Positions 1 to 64,000 of a DNA stretch of 64,000 nt are shown in pieces. The notes below the pieces were generated by a model. It had not been told where the DNA came from. It was given only the letters and a program-made list of their open reading frames with translations, and did not search any database. The stretch is from the NCBI GenBank assembly GCA_002118135.1, contig BDIU01000253.1, positions 279,941 through 343,940 on the forward strand, in the 5' to 3' direction. This DNA is from Trebouxia sp. TZW2008. Lineage: Eukaryota > Chlorophyta > Trebouxiophyceae > Trebouxiales > Trebouxiaceae. Numbering within the stretch: the stretch's first letter is position 1; each line of letters starts with the position of its first letter. Position numbers and translations under genes: made by a program.

Positions 1-310
1 TGGGGCACACGCTCCGTGTCTTCTCGTCAAGTACAGATTGAGCGATGACAACATAGACATCATAAAGATACAACAGCTCAGATCCACTGCTTGCAGCCTT
101 AGGCATTAGGCCTTCTAGAACCTCCTGCTGCTACTGAGTGCCAGACATCAGCAATTTGCCGGCCAGATTATCGATGCTCAAGCTGCAACGCAGCAGAACT
201 AGCAGCAATGCAGCATCCTCCACCACTACCTTCAATCTGCAACAAGCCCCTGTACCCACCGCATCTGGTCCTCCCTACAAAAGGATAACTTGAATGCTGA
301 AGCTGTGCAG
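1..310 (+). other. Unresolved upstream part of IFT80 (probably intron)
   Basis: No exon could be assigned with confidence. The last IFT80 exons start at 311 after a tgtgcag acceptor, so this stretch is most likely intron, possibly with an unrecognised short exon near its left edge. The rest of the gene lies outside the window. Confidence 0.4.
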
Positions 311-1166
311 GAAAGCAGCTTGTGGGCATGCCTGGCAGGCTGGGCTGTTGCAGCTGGAGACCTCAAAACAGCAGAGGTCGCTTTTGCCGGATGTGAGGAA
401 GTAGACAAGCTGCAGTATATGCTTTACATCCAGCAGCTGCCTACCCGAGAAGCTCGCCTTGCCGAACTGGCTTTGTACAGGCACAACATAGCTGAAGCTG
501 AAAGCATACTCTTGCAGGTCAGTTGCCACTCACAGGCGCCCACAATGTGCACATCATGCTGCATGGTTTTGCTAGGTCATAGAGCAGCATCACTATTCCT
601 ACTCTTGCAAGTGGAACGGCTGCATCTCGCAAAGGGATCTCAATTCTTGTGTCAGCACCTGACATGATTGCTGGGCTTTGCTGTCAATCTGCTGCTGTCA
701 TGCAAAACTGTCACTGCCAACTGTGCACTCAATCTGCCTGCAGATTTTCTGCTCCATCTTGCTCCGTTGAACTTGTTTCTGTGACACTGAAGGATTGCAA
801 GAGTGAGCACGACTGGGCTTCTTCTCTGAATGCATGTTCAGGTACTGCAGCTGTGCCTTACAAAACCTGGTTGACGTTGCTGGTGCTTCGGTGCAGGCTG
901 GATGGGTATACAGAGCCATCATGGTGAATGTCCGGACCCTCAAGTGGGAAAGAGCGTTGCAGCTGGCTCAAAAGCATAACACACATGTGGCAACAGTGCT
1001 GCTTGAGCGCCGTAAGATGCTGGCCAAATCAGGCAAAGCCGAGACAATAAAAACGTTTCAGCAGAGCAACACTGAAGTCCAAATGGATGAAGCCCTAGTG
1101 CTGCAACAAGTGCAGCAAGAACATGCCAAAGAGGCTGCTAAAGCTAGTGCAACTGCCTATGCATAA
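311..1166 (+). CDS. IFT80: Intraflagellar transport protein 80, C-terminal exons (partial gene)
   Basis: Two exons, 311..517 and 897..1166, joined in phase at CTT-GCAG/GCTGGA. IFT80 is a WD40/TPR subunit of the IFT-B complex that carries cargo along the ciliary axoneme. Only its C-terminal helical part is here. It reads LWACLAGWAVAAGDLKTAE, then LPTREARLAELALY, then WVYRAIMVNVRTLKWERAL and THVATVLLERRKML, which is the characteristic C-terminal block of the family, in order and with the exon break inside LLQ/AGW. The protein ends KEAAKASATAYA with a TAA at 1164. The N-terminal WD40 propellers would lie left of position 1. A possible polyadenylation signal AATAAA is at about 1282. No exon-edge copies were seen in its single visible intron. 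Confidence 0.88.
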
Positions 1167-1487
1167 TGTCAACCAATATTTCCAGAACCCAAGCAGCAAC
1201 AAGCCTTTCATATGCGACATGTCAGCTGACACCTGCAGGCTGAGTTGAGTTGTAGCGCGCAAGCTTAGAGCTCACAGGTACAATAAAGTGCAGAAGCTTT
1301 GCTCTGTGGTTGTATCTGAAAGTGTGTGTACGCTGTGAGTAAGAGAAAATCATGGCCAGGTACTGCAGCTCATCCCATAGGTTGAAGACGTGTCGTGTGT
1401 ATCTTCAGAACTTGTACCAATAAAAAATATAAGCATCTAGAAAAACAATTTTCCTGACTAGACCTGACCTATGCAACTAACCTGGGC
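1167..1487. other. Intergenic region between convergent IFT80 and NOA1
   Basis: About 320 bp between two converging stop codons. It holds AATAAA-like motifs near 1282 and 1418 and nothing else I can support. Confidence 0.5.
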
Positions 1488-4400
1488 CTATTTCCTGACA
1501 GCTTTGGTTGTTTGTGGTTTGCTTGCTCCTTTGAGGTTGCTAGCTTTGAGCTGCTTGGCGTGGGTGAATCCTGGGGTTTCAAACACACGGGCATAGTCTG
1601 GCAGAAGTGCGGCATGAGTGGTGATGCTGACCCCTTCGTGCACCCACACCCTCAAATCTGCTGGGCCTGTAACACCAATGCCCACCCACCCAAGGCCTGA
1701 AATATTCACAGCTAATTCATCAGCTGTACGTGAAGTTCTGCCCCATGCATGGTGCAATCACAAGCAATACATTACAAAGAATTAGGCATGGAAACTTTGC
1801 ATGACACAACTGCCAGCAAGGCTTGATTCTTGGCTTTGTAGAGCACAACTGGTGAATACAGCGTGGACTCTGAGCAAGATAAATTGTCATTGATGTGAGA
1901 GTCACAGTAACTGAGGAGCACATGGCCCCAGGCTGAGCATCCTGCTGCTGATGCTTGACACAAAATGTTAGGGCAAATGTTCCCCAGCAACACACTTTAC
2001 ACATGCACAGATGGCAGGCTTTCACATCACAATAACAAACTGTCGGCTGTAAGCTACATGTAATAGCTCAGGCATGCCATTTTCTGCCATAGTGAGCATT
2101 GTATGACTCACAGCTTCATCAATCAGGCCATTTAGGTGGCTCTGGCGTTGACAACAGCATGCCTTTTGAGATCCTGCTTGCTTGTCAACAGATGACAAAC
2201 CAATTTTTGACATATTCTTGTTGCAATGGTGAACCACTTTCAGGTGTCTGAGCAGAATTACCTGCAATAGCGACATCAACAGAGCTCTCATGCCAGCTGT
2301 CACCCTCTAGTAACACATTGTTTGGCAGCAGGGGCCCAAGCTCATCTACCCTACTGGGACCCCCTAGGGGGGGTACGAGCTGTGTGCCTCCACTAGCGTC
2401 CAGCCTGAACACACAAAGTCATGAATGAGACTTCTAATCTTGGTTAACAGCTTGACGTCACACACCTCCACTCAAGGTCAGGCCAAGTCACACGCAATCC
2501 TTTTTTATGAGCTTGTGTGCATGCCTGACTTGTGCCTGGGAGCCAGGCTGCAATGCAATGCAGCATTTACCGCAAGACTTTGGCAAACGCAGAATACCAG
2601 GATGATACTGATCAAGCATGCAGTGCATGCGTGTCGAACACGCTTGATGCCCATATGCGTATGCTGCCCTGGGTTCACCTATCCTCTGCTTTATCTGTGC
2701 GCCCGTAATGACATGCAACTTCATCTGAGGCCCAAACTGTCAGGTATACAGTCTGGCCAGGAATACGGACTATGTCAAAGCGTGCTAAGCCGCCCATGAA
2801 AACAGTTTGACCAGCCAACATCCTGTATGTGCGAGGCTTCAGTTGTCGGCGTGGCAGAAGCATCCGGACCTGCAATCAGGCCAGATTGTAAGATATCTGC
2901 TTGATCCAGTTTAGCCCATCACTAGCATAGCAACCCCTCAGAGCTTTTCTTAGGAACTTCATTATAAGAATGCACATGCCAGACGCAAGCATGTTAAAAA
3001 CATCCTAACCAGGTCACATCAGCACTAGAGGGGCTCAGATGGACTTGTGCTGCAGGCAGCCTTTGGCAGTGGTATAGGCAGCACTCAATACAGAGGAATG
3101 CACTTGCTTGCCGATTGACAGTAGGGCCTTGTCTGGAAGCTCTGTCTTCTGGCAACAGAAGGTAAGCACGCATATGTGTGGCGCATCAAACAAGTTGCAT
3201 AAACCCTTGTTGTTGTGATCAAGGCAGGGCGCCTACCTCATCAGCATTGAGCTTAGAGGAGAGCTGGTAGTGGTGAGCCACTCCTGGAGTGTCCCACATC
3301 TTGCAGCCAGACTGTAACACACCCTCCACCTTCAGCATGCCTGCAACACCCAGCAACATGCTCATCATCATGTGCATGTCATTGAGTTAAGGCACATTGA
3401 GGGTTGTTTTGTGCCAGGGCTGCGCGATGACATGCTTGTGACGCATTGAACTGGACAAAGCTTTGTCCTCAGTGACCATCAACGCTTCAGCCCGAGTGCA
3501 AAACATGCAACATGCTACAGAATGCCGCTTGATCTTGCAGATTCATGATGCTGCATAAAATTGCAGTGACAACAGCAATGCAGGCTTCCACACGGCTGCA
3601 GCATACCTAAACATGCAATTGTGGACGCTGCAGTCTGAAGTACAACGGGTTGCATGCGTGGCATCTTGCTTACCTAGTGTAGTTCCAGGATGTGCAGCAG
3701 TGGTGATCTGCTGAGTTGCTTTCGCACCAGCTAATTTTTGCATGGCATTGATCAGGGAGCTTTTGCCAGCATTCTGAGCCCCCACAACCCACACGTCTCC
3801 CCTGCTACCCACCATTTCTTGAACACTGCCCAGCAGCTCTTTGATGCCAGTGCCCTTGATGTTGCTGACAAGGTGCACAGCAGCTGGTGGAGGGAGTCCT
3901 GCCTGCTTACACCGCCTTTGAACCCAAGCCTGCAACGAACTTCATGATGTCAGTGCGAGATCAACACCATGGTATCAGCAACATCACTGCTGAGCAATGA
4001 CGCCAGTGGCCTTGTTGTTGCTGACAAGGTGCACAGCAGCTGATCGCGGCAGCCCTGCCTGCTTACACCGCCTTTGAACCCAAGCCTGCAACAAAGTTCA
4101 TAATGTCAGTACGAGATCGACATCACGACATTTGCAACATCACTGCTGAGCAGTGACGCCAGTGCCCTTGATGCTGCTGACAAGGGACACGGCAGCTGGT
4201 GGAGGGAGCCCTGCCTGTTTGCAGCGCCTTTGCACTCAAGCCTGAAGTCATCATTCATCACATCAGCATTGACCATGACATCAACATCCTTGACATGAGC
4301 GTTCCTGACATCAGTACCATGACACCTGCATTTGTGCTCAGCGAACTGCTGATGCCTGTTCCCTTGCTGACAGGATGCACAGCAGCGGGCTGAGGAAGTC

Positions 4401-6109
4401 CTGCCTGTTTGCAGCGCCTGTGAACCCAAGCCTGCGTGACATTGGCATCGTGCTTGTCCGCTGAGGAGCAAATGCAGGCTGGCAATACGCTGCAATCTTT
4501 CAGGCATAAGGTAGCTGGTGACACTCCTGCCAGGGACAGCAGATTTGGCTGCTGAGCAGTGCTGTGATGCCCATGCTCTCCATGTCTTTGACCAAATACG
4601 ACCAATTCACATAGCAGATGCATGGCAGCTGATCAAGTTGTCTGGCATGCCTTTACGATCACGTGTACATGAGAACTGCAAGAGCCACGGCATGAATGCA
4701 TGCTGATTGTCAAAGCCGTTGGACCCAAGTTGCCACATGCCTCACCACTGAGAAACATCACAATGATTTTTCCAGAATCACAACGTAGAATGGTGAAATG
4801 CTGTACAGCAACGATGGCATATACTGCACCTGAAGTCTTGCTGCTGTTGCCTGATGTGGCAGCAGGTCCACTTTGCTGGCAGCAACGATCAGGCGATACC
4901 CTAGTCCGCCAGGCGAGCCTGATTGCCCTTCTGCCAACCCTGGCAGAAGCTCTTGTAGGGCTTGGCGAGGGAGGGAACCATCAAAGTCAGCTATGTCCAC
5001 AACACACAGCACCACTGCTCGTCTGTATTTCTGCAACTTGATTTTTGTGCCAACTTTTCTGTTCAGGTCAAATGTGGGCAAGGCTGCCTCGCCAACCTCA
5101 CTAAGCACTCGCCTGAGGTAAACAACAGCTTCGCTGAGATTGCTTGCAACTTTATCAGCTTATGCAGTTGGACTTGCTGAGCAGCTTCTGGTGTATGGTA
5201 TTGCTCAATTTGAAGTCACCTTCAATAGCAAGATACGGCATGTGCACCTTGTCCAGCTGGAGAGTGCAGGTTACATAGCAGCAGTTGCAGTGCCCACTTG
5301 CTAGTACGGCAAATTGTGATCTTACCCATAGTTCACAAGGCTGTAGCACCGTGCGCAAAGAACGCTTGGCTGGGTTGCATCTGCAGCATCAGATGTGCTT
5401 GCTGGGACATCCTGTTGCCGCTGCAAACGCTCTGCATCCTGATCTGCATGTGCTGTTTCAGTCTGGGGAGCAGTAGGATCATCCGTATCAGCAGCAACAG
5501 CCGCAGGCGGTGCACCCTGCAGTTCAGTATGAATCTCAGCACATTTGTCAGTCAGCATGAAGATGCTCTGCTACATGTCTTTAGCAGGAAAGAGTGCCGC
5601 TGTTCACCTGCTTTTCAGCAGCAAGCTTCTGTGCAGCCTGCTGTAGTAGGCGCTGGGGGACTTGGAAGTACCTGGCAATGTCAGAAGAGATGTCACAAGA
5701 CGGCACGCCTGAAGGGGGGAAGACGTGAAATGTGCATTCATGGCCTTGCTTGGGGTCAATCTCACCCTGGAGCGTCAGGACTGTCAGTTTGCAAAAGCAC
5801 ACCACATCCAGGGCACAGGTCTGGCAGCTGCACTCCAAGCTCTCGAGCTTGCTGTAGCTTGTCTGCGGCTGGCTGTATATGCCTAGCAAAAGCACGAACG
5901 GCGAAGTCTTTCCGCGGAAGCTTTACAGGCGCGGGTGTCGCCTTGCGCACTGGTACTCGAAAGTGGCGACACCAACCGGGAGCTTGCCACCTTAGCTCTC
6001 GGCGCGCGGCAAGACCACTGCCGACAAGTCCAGAAAGCGCTCTGGTCGCCTGTCGATACATTTCACCGCTTGACAACGCCACAAAGTCAGCAACAACTGC
6101 AGAGCGCAT
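1488..6109 (-). CDS. NOA1: Circularly permuted GTPase, NOA1/RIF1 (YqeH family), probably organellar
   Basis: Nine exons, in gene order: 5766..6109, 5608..5671, 5326..5567, 4830..5112, 3674..3929, 3237..3340, 2679..2869, 2262..2404, 1488..1696; all phases agree, giving about 611 residues. The first exon (ATG at 6109) is rich in Arg, Ala and Ser with few acids, like a transit peptide, then gives CPGCGVLLQ; exon 3 ends with CARCYSLVNYG, the two halves of the zinc finger. The GTPase motifs come in permuted order: VVDIADFDGS and SKVDLLP (G4) precede VVGAQNAGKSSLINA (G1) and WDTPGVAHHY (G3), with PGTTLG between. The C-terminal part (LKPRTYRMLAGQ, SSVDVAIAGLGWVGIG) matches plant NOA1/RIF1 more closely than BPG2. 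The family acts in organellar ribosome assembly. Intron 4 carries three copies of the exon 5 edge. Confidence 0.9.
4001..4450 (-). repeat. Three tandem echoes of NOA1 exon 5 acceptor edge
   Basis: The 5' end of exon 5 and its acceptor (about 3843-3960) recur at about 4001, 4157 and 4350. On the minus strand the copies still read fragments like AWVHRRCKQAGLPQPAAVHP in varying frames. Spacing of the first copies is about 156 bp. None carries the rest of exon 5 (no G1 motif) or a matching donor. Confidence 0.85.
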
Positions 6110-6615
6110 GGCTTCGGAGCGAGTCAGACGCTGCACACGTGACGGCGGGAGGCTCTTGCCCAGCTTCCTAGGGTTGCAGCAAACCCTACAAGCCCGGTCG
6201 AAAAAGCAACATTATGCACGTGGTCTGACGTGTCGTCACATGGCTGTGATGACCTGGATCCCGCCGCCCAGCTGTCTTGATGTCAGTGCGTCTTGCTGAA
6301 ACCGGTCCCGCCACGCTGGACACCGTAGTCGTGACTCAGCTGGTAATTGCAAACCTCTACACACCAGGTGGTGCTTTGCCGCAGACCTGCCAGGATTGCT
6401 CTTGTTCTGTATATAGCTACGATTGATCGCTCGCGACATTTGGGAGAATGTCGATGCCTGCTGTCGCACCCAGCGGCTCTACCAGGTGGGATCGAGCTCA
6501 TGTGGGTGCTTGCTGGTCGGGACTTCACCGTGCATCAGGCTGAGTGAAGGTTTTATTGTGCAGACTGAATCCCATTAGTGAGGATGGTAGTCACGAAGAA
6601 GACGACAAGAACACA
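6110..6615. promoter_or_regulatory. Shared upstream region of divergent NOA1 and PEPCK
   Basis: About 505 bp between the two proposed start codons. A TATA-like tatatag lies at about 6410 and is correctly oriented for PEPCK, some 200 bp before its proposed ATG. No other motif is supported. Its use as a bidirectional promoter is inference from gene layout. Confidence 0.4.
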
Positions 6616-9600
6616 ATGCGTCTTGTGGAGGGTATCAGTCACCCCAGCAGAGCCGAGGACGTGCAAGATTTGCACCGCTTGCAAAAGTCGTCCACGAAAC
6701 CCCGTCAGGGTCAGTAGGGATTGCACTGGATTGCAATGCCTACATTGCTTTGTGAGAGCGACACATTCACAGCTCCTGTGGTGCTGCAGACGATGCTGGC
6801 CAAGTTGCCTCTCTTTCCGAAACACTCAGATCAAGCGCCAGGGCGTAAGTTGCAAGATGTGAAGTTTGCTCTCGTTCATCAAAAGAGCTGAATGCTGATA
6901 TTGATGTGCTGTGTGCGCTTGCAGGACTGGACCAAAGGTTGTCAGGGGTGAGAAGGTATGGGTCTAAATTCTGCTTTGTCATGAAAACCTCTGTCTCGTG
7001 CACTCCCTCAGCACGCCATGACAATGATGTGTCATGGTCTAGGCTGCACCACCCACTGCCAAGAAGCTTGAAAGCCAGCGCCATGGTTTCATGGCTGCCA
7101 TGAGTGATTCTGGTCTCAAGCCCACTGTTGTGTACCACAACTTGACTCCTGCTGAGTTGTATGAGAAGGTATGCCTTGCTAGGATACTGACGAGCTGCTG
7201 TTGCACATGCATGTGCTTTCTACGCTTCAACCAGCTCATGTGCAAGTCCAAGCTCAATGCAAGAATCTTTTGCTGGTGTGACAGGCCTTGCAGCACGAGC
7301 CTGGAACCTCAATCACATCTGCTGGCGCTTTGGCCACCTTGTCAGGTACAGTCAAGTTGCCTTTGTCCTGACTGATTTTTTGCAAACCACACTGAAGCTG
7401 CAGTCTCAAGCCCACACCACGTGTTGCACCCAAATGACCTAATCACAATGCAGGTGCCAAGACTGGCCGCAGCCCTCGTGACAAGCGTGTGGTAAGAGAG
7501 TCTGACTCTGAGAATGACATCTGGTGGAATGAGGAGAAGAATGGCTCGCCTAACTTTGAAATGGATGAGCGGTCAGTACACATTTGTTGTCTCAGTTCTG
7601 TTCCTTTTGCTTGAAAGAGCGTCGTGTTGCAAATATAGAACACATCACGCCCATGTTTCAAGCTGCTGACGATTTTTGTCCATGCAGGACGTTCCTGCTG
7701 AACCGTGAGCGCGCAGTGGATTACCTGAATATGCTTGACCGGCTGTATGTGTTTGACGGGTATGCAGGGTGGGATCCAGAGGTGAGTTTGCCTCTCTGCT
7801 GCCACTGGGCTGTGCATCTGTTAAACATACTCCTCATTGCTACAGAAGTGTTATCTTCTCAGCGCTTTAGATACTTGCCAAAGACCAATTTTGCACGTCG
7901 TAATCTTGTTCATGAAAGAATTGCTTGCTCAAGCATGACTGACTTGACTGCATAAGATGAGTCCTGAATGCTTCAACAGACATGCAGCTGCAATGCTCTG
8001 TAAGTTGGCATTGCAAGCTGCTATTGAGCCGTAGATGCGTTGCAGGCTAGGATCAAGATCCGCGTGGTGTGTGCAAGGGCATATCATGCCCTGTTCATGT
8101 ACAACATGCTGATCAGGCCAACAGACCAGGAGCTGCTGAACTTTGGCAAGCCAGACTTCACCATCCTGAATGCTGGTGCCTTCCCAGTCAACAGATACAC
8201 CAGCTACATGTCCTCGTCCACTAGCGTGGATGTCAGCCTCAAGTAAGCATGATCATCAGCATTGATGCTGCTGTAGCGTGAAGCCTCACGGCTGCTTGCA
8301 CGCATGCATGTAGAATGTGGAGCAAATCTAAAGCTTTGCAAGATTACCCCAACATACTGAGGAATGTTGTCAAGCAGCATCTGCTCAGCGTGTTTTGACA
8401 TCTAAGCATATGGCTGCAACAAGCTTTGCTTCAGAGGATGATTGCATGCACCCATCAATCTCAATGAACACTTTACCACTTGTAGGGCTAAGGAGATGGT
8501 GATTCTGGGGACACAGTATGCTGGGGAGATGAAGAAGGGTATTTTCACAATCATGCACTACCTCATGCCCAAGCGAGGCATCCTGTCCTTGCACTCTGGC
8601 TGCAATGTGGGCAAAAATGATGATGTCACCCTCTTCTTTGGGCTGTCAGGTATATTGCCCTTGAGCTCAAGGTAGTCAGTTATCTGCTTTCACATTGCCT
8701 AATATTGGCATTGTGCTACAGTCAAGTCTAGCCAAACTGGCCATTAGATGGCTGCACAACGGGTACCAAACTTCAATGTCTGTCAGCTGTATTCACAGAG
8801 GTTTGTGTACCATCACACTTTTTGTATCAGGCACTGCCCTGCGCTCTTGTGATCTGAAGCAGCGATACATATTTGGCCTTGTCAGCTATGACCACAGCAT
8901 GATGGGTCCAATCTTTTGGCAGCAGCTGCTCCATGCAGTGTGTGCGGTGGGATGCAGCAACATAGCTATTCTGAGCTGCAGTAGAACATCAGCTAAAGCC
9001 AGCAAATCACAAATGGTGTTGTCTTGGTGTTGTAGGTACTGGCAAGACCACGCTGTCCACAGACCCTGCCAGGCCTCTCATTGGAGATGATGAGCACTGC
9101 TGGGGTGACAATGGCGTCTTCAACATCGAAGGCGGCTGCTATGCCAAGTGCATCAACTTGAAGAGGCAGAATGAGCCTGAGATCTGGAATGCCATCAAGT
9201 TTGGCACTGTGCTGGAGAATGTTGTCTTTGATGAGAACACCCGTGAGGTGGACTTTGACAACAAGTAAGCAGCTTAATTGACTCTCCTGTGAGCTGCTGT
9301 CTTGCAGGTTTTGATGTGTCATTCCTCACTGCCATTAGCAGCATCATTGCTGTTGGCGTCATCACCGTCAAAGCTGTACAAGCTGTACGATGTCAGAGTC
9401 CTGCTGACCAGTTGGGCTCCTGGTCATGACCATAGTTGTTGAGCTCTATCGTTGGTATACTTCAGGGACATGTACAAACATACGCAGACTTGCAGATACA
9501 CATGCCATGCAACGAACAAGCTGCTTGACTGATCACCAGGTGATCTTCAGCATTCAAACATAGATTGCTTTGCTGTTGACAAACTTGAGCTCATAACGCC

Positions 9601-11362
9601 CTCCTGTGATTGACACGCTTTGCCTCTGACATGCACTGGCTGCTGCCGCAGTGCTGTGCCCGAGAGATAACGTGTCTCTGACACAGGCCACACTCCAACA
9701 GTGCTGCTTCCCTGAATGTCACTCAAAACAAACCATTCTAACATGCTTGGCCTGCTGCTGCAGTGCTGTGACTGAGAACACACGCGCCTCCTACCCTATC
9801 CACTACATAGCCAACGCCAGGATACCCTGTGTGGGGTCTCACCCCAAGAATCTCATCTTGTTGTGCTGTGACGCCTTTGGTGTGCTGCCACCTGTCAGCA
9901 AGCTGACCAAGGAGCAGGCCATGTATCACTTCATCAGTGGCTACACCGCTAAGGTATGATTGCCTTTGCTATGTGACTTTGGTTTCACCAGTCCTGTCTG
10001 GCTGTGTCAAGTCATCATGCTGTGCTGTGCAATGAGCTGCTGTTTTGATTAAATACACGTGAAGCTGGAGCAAACAAAGACAGCTTTGTATACACAGCCG
10101 CAAATTGCTTTGTGCACAGTCCTGTGTTTGATCTGTCCTTCACATCTGCTAATAAGCAATCGTTCAGCGTGCAGTTGCCCCAAAGTCATTGCGCCGACAC
10201 AGCATGTTGTGCTGCTCCAACTTGTTTATGCTCAGCTTGTGGCATGTGTTTTACTGCTGTGAGTTTGTGCGTTTGGGACATGATAAGCCTCAAGTGCTTT
10301 CTGTGCCTAGCAGCTTGGTGGAAATGTCACTGCTTAGCAAGTTCAGTATATGGTGTTGCTTTTACTGACGTGTGTGGGCTGTACAGGTTGCTGGAACTGA
10401 GCAGGGCATCACAGAGCCTGAGGCCACCTTCAGTGCTTGCTTTGGAGGGGCTTTTCTGTTGTGGCATCCCATGAAGTATGCCTCCATGCTAGCAGAGAAG
10501 ATGGACCAGCACGGCACCAACGCCTGGCTGGTCAACACTGGCTGGACTGGTGGCAGGTCAGCTGTTCAAAACTGACGCCATTTTCAAGAAACTCATCTTT
10601 GTCCAAGATCAATACATCACGTTATCAAGCACATGCAGATACTGAGTTACGGCTTGCGCATGTGCTGATCACAATGATGCATGCTGTTCCATCTACTTTT
10701 GTCTGGTTCTGTGGAAAGTGACATTGCTCAACTTGCATGATTGCTCACTGGCAACTACACTCTGCAAACTGTCAGGCAGCATCCTCCTGCAGCTTGCACA
10801 CTTTGAGCTGGAAGGCTGTGGTGAGGCCCCTGATGCAACAGCGTCATTTGTGCCAACACGGTTTATATGCTCAGCAAAGTGCTACATGCAGGTATGGTGT
10901 GGGCTCCCGCTTCAAGCTGAAGCACACCCGCTCTATCATCAATGCCATCCACTCTGGAGAGCTCAACAGCTGCCAGTACAACTCAACTCCCATATTTGAC
11001 CTCAGGGTAAGCAGCAACACCAGTTTTCCGCATTTGCAGTTGGGGCATTCATGACTCTGAGCTGCTGATGTGCTAATTGCCCTGGTCTATTCATCAGCAA
11101 GTTTGGCTCATGAAGGTTCGATGCTAGTCTTGTGAAGGGTCTTGAATGTTTACACTGTTTGCAGGTGCCTACATCCATCAGTGAAGTGCCAGAAAGCATG
11201 CTGAACCCTGAAGCACAGTGGAAAGACAAGTCAGAGTTCCAGAGCACTTTGCGGCATCTGGCTGAACTGTACACATCCAACTTCAGCAAATATGCTAGCG
11301 GCGGTGGCTTTGTTAGCAAAAACTTGGCTGAAGCAATTGTCAGCGCTGGGCCACACCAGTGA
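6616..11362 (+). CDS. PCK1: Phosphoenolpyruvate carboxykinase (ATP)
   Basis: Fourteen exons: 6616..6709, 6790..6844, 6925..6955, 7043..7168, 7285..7345, 7454..7571, 7688..7781, 8046..8242, 8486..8649, 9036..9264, 9764..9953, 10387..10556, 10892..11006, 11165..11362. All phases agree, giving 613 residues. The enzyme converts oxaloacetate and ATP to PEP and CO2 in the cytosol (gluconeogenesis, CO2-concentrating metabolism). Seen in order: the plant-type N-terminal block [35 protein letters not shown], the nucleotide loop GLSGTGKTTL (about residues 311-320, split by an intron), [19 protein letters not shown], and [10 protein letters not shown]. It ends VSAGPHQ. The start is the first 5' ATG in the open frame and is the least certain point; a few more residues upstream are open. 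Exon 11 has one upstream echo. Confidence 0.95.
9640..9690 (+). repeat. Echo of PEPCK exon 11 acceptor edge
   Basis: gctgccgcagtgctgtg followed by a run similar to the true acceptor and exon start at 9750-9790 (gctgctgcagtgctgtgac). It is the only clear exon-edge copy I found in this 14-exon gene. Confidence 0.6.
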
Positions 11363-12591
11363 TGGAGTAGCAGCAAGTAAAGCTGATTGAGTTTGCAATG
11401 CCACTACTGCTTTTGGACTTAGCTTAAGTGCTGCACGTTTTGTTCTAGTGTTATAGGTTGTCTTTGCAATGCTGCTCCTGTCATCCGCAACTCACTTGTG
11501 TGCACAAAGCTGAGTGTGTTAGTGAGTCATTTAGATATAGGGACCATTACGCTTCTATTGTTGCTTAGCTGCCTTCATGATCACTTTGACGTCAGCATCA
11601 GCATCAATATGCATTTCCTCTAGGCCTAGGAACCAAATCAGACAATACTGGTGTGCCAGCCTGTGTCTTGCTCAGGTACATCACTGCATGTTGCAAAGTC
11701 ACCCGTGTCATGACTCTGTGTCTGACAGAAGCGCAACATTGACTTGCACTAAGTGTGGGCTTCATCATCAGCACCCTTTTAGACACACACTGTTTGAGAC
11801 AGGTCAGAAAGGTGCTCTGCGACGTGACATTGTCAAAGTGCCATCATCAGCGCGTGCAGAGCGTTGCCTGAGATTAGCAGGCTCTTACCGAGCCCTGTGA
11901 CTGCACGGATTTCATCGCAAGATAGTTTGTGCCCAACACACCCATGCAACTTTTGCAGTGTAAACGTGCGCAGGCTTGAGAATGGCCTTCGAATTCACTT
12001 GCTTGGGTTGTTGTATGCAAGATGGTGAAGAGCATCTCCAGCTGGGTGTCCTGAGTTGTTGGGCATGCAAGCTAAGCAGCAGGATGCCTGACCAAATTTT
12101 CAAGAAGCAGACTCTCAGTCAAGAACAAGACTTGCTTGTGCTGCTCTGCCTCAGCATGCGCAGTGTGTTGACTAACTTATGTCTGTAACCCGATAGAAGG
12201 TATGCTCCAACAGTATTCAATGCTTGGTCTGTGCTGCGGGCAGCTGCAGCTGCCTGATCTTGCAGCAAAGGTTGTATTAGCAGAAGAATCTGACATCGAT
12301 GCATGTGACGGCGCAAACTGCATGCGCAATGGTGAGACTCAGTCAGCAGCCGCATGCAACAAACATCCTGCATTGCTATTACAATAGATGGCAAACAATC
12401 GTTGTGTCATCAGTGAATGTTTTACAGTAGCTTTGAGATCCCACGGTCGATTGCTATTGCACAAGCTTTCTCAGTGATGTCTGTTACAATGATCAGCAAG
12501 AAATGCAAACAACACAGCTACAGAGCAACATGACTAATTCGACTCTCTCTTCAAACGCTTTCTCGTTCATCTCAGGCCGTGACAGGACTGG
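11363..12591. other. Region without recognisable gene
   Basis: About 1.2 kb after PEPCK. The open frames are short and have no recognisable motif. It presumably contains the 3' untranslated regions of PEPCK and of the small convergent gene at 12592. Confidence 0.4.
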
Positions 12592-13064
12592 CTACTTTGC
12601 TTTGGACTGAGTGCCTGAAGCAGCATTGTTGCCTGAAGATTGAGCTGCAGATCCTCCACCATAGCTTGAACTGTTTGGGTTGTAGTAGTTTGCCCTGGAG
12701 TTGTCGTGCCCATCAGAGCCTCCACGGGAGGAGTAGTAGGCAGAGTTGTTCGGGTTGAGTTGGTTAGCATGGTTGTCTTTGTTGGCCTGCGAAACAAGAT
12801 TGGGCGTCGGCAAAATGCCAAGCTTGAAGATCAGGTCATCCTTCTGTAACAGTGCAAAAGTGTGCCCTAGTGATCAGGGCCTGCGCGCAGTTGCGCGACC
12901 GCTGTCAGGCTGCCATTGTTACTGCAACACTTTGCATGGGTTTTCGCGGCAATGCTGCCGAGCAAGAGCAACAGTATGTGAAGCACTTCACTTCCACAAG
13001 ACCATGCGATCAGTCGGACTGCTGCATGCAAGGGTTGTATACATACCTTTGAGTTCATGGTCAA
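12592..13064 (-). CDS. Small Asn-rich hydrophilic protein (copy A)
   Basis: Two exons, 13047..13064 and 12592..12843, joined in phase, giving 89 residues. Exon 1 is short: MTMNSK, then a GTATGT donor. Exon 2 reads DNHANQLNPNNSAYYSSRG, a Ser/Gly/Asn-rich stretch with a second degenerate unit (NSRANYYNPNSSSYGGG), and ends SKAK-TAG. The same motif occurs in the gene at 15181 on the other strand, so the two are paralogues. No membrane segment or signal is visible, and composition suggests a disordered protein. I do not recognise the family. The start is uncertain because the six-residue first exon rests only on splice consensus and phase. Confidence 0.6.
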
Positions 13065-15180
13065 TGTCGGATGTAGAGCTGTCGCTGCCTTGGTCTGTTA
13101 TCTTTCGACGATTGTTGTGTGAAGCTTGATCTCCTCAGCCGTGTTAAGCACGGCAAAGACTCGCCGTGCAGGACACGGCCAAATAATTGGCCCCCCTCGT
13201 TGGCCCGAACCTGCAAGGCGAACAGCAAACCGTTAGAATACCCGCATGCGTTTCTCGCCAATCGCAGTACTGGTCGAGAAGCAGCTGAGCTCCTTGTTCA
13301 GGAGCACTTTGCTTTGCAGATATGGCATTTACATGCTTGGGAGGCTGTGACAACACTGCAGCATGGGCTGTGCTATGGTCAAGATAGCCCTGATTCCTTG
13401 CAAGCATGGAAGCCAGCTTCTCTGCAACTGCAGTGGCAACAGTGCGCAACAGGTCACCTATATCTCATGATCACGAGTTATCACTGCGGCGACAATCTAC
13501 TCCTGTCACATGTACATGTTGAGTTGAGCAGCAGGAGCTGCAGCAGCAGCATATACTTCACAGTACTGGTACAAGTGCCGTGGTGCATGATGCTTTCGCT
13601 GAATGTGAATTTCAGCGTGGTGTTTGCTCTGTAGCAGAAGACGGCATCTGTAGCCAATGCACTAAGCCGGCTGAATGCATGCACCTACTCTTGCAGGCTT
13701 GCATTTGCCAGCGCTGAGAGTTTGCATCAGCTGGAGTCACCAGCATACCCTGCAGCCTACTACCAAGATTCTGGGTTTAACGTAACCTGACTTGTCTGTA
13801 ATGTCTATGTAGTATAGTTGCAGTGGCATGGTCTATCTGCCGTCCTCCTAGTTGTGCAGCTCAGCTTTAGTGACGAGCTGATGAAAGAGCGCACAATAGC
13901 AGCAGTCAATTTGCAGAACCCAGCGCGGCTTGTCTACAAATGTAGCTCTCAAGATGGCGCTGAAGCTCTTCTGTGCAAGCGCTTGAGCATCTGTTCCCAG
14001 AAGTATAGTATAGAATGCCTCAGCTTTGTGTGTACAGTCGTGACAAGAGGCAGGTAGGAAGCACGTGACATTGCCGGCAAAGTTGACACAACCAGGCGTA
14101 GTCTTGGAAAAATTGGTCAGACCAGAGATGTGTGCTTGTGTTTGCAGGATCATGCAATTTGAGCAATTCAGACAATGAGCAGGGCAGAGCATCTTGGCCC
14201 TTTACCATGCGATTACCTGTTGCCAGCAGTTTGCAGACAGCAGCTGTGCAACAGCCTTGACCAAGGCAGCCTGGCTTCAACACCTACTTGACATCTCACA
14301 GGCATGTTCAAGTGTGATAGACGGCTGATGGCAAGCAAACACAGCCAGCGGCTCACATGCTGCAACCCACATCAAGATACACTGTTTGCAGATTGTCAAC
14401 GCTCCAAATGCTTTTGAGAGACTGAGCAATAGTGCATGCGAGTGTGTGTGTTGTGCATGCAGTTTGCACAATGACCATCTAGAGTACCATGCATGCAGCT
14501 CATGCCATGTACTCAATTGAGCTTTGCAACAAATCATCTGAGCCTGCTGTTTGTTGGAATGCTGTACATGCACCTCAGTTTTGATTGAAATTTTGAACAT
14601 GTTAAGAGTGCTGTGTGTGACAATTAGTGTAAGACTATCGACAGTAGCAACATCTGGGCCCAATGGCGTGTTGTGTGGACGCATGCAGACTGTCCATGCC
14701 TGAGAGCTTAAACTTGTAACGAGCTCACGCACTACGCAGTGATGCTCCTTGTGCAGCACACAGTGAATGGTATTTTTGCTGCAAGGAGCAGTATGCATGA
14801 GCAGTTCATTGCCAGCACATGCATACTCAGTATTGACCTTGGTGGAGTAGTGCTGGCCTTCAAGTCCAGCAGTGTCAAGCAAGTGTCCAAGCTAAATCAG
14901 GACGTGAAATTGAAGCAAGAAATAATGAGAAGTTTCACACACAAAAGATTACGAGACATGCCCCTGCTGACACGACTTTGCTGGCCAGGCATGCCCTGGT
15001 TTCGGAGCAGAATGGCGGCCGTGTCCAGCCTGCAGTGGCAGTGTCGAGCACGGCTATCGAATCTTTGACAGAATCTTTGCATGACTTTTACACATGCGGA
15101 CAGTTGCTGCCATATATCGCGCGCTGGCACGTACACTCTGAGGACACTTTCTTTCAGCTTGAGCTCTGCCTGCTGCTATC
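13065..15180. other. Long region without supported gene
   Basis: About 2.1 kb between the divergent Asn-rich genes. Open frames of up to about 200 codons exist (for example minus 14277-14882), but none shows domains, splice-consistent extension or credible composition. Presumably promoter and spacer DNA. Confidence 0.4.
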
Positions 15181-15549
15181 ATGATCACGACTGCCCTCGC
15201 TGCCAGCAACGGCACCCAGATCATGGCTAGGCCCAGCCGTCTTCGCAGTCTGCCGAGGCACAGGGTCGGCACACGCCCTGTCAAAGTCTCGCAAGTGACA
15301 TACGCCAGAGTGAGTAGCAACGCCAGGCCCTATGAACTCGCATGCTGCATGTCATGATCCTCGTCGAGCTTAATTGACAACTAGAGTGGTCAACTTAAGT
15401 CAAGCATGTTGGCAGCTTGGTAACCTGCTGGTCTTGTCTTGCAGACCCCAAACGACAACCGTTCCAACCAGATGAATCCAAACAACCCTGCCTACACTGG
15501 CTCCAGGGGTGATCCGGCGGACATGATGACAACCATGCCAATCAACTGA
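15181..15549 (+). pseudogene. Asn-rich repeat protein (copy B), reading frame shifted
   Basis: Exon 1 is 15181..15309 (ATG, 43 codons, Arg/Ser/Ala-rich and poor in acids, possibly an organelle-targeting peptide), donor GTGAGT. Exon 2 starts at 15445 and reads NDNRSNQMNPNNPAYTGSRG in phase, but stops at 15547. In the next frame the sequence continues as two further good units, DDNHANQLNPNNPNYAGG and DDNRANQLNPNNPNYQGEF, to a TGA at 15660. The intended product is therefore probably three units long, and one small indel between about 15505 and 15520 breaks it. It could be a recent mutation or an assembly error. It is a paralogue of the gene at 12592. Confidence 0.6.
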
Positions 15550-15662
15550 ACCCCAACAACCCCAACTACGCTGGAGGATCTGGACATCAATCTGGTGGCA
15601 ATGATGACAACAGGGCCAACCAGCTGAACCCCAACAACCCAAACTATCAGGGCGAATTTTGA

Positions 15663-17279
15663 AGAGGCAGAATTTGATGATCGTGGCAAGTGTTCTTTAG
15701 TTAGACTTGGCACCACATCATTGCTTGTCTGAGAAGATATCAGAAGCACTTTGTAACAGCAGCTGTAATCAATGATACAAGTTGATGGATTCGAGCTATA
15801 GCCTGCCCTGTGTAGAATTGAGTTGATGAACCTGCCTCAATGGGTTGCTGTCACTATCTGCTGATATTTTGACACTCTTAGTCTGCTGAGTCATCTTGTA
15901 AGGAGACCACTGCATTGGTTAACGCTGTTCAAAACATGCTTTGCCTTGTTTTCAACAAGCTCGCAGAATGCTTCCTGAAAAGATATCGTTTGTACCATCA
16001 TAGCTGTGGGAGCTATGCAATGCATTCCTTGGTTTGCCGACGCACTGCTGCATCTGGTAATCATCACCCAGCTGTCATGACATGGGTGGCTTGTGATGCT
16101 GCAGTGTCTGCATCGCTGTAGCTTCTGTGCCCACATTCAGGCTGAACTGAACAGTGCCTTTGAAGCTTTAGTGGCTGGCGGATGACAACATTTGCAAATT
16201 GAGTAATTGATGCAGCAGTTACAGGCGCTTGCATGTAGCGTGAGAGCAGCAGCAAGGAGTGCTGCAGAGACACTTGAACAGGCTTGATTCGCTGAGCTGC
16301 CATGCTAAGTTTGACATAGCAGCTGCCCATCATCACTGTCTGCAGATGCTCAAGCTGTTGCAGAAGTTGACAATCAAAATCAGTTCCTTTGCAGTCACAC
16401 CAGCCATTTGTGGAAGTGTCTGGCACAGAAAAATGGCAATGACTGTGGCTTTCAGTAGTAGCACACAGGATGTACCGCTGCTCTTGCTTTGCACTACACA
16501 AAGAGCATACCTCACTCTGCACCAGATGGGCTTCAAAGTATTTGAGAAGCAGGCCACCGACAAGCTTGCCAAGGTGATAGGCACCGCTTCAAACGAGACA
16601 ATTGCCAAGGAGACGTTTACAAAGTGTGTTAACAGTACTGGCGCCTACAAAACGACATATGGAAGTCTTCAATGGAGGCCGTCCTGTCTGAAGCTGTCCT
16701 TGAAACTTTGGCAAGGCCTGCAAAGCTTGTGCATTACTTGTCGCAAGAACCTATGGGAGGTGTACCGTGGCTTTGACCTGGCAATCAAGCTTGGCAAACA
16801 TGTTGTGCCGAGCGATATCTGTGCTGAGCAGCACAAGCATTATATGCAGCGCTGCCCAGCATGATGTGAATTTTCCACCTCATGCATATTGCGACACGCT
16901 ACATGTAACCAGCAGTTGTTCCCACCGTTGGGCTGCAACGCGCAGTGTCTTGATCACGTCACCACCTTGTCTACCACGATCAAACGAGTGCGAAGAGCTG
17001 CAGCTGACGCGCTCAACCTTTGTTCGATGCGTACCTAGTCAGATAGGTTGACCCCCTCATGCTGTCGGCGCTGTTTGCTCTTTGTCGCCGCATTTAGCTG
17101 CTGAGAGAGCTTCTTGAGGCTGTCAGAGGTACACGAACGAAAGATGGTCACCTGAATTGCAGTTGACGTCGCCCAGCGATCAAGATTGCGGTGCTGTAAA
17201 GCCTGTATCAAACTTTCAGTGAAGACATTAATAGAAGCTTTTTGCTAACTGATTGTTGCACTTTGCGCAAGTCCGCAGC
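15663..17279. other. Region without firmly supported gene
   Basis: About 1.6 kb. A 201-codon plus-strand frame (16259-16864) has no recognisable domain. Within it another frame, after a possible acceptor at about 16640, reads DIWKSSMEAVLSEAVLETLA, which looks more protein-like but soon stops. It may be an eroded exon. I see no better interpretation. Confidence 0.35.
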
Positions 17280-17761
17280 ATGAAGCAAGCTACTGCAGGA
17301 TCAGGCTCAGCAGCAGACCCCAAGTACCCAGACACCGCTGCTGCCAATGCAGATTTGGAAGCTAGATTGACCGGAGGCGGACAGCATGGAGCAGGAGGTG
17401 GAGGAAGCTCGATGCCCAACGAGGCACAGGTCCGCTTGAGCTTGCATGCCTTCGTTGATGCGTGTGTACTGAGCTGCAGCTACGCTTTGTCTGAAGGGCA
17501 CGTATGTCACGACGAAATGCCTGAGGCGCTGCAATTGTTACTCGGCTCGCTTCGGCATCAGTGTTCAAGCCTTTCAGGACCAACAAAGAAGTTCCAGTTT
17601 GCATGCTGCCTTTGCATGCCACAAGGTCACACAGGGGCTGCCATCAGCTGAAACTGTGGTGCCTGCAGAAAAACTATGCAGAGAACCAACGTCTTCAGGG
17701 CAGCAACAAGGATGGAGGACAGGTGGCGCCAGAGTCAAAGCCTGGTGCATACAACAAGTGA
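17280..17761 (+). CDS. Small Gly/Ala-rich hydrophilic protein
   Basis: Exons 17280..17429 and 17669..17761 join in phase 0 (CAG/AAA), giving 80 residues. The first part reads SGSAADPKYPDTAAANADLE and then a Gly-rich stretch; the second reads KNYAENQRLQGSNKDGG and ends PGAYNK-TGA. There is no membrane segment. Composition (Gly, Ala, Asn, Gln, Asp, Lys) suggests a disordered, possibly stress-related protein, but I do not recognise it. The ATG lies directly after a possible acceptor, so an upstream exon cannot be excluded. Confidence 0.5.
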
Positions 17762-18422
17762 TGACTTGAGGAGAGGCTCATAAGCAACAAATGTGATGTG
17801 TGACATTAGGCTCTTGCAGCTTCAGCATGCGGGGTTCGGCAGCATCACCACTGCAATATGCTCTCCTGATACGCTTGCAACAGACACTGGTTAGCACATA
17901 TTTTGCTTGCCATGTTGAGCAGGGTCTCATTGGTGTGAACCGACCCTTTGTCAACCTGGTACAAGACCCACTTGTCCAATTGTGCAAGTGCCTTCTCTTC
18001 CTTGCGAGCATTGCGGAGCAGAAAATGCCTCTTGCTAACAAAGATGCAATTTCCTCATGCCTAGCAGAAAGCTATCATAGTGCTTGAGCTGAACAATGCA
18101 TGCTACTTGCATGTGTAGCGTCAGCGTTCCATAGACCTGAAGTGTGCATCCGGCGAGAAAGCACAGAACAGACAAACCTGTCATGCTGTTTGTATACATC
18201 TTGCATACCTTGAAACAGAACCACAACCAACAGCGGCAGCATTAGCAATGTCAGACTGTTAGACTCTGCAAATATTCAGGAGTTCATTCGCTTTGCACTT
18301 CAAAATATACACATGATCTGCATCCAACTCTACAACACAACTTTTGTATTGCTGAACAAACAACCAAATCACCAACTCTATCCTGAGCATCCTGACCTAA
18401 GTCGCACTACCTAATGTGAAAT
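17762..18422. other. Intergenic region before the SDA1 3' end
   Basis: About 660 bp between converging genes. No gene, repeat or signal could be supported. Confidence 0.4.
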
Positions 18423-21400
18423 CTACTTCCTGGAGCGATCAAAGTTGCTGCCTTTGACATGTCCTTTGAAGCCTTTGCCTTTTCTTTTACTGCTCTTGGC
18501 ACGCCTATTGATCTGCCTGGCTCGAGCTGCTGCAGGCATGTTCTTGTTCTTGGCTTTCTCCCTGTTGCTGGTGCCGCCAGTCTTCTTCTTTTTCAGACCG
18601 CTGGCGGCTCCAAAACCTTCCCTGCCCTCACGACCTGCATGTGATCCATTATGTTATGCATTGTTCAAGTATTCTCCAATAACAGCAGTAATGAATTACA
18701 CATGCCACCCAAGGTGCTAAGTGTGTGTGGCACAAGTCCTATTCTGGCCAGACAGGCTTGTTTTCAGTGCCACAGTAAGGACGTCTGTTGTTCAAGTAAT
18801 GCAGTCATCCCTTACTGCACTGATTGTGTGCCTATGTGTCCATATTTGCAGCTCCAGCTGTGATTGTGCTTGCTTGCACGTATTGGCAATCAAGGACAGA
18901 GATAGTCTGCTTTGCTATGAATTAGCGTTTGGCATAGCAAAATGTTGCAGTGTGCAGCAGCAACACAGGCTTGTGCCAGTCCCTTATGCAATAGACAGCA
19001 ACTCTATGCTTGTTCCTACTCCTAGGTCAAGAATTTGCGAGCAAACCACCTCAAAACCTTGCAGAGCAACTGTGAAGCACGACCACTTACCTTCAAGGAC
19101 AGACTGCATGCGCTCTTCCTTGGTCTTGCGCCTCTTATGGCGGCCTTGCAGATCCTCGCCTGCCACTCTTGCCTCACTCACCACATTCAGACCATCCTGA
19201 AACATAACAAAACTAGTGATCATCCAAGCCATCAGCAGCAGTCAAAGCTGTCACATTATCAAGGTCCAACAGGCAAAATGCAGACAGGAGGCTACTCATG
19301 CGTTACAATAACTTCTGCATGGCATGCGTAGGTACACCACTTGCAGCACTGGGCATACACAATAGCAAGATGTTCCAGCATACACATCTCAGCTGCATGA
19401 TTGCTGACAGGCTGATCTGCAAGGGACACATGATGCAGCAGGCTGATCACAGCTGACTGCATGCAGATCACTCGACTGTACAAGTCACTGCAGAAAATGA
19501 CAGCAAACGTCCACATCGCATGTGCACTGCGGCTCGGCTATGTCCAGAAGCAAATGCACATTGCAGGTTCACTTTCTGTGATGGGACTCAAATGATGATG
19601 ACAGCAAGCATGCAAGACATACCTTGAACTGCAAGGCAGCCTCTGCTTCTTCTTCTGCCTGTGCCTCTCGCCTGGCCCTCTTGCTCTTTGTGGTCTTCAG
19701 CCCGAACTTCTGCATCGTATTGTTCACAGCTTGCCTGCAATGAAAGCAAACCCTTGTACAAAATACAAGCTACTGCTTAATGTACGAGCAAGCAGACAGC
19801 CATAAGCCCGTGGTGATGCTTGCTAGCGGTGACTTTTAGCCTAATCTGCTGCATTCTATTGTTCTCTGCAAGAAAATGCATTGCTGTTGTCAGTGAACTC
19901 AGTAAGGGACTTGCAAAGCAAGTTCGAGCTGATATTGAAATTGCACTTTGCCAATGTCATGTAGTGACTCATTTGGCAAGTGCTACTGGCAAAGCTGACC
20001 TGTGTCTGAGCTGCTTGATGCGCTCAAAGTCCTCTGCAGTCAGCACCCTGCCCCATTCAATGGGCACCCCTGCCTGCCCATTCTGCCCATTAGCTTCAGC
20101 CTGAGCCCCTTTCGCTGCTGCCAGTTGCCTTTTGAGAGTCTGCAGGCTGTCAGCACCAGGCTCCAGCTTAGGCTTTTGCCTTGCGGCTTTCCTTGCTTCC
20201 TGTTCCTCTTCTGCATCACTGTGTTGAAGCTCCTGCTCTTGCTCTTCTTGGTCTAACTCTGCATGTTGCAAGAGTGTTTGCGCGGCCGAAGCTGACAAGG
20301 CGTTGAAGAGCAGCAAAACCACATTGGAATTGCGCAAAAGATAAACAATGGGTTTTGACCCAAAACCAACATAGATCACACATGAGATGGCTCACCCCTG
20401 TCAGAAGATGCTTGTGCCTCTTCATCTTCTTCTTCTCCATTGTCCGAGCTATTGTTAGAGACGCCTGCTGTCTCAGCAGCTGCTTCAAGTGTTGAGTCAC
20501 GCTCTTGATCTGAAATTTCTGATTGCCCAACCTCGTCTTCTAGCTCCTGCTGCAAGTCCTCCTCTTCCTCAGATGATGCATGCAGGTTCTGAGCACCCTC
20601 AGCATCATCTGATTCAGCAGCTTCTGCGTCAGCATCATCTGAGTCAAGCTGATCTGACTCAGCAGCATCTGACTCATCCTGACCTGACTCAGGAGCGTTT
20701 GACTCATCACGGTCTGATGCAGCAGCAGCAGCAAGTTCCAAATCAGCATGAAGCACTCCATCTGCAGCTGCAACATCTGTGGGTTCTGAAACAGCATCTG
20801 AGTCTGCGTCTGAGTCATCAGCTGAATCTGCCTCTGACTCAGCAGCTGAGCTGGCCAGCTCAAGCTCTGAGTCAGCGTCTGAGTCATCAAGCTCTGCATC
20901 TGAGTCATTACCTCTGAGTTCTGCTGCCTCTAGCAAATCAGCGCCCACTACACGATCCTGCACTCTCAGACCAGACAGCAACTTTCACCATATATGCCAC
21001 ATGCGGAATGCATGATGGTGCAATGGGTACATGACCGAATGCAATGTTGTGCCACAGCATGCTTTGTACGAACTCCGTAGACTGGGGACGGTAGGATGAA
21101 CGTGGATGAGCACAATCACAGCATGGTAGCGATGCAACACGGCGTACCACCATGTGTCTAGCACCCAGATTGCATTGCAACATGGCAGTGCTGTGCAAAT
21201 GTTTCAGGCCAACAGCACCTGCGTAATGCAGTAGTCGGGTATGTTGGGCAACATTCATATCAGCCACATGCCTTGAGCCGACCCTGCTTGCCCACAGCAG
21301 TCAGCGGTTGGCCTTGCAGCAACATCAAGGCACTTCAGCAAATCCTCCTCCTTCTCTCTTGTTGTTTCCTGTTAGATGCAAGTGCTCATCAGGAGGCGCA

Positions 21401-24400
21401 TAGGCTTATACTTACCCTGATCTGCCCAGCACCGTACTGTACAGGTCGTGCTTCCAGGTCTGCTCCCCTGCCCCTGTCCTTCTTCTCCAGCATGTACGGC
21501 GCAATCTCTCTGAACAAGCTGATCAAAGATCTAGCTGCCGAGGCCACTGCCTTCTCTTTGTACTTCTTGTATGCAGTCAAGTCCTGCACAATACATGACA
21601 CAATGAGACAAAGCTTGTAATGTCAAGGTGCAGGCAAATTCTATGCATCGTTTGTCAGTGTCTGCATCAAAGTGTGTGGCTATCTCTGAACGACTGATCA
21701 GAGACCTAGCCGCAGAAGCCACTGCATTCTCCTTGTCTTTCTTGTATGCAGGAAAGCCCTGCATAATGACGTACTACCATGAACAACATTGCACCGGGGC
21801 GCTTTGTTATGGGACACCTAATCAAGCATGAAGCTGAAGAAAGCACCAAGCAAAAGCTGGTCAGATCTGACAGAAGCAATCGCAGGTTGCTGCCTTCCAA
21901 ATAGGTGACGCAAAGACAAATTGGAGCAATGGAGGCTCAGGCTCCGACCATGATTAGGAAATGCATGTGCATCCCACATCAATGCAGTTGACCATAAAGC
22001 TGCTCCAGAACTGGTGCAAACTACTGATATCATGCAGGTTCTACGGCGCTACCAGAACAGGTCAAGGAAGCAGTATCGACAGCACAAAACATCGACTTCA
22101 GATGCTCAGCAGGAGACCAGGGCTTTGATGGTAACAAACACTGGCACAAGCATTTCAACAGCCTCTTGGATACTGAAAAGCGTTGCAAGGAGAGCGCACC
22201 AAGAGAACTTCCTGGCTCATGATGAGGGGCATGCGCATGCAGATCTCCCGCACAGTCTTTAACCCCACCGTGATCTCCTCTGGCCGAGCTCTGTCATGCA
22301 CAAACTGATTGCATAGGTGCCGCACTACGGGCTGCAGCCACTCAGGGGGCACCAAGTCATGGCAAGCCTGCAACAACATCCAGCTCACAATCAGTTGACA
22401 GTGACCTGTCATGGACACTGTGACTGGCAGCTGATGTTGCCTGAAAAAGTCACGGTGAACAGTGGACAACAGCACTCAGGGAGCACCAAGTCATGGCAAG
22501 CCTGTTCACACTACATAGCCTGCATTTGACTGACAGCAAACACTGAGGTGAATAGAGGTGGGCAGTAATTCAGATGGTGTAAAGTTCAGCAATAGGAGGA
22601 TTGCAGTAAACAGATGCTTGGCAACCAGAAGGACGGAGCCTCGGCAACAATCATAGCTAGAACGCAAAACAAAATACTTCAATGCTGAAGAGCAGATACA
22701 GTTGAGTCATCACCTGAACGGTGTGTTGACTGCTCAGTTGGACACATCTATACCTAGTTTATGCAGGCAGGCTTGACAGCTAATGTGCCAGCTCACTTGG
22801 TCTGATGCGAACAGAACATATATGGGGCATAACGCGTTACTGCCAAGTCATGACTGAGATGTCACTTTTCAGATGCATGATCTATGCACAAGGCATACAT
22901 GCATTGTTGGCGTACCCTGATGAGTGCTGCCAAACATGTGTGACATCTCTCTGCCTAGGCTGAACCAGGTTGAGATAGGAGGCATGGTACTTCTCATTCA
23001 TGAGCAGCTTACGCACACCAATGACGCAGGCTGTGACATCCCTCTGCCTGGAGCACAAGATTCAGCACAAGGGGCTTACCATTATCAGCGCTGCCAAGAC
23101 AAGTATCACACCTCTCTGTCTTGGCTGAACCACTTGGAGGTAGGGTGCACATTTGGCTCCCAGATCATGTATGACATTTGGCTATCTTGAGTATTTAGCA
23201 CCACTGGCTTACCATGATGAGTGCTGCCAAGACATGCGTGACGTCTCTCTGCCTGGGCTGCACCAGATTGAGGTAGGATGCATAGTACTTCTCGTCCATG
23301 AGCAGCTTATGCACACCAATCACCCGGGCTGTCACAGTGATCATGGCCAAGCGAGTCTCCCAGGTTTCCTTCTTGTAGCGCACATTCAGCTGCGTGAACA
23401 GCTTCTCTGCAAATGTCTGCAAAACAAGGCAGGGAGCTGTGTCAATTGGATGTGGTGAGCAGCTTGACAGTATCCATTATGAATGTCATCCAGCTACATC
23501 AAGAGCTTCTCTCAGAAACGTTCGCAAGAAGGACCAATCTGTCAGCTGTTCGTCAATTGGATTGAGGGTGTCGGGCCCAGCTTGACAGTGCCTTTCTGAC
23601 ATGCTAGTCAGCTACATGAACTGAGTTTCTGCAAATGCCTGTACAAAGGGATAATCTGTCAGCCAACTGTCCACTGGCAAGGCAGGCACGTGGTGTGTGC
23701 TGCGTCATTTCAATCGAACAGCTGCCAACTCACTCGGACTCTCGCTGGTGACAAGCTGAGCAGGCCAAGCACATTCATTGAGACAGCTGCATCGTCTGGT
23801 GCTGTATGTCTCTGGCCTTGAGCCTTGTGATGGCTAGTCAACATACAAGCATGAGCATGTTGATCCTCAGATCATGTTGTTCCTGGCATGCACACACGCA
23901 CATGGAAACTCCACACAAATCACAATGACAATTGTCATGCTAAGACTGCTCATTCCAACACATGCTCTAGGTGTGTGTGGCCGAAGTCCTGTCTCGCCAG
24001 GCAGGCTTGTTCTGTGCGACTTTGGAGGGATGTCTGATAACTCCATACAAATCATAGCTCACAAATTTTAGGTCATACATCATACCTGGGGGTCATTGAG
24101 CAGCTGCACCGCAGCAAAGCTATCATGTGGGTTTGAGTTCTCCTTGCGGGCTTGCCTCTTGACAGTGGCCATCACACGCTTCAGCTTGGCTTGCTTCTTC
24201 TTCTTGCTGGACTTGGTCCCCTGCAGTTCAGCAGGGAGATGAAATGGTGAAGGCACTGTTTTTCCAAAGACGCCAGGCATTTCCAGTCTCTGCAGGTTTT
24301 GTCAACTGGCCCTAGGGTTGCGCTGAGCGTAGGCCTGTCTGATGAATGGCGCTTGTAAGTGCAGGCTGCAGTGACAATCGAGTATTGACAGTGCAACACA

Positions 24401-27400
24401 ACAACGACAAGATGCGGACAAGGGGCTCTGAACAAAGGGCTCTTGAGTATCGTTGAATTCTGCCCTAATGCTGACGTAAACTTGACAGCCACTGCATGCC
24501 TTTCATACTTGTTACCCGCAGTTCAGGATGAAGCTCTGTGTTTCAGGTCAGCTTTCTCTTCATGACGAATAGAGCGTCTGCAAAAACGCTGTGATTTAGT
24601 TCGGCATGAGCTTGATTTCTTCTGTGCAAATGCAGTGCTGAGGCTGACCTTGCTGTTGGCCTTGTACATTTCAGCCTTGGTAGGCTGCACCGCCTTGATG
24701 TCTTCTTCATCATTGTCATCGTCACTGTCATCGCCAGTCACCTCATCCTGACCCAGGAAGAACTTCAAAGCTGCCACCATGATGCGGGAGTTGGAGTTGA
24801 ACACAGCGCTTGCTGCAGCACGCAAACAATCAATCAGTCAGTCAACCACCTGATGACCACCAGCTGGAGGACGCAGTAGCGGACGATGTCAAGCTATGTA
24901 GCCATGGTGCAGAAAAGCCTGTAATGACTGCAAAACAGAAGTTGTACTCCGGGATGTCACACACTAGTGAAAGGCAAAAGTAAGCTTGAGCAACAGACAC
25001 AAAAGACAGTTCTTTTGGTTGCACATGACTAGGTCTGAACACAGCACATACTGCAGCCACACAGACACCATACAGACCAAGGAGTTGCATACAACCAGCA
25101 TTGAACATTGCATACGACCAGCATTAGACATTGCATACAACCAGCATTGAGCATTGCATACAGCCAGCGTTGAACACAGCACTTGCTGCAGCAGCGAACA
25201 CACTGTAAACATCAATCAGTGACACATCACAAGGTGTGATGACAGCACTTGCTGCAGCAACAGAACAGACTATACAGATTGATTCGTGGCACAGGATCAG
25301 TCTGTAGACAGGATTTGCTGCAACCACAGAGAGACTATACAGACAAAGGAGTTGCATGTGACTGTAGTTGAACACGGCATTTGCTGCAGTACCAGACACA
25401 CTATACAGACCAAGCAGCGTACATGATGGAACTTGCAATGCTGAAGAACAGTCCAAAAACAGTCACAGCAGTTGCAAACACGCACTAGCCAGAGCTGCAA
25501 TATGCACGAGCAGCGTAACATGTTGAGTGTTTGGATCAACGTGACTTTGAGCCGGTCTTTCAGTGCAGGTAAAGAAATGCACACCAGCCACAGCCGACCC
25601 AGCACTGACAAGGACTTCCAGTGTCATGGTTTGCAGTAGAAGATCACAGGTCCATGCTGGGTTTCACAATATGCTAAATAATAAAGTTGACCAGCTTTAG
25701 CCGCCCTAACTATCGTCCACACATCCCAATGACACAAGAACAGCGTCTGGTGCAATATAAGCAGCAACATGCAGGTGAGCTGGGTTGCACAAAAACAACA
25801 TCTGGCGCAATAGGAGCAGCAACATGCAGGAAAGAAATGCAGGTGAACAGACTGCAGCTCACCTATGACATTGACCGTGCGTGCATCTCGCCAGACATGA
25901 CGCCTCCAAAGCTCAGTAAGGACAGCCAGCGACTTCTTGGCAGCTACGTCATTATCTGTGGCTAAGAGGCTGTACAGGAAGTTCTGAATGCTCCTGTTGA
26001 GCTGCTCATTTCGGTGCTTCTGGTTTGCTGTCTTGATGTCTGCAGCAACAGCAGGCAAACAGTTGATGACAAGCCCAATGCACAGCCCGCAAGGGTTATT
26101 GTGACATGGATTGATGCTCATCCTGGTGCTTCTGATCTGACGAGCCTTGGCTTACATGTCTGATGCACAGCTTGCACAGGTTGGCTGCTGTCATGTGGGT
26201 GGCTGATGCAGAATTGCAGCATTTGCACAGCTGCAGATAGGCAAGGGACGTTGGACGATCACAAGCTGGGGCACTTTACTGACACAAGTACTGCTAGTTG
26301 TTCATGCCCAGTTAAACACCTGTCAGTACCTACTGAGCTGTAAGGATGAGCAGCGTCAATTGAGCCTCATGCAGCTTGAGCTTTGTGCATTGAAGAGTTG
26401 GTGCATGCAACCCTGATGATGCAGCTGTGCAAAGAGGTATGCTGAGATTGGCAAGCTGACCTGCAACAATGTGCTTGAACAGCAGATCCCTGAGAGCCTT
26501 GTCTTGGCATCTGAACAGCCTGAAGAAGAGGGGCAGAACATCTGCTGACTTCAGATGACCCCGATTTCTCAGCAGAATCAAGCTTTTGACCAGGGTCTGC
26601 CGCAACGCAGAGTTCAGAACTGCGTAGTGGCTGTCCAACAAATCCATGATCTCCTGAGTAAAGCCAGCTGTCTGATCAGGGTAGCATGTGCAGACCTGAA
26701 GCAACAAGTTGCTACCTTGTCAGAACACGTTTGACAGTGTGCATAGCAAGTTGTGGATGTTTGCAGTGTTCTGAGCATGTCGCAGGAGTCAGACTGAAAG
26801 GGTAGCATGTGCAGATCTGCAGTGACAGGATGAAGCTACCTTGTCAGAGTAACATATCAATGACAGGGTGCTTGGAGCAAGTGTGCTCAGTGTTTGCAAC
26901 TTTTGGGTCGTGCTGCAATGAACTAGACAGAAGGGCATGACATGGCTCATATGGTCAAAGGCCATTATACACTAATGTCTGTTACGAACAGATGCATGAT
27001 TAGGAAATGATATTCTGTATACAGAGTGCTTGCATGTGTCTGCATGCATGCACTGCCATGCTACTGCAAGCCTGCATGCACATCAACATGCAGCAGTAGG
27101 AGCCCTGCGTGCTGAGTGCTGCTAGAGTAAAGAGAGAATTTGTGCCTGAGCAATGAAAGTGACAAGTTCTGCAAACTCCTTTGAGTCCTTGCTTGGCTTG
27201 AGACTGAAAATGGCAAGACATGCTTTGTAGTGGCGCCATTGTAGCGCGAAGTCGTCTGCGTGGCCTTCGGGATCGCGCTTGATGCAGCCCTGCCAGTAGA
27301 CAGCAAGTAAGTCAGTGAAGGCCGCTGAGAAAGCTTGGAAGGGTTTGCAGGTGCGGCAGTTCGGGCACCTGGAGGGCCAATAGGCTCGCGCCAGACTTCG

Positions 27401-27404
27401 CCAT
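18423..27404 (-). CDS. SDA1: Ribosome-biogenesis protein SDA1 homologue
   Basis: Fourteen exons, in gene order: 27369..27404, 27146..27289, 26461..26695, 25863..26039, 24649..24812, 24086..24220, 23213..23416, 22200..22367, 21416..21583, 20396..20957, 20000..20291, 19623..19734, 19091..19196, 18423..18634. All phases agree, giving 904 residues. SDA1 is a nucleolar factor for 60S subunit maturation and export. Seen: MAKSGASLLALQ then GCIKRDPEGH at the start, LKPSKDSKEFAELVTFIAQ, LVKSLILLRNRGHL, LFFRLFRCQDKALRDLLF, the SDA1 core LLATDNDVAAKKSLAVLTEL, MVAALKFFLGQDE, YLNLVQPRQRDVTHVL, HDLVPPEWLQPVVRHLCNQ and a basic C-terminus ending FDRSRK. Exon 10 (20396-20957) encodes a long Ser/Asp/Glu-rich acidic domain. 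Intron 2 uses a GC donor. The introns contain at least eleven exon-edge echoes. Confidence 0.95.
18720..18775 (-). repeat. Intronic repeat shared with 23969-24020
   Basis: gtgtgtgtggcacaagtcct and the following bases, including gccagacaggcttgtt, closely match a segment at about 23969-24020 in another SDA1 intron. It is a direct pair 5.2 kb apart. Neither copy resembles an exon edge. Confidence 0.6.
21655..21775 (-). repeat. Echo of SDA1 exon 9 acceptor edge
   Basis: Copies about 100 bp of the start of exon 9 (21583 downward) plus its acceptor. The minus strand reads AYKKDKENAVASAARSLIS, against AYKKYKEKAVASAARSLIS in the real exon. It lies upstream of exon 9 in intron 8 and lacks the exon's second half. 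Confidence 0.85.
22470..22510 (-). repeat. Echo of SDA1 exon 8 acceptor edge
   Basis: caccaagtcatggcaagcct occurs at the true exon 8 start (about 22351-22370) and again at about 22484-22503, with flanking similarity (ctcaggg). Confidence 0.75.
22910..23165 (-). repeat. Echoes of SDA1 exon 7 donor edge
   Basis: The 3' part of exon 7 and its donor (about 23205-23310) recur at about 22912-23060 and 23075-23165. Shared elements include gatgagtgctgccaa, tctctctgcct and catgagcagctta. The copies lie downstream of exon 7 in gene orientation and lack its 5' half. Confidence 0.85.
23495..23660 (-). repeat. Echoes of SDA1 exon 7 acceptor edge
   Basis: Two degenerate copies of the exon 7 start (real site about 23400-23420), at about 23500-23540 and 23615-23660, recognisable as gcttctct and tttctgcaaatg blocks. 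Here both edges of one exon have been copied, each outward into its own intron. Confidence 0.6.
25080..25440 (-). repeat. Array of at least four echoes of SDA1 exon 5 acceptor edge
   Basis: The exon 5 acceptor block (real site at 24800-24820, acacagcgcttgctgcagca) recurs as near copies around 25176-25200, 25240-25260, 25310-25335 and 25375-25400. Between them lies a 23-bp tandem repeat, cattgcatacaaccagcatt and similar, about four units at 25083-25175. Confidence 0.8.
26770..26850 (-). repeat. Echo of SDA1 exon 3 acceptor edge
   Basis: gggtagcatgtgcaga followed by a variable stretch and gctaccttgtcaga occurs at the real exon 3 start (26680-26720) and again at 26798-26840. Confidence 0.8.
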
Positions 27405-27997
27405 CTGCTGTCAGAAGCGGTGTCGCAAGAAGGCTCAAGTCGCGTCACGGGACGCACGAACGGCCGCCTGCTAGCACAGGCTATTACAACGATTGTTGTT
27501 GAGCAGCGCGAGTGTCAGCGTTTGTCGTTGCAACAGCACGTTAGCTGCTCGAGCATTGGCGCCGGCAATTTTGCACGCTTTCCGCTACGCCTCGTCGCTT
27601 TCCGCAAGCAGTTCTGCAAGCCTAGCTGCCTGTCTTGCGCGCTGGATTCGGAGCCATCCGTTCAAGGTTCAAAAGCATTGCACTGAGCTGCGATCACTGT
27701 GGTTCTTGACAACAGCGAGTCAAACGTAACATGCGTGGAGTCCAGTTACCGCAAATGTCGGTGTGCTGCGCAGCGTGTTTGGTTGATATCCATTCAGGCT
27801 GCCTGCACAACCCGGTAGCACCTGTGAACTTCGCCATGTCGTCGCCTTAGTCGGGCAGTCTCGCGAGTAGTCGCAGATTTGGCACGCCATACGTTTTGAG
27901 GCGACCGCATCATTCACAGTGGTGGCCAGGCCATGCGCACGGTGGCTATGCCCGGCATCACCGCGTGTTTGCTTCACCTGCAACCTGCCAGACCAAC
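27405..27997. promoter_or_regulatory. Shared upstream region of divergent SDA1 and CysRS
   Basis: About 590 bp between the two proposed start codons. It is GC-richer than its surroundings near the SDA1 start. No discrete element could be assigned. Confidence 0.35.
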
Positions 27998-30900
27998 ATG
28001 GAAATTGCAGCACCTGCACAAGGCTGCATCACAGGTGTTCGCCAGGCGTCTCAAGTTCTCATAACTCCCTACAAATCTAGAGAGCTATTGTACATATGTT
28101 GCTCTGACTGCGTGCAGGCCAGTAATGCCTATGCTTGCCTCAGAACCAATGCTCGCCTTCAGCACAAGCGCACTTTGCACTCAAGGTATACAAAACCATC
28201 TCAGCCAATGGTTCTTCACTGTGAAAAGCAACCTGAGTACTGACAGGAATTGTAAATTTTGGCCATGCCCTTGAGCAGGCAGCAGCAGACAAGATCAGTA
28301 GCTGCAGCAGCATCTGAAGTTGTAAACAGCCAGCAGAAGACACAGAATAAAACTGCATTGCAGCTTCAGCTGTTCAACACACTAGGCAGGCAGAAACAGG
28401 CCTTCCACCCACGGCAAGGGCAAGGGCAGAATGTCAGTATGTATGTGTGTGGTGTCACAGTGTATGATTGGTAAGAACTGCAGCACTTGCTTGACAAGCT
28501 TGATGAGCGACCGCATGCCATGAATTTGAGTGCATGTCATGTTATGACAAAGCATATGACAGTAAATGACTGTATTAAGCAATGCATGACCAGTGTGCTT
28601 TTCAATCTTCTGCAACAAATGACTGCAACTATGACTGACTACAAACATTTTGTCAGTAACTGTAAGTCACTATAGATGGCTGTGGATGATTGTTCTGTTG
28701 CTGCGTGCAGGGCTCACATTGGGCATGCCCGGGTGTATGTGTCCTTTGACGTTCTGCTCAGATACTTGAAGCGTCTGGGGTACAATGTGCAGTACGTGCG
28801 CAACTTCACAGGTATGCAGGCAATCTGCCATGTTCTAATACAACAGACAACTAGAACGCAGGCCCGCACCAGCTTGCTTCACATGATGTGCATGCTGACC
28901 ATTTCAATGCACCACTTGTATGTCCTTGCAGGCAGCTGTCTGTCATGCTATCATCCAGTCATGAGCTTTTGTTGTCTTCTGCAAATTACTAAGTGTTTAA
29001 AGCAATGGCTGAGAAGAGGTGGAAGATTTTTGATGCTGCTTGTTCAGTGTCACAGTAAATGAGTATTCAGCAGACAGTCTGCCACATGCTCTATGGTAGC
29101 CTGTCTGCCATCTAAGCAACTCATTGACCGGCTTGTAGCACAAGTTGGAAGGGTTTTCTCACGTGCTCATGAGGCGCGTGAGCTAGTGAGCCTGATTGCC
29201 TGTTGTGGCTGCAGACATTGACGACAAGATCATTGCTCGCGCTCAGCAGTCTAATGAGGATCCACTCAGCTTGAGTCGCAGGTACGTTTTGTAAAGCAAA
29301 CTTGACCGTGCGTGTTGCATGTCTGGAACATGAGCAAGCCCTGCATGCAAGGCACATGCTTGCTGCTTGTACATTCACAGATGCTCACCAGCCAACACAG
29401 CAACGCAGTGCATCGCTGGGTGCTTACACTATTTAGACACATGCTTGTCCATCTGTGAGCGCCCAAAGCTGAATGTAGTGAAGTATAAAGCGTTACATGC
29501 AGGTCCATCCTAGTTCAGAATGCGTGCAGCTGTTTGGGTTCTGACACATGTACCTTTTCATTGTATAAGTACAGTATCACAGGGATGTCTGCCTCCTGAT
29601 TTAATAGCAACAGTCCATTTCACTGTCTCACAACTGGTTGATTATTCTATCATTTGCCATGCAGGTTCATCGTAGAGTATCACAAGGATATGGAAGCCCT
29701 AGGGTGTCTGCCTCCTGCCATAGAGCCAAAAGCTACAGACCACGTCTCAGACATGGTGATGACCATTGAGCAGATCATCTCCAATGGACATGGCTATGCT
29801 GTGGATGGAGATGTCTTTTTCGATGTTGCAAGCTTGCCAGGCTATGGCAGACTGTCTGGCCGTGCTCAGGTATTGCTTGTGCCAATGTGTTGTAGCCAGA
29901 CTAAATGTGTCAACACAAGTACTAGGGTTGCGTGGCCTTAGGCCTTGCCAGGCCAAGCTGACTTGATTCGTCACCTTGTTGAGATGATGTCCGACCATGC
30001 ACAGCTGCAGCCCCCTTGGGTGTGCTTGCTGCTTGATTGCGGCCTTGTGCATGTGCTTGCTGTCTGTGTCACTCTTGCAAGGTATACTTACTCTGATCTG
30101 TTGCTCGCCATCAAGTATCGTGAAGGACACATGCTGTTTCTGTTTTTGCTTCAGGATGACAACAGGGCAGGTGAGGACTTGCACTTGACGCCGGCAAGCG
30201 CAAGCCCTCAATCTTTGCACTACAGAAGTCAGCCAAGGCAAGGGGCCCAACCTGACAGAGCCCCTGGGGGCCAATAGTCATCACCATATAGTGACTAGTC
30301 TGGAATCTGCCTTACCTGACTCAAAGTGTCATGTCACAGGAGGACAACAGGGCAGGTGAAAGAGTCGCGCTGGATGCCCGCAAACGCAATCCCTCAGACT
30401 TTGCACTGTGGAAGTCAGCCAAGGCAGGGGAACCCACCTGGAATAGCCCTTGGGGTCCAGGGCGGCCTGGCTGGCACATTGAGTGCAGTGCCATGATACG
30501 CAACCTTATGGGCCCTGTTATAGACATACATGGTGGTGGATTTGACCTGGTATGCCACTACTGCCTTGTGACACAGCTTCTTGAAAATGGTCAGTGCAGA
30601 GCCACCATACGTAGCCTTGTGGGCTCTGTCGCTGACAACTTTCCCCTGAGAATTTGACCTGATACAATCCGAGATTGATGTCCTGTGACAGAGCTCCTTG
30701 GGCACATGTAGCATTGAATGCAGCGTCATGATACGCGACACAACGGGGCCAGTCATTGATATACATGGCGTCAGCTTTGACCTGGTGTGCCATTGGAATT
30801 GTTTTATACAGCTTGATTGACAGCATATGACATCAGCATCGGGTTCAACCGATACGTCAAGTGCAGTGCAATGATACGCAGCCTCGTGGGCCCTGCCGTT

Positions 30901-33900
30901 GGCCTCCATGGCAGAGGCTTTGAACTGATATGACAGTGAAGTCTTTTAATACAGCTTGTCTGGCAGCTTGTTTGACACTCACACTACGCTTTGCACGGCC
31001 AAAGACATAGAAAGCTTTTGCTTCCATGACTACATGGTCACCCTGTCAATTCAAGGTCTGCAAGTGACCTGAAGTGCCAGAGATTGTGCTCGACTGCAAG
31101 GTCGCCTTTGCAGAATTTTTCGCACCATGGGAATGAGATTGCACAGAGCCAGGCACATGTCTGTGATGAGATTGCCAGCGGATGACCATTAACCGCCCAA
31201 ACTTTATTTGATGCTGGCTGTGATTGTCACGGACTCACTGGAGTACGCCTTTGTCAGGCAATGCTCAAATGCAAGGTGCTGTCTTGCGCAGATCTTCCCA
31301 CATCATGAGAATGAGATTGCGCAGAGCCAGGCATGTGCTTGCGATAATGACCGCCAGCAGATGGCCAACAACGGTACAGACTTTGTGCGCTTCTGGATGC
31401 ATAATGGCTTTGTCAATGGTAAGCACTAGCTTTGTCAAGATCATTGTATGGATCAACTCAACCTGCAACAGCATATCGTCTTTGATCTTGTGAATTGTGA
31501 GCAGCACTTTTGTGAATAGAGGGTACCCTGGGTCATTGACTTGCATCTTTGAAGGTGCTGCTGTTCTTTGGCACATGGCCTGTTGACAGCTGTGACATGT
31601 CAAGTTGCACGCCTTTGTTTTGCAACTCAAACAGCACATGACCGAAGTCGCCTACCATCACTCATACTTTGGAGCATGGGCCTATACTGCACCAAATAGC
31701 TTTGGACAGATCTGTTTGCATGTTGCGGGGACAGGCAGCAATCAAGCATTGTGAAGCTGCCATAAGCAAGTTGCTGTGCTGGCCTTGCATAATGAGGCAG
31801 TTGCTTTACGGCTTCTGTATGCACCTAGCAGGGTCATGGAAACTCATTAGCAAGCATGTGTATGATGATGACGCTGATGACATGTGCCGCTGCAGTGGAC
31901 AGTGAAAAGATGTTAAAGAGCCTGGCCAACTTCTTGACCGCCAGAGACCACTGGTGCTGTGCCTGCTTGATGCCGTGCACACTCAATGATCACGCACATC
32001 CTGAAGTGCAAATGTTGCTGTTGCAGTGGATAGTGAGAAGATGTCTAAGAGCTTGGGCAACTTCTTCACCATCAGAGATGTGATAGCGCAATATCATCCA
32101 TTGGTGTTGCGCTGGTTCCTGCTGAACACACAGTACAGACAGGCCATCAACTATAGCACAGCCGCCCTTGACGAGGTACAGTCTCTGTGCTTCTGCCTGT
32201 CAGTCTGACACTTTGCTTAAACTTCTTGCCTCTCTGCCTGTGTTAGCGCATTCTCTAGTGCTGCATTTGTTCCTGCTGAACACACAGTGACATCAGGCCA
32301 TCAATTCCAGCATGGCAGCCAGATGAGGTCTGTCTTCTGTGTTTCCTGCTAGCTTGCCTGCCTGCCTGCCTACCTGCCCTGTCTGCCTGCCTGTGAGAGC
32401 GCAATACCATTCTCTAGTGCTGCGTCCGATCCTGCTGAACACACATCGCCGGCAGGCCATCAACTGCAGCACAGCAGCCCTTGACGAGGTGCCGTCTGTG
32501 TGCTTTCTGCCTGTCAGCCTGGCTGTCTGTCTGAAACCAGAGCTCGCTTGCCTGCCTGCATGCCTGCTTACCTGCCTGCCTGTCTACCTGCCTGTGATGG
32601 CACAAATCTGGTGCTGTGCTGGCTCCTGCTGAACACACAACACCACCAAGCCATCAACTACAGGGCAGCTCTTGATGAGATCTGGTCCTCCTTCCTTCTG
32701 AGTGTTGCGCACAACTGAGCATACGCTATTACTGATGCGGGCTACAGCATTGGCTATGCTGACAGTGCTTTGATCGCTCACATTTTGCATGCCCTGCCTA
32801 TCACCAAACTCGTGGTTGAGTGCCCCTTTGTGTCAGTCTGTCTTTTCCCTATGCCTGGCCTACTCTGCCCTGTTGCTGGTCCTGCCCCTGCCCTGCTCAA
32901 CCTTTGTCCGGCCCCTGCCCTGCCCTGCCCTGCCCTGCCCTGCCCTGCCCTGCCCTGCCATCATCTCACTTATTGGTCATGTAGGCCTCATGCGACTGAC
33001 TGTACTTCTGCTGCTTGACCTTACAGGCAGCAGAGCGGCTGTACTACATCTATCAGACACTGCTAGATACCAGCAAAGCTCTGCAAGCTGCATCAGAGGA
33101 GGGTCAGCAAGCGCACCAACAAGCGCTGCAGCATCTGAAGGTGCGCCTTTTTGCCAGCATTACATTTATCAATCCGCGTGCGATGTCATTGACTTTTGAA
33201 GCCACTCTATGTGTGAACAGTGTAAAGTTATTGTCATTCAATGAGATATGCTGGTCTGAATGTACATCTGCAGTGTACTCCAACGGCATGCAAGGCATGA
33301 GTGTCAAGCAGCTGCAAATTGCAAGGTGCTTGCAGCAGAAATTATTTGCCTGTTGACCATGTTGTATTGCACCGAAGCTATGCATGGTGATTCAAAGATG
33401 ATACAGAAAGGCTCCTGAGTTCCAATCGACAAAGTGGCATGACTTCTGCAGCAATGCAAGCCTGTTAATCGACATCCAGCTCTTGATGCAGTGTAGGATC
33501 AGCTGTCATTGCCCTTGAAAAAGACCGCAATGCAAGACAGGGCTTAGGCCACTCACACCTGGCAGCTGTGCCACAATGTATGATCTACCACTTGCATCAT
33601 TACAAAAGGAATGTTCATGTGCAGCATGAAACAGGGCAGGTGGGCGAAGTCATGCACAAGATTCATCAGGGCATGTGCGATGATCTAAACACGCCTCAGG
33701 CCATTTCAGCCTTGTCAGCTCCTCTGAAGACCATGAATGACCTGCTGAGCACCAAAAAGGGCAAGAAGGCGCCAGGGCGGATAGACACTTTGGCACAGTA
33801 TCAGCTCGCCTTGCAGGAAACGTTTGGTCTGTTGGGCATGCAAATTGCTGAGCCTCAGGAACAGCTCAATCAGATGCGGCAACTTGCACTTACAAGGTGG

Positions 33901-34370
33901 GTGTCAAAAAGAAACTTAAATGACTAGCTCTAGGGAACTAGCTGAATGCATGTGCATGTTCAGGAGCGTCAAAGATATTGCACAGTATCACCTCTGTTGC
34001 CAGAGATACTTGGTCTGTTAGGCGTGCAACTTGCTGAGCCTCAGGAACAGCTACACCAGATGTGGCAGTTGGCACATGCAAGGTGAGCGATGCATGGCGC
34101 ATAGACATGTCAGCACAGTATCAGCTTGCCTTGCGGGATATGCTTGCACACAATAATTACTCATTACAAAATTGCTCATCCAGCTTGCTATGCAGGGCTG
34201 GCTTGACAGAGGCAGATGTAGCTGCTGCCATTGAGAGAAGGGCAGAAGCGCGTAAAGCCAAAGACTATGCTGCAGCAGACGCTGCTAGGGCTGAGCTGTC
34301 AAAAAAGGGGATTGCTATCATGGACACCCCACAAGGTGTTGAGTGGCGACCCACAACACCTGAAACCTGA
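27998..34370 (+). CDS. Cysteinyl-tRNA synthetase, probably organelle-targeted
   Basis: Eleven exons: 27998..28185, 28279..28470, 28711..28811, 29215..29281, 29665..29869, 30340..30549, 31292..31418, 32027..32175, 33027..33140, 33640..33896, 34196..34370. All phases agree, giving 594 residues. The class I synthetase charges tRNA-Cys. Seen: [10 protein letters not shown] with the first zinc-ligand Cys, HIGH as [14 protein letters not shown] (about residue 129), [26 protein letters not shown] (zinc Cys), [32 protein letters not shown] (KMSKS about residue 368, split from the preceding exon), and the C-terminal helical domain ending PTTPET. The first exon is Arg/Ser/Ala-rich and ends [10 protein letters not shown], like a transit peptide. 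A start at 28265 is the alternative. The introns carry about twelve exon-edge echoes. Confidence 0.93.
29550..29625 (+). repeat. Echo of CysRS exon 5 acceptor edge
   Basis: agtatcacagggatgtctgc and cctcctg copy agtatcacaaggat and tgtctgcctcctg of the true exon 5 (29675-29715), with an internal gap. It lies upstream of the exon. Confidence 0.65.
30140..30290 (+). repeat. Echo of CysRS exon 6 acceptor edge
   Basis: caggatgacaacagggcagg and the next 120 bases copy the acceptor and first half of exon 6 (30337-30450), including aagtcagccaaggcaggg-like sequence. Frame is lost after about 15 codons. Confidence 0.85.
30590..30940 (+). repeat. Three echoes of CysRS exon 6 donor edge
   Basis: Copies of the last 90 bases of exon 6 ([20 protein letters not shown], then the donor) at about 30590-30665, 30705-30800 and 30840-30935. 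Each keeps forms of atgatacgc, ggccc and tttgacctg. Two still have gt at the donor position. None contains the 5' half of exon 6. Confidence 0.88.
31090..31195 (+). repeat. Echo of CysRS exon 7 acceptor edge
   Basis: Copies the exon 7 acceptor and the catalytic HHENE segment: gaatgagattgcacagagcc, against gaatgagattgcgcagagcc in the real exon at 31309. It ends in unrelated sequence after about 80 bases. Confidence 0.88.
31885..31985 (+). repeat. Echo of CysRS KMSKS exon (exon 8) acceptor edge
   Basis: gcagtggacagtgaaaagat, then taaagagcctggccaacttc, copies the real acceptor and KMSKS region at 32021-32080. The copy would read [17 protein letters not shown], so the catalytic KMSKS has already lost its serine. 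Confidence 0.88.
32225..32710 (+). repeat. Three echoes of CysRS exon 8 donor edge
   Basis: Copies of the end of exon 8 and following intron start (real 32085-32210) at about 32233-32345, 32396-32530 and 32597-32705. Each contains ctgctgaacacaca, aggccatcaa or aagccatcaa, and a cttgacgag-like end. They alternate with short cctg repeats. Confidence 0.88.
32911..32958 (+). repeat. (CCCTG)n microsatellite
   Basis: About nine units of a five-base repeat, in CysRS intron 8, in line with two shorter cctg tracts at about 32351-32393 and 32547-32592. Confidence 0.9.
33955..34165 (+). repeat. Two echoes of CysRS exon 10 donor edge
   Basis: About 33961-34090 copies the last 125 bases of exon 10 (gcacagtatcagctcgcctt, then gctgagcctcaggaacagct) including an aag/gtgagc donor. 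A second, shorter copy lies at about 34095-34160. Both are downstream of exon 10. Confidence 0.88.
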
Positions 34371-35015
34371 CTGCAGTGGCTTCAGCTGCAGACTGAATGA
34401 CATAGTATGCTGGTTATTGACCAGACTCCTAAGCCCTGAAAAGGACAGAGGAAAGACAAGTCTATGCCGTCAGGCGTCATGACGGGAGCCTTGCCTAAAG
34501 AGGCAGCCCGGGAAGGCCTGAGCCCTGCTTATCTCATGCTATTTGGGTTGGCAATTGCACTTCAGCTAACGCCATGCTTGACACGCATGTACAGCATCAC
34601 TCTGCATCATCACAGAAAGCTCTAGCAGCAGCTGATTTATAATTGCACCGAACTCTCCTTGACTCCCGGGGCATGGGCGTACGGAACCTCTAAGAAACCA
34701 TTGATATTCGGGAAAGCAATGAGACTCGCTGATAGATTTACAACAAGGTTGCATGCAGATGGCAGAATACAGACAGCTGCCACATGTTTCAAAGCAGACT
34801 GCAATTGCATGAATGCTTGTAAACAGGATGGCCAAGGTGAAGCGATTGGACACACTGACATTGTCACAGTGCCAGCTCGCCTTACAAGGGAGGGGGTAAA
34901 AAGCGCTGATCATGTAAAATTACTCTCTCTCTTAGACTAACTTCAATGTGACATCCTATATCAGCTTGCGATACAATCTTAACTTGTATCTACTCACACT
35001 TGTGCGTGCCAAATT
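34371..35015. other. Intergenic region without supported gene
   Basis: About 640 bp between the converging CysRS and LRR genes. Short open frames only, none recognisable. Confidence 0.4.
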
Positions 35016-37043
35016 TTATACGAAATATGTGGAAAAGAATCGCCATTCATCTGTTTTGCTCCCTCCCCGGACAAAGCACACACTAAGAGACGGCCACTTG
35101 CTGCGTAAGCAGCCCTTCATAGAATTTTGAACCTCTACTGAGTTGTTGCACCTGTGAATCATGTTGTCGCACAAATCAATGTGTCTCAACATTGGCCAGT
35201 GTGCATGCACTAGCTGCTGCACATCAGCCTGTTGCAGTAGATTCCGGTGAAGGTCAATGACCTCAAGCGACGGCCAGTTCCCTTGTGACAGCACTAGAGC
35301 ATGCTGATGTTCCAAGAAACTACGGCTCAAATCCAGAAAGCGCAATACCGGCCAGTTGACACTGATCAATATTGAGGGCAGCCCTACAGGCATGTGCAAA
35401 TGTCCAATGTGCAAGCCAGCAAGGTAAAGCTTATGCACAGTAGTACAAGCTAGTATGAACAGCTCTTCTCCTGCCGTCATTTGACCAGACTCAGCAGAGC
35501 GTGATCTAGCAGCTTTCAAACGAGTTGCTGGCCAACGGCCAGCACACAGACTTTGCAAAACGTCGCTGTCTGTCCTCACTAGCAGATCAAGAAAAGTGTT
35601 GGGCGGCCAAGTACTGTGTCCTGGTTTGGCGTCAGTTGGAGCGTTTGCTGTGCACAAGATGAACAATGTGTTCAGCGTATTGCCACATGCTTCCAAACTG
35701 GCTAGAACGTCAGTAGGGACTAACCCACGACGGCCCCTCAAGTCCAAGTGCTTTAGCTGGTGCCATGGCACAAGTTGCCATTGCGCAAATGAAACACCTG
35801 TCGGGGTTGTCAGCTGATTGCCACCCAGCAAAAGCTCTTCCAACGATGTCAACAACACCAACGTTCGCAGTTGGCGTGCTGACAAGTTGTTGTTGCTGAT
35901 GTCAAGTGCTGTGAACTGCAGCAGGGCACCTGCAAACTGCTTGATGGCTCTGACAAAGGCATGTTGATGTTGCAGTGCAGTGATGCTGTAACGTGCAGTT
36001 TCAATGCATCCACTCGTGTTGAGCTTAGTAAGGCTTGTCCAGGGACAGCCCTCTGGGATGGTCAACCTAAAAGTGTGGCGGCTGTGGCTCAAGTCGAGGC
36101 TTCTCAGCGCTGGCCAACGCCCCTTGACGAATTCTGCGAGGCTGGGAGCAAACAGTATGTTATCAAGACTGTCAACTGAGGCCAGGCTGCAGATGCTATG
36201 TGACGCCAGGCAAGCGCATCTTGCAGGTGATCCCAGTCAGCTCCATGCACAAAGCAGTTGCTGATGTTGAGCCCCGTGAGCTGTGTCCACGGTAGTATAC
36301 TGAGCTGACAGGCGTCTTCAGTTGACAGCTAGTTTGACGCTAGGTTCAGGCCTTGCATTGCTGTCCATGGCGCTTTTGCAAGCTCAGCTACAATGCCGAA
36401 GCCAGGGTTTGCAGACCCAGTTGGGCTCCAAAGAGCTGCGTTGAGATCCAAAGCTTGCAATCTTGGCCATTGCCCCTTGGCAAGTTCTGCTACAGCTGGA
36501 GCAGACAGTCTGTTCCTGCTGACGTTCAAGGTCACCAGCTGGGGCAGATAACCAGATGCAAGGTAGCAGCATGCCTCAGTGACTTCTGCGGCAGAAGCCT
36601 GATTGCTTCCAAAGGTGGTTGTTAGGTCCAGAGATGTGAGCTGTTGCCAGTTCACATGAGCAAGGTGTTGAATAGCTGCTGGCGGCAGGGGACTGTTGTG
36701 CCAGTTAAGCTTTAGGAGAGCTGGCAACTGTGCTGAAGCAAGAAGCGTGATATGCTCAAGTTTGGCTCGTCCATTGCTTAGGATGAGAGTCCTCAGTTCT
36801 GGCCAAGTGTGGCTGACAAGTATAGATATGTCGCCGCTGCGCCTGATCTTCACTGTAGAGGCGTAATTGTGCACAGTCAGTCGCAGCTGCTTGCAGGTGG
36901 CTGCCACAGAAGCCAGATTCTGTGAGCTCAGAGCCTCAAGCATCGCCAGTGAGGCTTCGGACTCGAACAGGAGCATCCAGTTAGACGTTTGAGCTTCTGA
37001 CCTACTTAGATCCAGCTGCCTGAGTTCTGCAGGCTGTGACGTC
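35016..37043 (-). pseudogene. F-box/LRR protein gene with premature stop and frameshift
   Basis: The frame opens after an acceptor at 37043. It has an F-box-like helix (LAMLEALSSQNLASVAATCK) and then many leucine-rich repeats of the form WPxLxxLDLxxN (GQWPRLQALDLN, ANWPV-type, GNWPSLEVIDLHRN, AHWPMLRHIDLCDN). An in-frame TAG at 36329-36331 interrupts it right after LNLASN, and the same frame goes on with further LRR sequence (STEDACQLSILPWTQLTGLN). About 150 bases later (near 36165-36190) a frame change is needed to reach the second long LRR block, 36092 to 35016, ending FFSTYFV. Upstream exons were not resolved. I read it as a decaying member of a family of E3-ligase substrate adaptors; two assembly errors are the alternative. 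Confidence 0.7.
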
Positions 37044-37333
37044 CTGCAAGCCAAAGGTACAAGGACGCATCGGGAATTTTTTGCAGGCCAGTGGTCTGTG
37101 CGATGACGGAGGAAAAAAGTACCATGGCATCATACCTGATACTTGGCGGCACAGACTGATCTCAGTAATCACGGGTGGCAGCCTTAGGCGGGACGTTGCC
37201 TGCAGATCACATTTCGCCGCCGGCCTGTGGCGCAGGGCCGACGTGTGGTACTTTGCAGTCTTGCATGCCATTTGTCGTACCTTGTGGCTAGCAGGAGTAG
37301 CAGGATCAGCAAGCACTGCTGCTGGTTAAGCGC

Positions 37334-37462
37334 ATGGCTCCGGCTCGGCCGAATCGGCGATTGATTGTATCACGGTCCCTCCTGTACAGGCTTGAGACCT
37401 TGCTTGTGAATCCTGCCAGCCAGACACGCCAGTTCCTGAGCGCTCAGGCAATTGAGCTCTGA
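37334..37462 (+). CDS. Possible small protein, 42 residues
   Basis: An ATG frame reading MAPARPNRRLIVSRSLLYRL to a TGA at 37460. It is basic, with an Arg-rich start like a mitochondrial presequence, and sits upstream of the LRR gene on the other strand. It could equally be the first exon of an unresolved gene or chance. I do not recognise it. Confidence 0.25.
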   Translation: MAPARPNRRLIVSRSLLYRLETLLVNPASQTRQFLSAQAIEL

Positions 37463-38215
37463 TCCTGCTGTGGTCAATAGGCCATCAGATGCCTGACGAT
37501 TCGTCAGTGACGAGGAAGAACTTCAAGCAAATACTTTTGTCAGTCATCATCTTTTGCTGTTTGGCAGCATCAAAATACATACTTACACTGTTCACCAAGC
37601 CTGCTCATGTCATGCTGTTGCTTGTACCAATAGAAACAGAGTTCATTTGTCTTTTCATAGCACCTTGCTGCATCCTGAAGCCAGCCAACCAGCACTGGCA
37701 ATGTTGCTGCTAAGCTAACAGGTGCCAATGATATGCAGTACAAGTCATTGTTAAAGGTGCAACAAGCATCGGCAACAGAGCGCAATGGCAGCCTCTTCCA
37801 CAACTGCAGTCACGAATAGCTCATTGACAGGCTGCTTTTGACTTCAGGCAGCTGTGATCCAGTAAACATACCAGCATATTGCTTTGATTTGCAAACTGTC
37901 AGACAATGTTGCTGTTTAGGGAATCCGTCAAGACAATGGAGCAAACAACACAGAACGTTGACAATCTGTAAAAGGAGTCTGTGTCTACATTGCAAATATG
38001 TACAGCTGAACAGCCCTCATACAATGATTTCTTTCAACACAAAACAGGGACGTCACAATCTACAATTTGTGACCAGACTGACTTCAACCAGGTGTACACA
38101 GCAAATCAACGATACTGCACAGGATGTTGCACAAATCCTTTGCTGATACTGTACACATGGCGCAATATGGGCACCCAAAAATCACAAGGCTGAAATCTGC
38201 CTTTACGCAGCGCAA
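37463..38215. other. Region without supported gene
   Basis: About 750 bp. No gene or repeat could be supported. Confidence 0.4.
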
Positions 38216-41200
38216 TCAACAGCAAAAAGCCTTAAAGGCTGTCGGCCTTCTCCTACACTTCCTGCTGCACACAAGCCACAATGTCATCCCTTCTGCTTTG
38301 CTGGAGCCTGATAAAGATATAGCAGCCCTCTTTAGCTTGCTGCTGATGGTTCTGCTGTTGGGGGTGTTTCTCGCCAACCCAATCTGCCTGCTGCTACCAT
38401 TCTCACCGACTGCAGCAACTTGCTGCAGAGCCTGCCTCTTTGGCATGACCTTGGCAGCTGAGCTCAGTGTGTGCCTGCCTGACGACTGAGGCTCAGAAGG
38501 CACTTTTGGACCCAGGCGCTTCAGCAGGCTAGGACTCAGGCTGCTAGAAATCCCATCACGAGTCTTGGGTGCTGCAGCTGTAGAGCTAGGATGCTTTTGG
38601 CACGCTGACTCAGGCATTGTTGGCAGTTTAGGTCCCAGGCGATTCAGTAAGCTAGGACTCAAGCTGCTCAGCACTTCAGCAGGGGCCGCGGGGCTGGCAG
38701 CCACAGGGCTTGCAGCCTTGTTGCGCACTGAGTGAAGCACAGGCAACGCTCCTGGGGCCAGGCGCTTCTGTATGCCTGGACCCAGGCTGCTAAAAACCTC
38801 AGCAGGACTCACAGGTGCTGCTGTTACAGGGCTTGCACCCTTGATGCACCCTGCCTCAGGCGCTGATGGCCTCTTTGGACCAAGGCGCTTTAGCAGGCTA
38901 GGGTTCAGGCTGCTGAACACACCAGAAGGAGTTGAGGGTGCCGCATCAGCAGGGCTTGAACCTGTGTTGCCCTCTGACAGAGGTCTTGAAGGCACCCTCT
39001 GCCCGGCACATTTGTGCATGCCGGGACTCAGGCCGCTAGACACCCCAGCAGGACTTGTGGGTGCTGTAGCCTCAGGACTTACACCCTTGTAGTGCTGTGA
39101 CTGAGCCCCTGATGAGACCATATTCTCAAGACGCTTAAGCAAATCGGGGCTCAAAGTGCTGAAGGCCTGGTCAGTGCTAACAGCTGGTGTGGCATCAGCA
39201 TTCAGGCAGAGCTGCTGTTGCTGCTGCTGCTGCTGAAGCTCGAGAGGTTGTCTCTGTCTTGAGCACATTGCCTGTGTGTGCTGCTGGCTGTCTATGCTGT
39301 CAAACACTCGCCCAGCTGATGTCTGCCTACGCAAGCGGCTTTCTGGTTGCAAGCCACTAAGCACACTGTTGGGGCTATCAGGTGCAGTCAGGGGAGCTGA
39401 CAGCTTGGCTTTGCTGTCTGTCTGAGTCTCTGAGGCCTGCCTGTATTCCTGAGAGTTGATTGTGCATTGCCTAAGGTAGCCGAGGAACTCTTTGGGGGTG
39501 TCACAGACTGGGATGGAATCTTCCCATGACCCCAATTGGCACTGCTGAAGGTGATGCAGAAACTCCTCAGCAGTGTCACACAGTGGGATGGACTCAACAG
39601 TCCGTATACTGTTGGGCATGGGGTCAGCTGCAGTTTTCTGCCCAACTCTGCCTGCCATCTTTGGGCCCAAGTCATCACAGGCCTCATTGGAGCAGCTAGA
39701 TGCAGCAGCATTTCTGGGATTGCGTGGGCTCAAAACCTCAGGGTCTGTGACATACAGAGCGTTTGGTGCCCTTGGTGTCAAGACCTCTGAACCTGCATAA
39801 CAGCATGATCAACTGTCAAAATCTAGCACCTGTATGAAAAGCAGGAGCGATGGGGTTCATCATATGCATTTTTGTGCCCTTTACTGAACTGACCGTTGCT
39901 GCAACTTGCATTCTGGTCGGCTTGTGGAACAGGTGACTTTGTAGAAGCTAATGCATGTAGCTTTATGCACTGGAGACTCGCAAAAGCAGTATCGTCAAAC
40001 AACAGACAATTGCAACTCATTCTGTGCAAGTGCTTTATGACAGCCAACATGACACTTTCTGTACACAGTTTTGGCTCACCTAATGAGAGCTCAAGAGCCA
40101 CTGTCTTGATGGCATTGCCTTCTTGAGCCAATGCATCTGCTGCCTTCCTCACATAGCCTCTTTTGCTCTGCACAGGAACGTATGTCTAGTTAAAACACAG
40201 CATCACAGTGTATCAGTGTAGAACCCCATATAGCCTGCTTTCCCCTGCACCCGAACCGCCACCTGGGTCGTCACACAGCATATACAGTGTGTAAGCCTGC
40301 TGAAAACCCATATAGTCTGTTTTGTGCTGCACATAAGTGTAATTTGAGTCAAGACGCAGCATATCAAATGCAGAAACAGCCTGTTGAAGATCCATATATA
40401 TTGCTTTGCACACAAATATACTACGGGTTAAGACACAGCATATACAGTACACAGTCAGCCTGGTAACAACCCAACATAGTCTGAGTTGCTCTGCACACAA
40501 GTGCAATCGGGTTTAAGACACATCATACACAGCAAATGGACATTGAATTATATCATACACAGTGCTGTTTGCAGTGAACAGCATAGACAGCAGTGGACAG
40601 ACTCCTGAAAATGTATAATGAAATAATCCATTCGATCGTCAGTGTGTTGACACGCCTGAAATTTGACTACACTGTTCAGTGCGCAGGATGCATATAGATT
40701 CACACGGTACACAGTTGCATGCCTCATACAAGGAAAGCATCAGCTTTGATGATGAGATCAGTACATGTGAGCCATGCATCATCAACATCTTACAAATGAA
40801 CGTGCATCATACTCCAGTCTGTACCTGTCGGAGCCTGGTAGGGTCAATCTAAAGATGCCGCAACGAAGTGGCCATCATGACAGATGACAGGTTTGTCTCT
40901 GCATCAACATATGCCTGCGGAACTCATACTATCTGACGCTGCCATGTACCTGTCGCAGCCCTGTTGTTCGTGACAGCAATCCTGCTCCTGTGCTGTGCCT
41001 GCCTGGGCCTGGTTCCTCACGGTCCACAGCAGCAGTACACCTGGCAAAATGCTGTTGATGCATGCCTTCTTTGACAATCCCTAGCACAGTGTTTGACGAG
41101 GTCCTTGGGTAGCATGCGGCCTCGCGCAACAGCTGCAGAGCAAAATTAAAAGTCAATACTGAGCAGGGAGGAAAACCAGCAAAAGAGAAGAAGAGAAAGT

Positions 41201-43876
41201 GTTGGCTGTCAGGCGCCATACTTGAAGGCTCTGCAAGCCAAAGCAGCTTGTAGCTGAAATCACTGTTCTGTGCAATACAAGTTGAATTTGCGCTTAACAG
41301 GCATTACCATGCATATGCAATGGATTTTGAGCTGCTGTGTCATATAGGCAGAAATGAGTGATAGCAGGCAGCACAGAGCAGTAGCAAGTGCATTGGATTT
41401 GTGAAGGCCAAAGTTTACTGTCAAAGACGCATGAAGTAGAGAGGCAAAAGACTTCCCTTACCTGTAGAGTGAGGCTGACATGAGGCTTGTTTAGGTCCAC
41501 TCTATCTGCTGCTGGAGCCTGAGTGGTCCTGGGCTCTGCAGACAGCTGCTTGTGCCTTGGCAGCGCCGGCCCCCACTGGCTGTGCCTTCTGCCTGATAAA
41601 GTAGCATTTGGACTGCGCAGTTCTGCATCGTCGTCTGGGTCAAAGCTACTATCAACTTCTTGCTTGTTAGAAACGAAAAAGTTCAGTGATCTGGCTGGAA
41701 AAGTAGCAGGCACGCGATTGCGCATAGTGTCTGAGTGGGAAAACACCATGTAGCAACTGTCTGTGCCTGAGCAGAAGAGAGCAGGTGCAGCTTTGGGGGC
41801 GGCCTGTGCTTGGAATGAGCTGGACTGCCTCTTGGAAGCTATGGTCAGGTTTGCTGCTGAGGGTTTTGCTGTGTAGATGCTGCCTGTGCTGAAGCTGAAC
41901 TGGCTAGATGCAGGCCAGGCGATGGCTGCTGGAGACTGTACAGTCAATACTATCACCCTCAAGCCTGAAGACCTCAGATGCTGCCTAAGCGAAGCCACTT
42001 CAACACAGTCAAAGATCAACTTTGAGAAAGAGTGAGCTGCCTGGAAGCTGGTCTGAGGTGCAGCTCTGGTAACAACCTTGACAGTCAAGATGGATGCTGA
42101 CTCCACTCTAGTAAGGCTTGATGAGCTGCGGCCAAAGGTATACCTGGGCATGATGAATTCTCTAAATGCAGCAGTGAAATGAAGCTGGGCGTTTGCTGAC
42201 CCGCTTGCTGCAAAGGCAGCCTGAGCACTGACAAAGGGCAGTCTTGCTGAGAGGAGAGGCCAGTCAAGTGGTGCTTGCAGTATGTGTCTCTTGCTACTGA
42301 GGTTGCCAATGTCGCGGTTGGCAAGGAGCCCAAGGGTGGCAACATCATCTGCTCTGACCACAGCAAGATCGGGGAAATCAACTGCTGGCGCACGGCAGAA
42401 AGGGACAGAAGCCAACTGCCCATCAGCAAGAAGTGTATGAGAGAAAGACTTAGCCGCAAGGCATGCTGACTTTGACTGCAGCATAGGAGGCTGAGGGCTG
42501 GCGCTCTCAGTTGCTGCACACCAAATGCTGTCCAAATCAGCTGATGCCCAACTGTCATACATAGGGTTGCAGTGTACCCTGACAATGCTGCTGCCCACAG
42601 GGAGGTCCTTGGCACTAATGGTAGAGTAGATGTTAGTTGGCGCTGCTGCTGAGTCGTTGGGGACCATCTGCAGCTCAATGCTTGCAGGCTCCTGATTGCC
42701 AATTGCTTGAAGATGATGAGCGCTGCAAGCATACCATATCAGATTGACCCGCTGTTCATGCACACATGCTGTCAAGCATGTATGTGCGTGATCAGATGGG
42801 CACCACAAGCATTGGTCAACACCGAACATTGCTACGGAGTGAGGCTTTTCTTATCTAGTTCATGTGGGGTTGATGCGCTGATGCTTGCGCAAGATCAGGG
42901 AAAAGCCACACATCAGCGCTTTGCATGATGCGCTAAATGACTGCGGAGGATACACGATTCACCATTGATCTGAAATTGATTTGGACAGCCAGACAATGTA
43001 CACAGCCTTCTGCATGCCATTCGTATGTGAGATCATGCACTGGCAGACTTCATTTGCTGCATTGCACCAGACTAAGCCAATTTGGCATTGCTGGCATAAT
43101 ATACATTCAATGCCAGTTTTATAGATTTGTCTGCACAAACGATGCACTGCTTAGCGCATGGCGCAGGTCAAAGTTCACACCAAGCTTTTGCCAAATGACA
43201 CACACCTGCTGATGTTTGTTGGAGCGCCTGCACCAGCCAGACTTGGGCAGTAACGGTGCAAGATGTCCAGAAGGAAGGTCTTGCAGGACTCAGGCACCAA
43301 GGCCCAGCCCCAGACGCACAACTGCTGCAGCCACTTTGTCCCATCAAACCCAACAGGCATCATGCCATTCGCAAGCTGCAGACAGCAACAGCATGATTTC
43401 CATCCTTTGCGAGAGGCTGTGAGCAAAAACAAGTCATGCTGTGTAATGCTGTCATTATTTGCACCACACAGTGAGGCTCAGCTAGTGCGCTGCACCTGTA
43501 TATGCTGTGGGCAAGTGCTGCAGAGGACCATGCCATGTCTACAATCTTGTTGTACGCAAGCGCACACATTTCTCACGCAAGTGCACAAGTAGAGTTTCTC
43601 AATGCGCACCTTCTGTACAATTGTCTGCTGGGTGCATGGGTCAGGGAATGCAGCGAGGTCCCTAAGGCAAGTCTGGCTGAGCAAAAGCCTCAAAACAGCG
43701 CCAATGAGGTATCTCACGAGATTGACAGCAGTCTGAAGATGCCTGACACTGCAGTCAAAGGTCTGCAATCCTGCAAGGGCATAGCAAACAGTATGTCACC
43801 ATTTGAAACCTATTAAAAAGCTGTCAGGACCACTGTTCAGGACACCAGGTGATTTGAATGCGGGCGCCTTGAGCAT
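38216..43876 (-). CDS. Unrecognised 1156-residue protein with C-terminal repeats
   Basis: Seven exons, in gene order: 43846..43876, 43610..43770, 43206..43375, 41462..42722, 40950..41132, 40080..40167, 38216..39792. All phases agree. It starts MLKAPAFKSPG. Residues about 12-120 are a Cys/Leu-rich, helical region (RYLIGAVLRLLLSQTC, KWLQQLCVWGWALVPESC). The large fourth exon is Ser/Ala/Val-rich with no recognised domain. The last exon has two copies of SIPxCDTxxEFLxxLxQC, then six copies of a unit of about 45 residues with the core SSLSPSLLKRLGPK, separated by Pro/Ser/Ala-rich spacers, and a short polyglutamine tract. The repeat cores look like short interaction helices on a disordered tail. 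I cannot name a family. Exon 6 has a tandem series of upstream echoes. Confidence 0.75.
40200..40565 (-). repeat. Four to five tandem echoes of the 40167 exon acceptor edge
   Basis: Units of about 80-90 bp that on the minus strand read variants of the true exon start QSKRGYVRKA: QGKAGYMGF, QHKTDYMGFQQ, CKAIYMDLQQ, and one reading EQLRLCWVV. Each has a pyrimidine-poor but AG-ending lead. They lie immediately upstream of exon 6. Confidence 0.75.
40820..40852 (-). repeat. Echo of the 40950 exon donor edge
   Basis: The minus strand shows aggctccgacaggtacag, against gggctgcgacaggtacat at the real donor (40948). It lies about 110 bp downstream of the real site. Confidence 0.55.
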
Positions 43877-44816
43877 GACAAAAGAGCATAGTGCTGTCAA
43901 GTTTGTGGAACGGGATCAGCCTTGCCTGTTGGGTGGGCTGCCTGTATGCGCCTGCTCTTTGCCAGCAAAAGCAGATAATGTCAGCATTTTGCCACAGCCC
44001 TCTTAGCCAGTCAGCTGAGCTCATTCCCATCAATGAGGCGAATGCAATTTGCAATCTAGGGCTCGCTGCCTTGACGCAATCGAAGGCGTACAGCAAGCCC
44101 GAAGCGATTGCAACGACGCAACAGCTGCACAGTCTCAAGAAGATGACTAGCCACCAGTTTAACCAGGACAGCACACCCCTTGCAGCCTTAGGTAGTAAGA
44201 TCTGTGCTTGCAGTAGCACTGTCAAGTTGGTGAGCGAAAAAGACTTCAGAATAGCGGCTTTGATTCCCGTCAACACCGCTGTTAGCTGCATCAAGCTGTC
44301 AAAGTAGCTGCTAACAGTGCAGAGTCCGAGATTGCTTGTGGTCCACCGCCAAAAGGTGAAACGTGCTTGCGTGATGGTGCATGTTGCGACCAACAAATGA
44401 CTGGAGATTGTTTTGCCAGTCGAATAAGTCTTGCACAGCAAGCTTCCCACTTCTTTGGCACACCAAGTCATCAGATTCCGTGGAAGGCACAGCAAGTACA
44501 GGCATAAGTGCAGAAGCTGCAAGATGAAAGGCATAGTGACACAGGAGCTGCAGCGCGGCAAGCAAGCGGCAACAGCTTGGGACTGAATCGGCCTGAGGTC
44601 ACAGTCTAAACAACAACAGGACCCAGAGCAAAACATGCGTTGAACCGTAATCTGAACTTTGGGTTCGGAGCCCGTTTGAGAATGTCGGTGACACCACTCA
44701 CAAGCGCACAGAGTATAGAAGTTGAAGTTGCTGCTGCTGGCGCTGCTGCATTTGTGCCCAAAGCTGTCGCTGCCAGGCAACTTGCGCAGTAACTTAGCTA
44801 GCAGTGTTTGCAGCAC
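43824..44816 (-). CDS. Unusually long open frame, status unclear
   Basis: A 330-codon frame with no ATG at its left limit (internal ATG codons exist, for example before PFILQLLHLCLYLL). It contains hydrophobic stretches (NWWLVIFLRLCSCCVVAIAS) that could span a membrane. It overlaps the first exon of the 1156-residue gene in another frame, and a second minus frame (44311-44565) is also open. It could be a small membrane-protein gene or simply low-stop composition in the promoter of the downstream gene. Confidence 0.25.
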   Translation of the reverse strand: MLQTLLAKLLRKLPGSDSFGHKCSSASSSNFNFYTLCACEWCHRHSQTGSEPKVQITVQRMFCSGSCCCLDCDLRPIQSQAVAACLPRCSSCVTMPFILQLLHLCLYLLCLPRNLMTWCAKEVGSLLCKTYSTGKTISSHLLVATCTITQARFTFWRWTTSNLGLCTVSSYFDSLMQLTAVLTGIKAAILKSFSLTNLTVLLQAQILLPKAARGVLSWLNWWLVIFLRLCSCCVVAIASGLLYAFDCVKAASPRLQIAFASLMGMSSADWLRGLWQNADIICFCWQRAGAYRQPTQQARLIPFHKLDSTMLFCHAQGARIQITWCPEQWS

Positions 44817-45208
44817 CAGGTCCTAACTTGTAATTGGCAGCGACGTCATCTTCGCCCTAATGAAACTTGTGCTGCCATGCTGCACGGAAGGACTGCCAAC
44901 AAGATGTGCCCTCAGAAAGCTCATTGATGTCCTTCACCTGCTTTCATGACATTGTGTCTGTTCTGAGTCTGAGCCTGAAGCTCTGAGGCTTACACAGCCT
45001 ACTAGTAGGTGGCATGAGAACATGCATGTTTGCATCCTGAAGCCCATGTACCGCGCAGCACGTAAAAGTAACGACCAAACAATCAAGCCATGACGTAAAA
45101 CACGCCCAGCCCAACTGGAGAATGACCCTCCTACTAATCACTGGTTGCTGCAACCCTTCATTTGCCTGTTGACAAATTGACAAAAAATGCAGCGAGTCAA
45201 GAGTGACA
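44817..45208. other. Region downstream of eIF2B-delta without supported gene
   Basis: About 390 bp, presumably 3' untranslated and spacer sequence of eIF2B-delta. Confidence 0.4.
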
Positions 45209-47205
45209 CTAGATGGTTGGTTCCTGCCTGTACTCCCTCAGTATGACTGGCACACTGGTAGGTGGGATAGCGCCAAATTCAGTGACGACAAGAGTGATGT
45301 AGTCTTGAGGCATGGCATCGTATGTCAAGTTCAGAAGGCCTGCACAAAACAACAAGAAGCAAGTTAGGCAGAAGTTTGCATGGCAAGAACACCACACCCA
45401 GAAGGCAACTGTCACAAGGCCTGGTAAGGCAACCAGGTATGTCATCAGCATCACATGAGGCAGCTGACTCCTCATGCAAGGCAGCGACGTTGTCAAGGAA
45501 GCTGCATTGTACGCAAAAGGTGCAGCCAACTGTGTGATCCTCAAAGAGGGTCTGCGAAATTCACCTAGTCTTGGCTGCTCTTCCCAATCTTGCAGGGCAG
45601 TGATGTCTGGTCTGCGCGCAACCTTAGTCAGCGCTGACGGGTCTCCAAGCTCATTTGATGTGATGCTGTCAAGCTGAACCTTCTCATGGAACTTGAAAGT
45701 TTCACAGCAGATGATGACTGGCTTGCTGCTGGCAGAAGCCATCATGGCAACAGCTGCTGAACCGGCTCTGGACATGACTGTCCCGTTTGACAGCACTGCA
45801 GCCGCTCCTAGGAAGACCTGTACACAAGTCAGAGTACATCAGTTCAGGCATTGCTAAGCATTGTGGGCCCTTGCTGCTGGCAGAAGCCATCATGGCAACT
45901 GCTGCTGAGCCTGCCCTTGACATGACTGTGCCATTTGACAGCACTGCAGCAGCTCCCAGGAAAGCCTGCACGCATTCAGCCATCAGTTCATTGACTGGCT
46001 GACTGGTCACTCAAAAATTGCAGAATGAGTCTTGGTGTGTCACATGGCTGCAAGAGCAAGCACTAATGCAATATTCACGGTGTGACCTCAAAGAACAGGC
46101 GGTTGCCATGCACTTTGCAGGAAGGGCGTGATTGAGAAATCTACCATAAAAGCGCCCACCAAGCAATAAGGTAACTGGTCACTCGGCCACTTCCTGAGGT
46201 AAGCAGACAGTTCTTGTGGATGTGGATCATAATGACTGTACCTTGGTAACTTCTTACATGATGTAGGAAGCAGAGTTGAGCAGCATATGGCTAGAAGCAA
46301 TGCCATGTGACAGTAGGCCCTGCAGCCTGCCCATGCAACGAGGCAGCTTGACAGGTCTTGTTGATGCAGCTGACAGTGACTGTACCTTGGTAACTTCTTG
46401 CATGATGTAGGAGGCCGAGTTGAGCAGCACATAGCTGCAGGCAATGCCGTGTGACAGCAGGCGGCGCAACAGGGCCCGGCCTTCCAGCTGGGGCCGGGAG
46501 TCCATCACAACCACCCTGAACTTCTTGCCCTCCTGCTTGCAAAATCAACAGCAATTGTTAGCAGCCCAGCTGCAGTGCAATTGCAGCAATAAGCTGCAGG
46601 CAGAAAGGCAGCAAGATGTCAACTGTGCAAGCCCATGCAAAACTTGTTGTGCTTTGCATACAGACGCACTGAAAACATGCTTTCTGCTCTGAATGAAGAG
46701 GATGAAGTCAGCTTGGCTTATTGTGCGCTTGGCAATCCTGTGCAAAGACATGAGCAGGCCCAGACATCTGAGCTGGCATCTTGCATGCTGAAGAAGATGA
46801 CTTTACATCGCTACAAAAGCCAACGCAAACACTGCATCCCATGTGTGATGGCTCAGCAGCAACTTGCATTGAGACTGCACCTCACCTTGCTTGCTCTGAG
46901 GAGGATGTTGAAGATGACTGAAGAAAAGCCATACGTCAGTATGACATCATCATTGTAGACCTTGGCCACAGCATTGGTGACCAGAATGCTGTCTGCAAAG
47001 ACAATCTTTTCTTGGATGTATGTGTTGATCTTCTCCACCAGCTCCTCCTTTGCATCTGACTCATGAGCAGCAGGATCTATTTTGCTGATCTGCATCACAA
47101 GGCAGAGCTGAGCTGAAAGCTGTCGTGTGTGTATGAACATGACTCTGCATGCTGGCCAGCGAGCAAGCAAGCAAGCAAGCAAGCCAGCGAGCAAGCAAGC
47201 GAGCG

Positions 47206-47242
<37 letters not shown>

Positions 47243-50200
47243 TGCTTGTCACAAGCGTTGGTCTGATGTTCTGGTGCAGTGCATTGGTGACGTTGCTTGA
47301 TAGCAGTGCTTGTCACAAGGGTTGGTCTGATGTTATGGTGCAGTGCATTGGTGACGTTGCTTGATAACAGTGTTGTTGTGCAAAGGGGCGCTGCCCATTA
47401 GCTGCATCACTATTGTGTACCAATTGAAAGAGGGCGCTAAGACAGCAAAGCTGCAAGGCATGTCCGCAATGCCTAATGCGCTTTGTAGTGCAGCTGGCTG
47501 TACTGCACAACTTTTACTGCAACAAAGCATTGCTGGAGTGTGCCTGATAGCAAGCATCGTGTCTGCCCTAGTCAGCCGGTATGAGCCTTGATTGCCATTG
47601 CTCTGCTGTACACGTTACACAAACAGCAATTATGCTGACGTGAATGAGATGATGGCGTTTGACATCAGCTGGCAGTTGGGAATTTCCGTGAGTAATGGAG
47701 CAAACATAAGCATAAGCCTCAAAAGGAGATAAAACAGCAAGGTCAAAAACATCTGCAAATGACTAGTTGATTCACAAAGAGGCCACAGACAGTTTTGCGC
47801 ATGTGTGAGGTAGCTGGCAGCAGTTCTTGCCTGTAGCTTGACGTATTTGATGGCATTGCCCATGCTGATGGAGAGGGGCCTGCAGTGGACCAGGAACTGA
47901 ATGGCATTGTTCAGCTGCTGTGTCAAGTCCCTTGACAACACCTTGCCTGCAAGGCAGCACCAAAACAGGTATCTTGATCTGCTCACAATTGATGTGCCTT
48001 AGTCAGGCAGTCTTGGACCAGAATAACTCAGTCAGGCAGTCTTGGACCAGAATGACTCAGTCAGGCAGTCTTGGACCAGAATGACAAGGCTAAGTGACAT
48101 GCCCCCAGCAAGTGCTGTGCACATTACTGTATTTGGTTCAGTCCTGGATGACAGGCACAGATCTATATCCATGATTTCTGTCAACACAGCAGTGCTTTCT
48201 GCTTGAGAACAAGCTTAGCAGACCTTACACAATGCACAGCATATGCCTAGCAAAGCAAAACGGACAACAGCACGCCGTCAGTCACTGGACACAGTCACAA
48301 TGCTGCAAAGATCCTGCTGACAGATACCTGCAGGTGTGGTATAATCCTTCACCATCTGGCGCAGCATGTCCAGCATGGCTATGCATCTTGCATTGACCCT
48401 TTGAACTGATGCTGACAGTAGCATGTCCTCAGTCAACATGCAAGCCGCGCTTGCAGCACTTCTGGCAACAGCAAGCAGTACATGAATAGTCAAGAGCAAG
48501 CTGAAAATCTGACAGCATCATGCTGCCAATCACCTGCAGGTGTGGTGTAGTCTTCCACTATCTGGCGCAGCATGTCCAGCATGGCTATGCATCTTGCATT
48601 GACGCCTTTGAACTGATGCTGACAGTAGCATGTTGTCAGTCAATATGCAAGCAGCACTTGCAGCACTGCTGGCAAAAGCAAGCAGTAAGTGAGTAGTCAA
48701 GTGCAAGCTGAAAATCTGACAACATCATGTTGCCAAATACCTGCAGGTGTTGTGTAGTCTTCCACCATCTGGCGCAGCATATCCAGCATGGCTATACAGC
48801 GCGCGTTTGCACCTTTGATGCTGCCATCCGCATACCTCAAACCCAGCTTCAACACCTCTGGATGGAAGGGGAAGTCAAAGTTGTATTTCTCCAAAACTGA
48901 GTCCAAGGTCACCCTCTACACAGTACACATGCAGCAGCTCATCAGCTGAGCAAAAGTCAAAGTGGTACTTCTTGAAGACTGAATCTACAATAAACATCTG
49001 CACAGCACTTGCACATCAGTTTGAAGGCCTCATCTGATCAGCTTATGCTAGATTGTGATGACACGCATAGTGGACAAGACATGCTGCAGCATAACTTTAC
49101 TTTTCCAACACTGAGTCCAGGGTCACCCTCTGCAAAGCATACGTGATTCAGTTTGAGACTTTGTCTGAACAGCTTGTGCAAGTATCAATGACCTGTATGC
49201 TGCATGCTGCCATGTACTTTCATGGCGCATGATGTTGTGCCCCAGATATAGCAGCCACATCCAGAGCATAGGGCATTGTCCTGTTCTGCTGTATCAGTAA
49301 GAGATTGTCTTGTGTACAAAAGGTCCCTTGCCGGCAACACAAGTGACACCAAGAATTGACTTGTGGCATGTTGTTGCAAGCAAGGGTAGGGCACAAACCC
49401 CAAGAAGCCTGCACACTGCATGTCTTGCACAACGCGTGAAGTCATGCTTTGACTCGCAGAATCAGCAAGGCAGAGCCAGAATTTCTTCTTGACCGTGGCA
49501 AATGTCAGGTGTGAAAAGTCTGTACAGGTCTCTACAAAGGAAGGCCAAGGCTGTGCCAAAAGTTGCAGCCGTTTGGCATGTCCAGTTGTTGCAGCATATG
49601 ACCCATTAGATGTGGCAACAGCCTCAGCATGGGCACAACTACCGGCTTTTCTTCATGCAGCTATACAGGCTTGTGACTGTCAATGCTATCTACTGAAGGG
49701 CAGATGCTGTTAGTCTGCATCAACAATTCATTTGCTTTCCAGGCAAGTTGTCGAAAGGCCATTTGAGGACTTTGCATACTCGTCACGCAGCTAACAATCC
49801 TGCTGAGGCCCTGTTTGAAGTCCGTTTGATTGGCATTGACAGCTTGACTACAGACAGTGACCTGCTAGCCTCTTGCTGTTGTCTTGTATCCAACTAGCAG
49901 CAGGTCATGCCTTTTCTTGCCGTGTACGCTGTGCTGTCAGGTCAGGGTTCGAAATTGTGGCAGCAAGGCTGCTCAATTTTGGTATCCTGGCATGGCAGCA
50001 CATGGCACACGGACAAAAATAGTATGCGCTGCTGCATGCACCGAATATACGTCAACCAACATGTCAGTTCACCTGATTGAGGTCTGCGGGTGATCTCAAA
50101 TGCAGGAACCTCATTCACATGGGTCATCGCCCATTTCAACCGTATGTGCTCAACAGCCGCAGTGCCACGTCTGAAGTGCTCGTTTTGTCACATTGCAGAT

Positions 50201-53200
50201 GCGCACAGACATCAGACAGCAGGCCAGCGGCAAGCCAAGGCAAGCTGGACAGTCTGTGTTGATCATCTGCAAGACAGCTTTCAAATGATCACCTTATACT
50301 GTGGCAGATGGGCAAAGACATCAGACAGCAAGCCTGTGGCTTGACCCAACTAGCTGTGCCTTTCTGCTGATGCTGCTGCTGCACTTTGCTAGCTCAGCCA
50401 CTGTGACCAATCTGACTTTGTTAATTTTGCCCTGACAGCTGTTAAGTGCTCACCTTGTAATGTGGCAGATGGGCAAAGACATCAGACGGCAGTCCGGCGG
50501 CTTGACCATCCGCTGCGCCTCTCTGCTGCTGCTGCTGCACCTTGCTGACTTGACCACTGTGATCAATCTGAGTTCATCAACTTTGCCATGAAGGTTTTCA
50601 GCGCTTACCTTATACTGTGGCAGATGGGCAAAGACATCAGATGGCAACCCAGTGGCTTGACCATCAGCTGCGGCTTTCTGCTGCTGCTGCTGCTGCACCT
50701 TGCTGGCTTGCTTGGCAGGCTTGCCTTTGGTTGCAGCAGCACCTTGAGGCTGTGCTGGTGTCTGAGCCTGAGCAGAAGTTGAAGCAGTTGCCTGCTTGTC
50801 TGTGGTGCTGCTTGCCTGTCCCTGCTTGGCGCCTGCATGGCTCTGCTTTGCTCCACCCTGCTTATCACTCCACAAGAAAGCTTCAGAACGGCAGTCAACA
50901 GGTCATGCTTGTAGCAATGCACGTGCAGACGAACATCCCGACGAATTGCTAGTCAGATCAATGGTGTCAGCTGAGAGCCTTTGCAAATGTACACAGGTTG
51001 TTGCTTTGGCTGTGACAACAACCCAGAAATCAATCAGCAGTTATGCGCATTGTCCTGGTTGAGCAATTGATATAACACAGCTAAGTTAGCTCACTTAGAC
51101 ACACCCTATCTGTTTCCGCCTATCAACATTACGACCTAGCAACCTGGCCCCAAAACTAGACCGTTCAACTGAAGTACCTTCGGCGCTCCAGCTGCTTTGG
51201 CAGCGCGTTCAGCCTCCTGCTTTGCGCGCCTTTCTGCCTTCGTGCTTTTTGGCTTATCCTGGTCTTGCCCATCTTGTAGAGGCCGTGCTGCACTTGACGC
51301 CTGTCCCTTCTTTGCTTGGCTGGCATCACCTTTTGGCTTTTGGGCCTGCAACTTCAGCAGGCTTTGCTTGGCAGCAAAATAGCATCAAACTAGGGAGTTG
51401 GCAAGCATGTATGCTGTGTAGCCAAATGACAGGCCTGCGTTCTGTTACAAAGCGTACATGCTGGAGTTGCTCAAGCTGTCACTATGTGGCACGCACATGA
51501 GGACAGCTTCGTTCAGTGCGTGCATCACAGGCTTGTTGTATGCATGTCATGCTTGTGAGCAGAAAGAAAGGGCACCTCTTGTTTGGCCTCTTTCTGGAGC
51601 CTACTTGGGTCCTGACTGGGCACACCTTTGGCCGCCTGTGGCTCAGCAGCCTTTGAAGCCTGAGGCTTCTGCACACCACCACCGGCAGTCTGCTGTGGCC
51701 TATATCCAACAGCAGTATCTTGTGACCCTGCTCCTTGCTGTGAGGGCTGCTGTTGCTGCTGTTTCGGCTGCTGCTGCTTTGCCTGCTGCTTTGCCTGCTG
51801 CTGTGGCTGCTGTTGTGACTGCTGGCGGTGTGGCTGGTGTGTAGTTGACTGTTGAGGGTCTAACTCCTCATCAGATTGCTGCTCTGCCTCCTTCACCTTG
51901 GCTGCTAGCTCGGCTGCTGAAGCAGACTGATGCACGGGCTGCAAGGGGGGAGGAGGAATCTCAAGATCCTGCTTTGGCCCAGTAGCAGCAGGTGTGCTGA
52001 AGCCAGTCCCTGCAGGAATCCACACCACCCTCAATCACTCGGTTGACATGGGAAGCAGTGTTGGCAGTAAAGATTGCTACCATCTGGTTGACATAAGTGT
52101 CAGGATCTGTCTATAGCGGTCAAGAGGCAATTTCAAGACTTGAGTGCCACTGTGTGCACAGCATAAGCACACCACCACAACAGGACCTGCGTCAGCTGAC
52201 AACAGGATGCAGACATCAGGCAAAACTGGCAATTATACATTGCACAGAGTGCTCAGTCATCTGGTCGCACATGATCACCACAACATGAAGGATTGCAGCT
52301 TGTACACGTACCACTGTCAGAGTTGATGCGGTCAACATCAATACTGCGGCGCAATGGGTCAATACTCCGTCGCCTGACATCTGTCTCAAGGCTTTTGAGC
52401 CTGGAATCTGCACAGTTTGCACAAACCACCCTCACATACCTAACAAGCCATGAATGATTAATTCTGCATCTTGCTTGACAATGCAGTGTTTTGCACCCTG
52501 CTGGTGTGCATGTCGAGGACAAGACAGTGACACTGTTGCAAAAGAAATTGGCGGTAGACACTAGGGCGCTTCCATAGCTCAAAATGGCATGTGTACATGC
52601 TACACTTCAAGCTCGACATCTGTCCATGGATGCTGATACTTTGCCAGGCTACAAACCGAAACTGCCACATGACGCACTGAAGCCTTCTGAAGCCTTGCAG
52701 CGTTTGAAGCAGTGAATGCTGGAAACTAGGAAAAGCGCGTAGTTTTCATTCACTCATTCATTCATTCAATGTGAACGTGGGCTAGGCAGGCTCGGTTTTG
52801 GCGCAGTGAAGGCAGTACCTGTACTGAATGAGGCATTCACGCCTAACGTTGCAGCAGCTGCTGCAACAGTGGATGGCACTTGTGAAGGGTGATGAGAGAA
52901 GCTTGCTTGGCGGTGGGCAGCCCCTGGGGTGCCAAGGGGGCTTGAGGGCATGGACCTTGTGTTGGGTAGTGCATGCTGCTCTGACACACCTTCACCTACA
53001 TCTGTTGTAAAAAAGTACACTCAGTCAGTATGCCAAAGTGATTGGCACATGTGAGGGGTGACGAGAAGCTTGCTCGGCAATGGGTCTCCCTTGCGGTGCC
53101 ATGGGGGCTTGAGGGCATGGACCTTGTGTTGGGTGGTGCATGCTGCTCTGACATGCCTTCACCTGCATCTGTCACCACAGGCCAGTTTCAGTCAGGAAGC

Positions 53201-55051
53201 TGCAGCAGCCAAAGCAGCAGTTGACGGCTCATGTGAAGGGCACAAAGAGAAGCTTGCTTAGCGGTGGGCAGCCTGTGGGGTGCCGTGGGGGCTTGAGGGC
53301 ATGGACCTTGTGTTGAGGAGCATGCTGCTCTGACACGCCTTCACCTGCATCTGCTACCATCAGCCAGGTTCAGTTACAGAGAAGATGACACCACAAAGCA
53401 TGAGGGCTTGAAGGGATGGACCCTGTATTGGTGGGAGCATTCTGCTCTGGTACGCCTTCACCTGCATCTACTTGCCCAAATCACGCTCAGTCACAGTGGC
53501 GACTTTGCCAAAACACAGGAGGACCATTGATGTGACAAGACCACTGAATGCACAGGCTCCCACTTTGTGTCTTGTCATCATGCAAATAGCTGTTTATAGT
53601 CAAATTCTAGCGACCACTCAAGTAGCACTAAGAAGACTGTTGTGAGGAAATGTGTGAAATACAATATGTTGATGCTGATGCTGCACGCAGCATATCATAT
53701 CACTTGTAGCACACGGAATGAATGTATCAAGATGTTGATACAACTGCACTGAGACAAAAGAATGACATTGCTCACCGAAGTGTTCCGGTCCAATCTGAGC
53801 CGCAAATGCTGATTGAGTTGCAAAGGGTGAAGTAGGACGCTGGTGTAGAGTAGGGGTCTCCTGCTGACGGGGCGACGCTGGTACGCTCTGCCTTCCTCCT
53901 GCTGTTGAGAGTTGCAACGGGCCAGCAGAGTCCGTGACAGCGCTCTCAATCTCTGAGCGCACCCCTGTGAGCTGTGCCACAGGCGGCAAGCTGACTGCTG
54001 AGCTGAGCATCAATGTCTGGGCAGGGCTGGTTGCATCCCTGTATCACATTTGAGGTCAGAAAATGAAACTCAACAGGATTGTCCCCGATGCTAGGCGTCA
54101 TAACAAGCTAGCAGGGTCAGTCTGAGCGCTGTCAATCTCTGAGCGCACTCCTGTGAGCTGTGCAACAGGAGGTAAGCTGACTGCTCAGCTGAGCAGCAAC
54201 GGCTCAGCAGGGCTGGTTGCATCCCTGTGTCAAAGCAATGGTCATGATCATGTTCATGGCTTGCTGCATCTGTATATCAGAGGTATGATGATTGTCGAAG
54301 TCAAGATGCAAGGCATTCAGGGCTGCAACGACAGTGGACGTGGATTACAGGTGATGCAGCCTTTTTGAAACATCCTGGATGCTGTCACACGGCAATTAGG
54401 AGCTGTTGTGACATCTTGGCCAGTTGGTGGACAGCAGCAGAACTTTACCTGGGGTTGTTTGTATGAGCTCTGGGCGCTGCGGTCACCAAGATTGATGGAT
54501 CCTGCACATCACACAGATCATGTTCCAGTATGCCTGCCTTTGCATGCAAATTGTGAGGGCCAGCCAAGGTGCAGCCAAAAAGGTCAATGCCAATGGCAAT
54601 TGTTGATGTACCTGTAGATGACTGCTGTCTGTTAGACTGCCAGGCACAAGCACGGGCGCCGTTCTTTGTCGTGCAATAGGAGGGTGCTGCACAGCAGGTG
54701 CATCACCACTCCTTCTAGCTGCTGCTTGCCCAACTGGAGAGTCAGTCTGCAAGCATGCAAAATCGTGAGGGATTCAAATTCATGGCCTGTAGACTCTGCT
54801 GCAGGAACATAACCCCGCTTGACCTGAAAGGATGGTGGGATGATTACGGGGTTTGGTGAGCCTGATGTGACATTGCCATCTGCTCGCTGCGAGTCTGCTA
54901 GCAGAGTGGATGGTGGCGACGGTGATGGAGCTGCTCCCTCGACGCGGAACCCGACGACCTTGATCGCAGGCTGAGTTTGGCTTACTGATGACTCGCTTCG
55001 TCTAGGAGCCGGTCGGCTCTCGATCGATTGTGTCTTGTCCCTATTAGGCAT
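45209..55051 (-). CDS. EIF2B4: Translation initiation factor eIF2B, subunit delta
   Basis: Fifteen exons, in gene order: 54824..55051, 54612..54746, 54449..54501, 53776..54038, 52819..53001, 52312..52407, 51576..52009, 51178..51345, 50609..50857, 48741..48915, 47831..47946, 46886..47089, 46386..46532, 45565..45817, 45209..45339. All phases agree, giving 944 residues. eIF2B is the GDP-GTP exchange factor for eIF2; delta is a regulatory subunit. The C-terminal IF-2B domain is clear: NARCIAMLDMLRQ, DYTTPAG, RPLSISMGNAIKYVK, VILTYGFSSVIFNILLRA, VVMDSRPQLEGR, LSNGTVMSRAGSAAVAMMA, VIICCETFKFHEKVQLDS, FGAIPPTSVPVILREY. The N-terminal 550 residues are low-complexity: Ser/Pro-rich, then a poly-Gln domain and a Lys/Ala/Glu-rich coil (KAERRAKQEAERAAKAAG). 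This N-terminus is longer than usual for the family. The intron after 47831 has a GC donor. About thirteen exon-edge echoes lie in its introns. Confidence 0.95.
45862..45975 (-). repeat. In-frame echo of eIF2B-delta exon 14 acceptor edge
   Basis: About 105 bases nearly identical to the first part of the 45817 exon, upstream of it. It preserves the acceptor and reads FLGAAAVLSNGTVMSRAGSA and on to ASASSK without a stop, then diverges before the CCETF motif. Confidence 0.92.
46228..46330 (-). repeat. Echo of eIF2B-delta exon 13 donor edge
   Basis: gactgtaccttggtaacttc occurs here and at the true donor (46378-46397). The following 80 bases also match well. The donor site of the copy is unchanged. 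Confidence 0.92.
47159..47242 (+). repeat. (AAGC/GAGC)n microsatellite
   Basis: About twenty units of a four-base repeat inside an eIF2B-delta intron. Confidence 0.95.
47241..47370 (+). repeat. Two-copy 64-bp tandem repeat
   Basis: Unit beginning cagtgcttgtcacaag and ending gtgacgttgcttgata, repeated once with very few changes. Not related to an exon edge as far as I can see. Confidence 0.9.
48000..48086 (+). repeat. Three-copy 29-bp tandem repeat
   Basis: Unit tcagtcaggcagtcttggac plus cagaatgac, three nearly perfect copies, in an eIF2B-delta intron. Confidence 0.9.
48320..48650 (-). repeat. Two echoes of eIF2B-delta exon 10 donor edge
   Basis: Copies of the last 75 bases of the 48741 exon plus donor at about 48327-48425 and 48531-48650, spaced about 200 bp with shared flanking intron sequence. 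Both contain atctggcgcagcatgtccag. In the older-looking copy the frame is interrupted. Confidence 0.9.
48945..49140 (-). repeat. Two echoes of eIF2B-delta exon 10 acceptor edge
   Basis: Copies of the start of the same exon (aactgagtccaaggtcaccc at the real site) at about 48950-48990 and 49095-49140 (cactgagtccagggtcaccc). This exon, like SDA1 exon 7, has echoes on both sides. Confidence 0.85.
50190..50575 (-). repeat. Three echoes of eIF2B-delta exon 9 donor edge
   Basis: tgtggcagatgggcaaagac with the following gln-codon tract of exon 9 (real 50609-50720) recurs at about 50300 and 50460, each with a gt at the donor position, and a shorter copy lies at about 50197-50235. Confidence 0.92.
53030..53480 (-). 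repeat. Three echoes of eIF2B-delta exon 5 acceptor edge
   Basis: Copies of most of the 53001 exon at about 53030-53190, 53215-53365 and 53395-53480. All contain gggcttgagggcatggacc or a close variant. The nearest copy reads SEQHAPPNTRSMPSSP, against SEQHALPNTRSMPSSP in the real exon. Similarity declines with distance. Confidence 0.92.
54100..54235 (-). repeat. Echo of eIF2B-delta exon 4 acceptor edge
   Basis: gctgtcaatctctgagcgca and gggctggttgcatccctgt, about 100 bases apart in both, match the start of the 54038 exon and its acceptor. Confidence 0.9.
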
Positions 55052-55556
55052 GCGTGCTAAAAAGCACTGGGAATGCCCTTTGCAGCAAGCAAGTCTGCCC
55101 TGCCGGTGACAACTCTGCAACAGGTCTCCCTGTGTGAGGCCAATGCAGCTGTTATGGAGAAATATGTCACGTCGTGTCAGCGGCGAGCGTGATCACAGCG
55201 GACCTTTTGCACGCGAAAGTTGCCGAGGTTGTCGCTACACTGCATGCATGCGCACTCGCACAAGGAAGTCAGTCTTGCATACAGAAGTCAGTCGGTCAAC
55301 ATGCTTGACCTAACAACAGTCAACCCTCCCAACTCCTTGACACTCGATTCGCGCAACGACAGGTACAGAGCTGGTGTATCGATACGGCACATACTCGATA
55401 GCGGACTTCAGCGCTGTTTGCCCGCTATTGCTGCAGCTCTCAGATGCAGCTTGCGGTGCTGTGTCTAGCAGGCTGTAGTACGATAGATTTGACTGATCAG
55501 TGCCGAATACTGAGAAGTCCGGGTTGCTCTTAGAGCTTGAGCTGCTGAATATACAC
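55052..55556. promoter_or_regulatory. Shared upstream region of divergent eIF2B-delta and ARID gene
   Basis: About 505 bp between two start codons. No discrete element was recognised. The role is inferred from layout. Confidence 0.35.
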
Positions 55557-58500
55557 ATGGCAGACGAAGCTAACACTGTATGGCACTGCATACGAGTCAA
55601 CCTCGGCAAAGATTCTGACAGCGAGTCGCTCGAATCGACGCATAGTACTTATGGAGCTTCAGCTGAGCTTGAGACAGCGCGAAGCGGGGCTTGCGAAGTA
55701 TGGCAGTGCACAGTATCGCAAGTGTGTGCCGATTGACAGCGACCGAGAGCAAACCTCAAGCTTCTGCTGCAGGTCTTCGACCTCAGGCAACCCAGTGCAG
55801 GAGACCTAGCTGTCAAGCTTGGGTCTCAGCAAGCCACACTTGTATATATTCATGCTACGGAGCTGTCACTGGCGTCTGATGGAGTGCCACAGCTGCAAGG
55901 TGAAGCTAGAAAGTTTCACTTGACAGCATCTGGCTTTTCAGCTAGTTGCTGGTTTTCAGCAAACCAATTACAAGCTGCCTCTTTGGTTTGCAGATCAGGT
56001 CATGATGCAAACCTTTGCTGCTTTCATCAAAGGCCAGCAGGGTGTTTGTAACGCACCCAAGGTTCTGTATGTAGATGCCATTCTGCCCGAGGCTACAGGT
56101 ACAACTAGTTTCCTCTGCTTGGTGCAAATTATGCACAATGTTATGTCCATAATGCCTTGATCTGTGCATTAGACATGATGCTGACAGGTCTTGAGTTTGA
56201 CTGACTCATTATGTCTCTGGCTGCCATGAGCATTTTGCAAACCTGCAATATTCTTGCTCTTGTTGTTCACGCTTTGGATCCTAGTTGGCACGTGTGCTCC
56301 TGCAGTGATTGAGCTGGCAGAGGCAGGTCTTCCGCATATTGTGTACTGGCCTGAAGCACAGCCAGGCTCACAGCTCATAGCTGCGCATTTTGGTCACGCT
56401 TTCTGTGCAGCTCTCCGCAATCCCAATGCAACAGTTGCTGAGGTACTACACGCTGGCTGGCTGGCCTTGACATGCTTGTATTTCAGCTGCTTGCAGACAA
56501 CTGCACAGTGTTTGCATTGCTCCATTCATTGTGGAAAAGGTCTTTGAGACAAATCACTGACAAGCAAACTGTATGTCCCCAATCTCAGAATTGCTGTGCA
56601 TTGCTGCCAGCCTTACTGTCTACAGCTTGGTGCCAGTTGTCCTCTGCTGACGCTCCATCATGATTGCGTCCCAATGTCCTAAGCCTCTATGTGTTGATAC
56701 CTGCAGGCATTTGCAATGGCTAGACATGCATGTCACATACACTTGGGCACCAAGCCTGGTGATGATCAGTCCAAAGTGCTCCTGCCTGTGCTGCACTCAT
56801 CTCAGGCTCCAGCACTGCCCTCTAGCAACTCCGTGCCCCTACCAAATGTAGAGGTAAGCACATCTGTCACCGTCAAATGTAGAGGTACGCACATCTGTCA
56901 CCGTCACCAACACCATCACCAATACTTTTGCCACTGCCATCGCCACCGCCATGCTTGCTTGTCAGGTTTTGCAACCCTGCTAGGTGCATACAGAGGCAAT
57001 GAATTGCTTCCAGACAAATCTGTCCAAAGCATAGTGTACTCATGTCTATCAATTCTCAACTTACTCCAGAATCTGGGAAATTGTTGGACTTCTGTGTGTC
57101 GCTTTCAAGCTGCGTTTTCTGAACTGCAGGGGTTGGACTTGTCTCAGGGGGTAGCAAATGCAGTCCCAAACTGGGAGGATGTGCGGTTGCTGGCCCCGCA
57201 TGCTGAGCTGCGCCTCTTGGCCTGCGGGCAGGCCTCCCTCATTCAGCCTCATAGGCTCAGGTTTACACACTTCAGATCTTCTTCACTGGCTAGCGCACTG
57301 CTGTTTGCATGCACTCTTGCTCACCACATTTTCAGCCACAGTTTTCTGATTGATCGCAGTTTCAGAGGTGCCGCCAAGCTGTTCATTTGACGTATGACGT
57401 ATAGTTATGAACATGCCTTGGAATTTGCAAATTCTATGCATGGCAGGGCGCAGCATGACAGTGGTCAGTCCGTGCAACCTTTGTTGGGCAGTGTCATGTG
57501 CAGTTTGTTGTGCAAAAGGGACTGCACAAGTATTGCATGCATTGTTAACATTGTGCACAGCTTTGGTGCTGTCCATGTTTTTCCTTACTTAGATGGTTGA
57601 GATGTTTGAGCTAAGGTGCATATTGCACAAAGCTGCTGGGATCTTCATCATCCAGGTCAAGCCAGAATAAGTCTAATTCAACGCACCCCACCAAATACTT
57701 AGCCTATAAGCCTGTCATGTCTCTGCAGTTATGTGGGAGAAGCTTTGCGAGCCATGTTGGTGCTGGAAGTCAGGCAGCTGCGTATCACATCTCAAGCACC
57801 CACACAGCGGGTGCCTGCGCATTTGCCCAATGGCTGTACAGCCCTACGGTGCGAGATACAGACTGCCAGTGGCGCTGCAGCTCAGGTTGTATTAGGTGGA
57901 CCTCAGGAAGGTAATGCATGCCAGCACTGACAATGCAATTCAAAAGCACCAATATGCAAGCCCTGCCTTGCATTTCTCCCTTGCAGTGCCCTCTTTAGCC
58001 TGTCCGTTGCCCTGCATATAGCTTGCTGTCTGGGCAGCTGCCTGTGAGTCTGTTGGTGTCTGCCCGTCTCTGCATCCGCCTGTCTGTGTGTCTCTCTGTC
58101 TGTCTGTCAACTTTGCTGCCTAGATGTGCTTGGCTGAATCTGTCGCCCAGTCGGTTCCCAACCCCTACCTGCATGAAAAGATGCCTGACAGCACCTGCAC
58201 TGGTCAGACTGTGCAGTTTTACGTAATTCTGCACCAAAGTATCACTGTTACTTGCAGTGCTGCAAAGACCAGAGCTGGTAGAGCACGCGCTGCGGCAGAC
58301 CCTAGCCGCTGATGCCCTCAGCCTACAGTTCAAGCTACCGCCCCCAGGGGTTCCCTTGCCGCCCGCCCAGGGTTTCCAGGACGTGGCTGCTCGGGCCTTA
58401 GTGGTAGATGCCCTTGCAGTCACCTCAGTATGGGTGGTGCAGGTCATGCGCACCTTGTGCTTGGTAAGTTTTTGGACACTGAACATCACTGTGCATTGCG

Positions 58501-61466
58501 CCTGTGGCATGACCTACTCTGCACAACATAGGGGTTGTCACTGCCGCTCGCCCAGGGGTTCCAAGATGTGGCTACCGGGGCTCTTGTTGTGGATGCCCTT
58601 GCAATCATCTCAGTGGGGGTGATGCAGGTCCTGCGCACCTTGGGCTTGGTCAGGTCAAGTTTTGGTTCATATAATTGCACAACCAGAGCTCCCTAGGTGA
58701 TTGAAGTCAGGTCAAAGCATCATTCGCTACTGTATCATGGCCACTGCTGCTCCTTATAGAACAATGTCGTCAAAGTACCCTTGACAACCTGACCATATGC
58801 TAAGCCCAATATGTATGGGGTGCCTTTGCCAAAGGGTAATAGCTTCTGCATGCTGGGCGTAGCTGCAGTGGCCTGCGTTTTGTGTGAGCTATCTAACCAC
58901 TTGTTAAATCCAATATACATGCTGTCACAGGACAGCAGCTTCCGCATACTATGTGCGCTGGGCATTGCTGCCCTGGGCTCCATTTTGTGAAAGCGATCTG
59001 GACACATGTCAAGCCTGATATGCATGGTGTTGTACGATAGCAGCTTCCGCATGCTGTGCGCATCGTCCATTGTTGCAGTGGTCTGCAATTAAATGCAAGC
59101 CATCTAGCCACATGTTGAACCTGCTATGCATGGTGTTGTAGGATAAGAGCTTTCGCATGCTGTGCGCGCTGGGGATTGCTGCAGTTGGCTGCAACTCCAG
59201 CACAGCCTTCACACAGTCAGATGCTGACCGCTTCACAGCTCTCAGCCACCTCACACCAGCCACCCCAGAACTAGTTGAGCCTCTGCCAGTCACCAGACCA
59301 GCCCTTGGCCCTCTTGGACCAATCTCTTACAATACTCTGCCTTCACAGCATCCCTCCTCAGGTGTGTCTTGCTGATGCCAAGCAACGCTCAAGATACTTC
59401 CCACGTACAACAAAGCAATTACGTTCCTCTGAGTATCTCACGGCTTCCAAACCTTGGTCTTCTTGCTCAAAATGCTTTTAACACGCTGCCTTTGCAGTAC
59501 CCCTCCTCGTGTGCTCCAAATGGCATGTGACGCCTCTCAGCCGTTCTGATGCTTGACATTTTGCCAGGTACATTCCAGCCCCCTCTCACAATGCGCTTGG
59601 GGTTTTGTCTCTGGTGCCCCAGTATTCAGAACGATAGTAAGCCTCTACTGACCTGCAGGATCTTTGCTAATGGAGACACAACGTAGTGGCAGCCTTGCTG
59701 ATGTCACCCATACCATTTCTGCTGGATCTAAAGGGCGCCCAGCCAAGCAGCCAAAACTAGCAGGTACTGCATCAGGATCTCTCCATCTTGCAGGACAAAT
59801 GCAAGCAATGCCATCGCAATCTGCTGTTGATGCAAAGCCAGAGCAAATATCTTCATAGACTTGCCACTGTTGACCAAAACAGCTATGAAAATGAACACTG
59901 ACTTGGCACATGCATTGCATCGCACTGTGCCTGCAGCTGCAATTGCAAATACCTTCCGCAGTGCACCATCTTCAGGAGGAGGCAGGCAAACATTGCAAGC
60001 TATTGCGCACGAGCTTGAATGCACCTTACTGTCCCAGAGCAGTAGCAGCTCATCCTGATTTCTGTGGATGTTGTCGATGCAAGATCTGCTGTGGTGACAG
60101 CACTGCCTTGATGCAAGTCAGAGCTCACTATTGCCCTGTTCTTCTTTGCCCCAGCAGAGCATCTAGCATAGCATCTGCTATGATGTCTGTACTACAGTGT
60201 CATTGTCTCGCTGTCCTCTGCAGCGCCTGAAGTGACACCCATGGAGTGGACATCCAACCGTCCCGAGCTTTCAGTCTGCACCCCCAGGCAGCTTCTAGAG
60301 GACATCAGGAAGTTCTTGGAGGCTCGCAGAGGCAAGCAGCTGCAATCCAGCAGCTTCCCAGAAGCCATCCTGAACGGGCAGCAGCTGGACTTGAATGCCA
60401 TGTACCGAGCTGTGTGCTCCAGAGGTGGCTATGCCATGGGAACTGGTGTCAACTGGGCAGGCCAGGTATGTAATGACAATCATAGTCACAACAAACTGCA
60501 TCGCACTGGTGTCAGCTGGGCAGGCCAGCACCTTCCCAGAAGCCACCCTGAATGGTGCTCAGCTGGGTTTCAGTGCTATGTGTAGAGCTGTCTGCTCCCA
60601 GGGTGGCTACACCATGAAGACTGGCGTCAATTGGGCAGGCCAGCTACAATCTCAACATGAATGACAGCAAGTTACAACTTTTTGTGTAGGTGCTGGGTTA
60701 ATGTAGCTAGGTGTGTCCCTCTGCATTGATGAGAGTAATCAAATTTGAAGCCACCAACCAACAACCTCCTAATCCCGTAAGCCTTCACTGTATATAACTT
60801 TCCTGCAAAATTTGGCATGTGTGCTCCTTGGTTGCACTGGTGTTTGATGAGCTTGACATCCATTTTCAAGCTCACTTAGTATAAAAATCAACTGCATAGC
60901 TGTGAATGAGGCTCTGTCTACAGAGGATCTCGTTGAGTTGGAAAGCTGAGCAATGGGCGGGGATGCATCATGCAAGCACACCTCCACTACAGCTATCCTA
61001 ATCAATGCTTTTTTGTTCTTAGACGTGCTTTCTTGGAAGGGGGACCTTATGGTGCAGCTTCCTGTATTCAAGTTGTCCGCCGTTTGCTGTAACAACAGCT
61101 GCTGTCATGCAGGTCTTTCCACGCATGGCAAATTTCACCAACACGCATAAAATGACTGGCGTTGGCAATGCCCTCAAGCGCCACTATCAGGCGCTTTGTC
61201 TTGACTACGAGCTGGCACATCCACAAGACCTTGCAAAGCAGGTAACTGATGACTTGGCCGCCAAGAGCATTCCAGCTCTCCATAATACAACGTCATCTTC
61301 GCATGAAAGAAAGAATGTGGCCAAACTTTTGAGGAGACGGTGGAGTGCGCTCGCAGCAAGTGGCCCTGTCTGGCAGAAATGTCTGCATCTGACATACGTT
61401 GCAATCAGGTGGCCTGTGCAATTTCAAGTGTGTGTATGCTGGTACCCTCATGGCATTTATCAATAA
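55557..61466 (+). CDS. ARID (BRIGHT) DNA-binding domain protein with possible caspase-like N-terminal fold
   Basis: Fourteen exons: 55557..55721, 55773..55899, 55994..56098, 56306..56442, 56707..56853, 57130..57260, 57729..57910, 58258..58463, 59142..59361, 59568..59636, 59659..59763, 59859..60041, 60224..60465, 61113..61466. All phases agree, giving 790 residues. The ARID domain is clear over the last two exons: SVCTPRQLLEDIRKFLEARR, FPEAILNG, VCSRGGYAMGTGVNWAGQ, VFPRMANFTNTHKMTGVGNA, LKRHYQALCLDYELAHPQDL. It should bind AT-rich DNA, as in chromatin-remodelling subunits. KGRPAKQPK before it resembles an AT-hook. Residues about 60-180 (VYIHATEL, GLPHIVYWPE, AHFGHAFCAALRNP, EAFAMARHACHIH) resemble the end of a caspase/CHAT-type fold; this is tentative. 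The last exon may instead end with a donor at 61241. Confidence 0.85.
56850..56905 (+). repeat. Short echo of ARID gene exon 5 donor
   Basis: aaatgtagaggtaagcacat (real donor at 56853) is followed 33 bases later by aaatgtagaggtacgcacat. The next bases, ctgtcaccgtc, are also duplicated. Confidence 0.9.
58525..58670 (+). repeat. Echo of ARID gene exon 8 donor edge
   Basis: About 120 bases (ccgctcgcccaggggttcca, then gtggatgcccttgca, then caggtcctgcgcacctt) copy the second half of exon 8 and its donor (real 58345-58470), downstream of the exon. Confidence 0.92.
58795..59110 (+). repeat. Three echoes of ARID gene exon 9 acceptor edge
   Basis: Copies at about 58805-58880, 58915-58990 and 59020-59100, each with a form of agcttccgcatgctgtgcgc and gttgcagtgg. 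The real exon starts at 59142. The copies are spaced about 105-115 bp. Confidence 0.92.
59470..59522 (+). repeat. Echo of ARID gene exon 9 donor edge
   Basis: acgctgcctttgcagtaccc ctcctc-gtgtg copies actctgccttcacagcatcc ctcctcaggtgtg at the real exon end (59334-59367). Confidence 0.8.
60480..60655 (+). repeat. Echoes of ARID domain exon donor edge
   Basis: A short copy at about 60500-60530 (actggtgtcagctgggcagg) and a longer one at 60528-60645 that reads FPEATLNGAQLGFSAMCRAV then CSQGGYTMKTGVNWAGQ. They copy the last 110 bases of the 60465 exon and lie downstream of it. Confidence 0.93.
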
Positions 61467-61837
61467 GCTCATTGCTGTTGCGATTCCATTCGTTCAGCAG
61501 CCAGGTTGCAGCAGCCAGGCCAGGCTGTTTACCACCACATACAGATGCTTCCAAATGCGCTGTGCTGACAATCATAAGGGATCTGTGATGCAGGCTTCTT
61601 CCTCCTGATCCTCCTCGTTGAAGCTACTTTACTGAACTTCGAGACCTAGGCGTGCTGCCTGCAGTAATGACTGGGCCTGCAAATGTTGCTGAAGTGTCTC
61701 AAAGGCAATATCAGCAGCCTTTGTTGATCATTTCAGTGCAATTGTTACACGGCAAATCTCGAGTTGACGCTGATGAAATCAATTCATGCAAAAGGAATAC
61801 TTGTGTTTGAGAAGGTGGAGCGTACAGCATGAGCTGA
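61467..61837. other. Intergenic region between ARID and F-box genes
   Basis: About 370 bp. No gene could be supported; if the ARID gene has another 3' exon it would lie here. Confidence 0.4.
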
Positions 61838-63419
61838 ATGACTATCGACTTCAACGCAAGACATCATCAGCGTCACGCTATGTCCGCCAGCTCTTACTGG
61901 GCAGCTTTACCTAGCGAAGTTCTTGGCGATGTGCTGGCAGTTCTGCCCATCACAGCAAAAATTGCGAGTGAGCAAGTCTGTCGATCTTGGAAGCATGTGT
62001 TGCAGCACCCACAAGCCCCGTTTTGGGGTGCGGACGCCCATATCAATGCAGAAAAGGCAGACACGGGCATCTGCCTCTGGCACCCCAATGGCGACGGCAT
62101 GATTCACACAAGGGTTGATCTGCCTGACGCCTATCAACGCTACTCGGCCACATAGTGGCTCTTTAAGCGTGCTTCCGGTTTCTCAAAACTGTCGATTGAA
62201 GAGGATGAGGATTCAAGCCATGCTTCGTCTGCTCTTCCCCGACCTGCGTGCAGATCTGCTGCCAGAAGCCACGATCACTCTTAAGAGTACGTCCTTCACA
62301 ATCAAGATATGTGTCAATGTCAAGAGGCGCTTGGCTGTGCAGAAGCTAAATTCACGGACGAGCACACACCACACATTCTGGCCAGAGTGTGCAAGTCCCT
62401 ATCAGTGCTAGACAGCCTCCCCCCACAGCACTTGCACTCTGTCACCTCAATAAACAAACTGACACACCTTAGCTTGACGACAGAAGGCTCACAGGCTATC
62501 GAGCTGTCAGCTGAGCTGCTGTCTAGCTTGACGTGCCTTATTGAGCTCAGACATCTTGAGACTTCAGGCTTGATTTGCTTACCCACGGACTTGTCAAGGT
62601 TGTCTGGACTGACCCAACTGAGCATCAATCCATCTGGAACCGAACCTCAAGACCTATCAGACTTTACTCAGCTCAAGTTTCTGACCATTGAACCACTTTG
62701 GGGCAGAATTCGCACCCCGATTCATCTGCCAAAGGGGCCAAGCGTGTCTCTGCAATACCTGTTTTCTGGCAGCGATTGCATGATGTACAATCTGGAGGCT
62801 GCAACGCATCTGACACACCTGGAGGTACTGGATGTTGCTTTAACCACCCCCGAATGAACCTCACCCCTGGCCAGAGCATGTGCTGCACTTGCAAAAGCTT
62901 CAATTGCACAGTCTTGGTGAGGAATTGGACCGGCGAGGGGTCAGCAATGAGGAATTGCCTGCTGAATGGCAGTTGTATATCAGCCTGCAGCAGCTGAAAA
63001 TACCGTTCTTTTGTCCAGGGCAGACAGGCTCAATGCCCCCTTGGTTTACTGCATTGAAGCAACTGACTCGCTTGGACCTTCTAGGTGCAGCTATGCTTGG
63101 TTGTGACTATTGCTTTCCATACTTTTCAAAGCTGCATCATTTGGATCTGAGCAGCTATGATTCCCAAATTGATCACCGCATCTTTCTGTTTTCCCACGTG
63201 CCCAACTTAATGTACCTTTCGTTTGCTGATTTGGGTATGGACAAAGGGAATTACACAGGCACTCGTGACCCTAGTGACAATGAGGTAGATTGCTTAGAAA
63301 AGTTGACAACAATGTTCAGGCAAAGTAGGAAACAGCCCGCAAATTTGTTCAGAATCAACGCTAAAGAATTTTCATATGAGTGGAGGGCCAAGGTTGTGCG
63401 TGGCCTGCCCAGGCTATAG
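61838..63419 (+). pseudogene. F-box/LRR protein gene with in-frame stop and frameshifts
   Basis: ATG at 61838, then a clear F-box (ALPSEVLGDVLAVLPITAKI, then CRSWKHVLQHP). The frame stops at TAG 62153-62155 but continues in the same frame as WLFKRASGFSKLSIEEDED. A second frame from about 62410 encodes leucine-rich repeats (SINKLTHLSLTTEG, LSRLSGLTQLSINP, THLEVLDVALTTP) and ends at a TGA at 62855. One C fewer in the CCCCC run just before it would carry the frame into the third block, WPEHVLHLQKLQLHSL to VVRGLPRL, TAG at 63417. The gene is either decaying or affected by base-calling errors. The product would be a substrate adaptor of SCF ubiquitin ligases, related to the gene at 35-37 kb. Confidence 0.7.
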
Positions 63420-64000
63420 ATTTTGTATGTTTTGCAAAACCTTATTGTTTCATTGCTCAGGCAAGCTTACGCTGACGGGGCATTGTTCTGCGTGTGAAAA
63501 ACTGGGCAGTAGGAACTGTTGATACAGAGTCAGAAGCTGCTGGTGGTCTTGAGCCAGCTTTTGGCTCGCAGGCACATACTTAAGCTAGTTAAGCTGTAGC
63601 AAACGCCGAGTAACAACAGGTCAGTTTGGAAAAGTCTACATCGCACCTGGACATGTTTAGTTGACACTTTGAACGTGAGCCGGCATCATTCATGCCCTGA
63701 CGACAAAGACTGTCCAGCGCTTCACACACAAAGACAGACCCGCTGACCTGAAAATCAGACTGAATCAACATCTCAGTACATGGACTACATTCACGCCTTC
63801 AAAAAGCTGTCTATTGCACAGACATACATGTCATTAGGCACTGCAACTGACAGAACTCTGTGAGGTCAATGCATACATTGCATTGCATATTGCATGCAAA
63901 GCTTTCGGAATTGCTGTTCTCACTGGCTGCTCTGGGAGCTAAACATAGACATGGTCTGGGAAATTCGGTCAACCCATTCATGAACATGTGACTTAGTATT
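63420..64000. other. Right end without supported gene
   Basis: About 580 bp. A 60-codon minus-strand frame at 63589-63771 has a Cys-rich, protein-like look (VFVCEALDSLCRQGM) and could be an exon of a gene beyond the window. Not enough to call. Confidence 0.3.

Follow-up and report, generated by a model that had tools for sequence, protein, structure and literature searches.

Results

The window, by which we mean the whole 64,000-nucleotide stretch of DNA that was analyzed, carries large genes whose introns contain direct copies of the edges of their own exons. We found 29 such copies on 18 called exon edges, which by position fall in five genes (NOA1/YqeH-like, SDA1, CysRS, eIF2B-delta, and ARID). 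The first-pass annotation of this DNA had claimed around fifty copies in six of the seven large genes; that count was too high, and copies are present in five genes, with the PEPCK gene providing a marginal 41-bp pair only.

The source genome is that of a lichen-type green alga (68.5 Mb in 527 contigs, GC content approximately 0.50), which we treated as a Trebouxia-like alga based on the nearest predicted proteins among named sources. The predicted CysRS protein matches Trebouxia sp. C0004 and C0009 at 79%, the predicted eIF2B-delta protein matches Trebouxia sp. C0009 at 83%, and the nearest named sources for the predicted PEPCK protein are Coccomyxa and Myrmecia at 80-82%. The genome of Trebouxia strain A48 is reported at 69.1 Mb and 49.7% GC (PMC12712428). 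Gene models were generated with a self-trained HMM gene finder whose starting set comprised stretches with Pfam support, a few long frames, and invented splice-consensus strings, and the splice consensus of these models after training was CAG/GTRAG-like for donors and TGCAG/G for acceptors. The joined exons of CysRS (520 aa) and eIF2B-delta (944 aa) can be read without a stop codon, and those of SDA1 contain the terminal stop only. The eIF2B-delta model agrees with the protein P0241 at 676 of 898 aligned residues, and the length differences are small and mostly lie in the low-complexity N-terminal part.

Beginning with the minus-strand genes at the left of the window, the NOA1/YqeH-like gene contains a tandem array of approximately 156 bp x 2.6 at 3842-4435 over the acceptor edge of exon 3674-3929 (TRF 156 x 2.6; self-BLAST 3842-4244 against 3998-4434), with the copy itself at 3998-4025. 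SDA1, also on the minus strand, has copies of the acceptor edges of exon 21416-21583 (at 21683-21751, 84.3% over 70 bp) and exon 22200-22367 (at 22473-22501, 96.6% over 29 bp), as well as two copies of the donor edge of exon 23213-23416. The outer of these two (22918-23016, 88% over 100 bp) contains a frame-shifting gap, and the inner one (23080-23149, 77.1% over 70 bp) is less similar to the exon than the farther copy is.

The plus-strand CysRS gene model (28265-34335) is possibly incomplete at its 3' end, and its reading frame and the protein P0121 skip every copy. Exon 30340-30549 has a copy of its acceptor edge at 30155-30254 (80.2% over 101 bp) and three copies of its donor edge at 30593-30629 (81.1% over 37 bp), 30712-30784 (75.3% over 73 bp), and 30860-30927 (76.5% over 68 bp). 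The stretch 31087-31205 copies the acceptor edge of exon 31292-31418 along with some intron; it pairs with 31262-31384 at 73.2% and is absent from the list produced by the half-exon test described below. Exon 32027-32175 is again copied on both sides, with its acceptor edge at 31896-31947 (82.7% over 52 bp) and its donor edge at 32258-32320 (79.7% over 64 bp), 32417-32488 (81.9% over 72 bp; also included in a unit alignment), and 32609-32669 (80.3% over 61 bp). Downstream of exon 33625-33896 lie a copy of the donor edge at 33980-34082 (78.8% over 104 bp) and a copy of the donor half at 34093-34146 (79.6% over 54 bp), in which the edge falls outside the match. On the minus strand at 38486-39105, self-BLAST pairs mark a tandem repeat inside an exon with a period of 123 bp, a multiple of three, which is an in-frame event of the same kind.

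In the minus-strand eIF2B-delta gene, acceptor edges are copied for exon 45565-45817 (at 45870-45962, 90.3% over 93 bp), exon 48741-48915 (at 49098-49129, 87.5% over 32 bp), exon 52819-53001 (at 53088-53168, 91.4% over 81 bp and also included in a unit alignment; at 53262-53350, 89.0% over 91 bp; and at 53404-53467, 79.7% over 64 bp), and exon 53776-54038 (at 54107-54224, 85.6% over 118 bp, with an in-frame stop in the copy). Donor-edge copies in this gene include one of exon 46386-46532 (at 46242-46313, 87.5% over 72 bp) and a full tandem array at 48311-48818 with a unit of approximately 206 bp, which spans the donor edge of exon 48741-48915 plus intron and contains copies at 48534-48611 and 48328-48404 (TRF 207 x 2.3; 87.7% over 302 bp). 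The stretch 50195-50534 holds three further copies (50454-50534, 50293-50330, and 50195-50222) of the donor edge of exon 50609-50857 (TRF 155 x 2.7 over 50289-50710). The first of these had been called as an exon, and we rejected that call, as it is a copy of this donor edge which the reading frame and the relative's protein pass over; 50195-50222 and 50293-50330 were first assigned to it, as one of the 18 called edges. Lastly, the plus-strand ARID gene carries a copy of the donor edge of exon 58258-58442 at 58542-58627 (80.2% over 86 bp), and at 60505-60643 two copies of the donor edge of exon 60224-60465, located at 60505-60528 (95.8% over 24 bp) and 60525-60643 (78.2% over 119 bp).

These copies belong to a larger excess of local direct repeats, which we assessed in a sample of 264 kb and then in 354 kb that cover seven contigs of the genome to which the window belongs. 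Within 1.2 kb and at a score of at least 36 bits, the 264 kb sample yielded 223 direct pairs versus 18 inverted ones, and a dinucleotide-shuffled copy of it yielded 0 direct and 3 inverted pairs. Local direct repeats are thus far more frequent than chance would give. The 354 kb sample yielded 275 direct and 23 inverted pairs, and the window alone 34 and 1 (self-BLAST, E ≤ 1e-6). Direct-pair density ranges from 2.0 to 10.0 per 10 kb over the seven contigs, with the window's contig at the upper end (9.7), and copies are present on all seven. The exon-edge copies in introns are real and extend beyond the window. Members of detected direct pairs make up 13.1% of intron bases, and introns bearing copies are longer than those without (median 508 for 87 introns versus 310 for 472), although long introns also favor detection.

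The copies follow a placement rule that the first-pass annotation had proposed, namely that copies of acceptor edges lie upstream of their exon and copies of donor edges lie downstream. Among 120 exon-intron pairs, 54 include the donor edge and 49 the acceptor edge, with the copy downstream in all 54 and upstream in all 49, such that pairs with exactly one edge obey the rule in 103 of 103 cases; 3 other pairs span the whole exon and 14 lack any edge. A half-exon test on 303 exons (at least 32 bits) found 62 + 63 copies on the side given by the rule versus 8 + 8 on the opposite side, with 1 + 0 in randomly swapped introns and 0 + 0 in reverse-complemented introns. When extended to 354 kb, this test found 70 + 68 = 138 versus 9 + 9 = 18, and by inspection approximately 11 of the 18 opposite-side matches read as a whole-exon copy or an edge copy extending beyond mid-exon, while approximately 7 do not. 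Symmetric local pasting (templated insertion) was rejected as an account of this, as the opposite side is free for 64 of the 138 copies, yet 18 matches lie there, with those 7 or so unexplained. In total, one or more direct copies lie in the intron next to the edge for 92 of the 781 edges tested over the seven contigs (354 kb), approximately one in eight.

The exon part of the edge pairs has a median of 70 bases (24-135, 5th to 95th percentile), close to the 30-120 bases that had been suggested. It had also been stated that no copy is a full exon, which is nearly but not strictly true, since the 3 whole-exon pairs are found in the wider sample. The claimed decay of copies with distance from the exon was not recovered (p 0.57), and the nearest copy is the best one at 14 of 33 multi-copy edges. 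Identity shows no fall over distance (rho -0.06, n = 92), contrary to a simple outward chain.

Successive copied splice sites are spaced at a median of 154 bp (100-220 bp, 5th to 95th percentile, n = 125), and judging from the listing, the inner boundary is often common to the copies of one edge in several arrays. When whole units were aligned for eight arrays, several had colinear, related intron parts that are mostly more diverged than the exon parts, and in other arrays the intron parts were hard to relate. Compared with decoys, intron parts exceeded the 95th percentile in 52 of 114 comparisons of exon and copy and in 24 of 49 between copies (5% expected), and 57 of 125 copies had an intron part without detectable homology (score ≤ 24). 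These 57 copies differ from their exons by.124 and.105 at codon positions 1 and 2 and by.24 at position 3, versus.108,.108, and.187 for the 41 copies with clear intron homology. The direct orientation, regular spacing, common inner boundaries, and partly colinear intron parts support repeated partial tandem duplication, as the first-pass annotation had suggested. Spacing is tighter at edges (n = 92) than at loci lying wholly in introns (n = 29; KS p 7e-5), with 78 of 92 edges but 9 of 29 intronic loci falling within 100-220 bp, a difference that is in part expected, as longer units cross edges more often.

Divergence between exon and copy at codon positions 1, 2, and 3 is.12,.104, and.21 for acceptor copies and.125,.104, and.228 for donor copies, and 37 of 41 gaps in the copies break the frame. 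The exon parts of copies differ from one another by 0.199 on average (n = 38), approximately twice the second-position value of 0.104; this 0.199 comes from a lenient gapped alignment whose intron figures we discarded, as unrelated introns looked as close as related ones. Judging from these substitution and gap patterns, the copies look like dead DNA beside a constrained exon. The splice dinucleotides behave differently on the two sides, with AG kept in 48 of 52 acceptor copies versus 0.80 expected (p 0.03, uncorrected) and GT kept in 33 of 50 donor copies versus 0.80 expected, which is lower than neutral (p 0.02, uncorrected). A smaller sample with another edge filter had given AG in 52 of 54 acceptor copies, and strong selection on acceptor copies was considered on that count and rejected when the signal weakened to 48 of 52 with the other filter and more sequence.

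The CysRS model and P0121 (593 aa) share 517 of 517 identical residues, all ten listed copies are skipped, and the five copy-bearing edges to which these belong are joined exactly at the outer site in P0121. The sole difference in the aligned span is a 10-aa stretch absent from the model, which we take to be a 30-nt exon missed downstream of base 28440. The longest contig of the P0121 source is 3,595 bases and the CysRS gene model is 6,071 bases, so the P0121 contig is presumably spliced. Despite the AG and GT dinucleotides kept in many copies, this protein gives no sign that those of CysRS act as the decoy splice sites they had been proposed to be.

Reading frame separates duplications by location. 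Of the 14 pairs that lie entirely within a single exon (six exons in all), 13 have a spacing that is a multiple of three, as do 20 of all 35 exon-exon pairs, and edge pairs (40 of 141) and intronic pairs (30 of 99) have no frame bias. This is the pattern expected of indiscriminate duplication filtered by selection. Random placement of units of this size, computed from lags that included two-unit steps, would put approximately 52% wholly in introns, 30% across one edge, 11% within exons, and 6% over a whole exon; with 30% of units crossing one edge, many edge copies are expected without targeting.

Nevertheless, edge pairs exceed what random placement yields. Against a rotated-annotation null, we counted 120 edge pairs (76.3 ± 8.4 expected), 29 exon-exon pairs (50.9 ± 7.8), and 74 intronic pairs (95.8 ± 9.7). 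These class counts depend on exon curation, in which 68 of 440 automatic exons were dropped as short, weak, or the weaker member of a duplicated pair, a rule that itself converts some exon-exon pairs to edge pairs; edge pairs numbered 109 (null 78) before curation and 120 (null 76) after. By identity, edge pairs observed (random) were 22 (10.9) at 85-90%, 42 (20.8) at 80-85%, and 26 (18.2) at 75-80%, and the excess is absent from the oldest class, below 75% (22 versus 20.4). The youngest class, at least 90%, has 8 (6.6 ± 2.5) and lacks an excess where uniform input should show, but this class holds only 21 pairs, several of which are 22-bp pieces of one array on contig C1.

Neutral simulations with random placement and the same BLAST, run under several indel regimes and unit lengths, gave 0.47-0.65 edge copies per intronic duplicate, with these ratios taken from first-copy spacings. 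The observed figures are 92 edges versus 26 purely intronic loci, or 45 when loci touching an exon copy are included, where the edges come from the more sensitive half-exon test (at least 32 bits) and the intronic loci from tile BLAST (at least 36 bits); with one method for both, there are 141 edge pairs versus 87 intronic pairs. The edge excess over the neutral simulation is roughly 2.5-7.5 times. In addition, at identities of at least 80%, 45 of 61 observed alignments terminate no more than 20 bp from the splice site, versus a simulated fraction of 0.18-0.54, a range that pools simulations with lags including two-unit steps and those with first-copy spacings. Letting intron-derived sequence change at 4x the dead exon rate gave 0.75 of ends near the splice site and a ratio of 1.7, and 3x gave 0.51 and 2.0. 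Under this model, the data would be fitted only if dead copies of exon origin changed 3-4 times more slowly than sequence of intron origin, and low-complexity slippage in introns, such as in the TGCC runs of the CysRS array, may contribute to any such difference in rate.

Discussion

We consider the edge copies to be, quite probably, relics of short tandem duplications that straddled one splice site and were filtered by selection. Tandem duplications, mostly of 100-220 bp (median approximately 150 bp), would arise often along the genome. One that crosses a splice site would produce the exon part plus intron part twice, and if the outermost donor or acceptor were still used, the mRNA would stay the same and the inner exon part would become dead intron sequence. 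If the outer site were not used, the protein would be damaged and the allele presumably lost, and duplications within exons would persist mainly when in frame. Only outer-site use leaves the mRNA the same, which would account for acceptor-edge copies being found upstream of the exon and those of donor edges downstream. Such a copy would then decay neutrally beside the constrained exon, and edge copies would stay recognizable longer than purely intronic duplicates. The direct local copies, their placement, their spacing, their divergence as dead DNA, and their omission from the protein of one gene are observed; we infer the selection step, the near-neutrality, and the mutational cause, and candidates for the last include fork slippage, flap mis-processing, and end-joining repair. 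The first-pass annotation had raised the possibility of a separate mode of intron growth, which is not needed for most copies given that frame bias is seen only inside exons. The copies are mostly the product of an ordinary mechanism at an unusual scale.

Two residues fall outside this account, namely the edge excess and the fact that exon-derived parts are far more similar than many intron-derived parts. Pure neutral tandem duplication was rejected as a complete account, as it reproduces the geometry but underpredicts both the edge excess and the alignment ends near splice sites. These residues favor a reading in which exon edges are special, with duplication seeded there or with exon-anchored gene conversion (templated by DNA or cDNA) acting while intron parts drift. 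The neutral simulation falls short of the edge excess over intronic loci and also of how often homology is lost approximately 10 bp beyond the splice site, as it is in many pairs, and the constancy of similarity over distance and the tight 150-bp unit at edges also fit. However, mismatches are clustered no more in exon-copy pairs (mean z 0.53, n = 80) than in intronic pairs (0.72, n = 63), and gene conversion was rejected for want of a mosaic signal beyond that of intronic pairs. Templating by cDNA was likewise rejected, as homology fades over the first ten or so intron bases and does not stop at the junction. With no edge excess among the youngest pairs either (n = 21 only), we regard special exon edges as unlikely. 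An elaborated form, in which exon ends seed nucleosome-length (approximately 150 bp) duplication, the exon part is homogenized to the living exon, and introns grow outward in an ongoing process, strikes us as slightly more doubtful still. Nucleosome or Okazaki-fragment length may be linked to the duplication unit.

The remaining explanations are far less probable. That the copies are decoy or regulatory splice elements maintained by selection would suit the AG retention in acceptor copies in both samples, but the depleted GT of donor copies, the broken frames, divergence as in dead copies, and the absence of the copies from the CysRS protein P0121 make this very unlikely. An assembly artifact, with alleles or haplotypes joined side by side, was named by the first-pass annotation as what could undo its claim, and an assembly of 527 contigs is fragmented enough to raise the question. 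Similarities of approximately 70-100% with frame-breaking gaps, regular arrays with up to three listed copies per edge, in-exon repeats that keep the frame, and recurrence on every contig sampled leave it highly improbable. As for introners or another mobile element, nothing specific points that way beyond the genome-wide matches of the window stretch 31880-32700, whose 59 further listed matches all fall on query positions 442-518 and 611-720, which are TGCC repeats. A search of the source genome that skips simple repeats and very common words gave a single match for 60300-60700 and likewise for 48311-48915, both of them array stretches, and we give a mobile origin next to no credence.

Taking tandem duplication filtered by selection as the working explanation, edge copies at approximately one exon edge in eight are unusual for an event type that is known. 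The origin of intron sequence is usually untraceable, and a Trebouxia-like genome keeps a readable record of it in the form of dead exon copies. The codon-position divergence of each copy provides a rough clock per event, and one could measure directly from the copies how introns grow, how decoy splice sites decay, and how well splicing tolerates duplicated sites. Should the edge excess stem from mutation and not from detection, it would hint at a connection, not yet recognized, between duplication and the structure of exons. The pattern merits follow-up for its density, its narrow unit, and the two residues that the working explanation leaves over. In the literature searched, mostly outside subscription journals, we found neither exon-edge relics on a genome-wide scale nor this pattern in Trebouxia described.

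Among the routes of intron gain that have been reviewed is tandem genomic duplication (PMC3443670), and the closest described case is the potato RdRp gene, in which a duplication crosses an intron-exon boundary (Ma, Lan and Niu 2016, PMC4974935). As described there, that event likewise duplicated, directly and in tandem, the 3' part of an intron together with the 5' part of the exon that follows, in one gene, and the single duplication yielded a new intron and added exon sequence. In contrast, for the Trebouxia copies the outer site stays in use, the gain is in intron length only, and 92 of 781 edges are affected. Introns are also gained when an exonic AGGT segment is duplicated in tandem (Rogers 1989; Hellsten 2011; both as related in PMC3443670 and PMC4974935), which is similarly a short intragenic tandem duplication with duplicated splice signals. 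In those accounts, however, the AGGT type starts inside an exon and places the new intron between two AGGT, whereas the Trebouxia units straddle an existing splice site. Nor does the unit equal the length of the intron, with a spacing of approximately 150 bp versus a copy-bearing intron median of 508; for instance, the ARID intron 60466-61112 is 647 bp (the copy not being counted as exon) versus a lag of 176.

Internal gene duplication is described as common and is said to include whole introns (Gao and Lynch 2009, cited in PMC3443670 and PMC4974935), and in comparison the Trebouxia events are dense at exon edges, have a narrow unit of approximately 150 bp, and leave dead relics. Introners add intron sequence genome-wide as self-copying elements found in many genes (PMC9860276), whereas the Trebouxia units tested are unique and derive from their own exon; the two array stretches searched do not recur at many unrelated loci. 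Whole-exon tandem duplication would place both splice sites in the copy, which is seen in 3 of 120 pairs. The contrast that the first-pass annotation drew with whole-exon duplication and with introners was thus right. Tandem duplications that cross an exon-intron boundary have been published before, and what is new here is their density and their regular unit.

Splice dinucleotides in the exon-edge copies

Among the copies that follow the positional rule (acceptor edges duplicated upstream of their exon and donor edges downstream of it) in the 354 kb sampled on seven contigs, the acceptor AG and the donor GT deviate from neutral decay in opposite directions: AG is kept in 48 of 52 acceptor copies, which is more than neutral decay predicts, and GT in only 33 of 50 donor copies, which is less. 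The density of direct pairs, i.e., local same-orientation repeat pairs, differs within the genome, with only 2.0 per 10 kb in a 40-kb stretch of another sampled contig (C150, L026-L029) versus 9.7 on the window's contig.

Repeats and coding stretches in the window

Where both members of a direct pair lie wholly inside one exon, their spacing is a multiple of three in 13 of 14 cases, three of the 14 pairs being supplied by an in-frame 123-bp tandem repeat within a long exon (38486-39105), a protein repeat. Within an eIF2B-delta intron, at 47158-47376, an (AGCA)21 run precedes a 64-bp duplication (94%). A CysRS intron contains low-complexity stretches with TGCC repeats at 32321-32397 and 32490-32599, and all 59 further matches among those listed for 31880-32700 against the genome fall on these two stretches.

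Long uninterrupted open frames at 35016-37129 and 62285-63419 resemble leucine-rich-repeat (LRR) proteins; Pfam LRR supports 35016-36236 of the former, and a Pfam scan of 62285-62857 in the latter gave no LRR support. Two similar, mutually inverted coding stretches, 12592-12786 (-) and 15445-15508 (+), encode NQLNPNN and NQMNPNN peptides and are perhaps a small divergent gene pair. In CysRS, 28440-28711 appears to hold a 30-nt microexon missed by the gene finder, whose 10 aa are found in all four closest aligned proteins.
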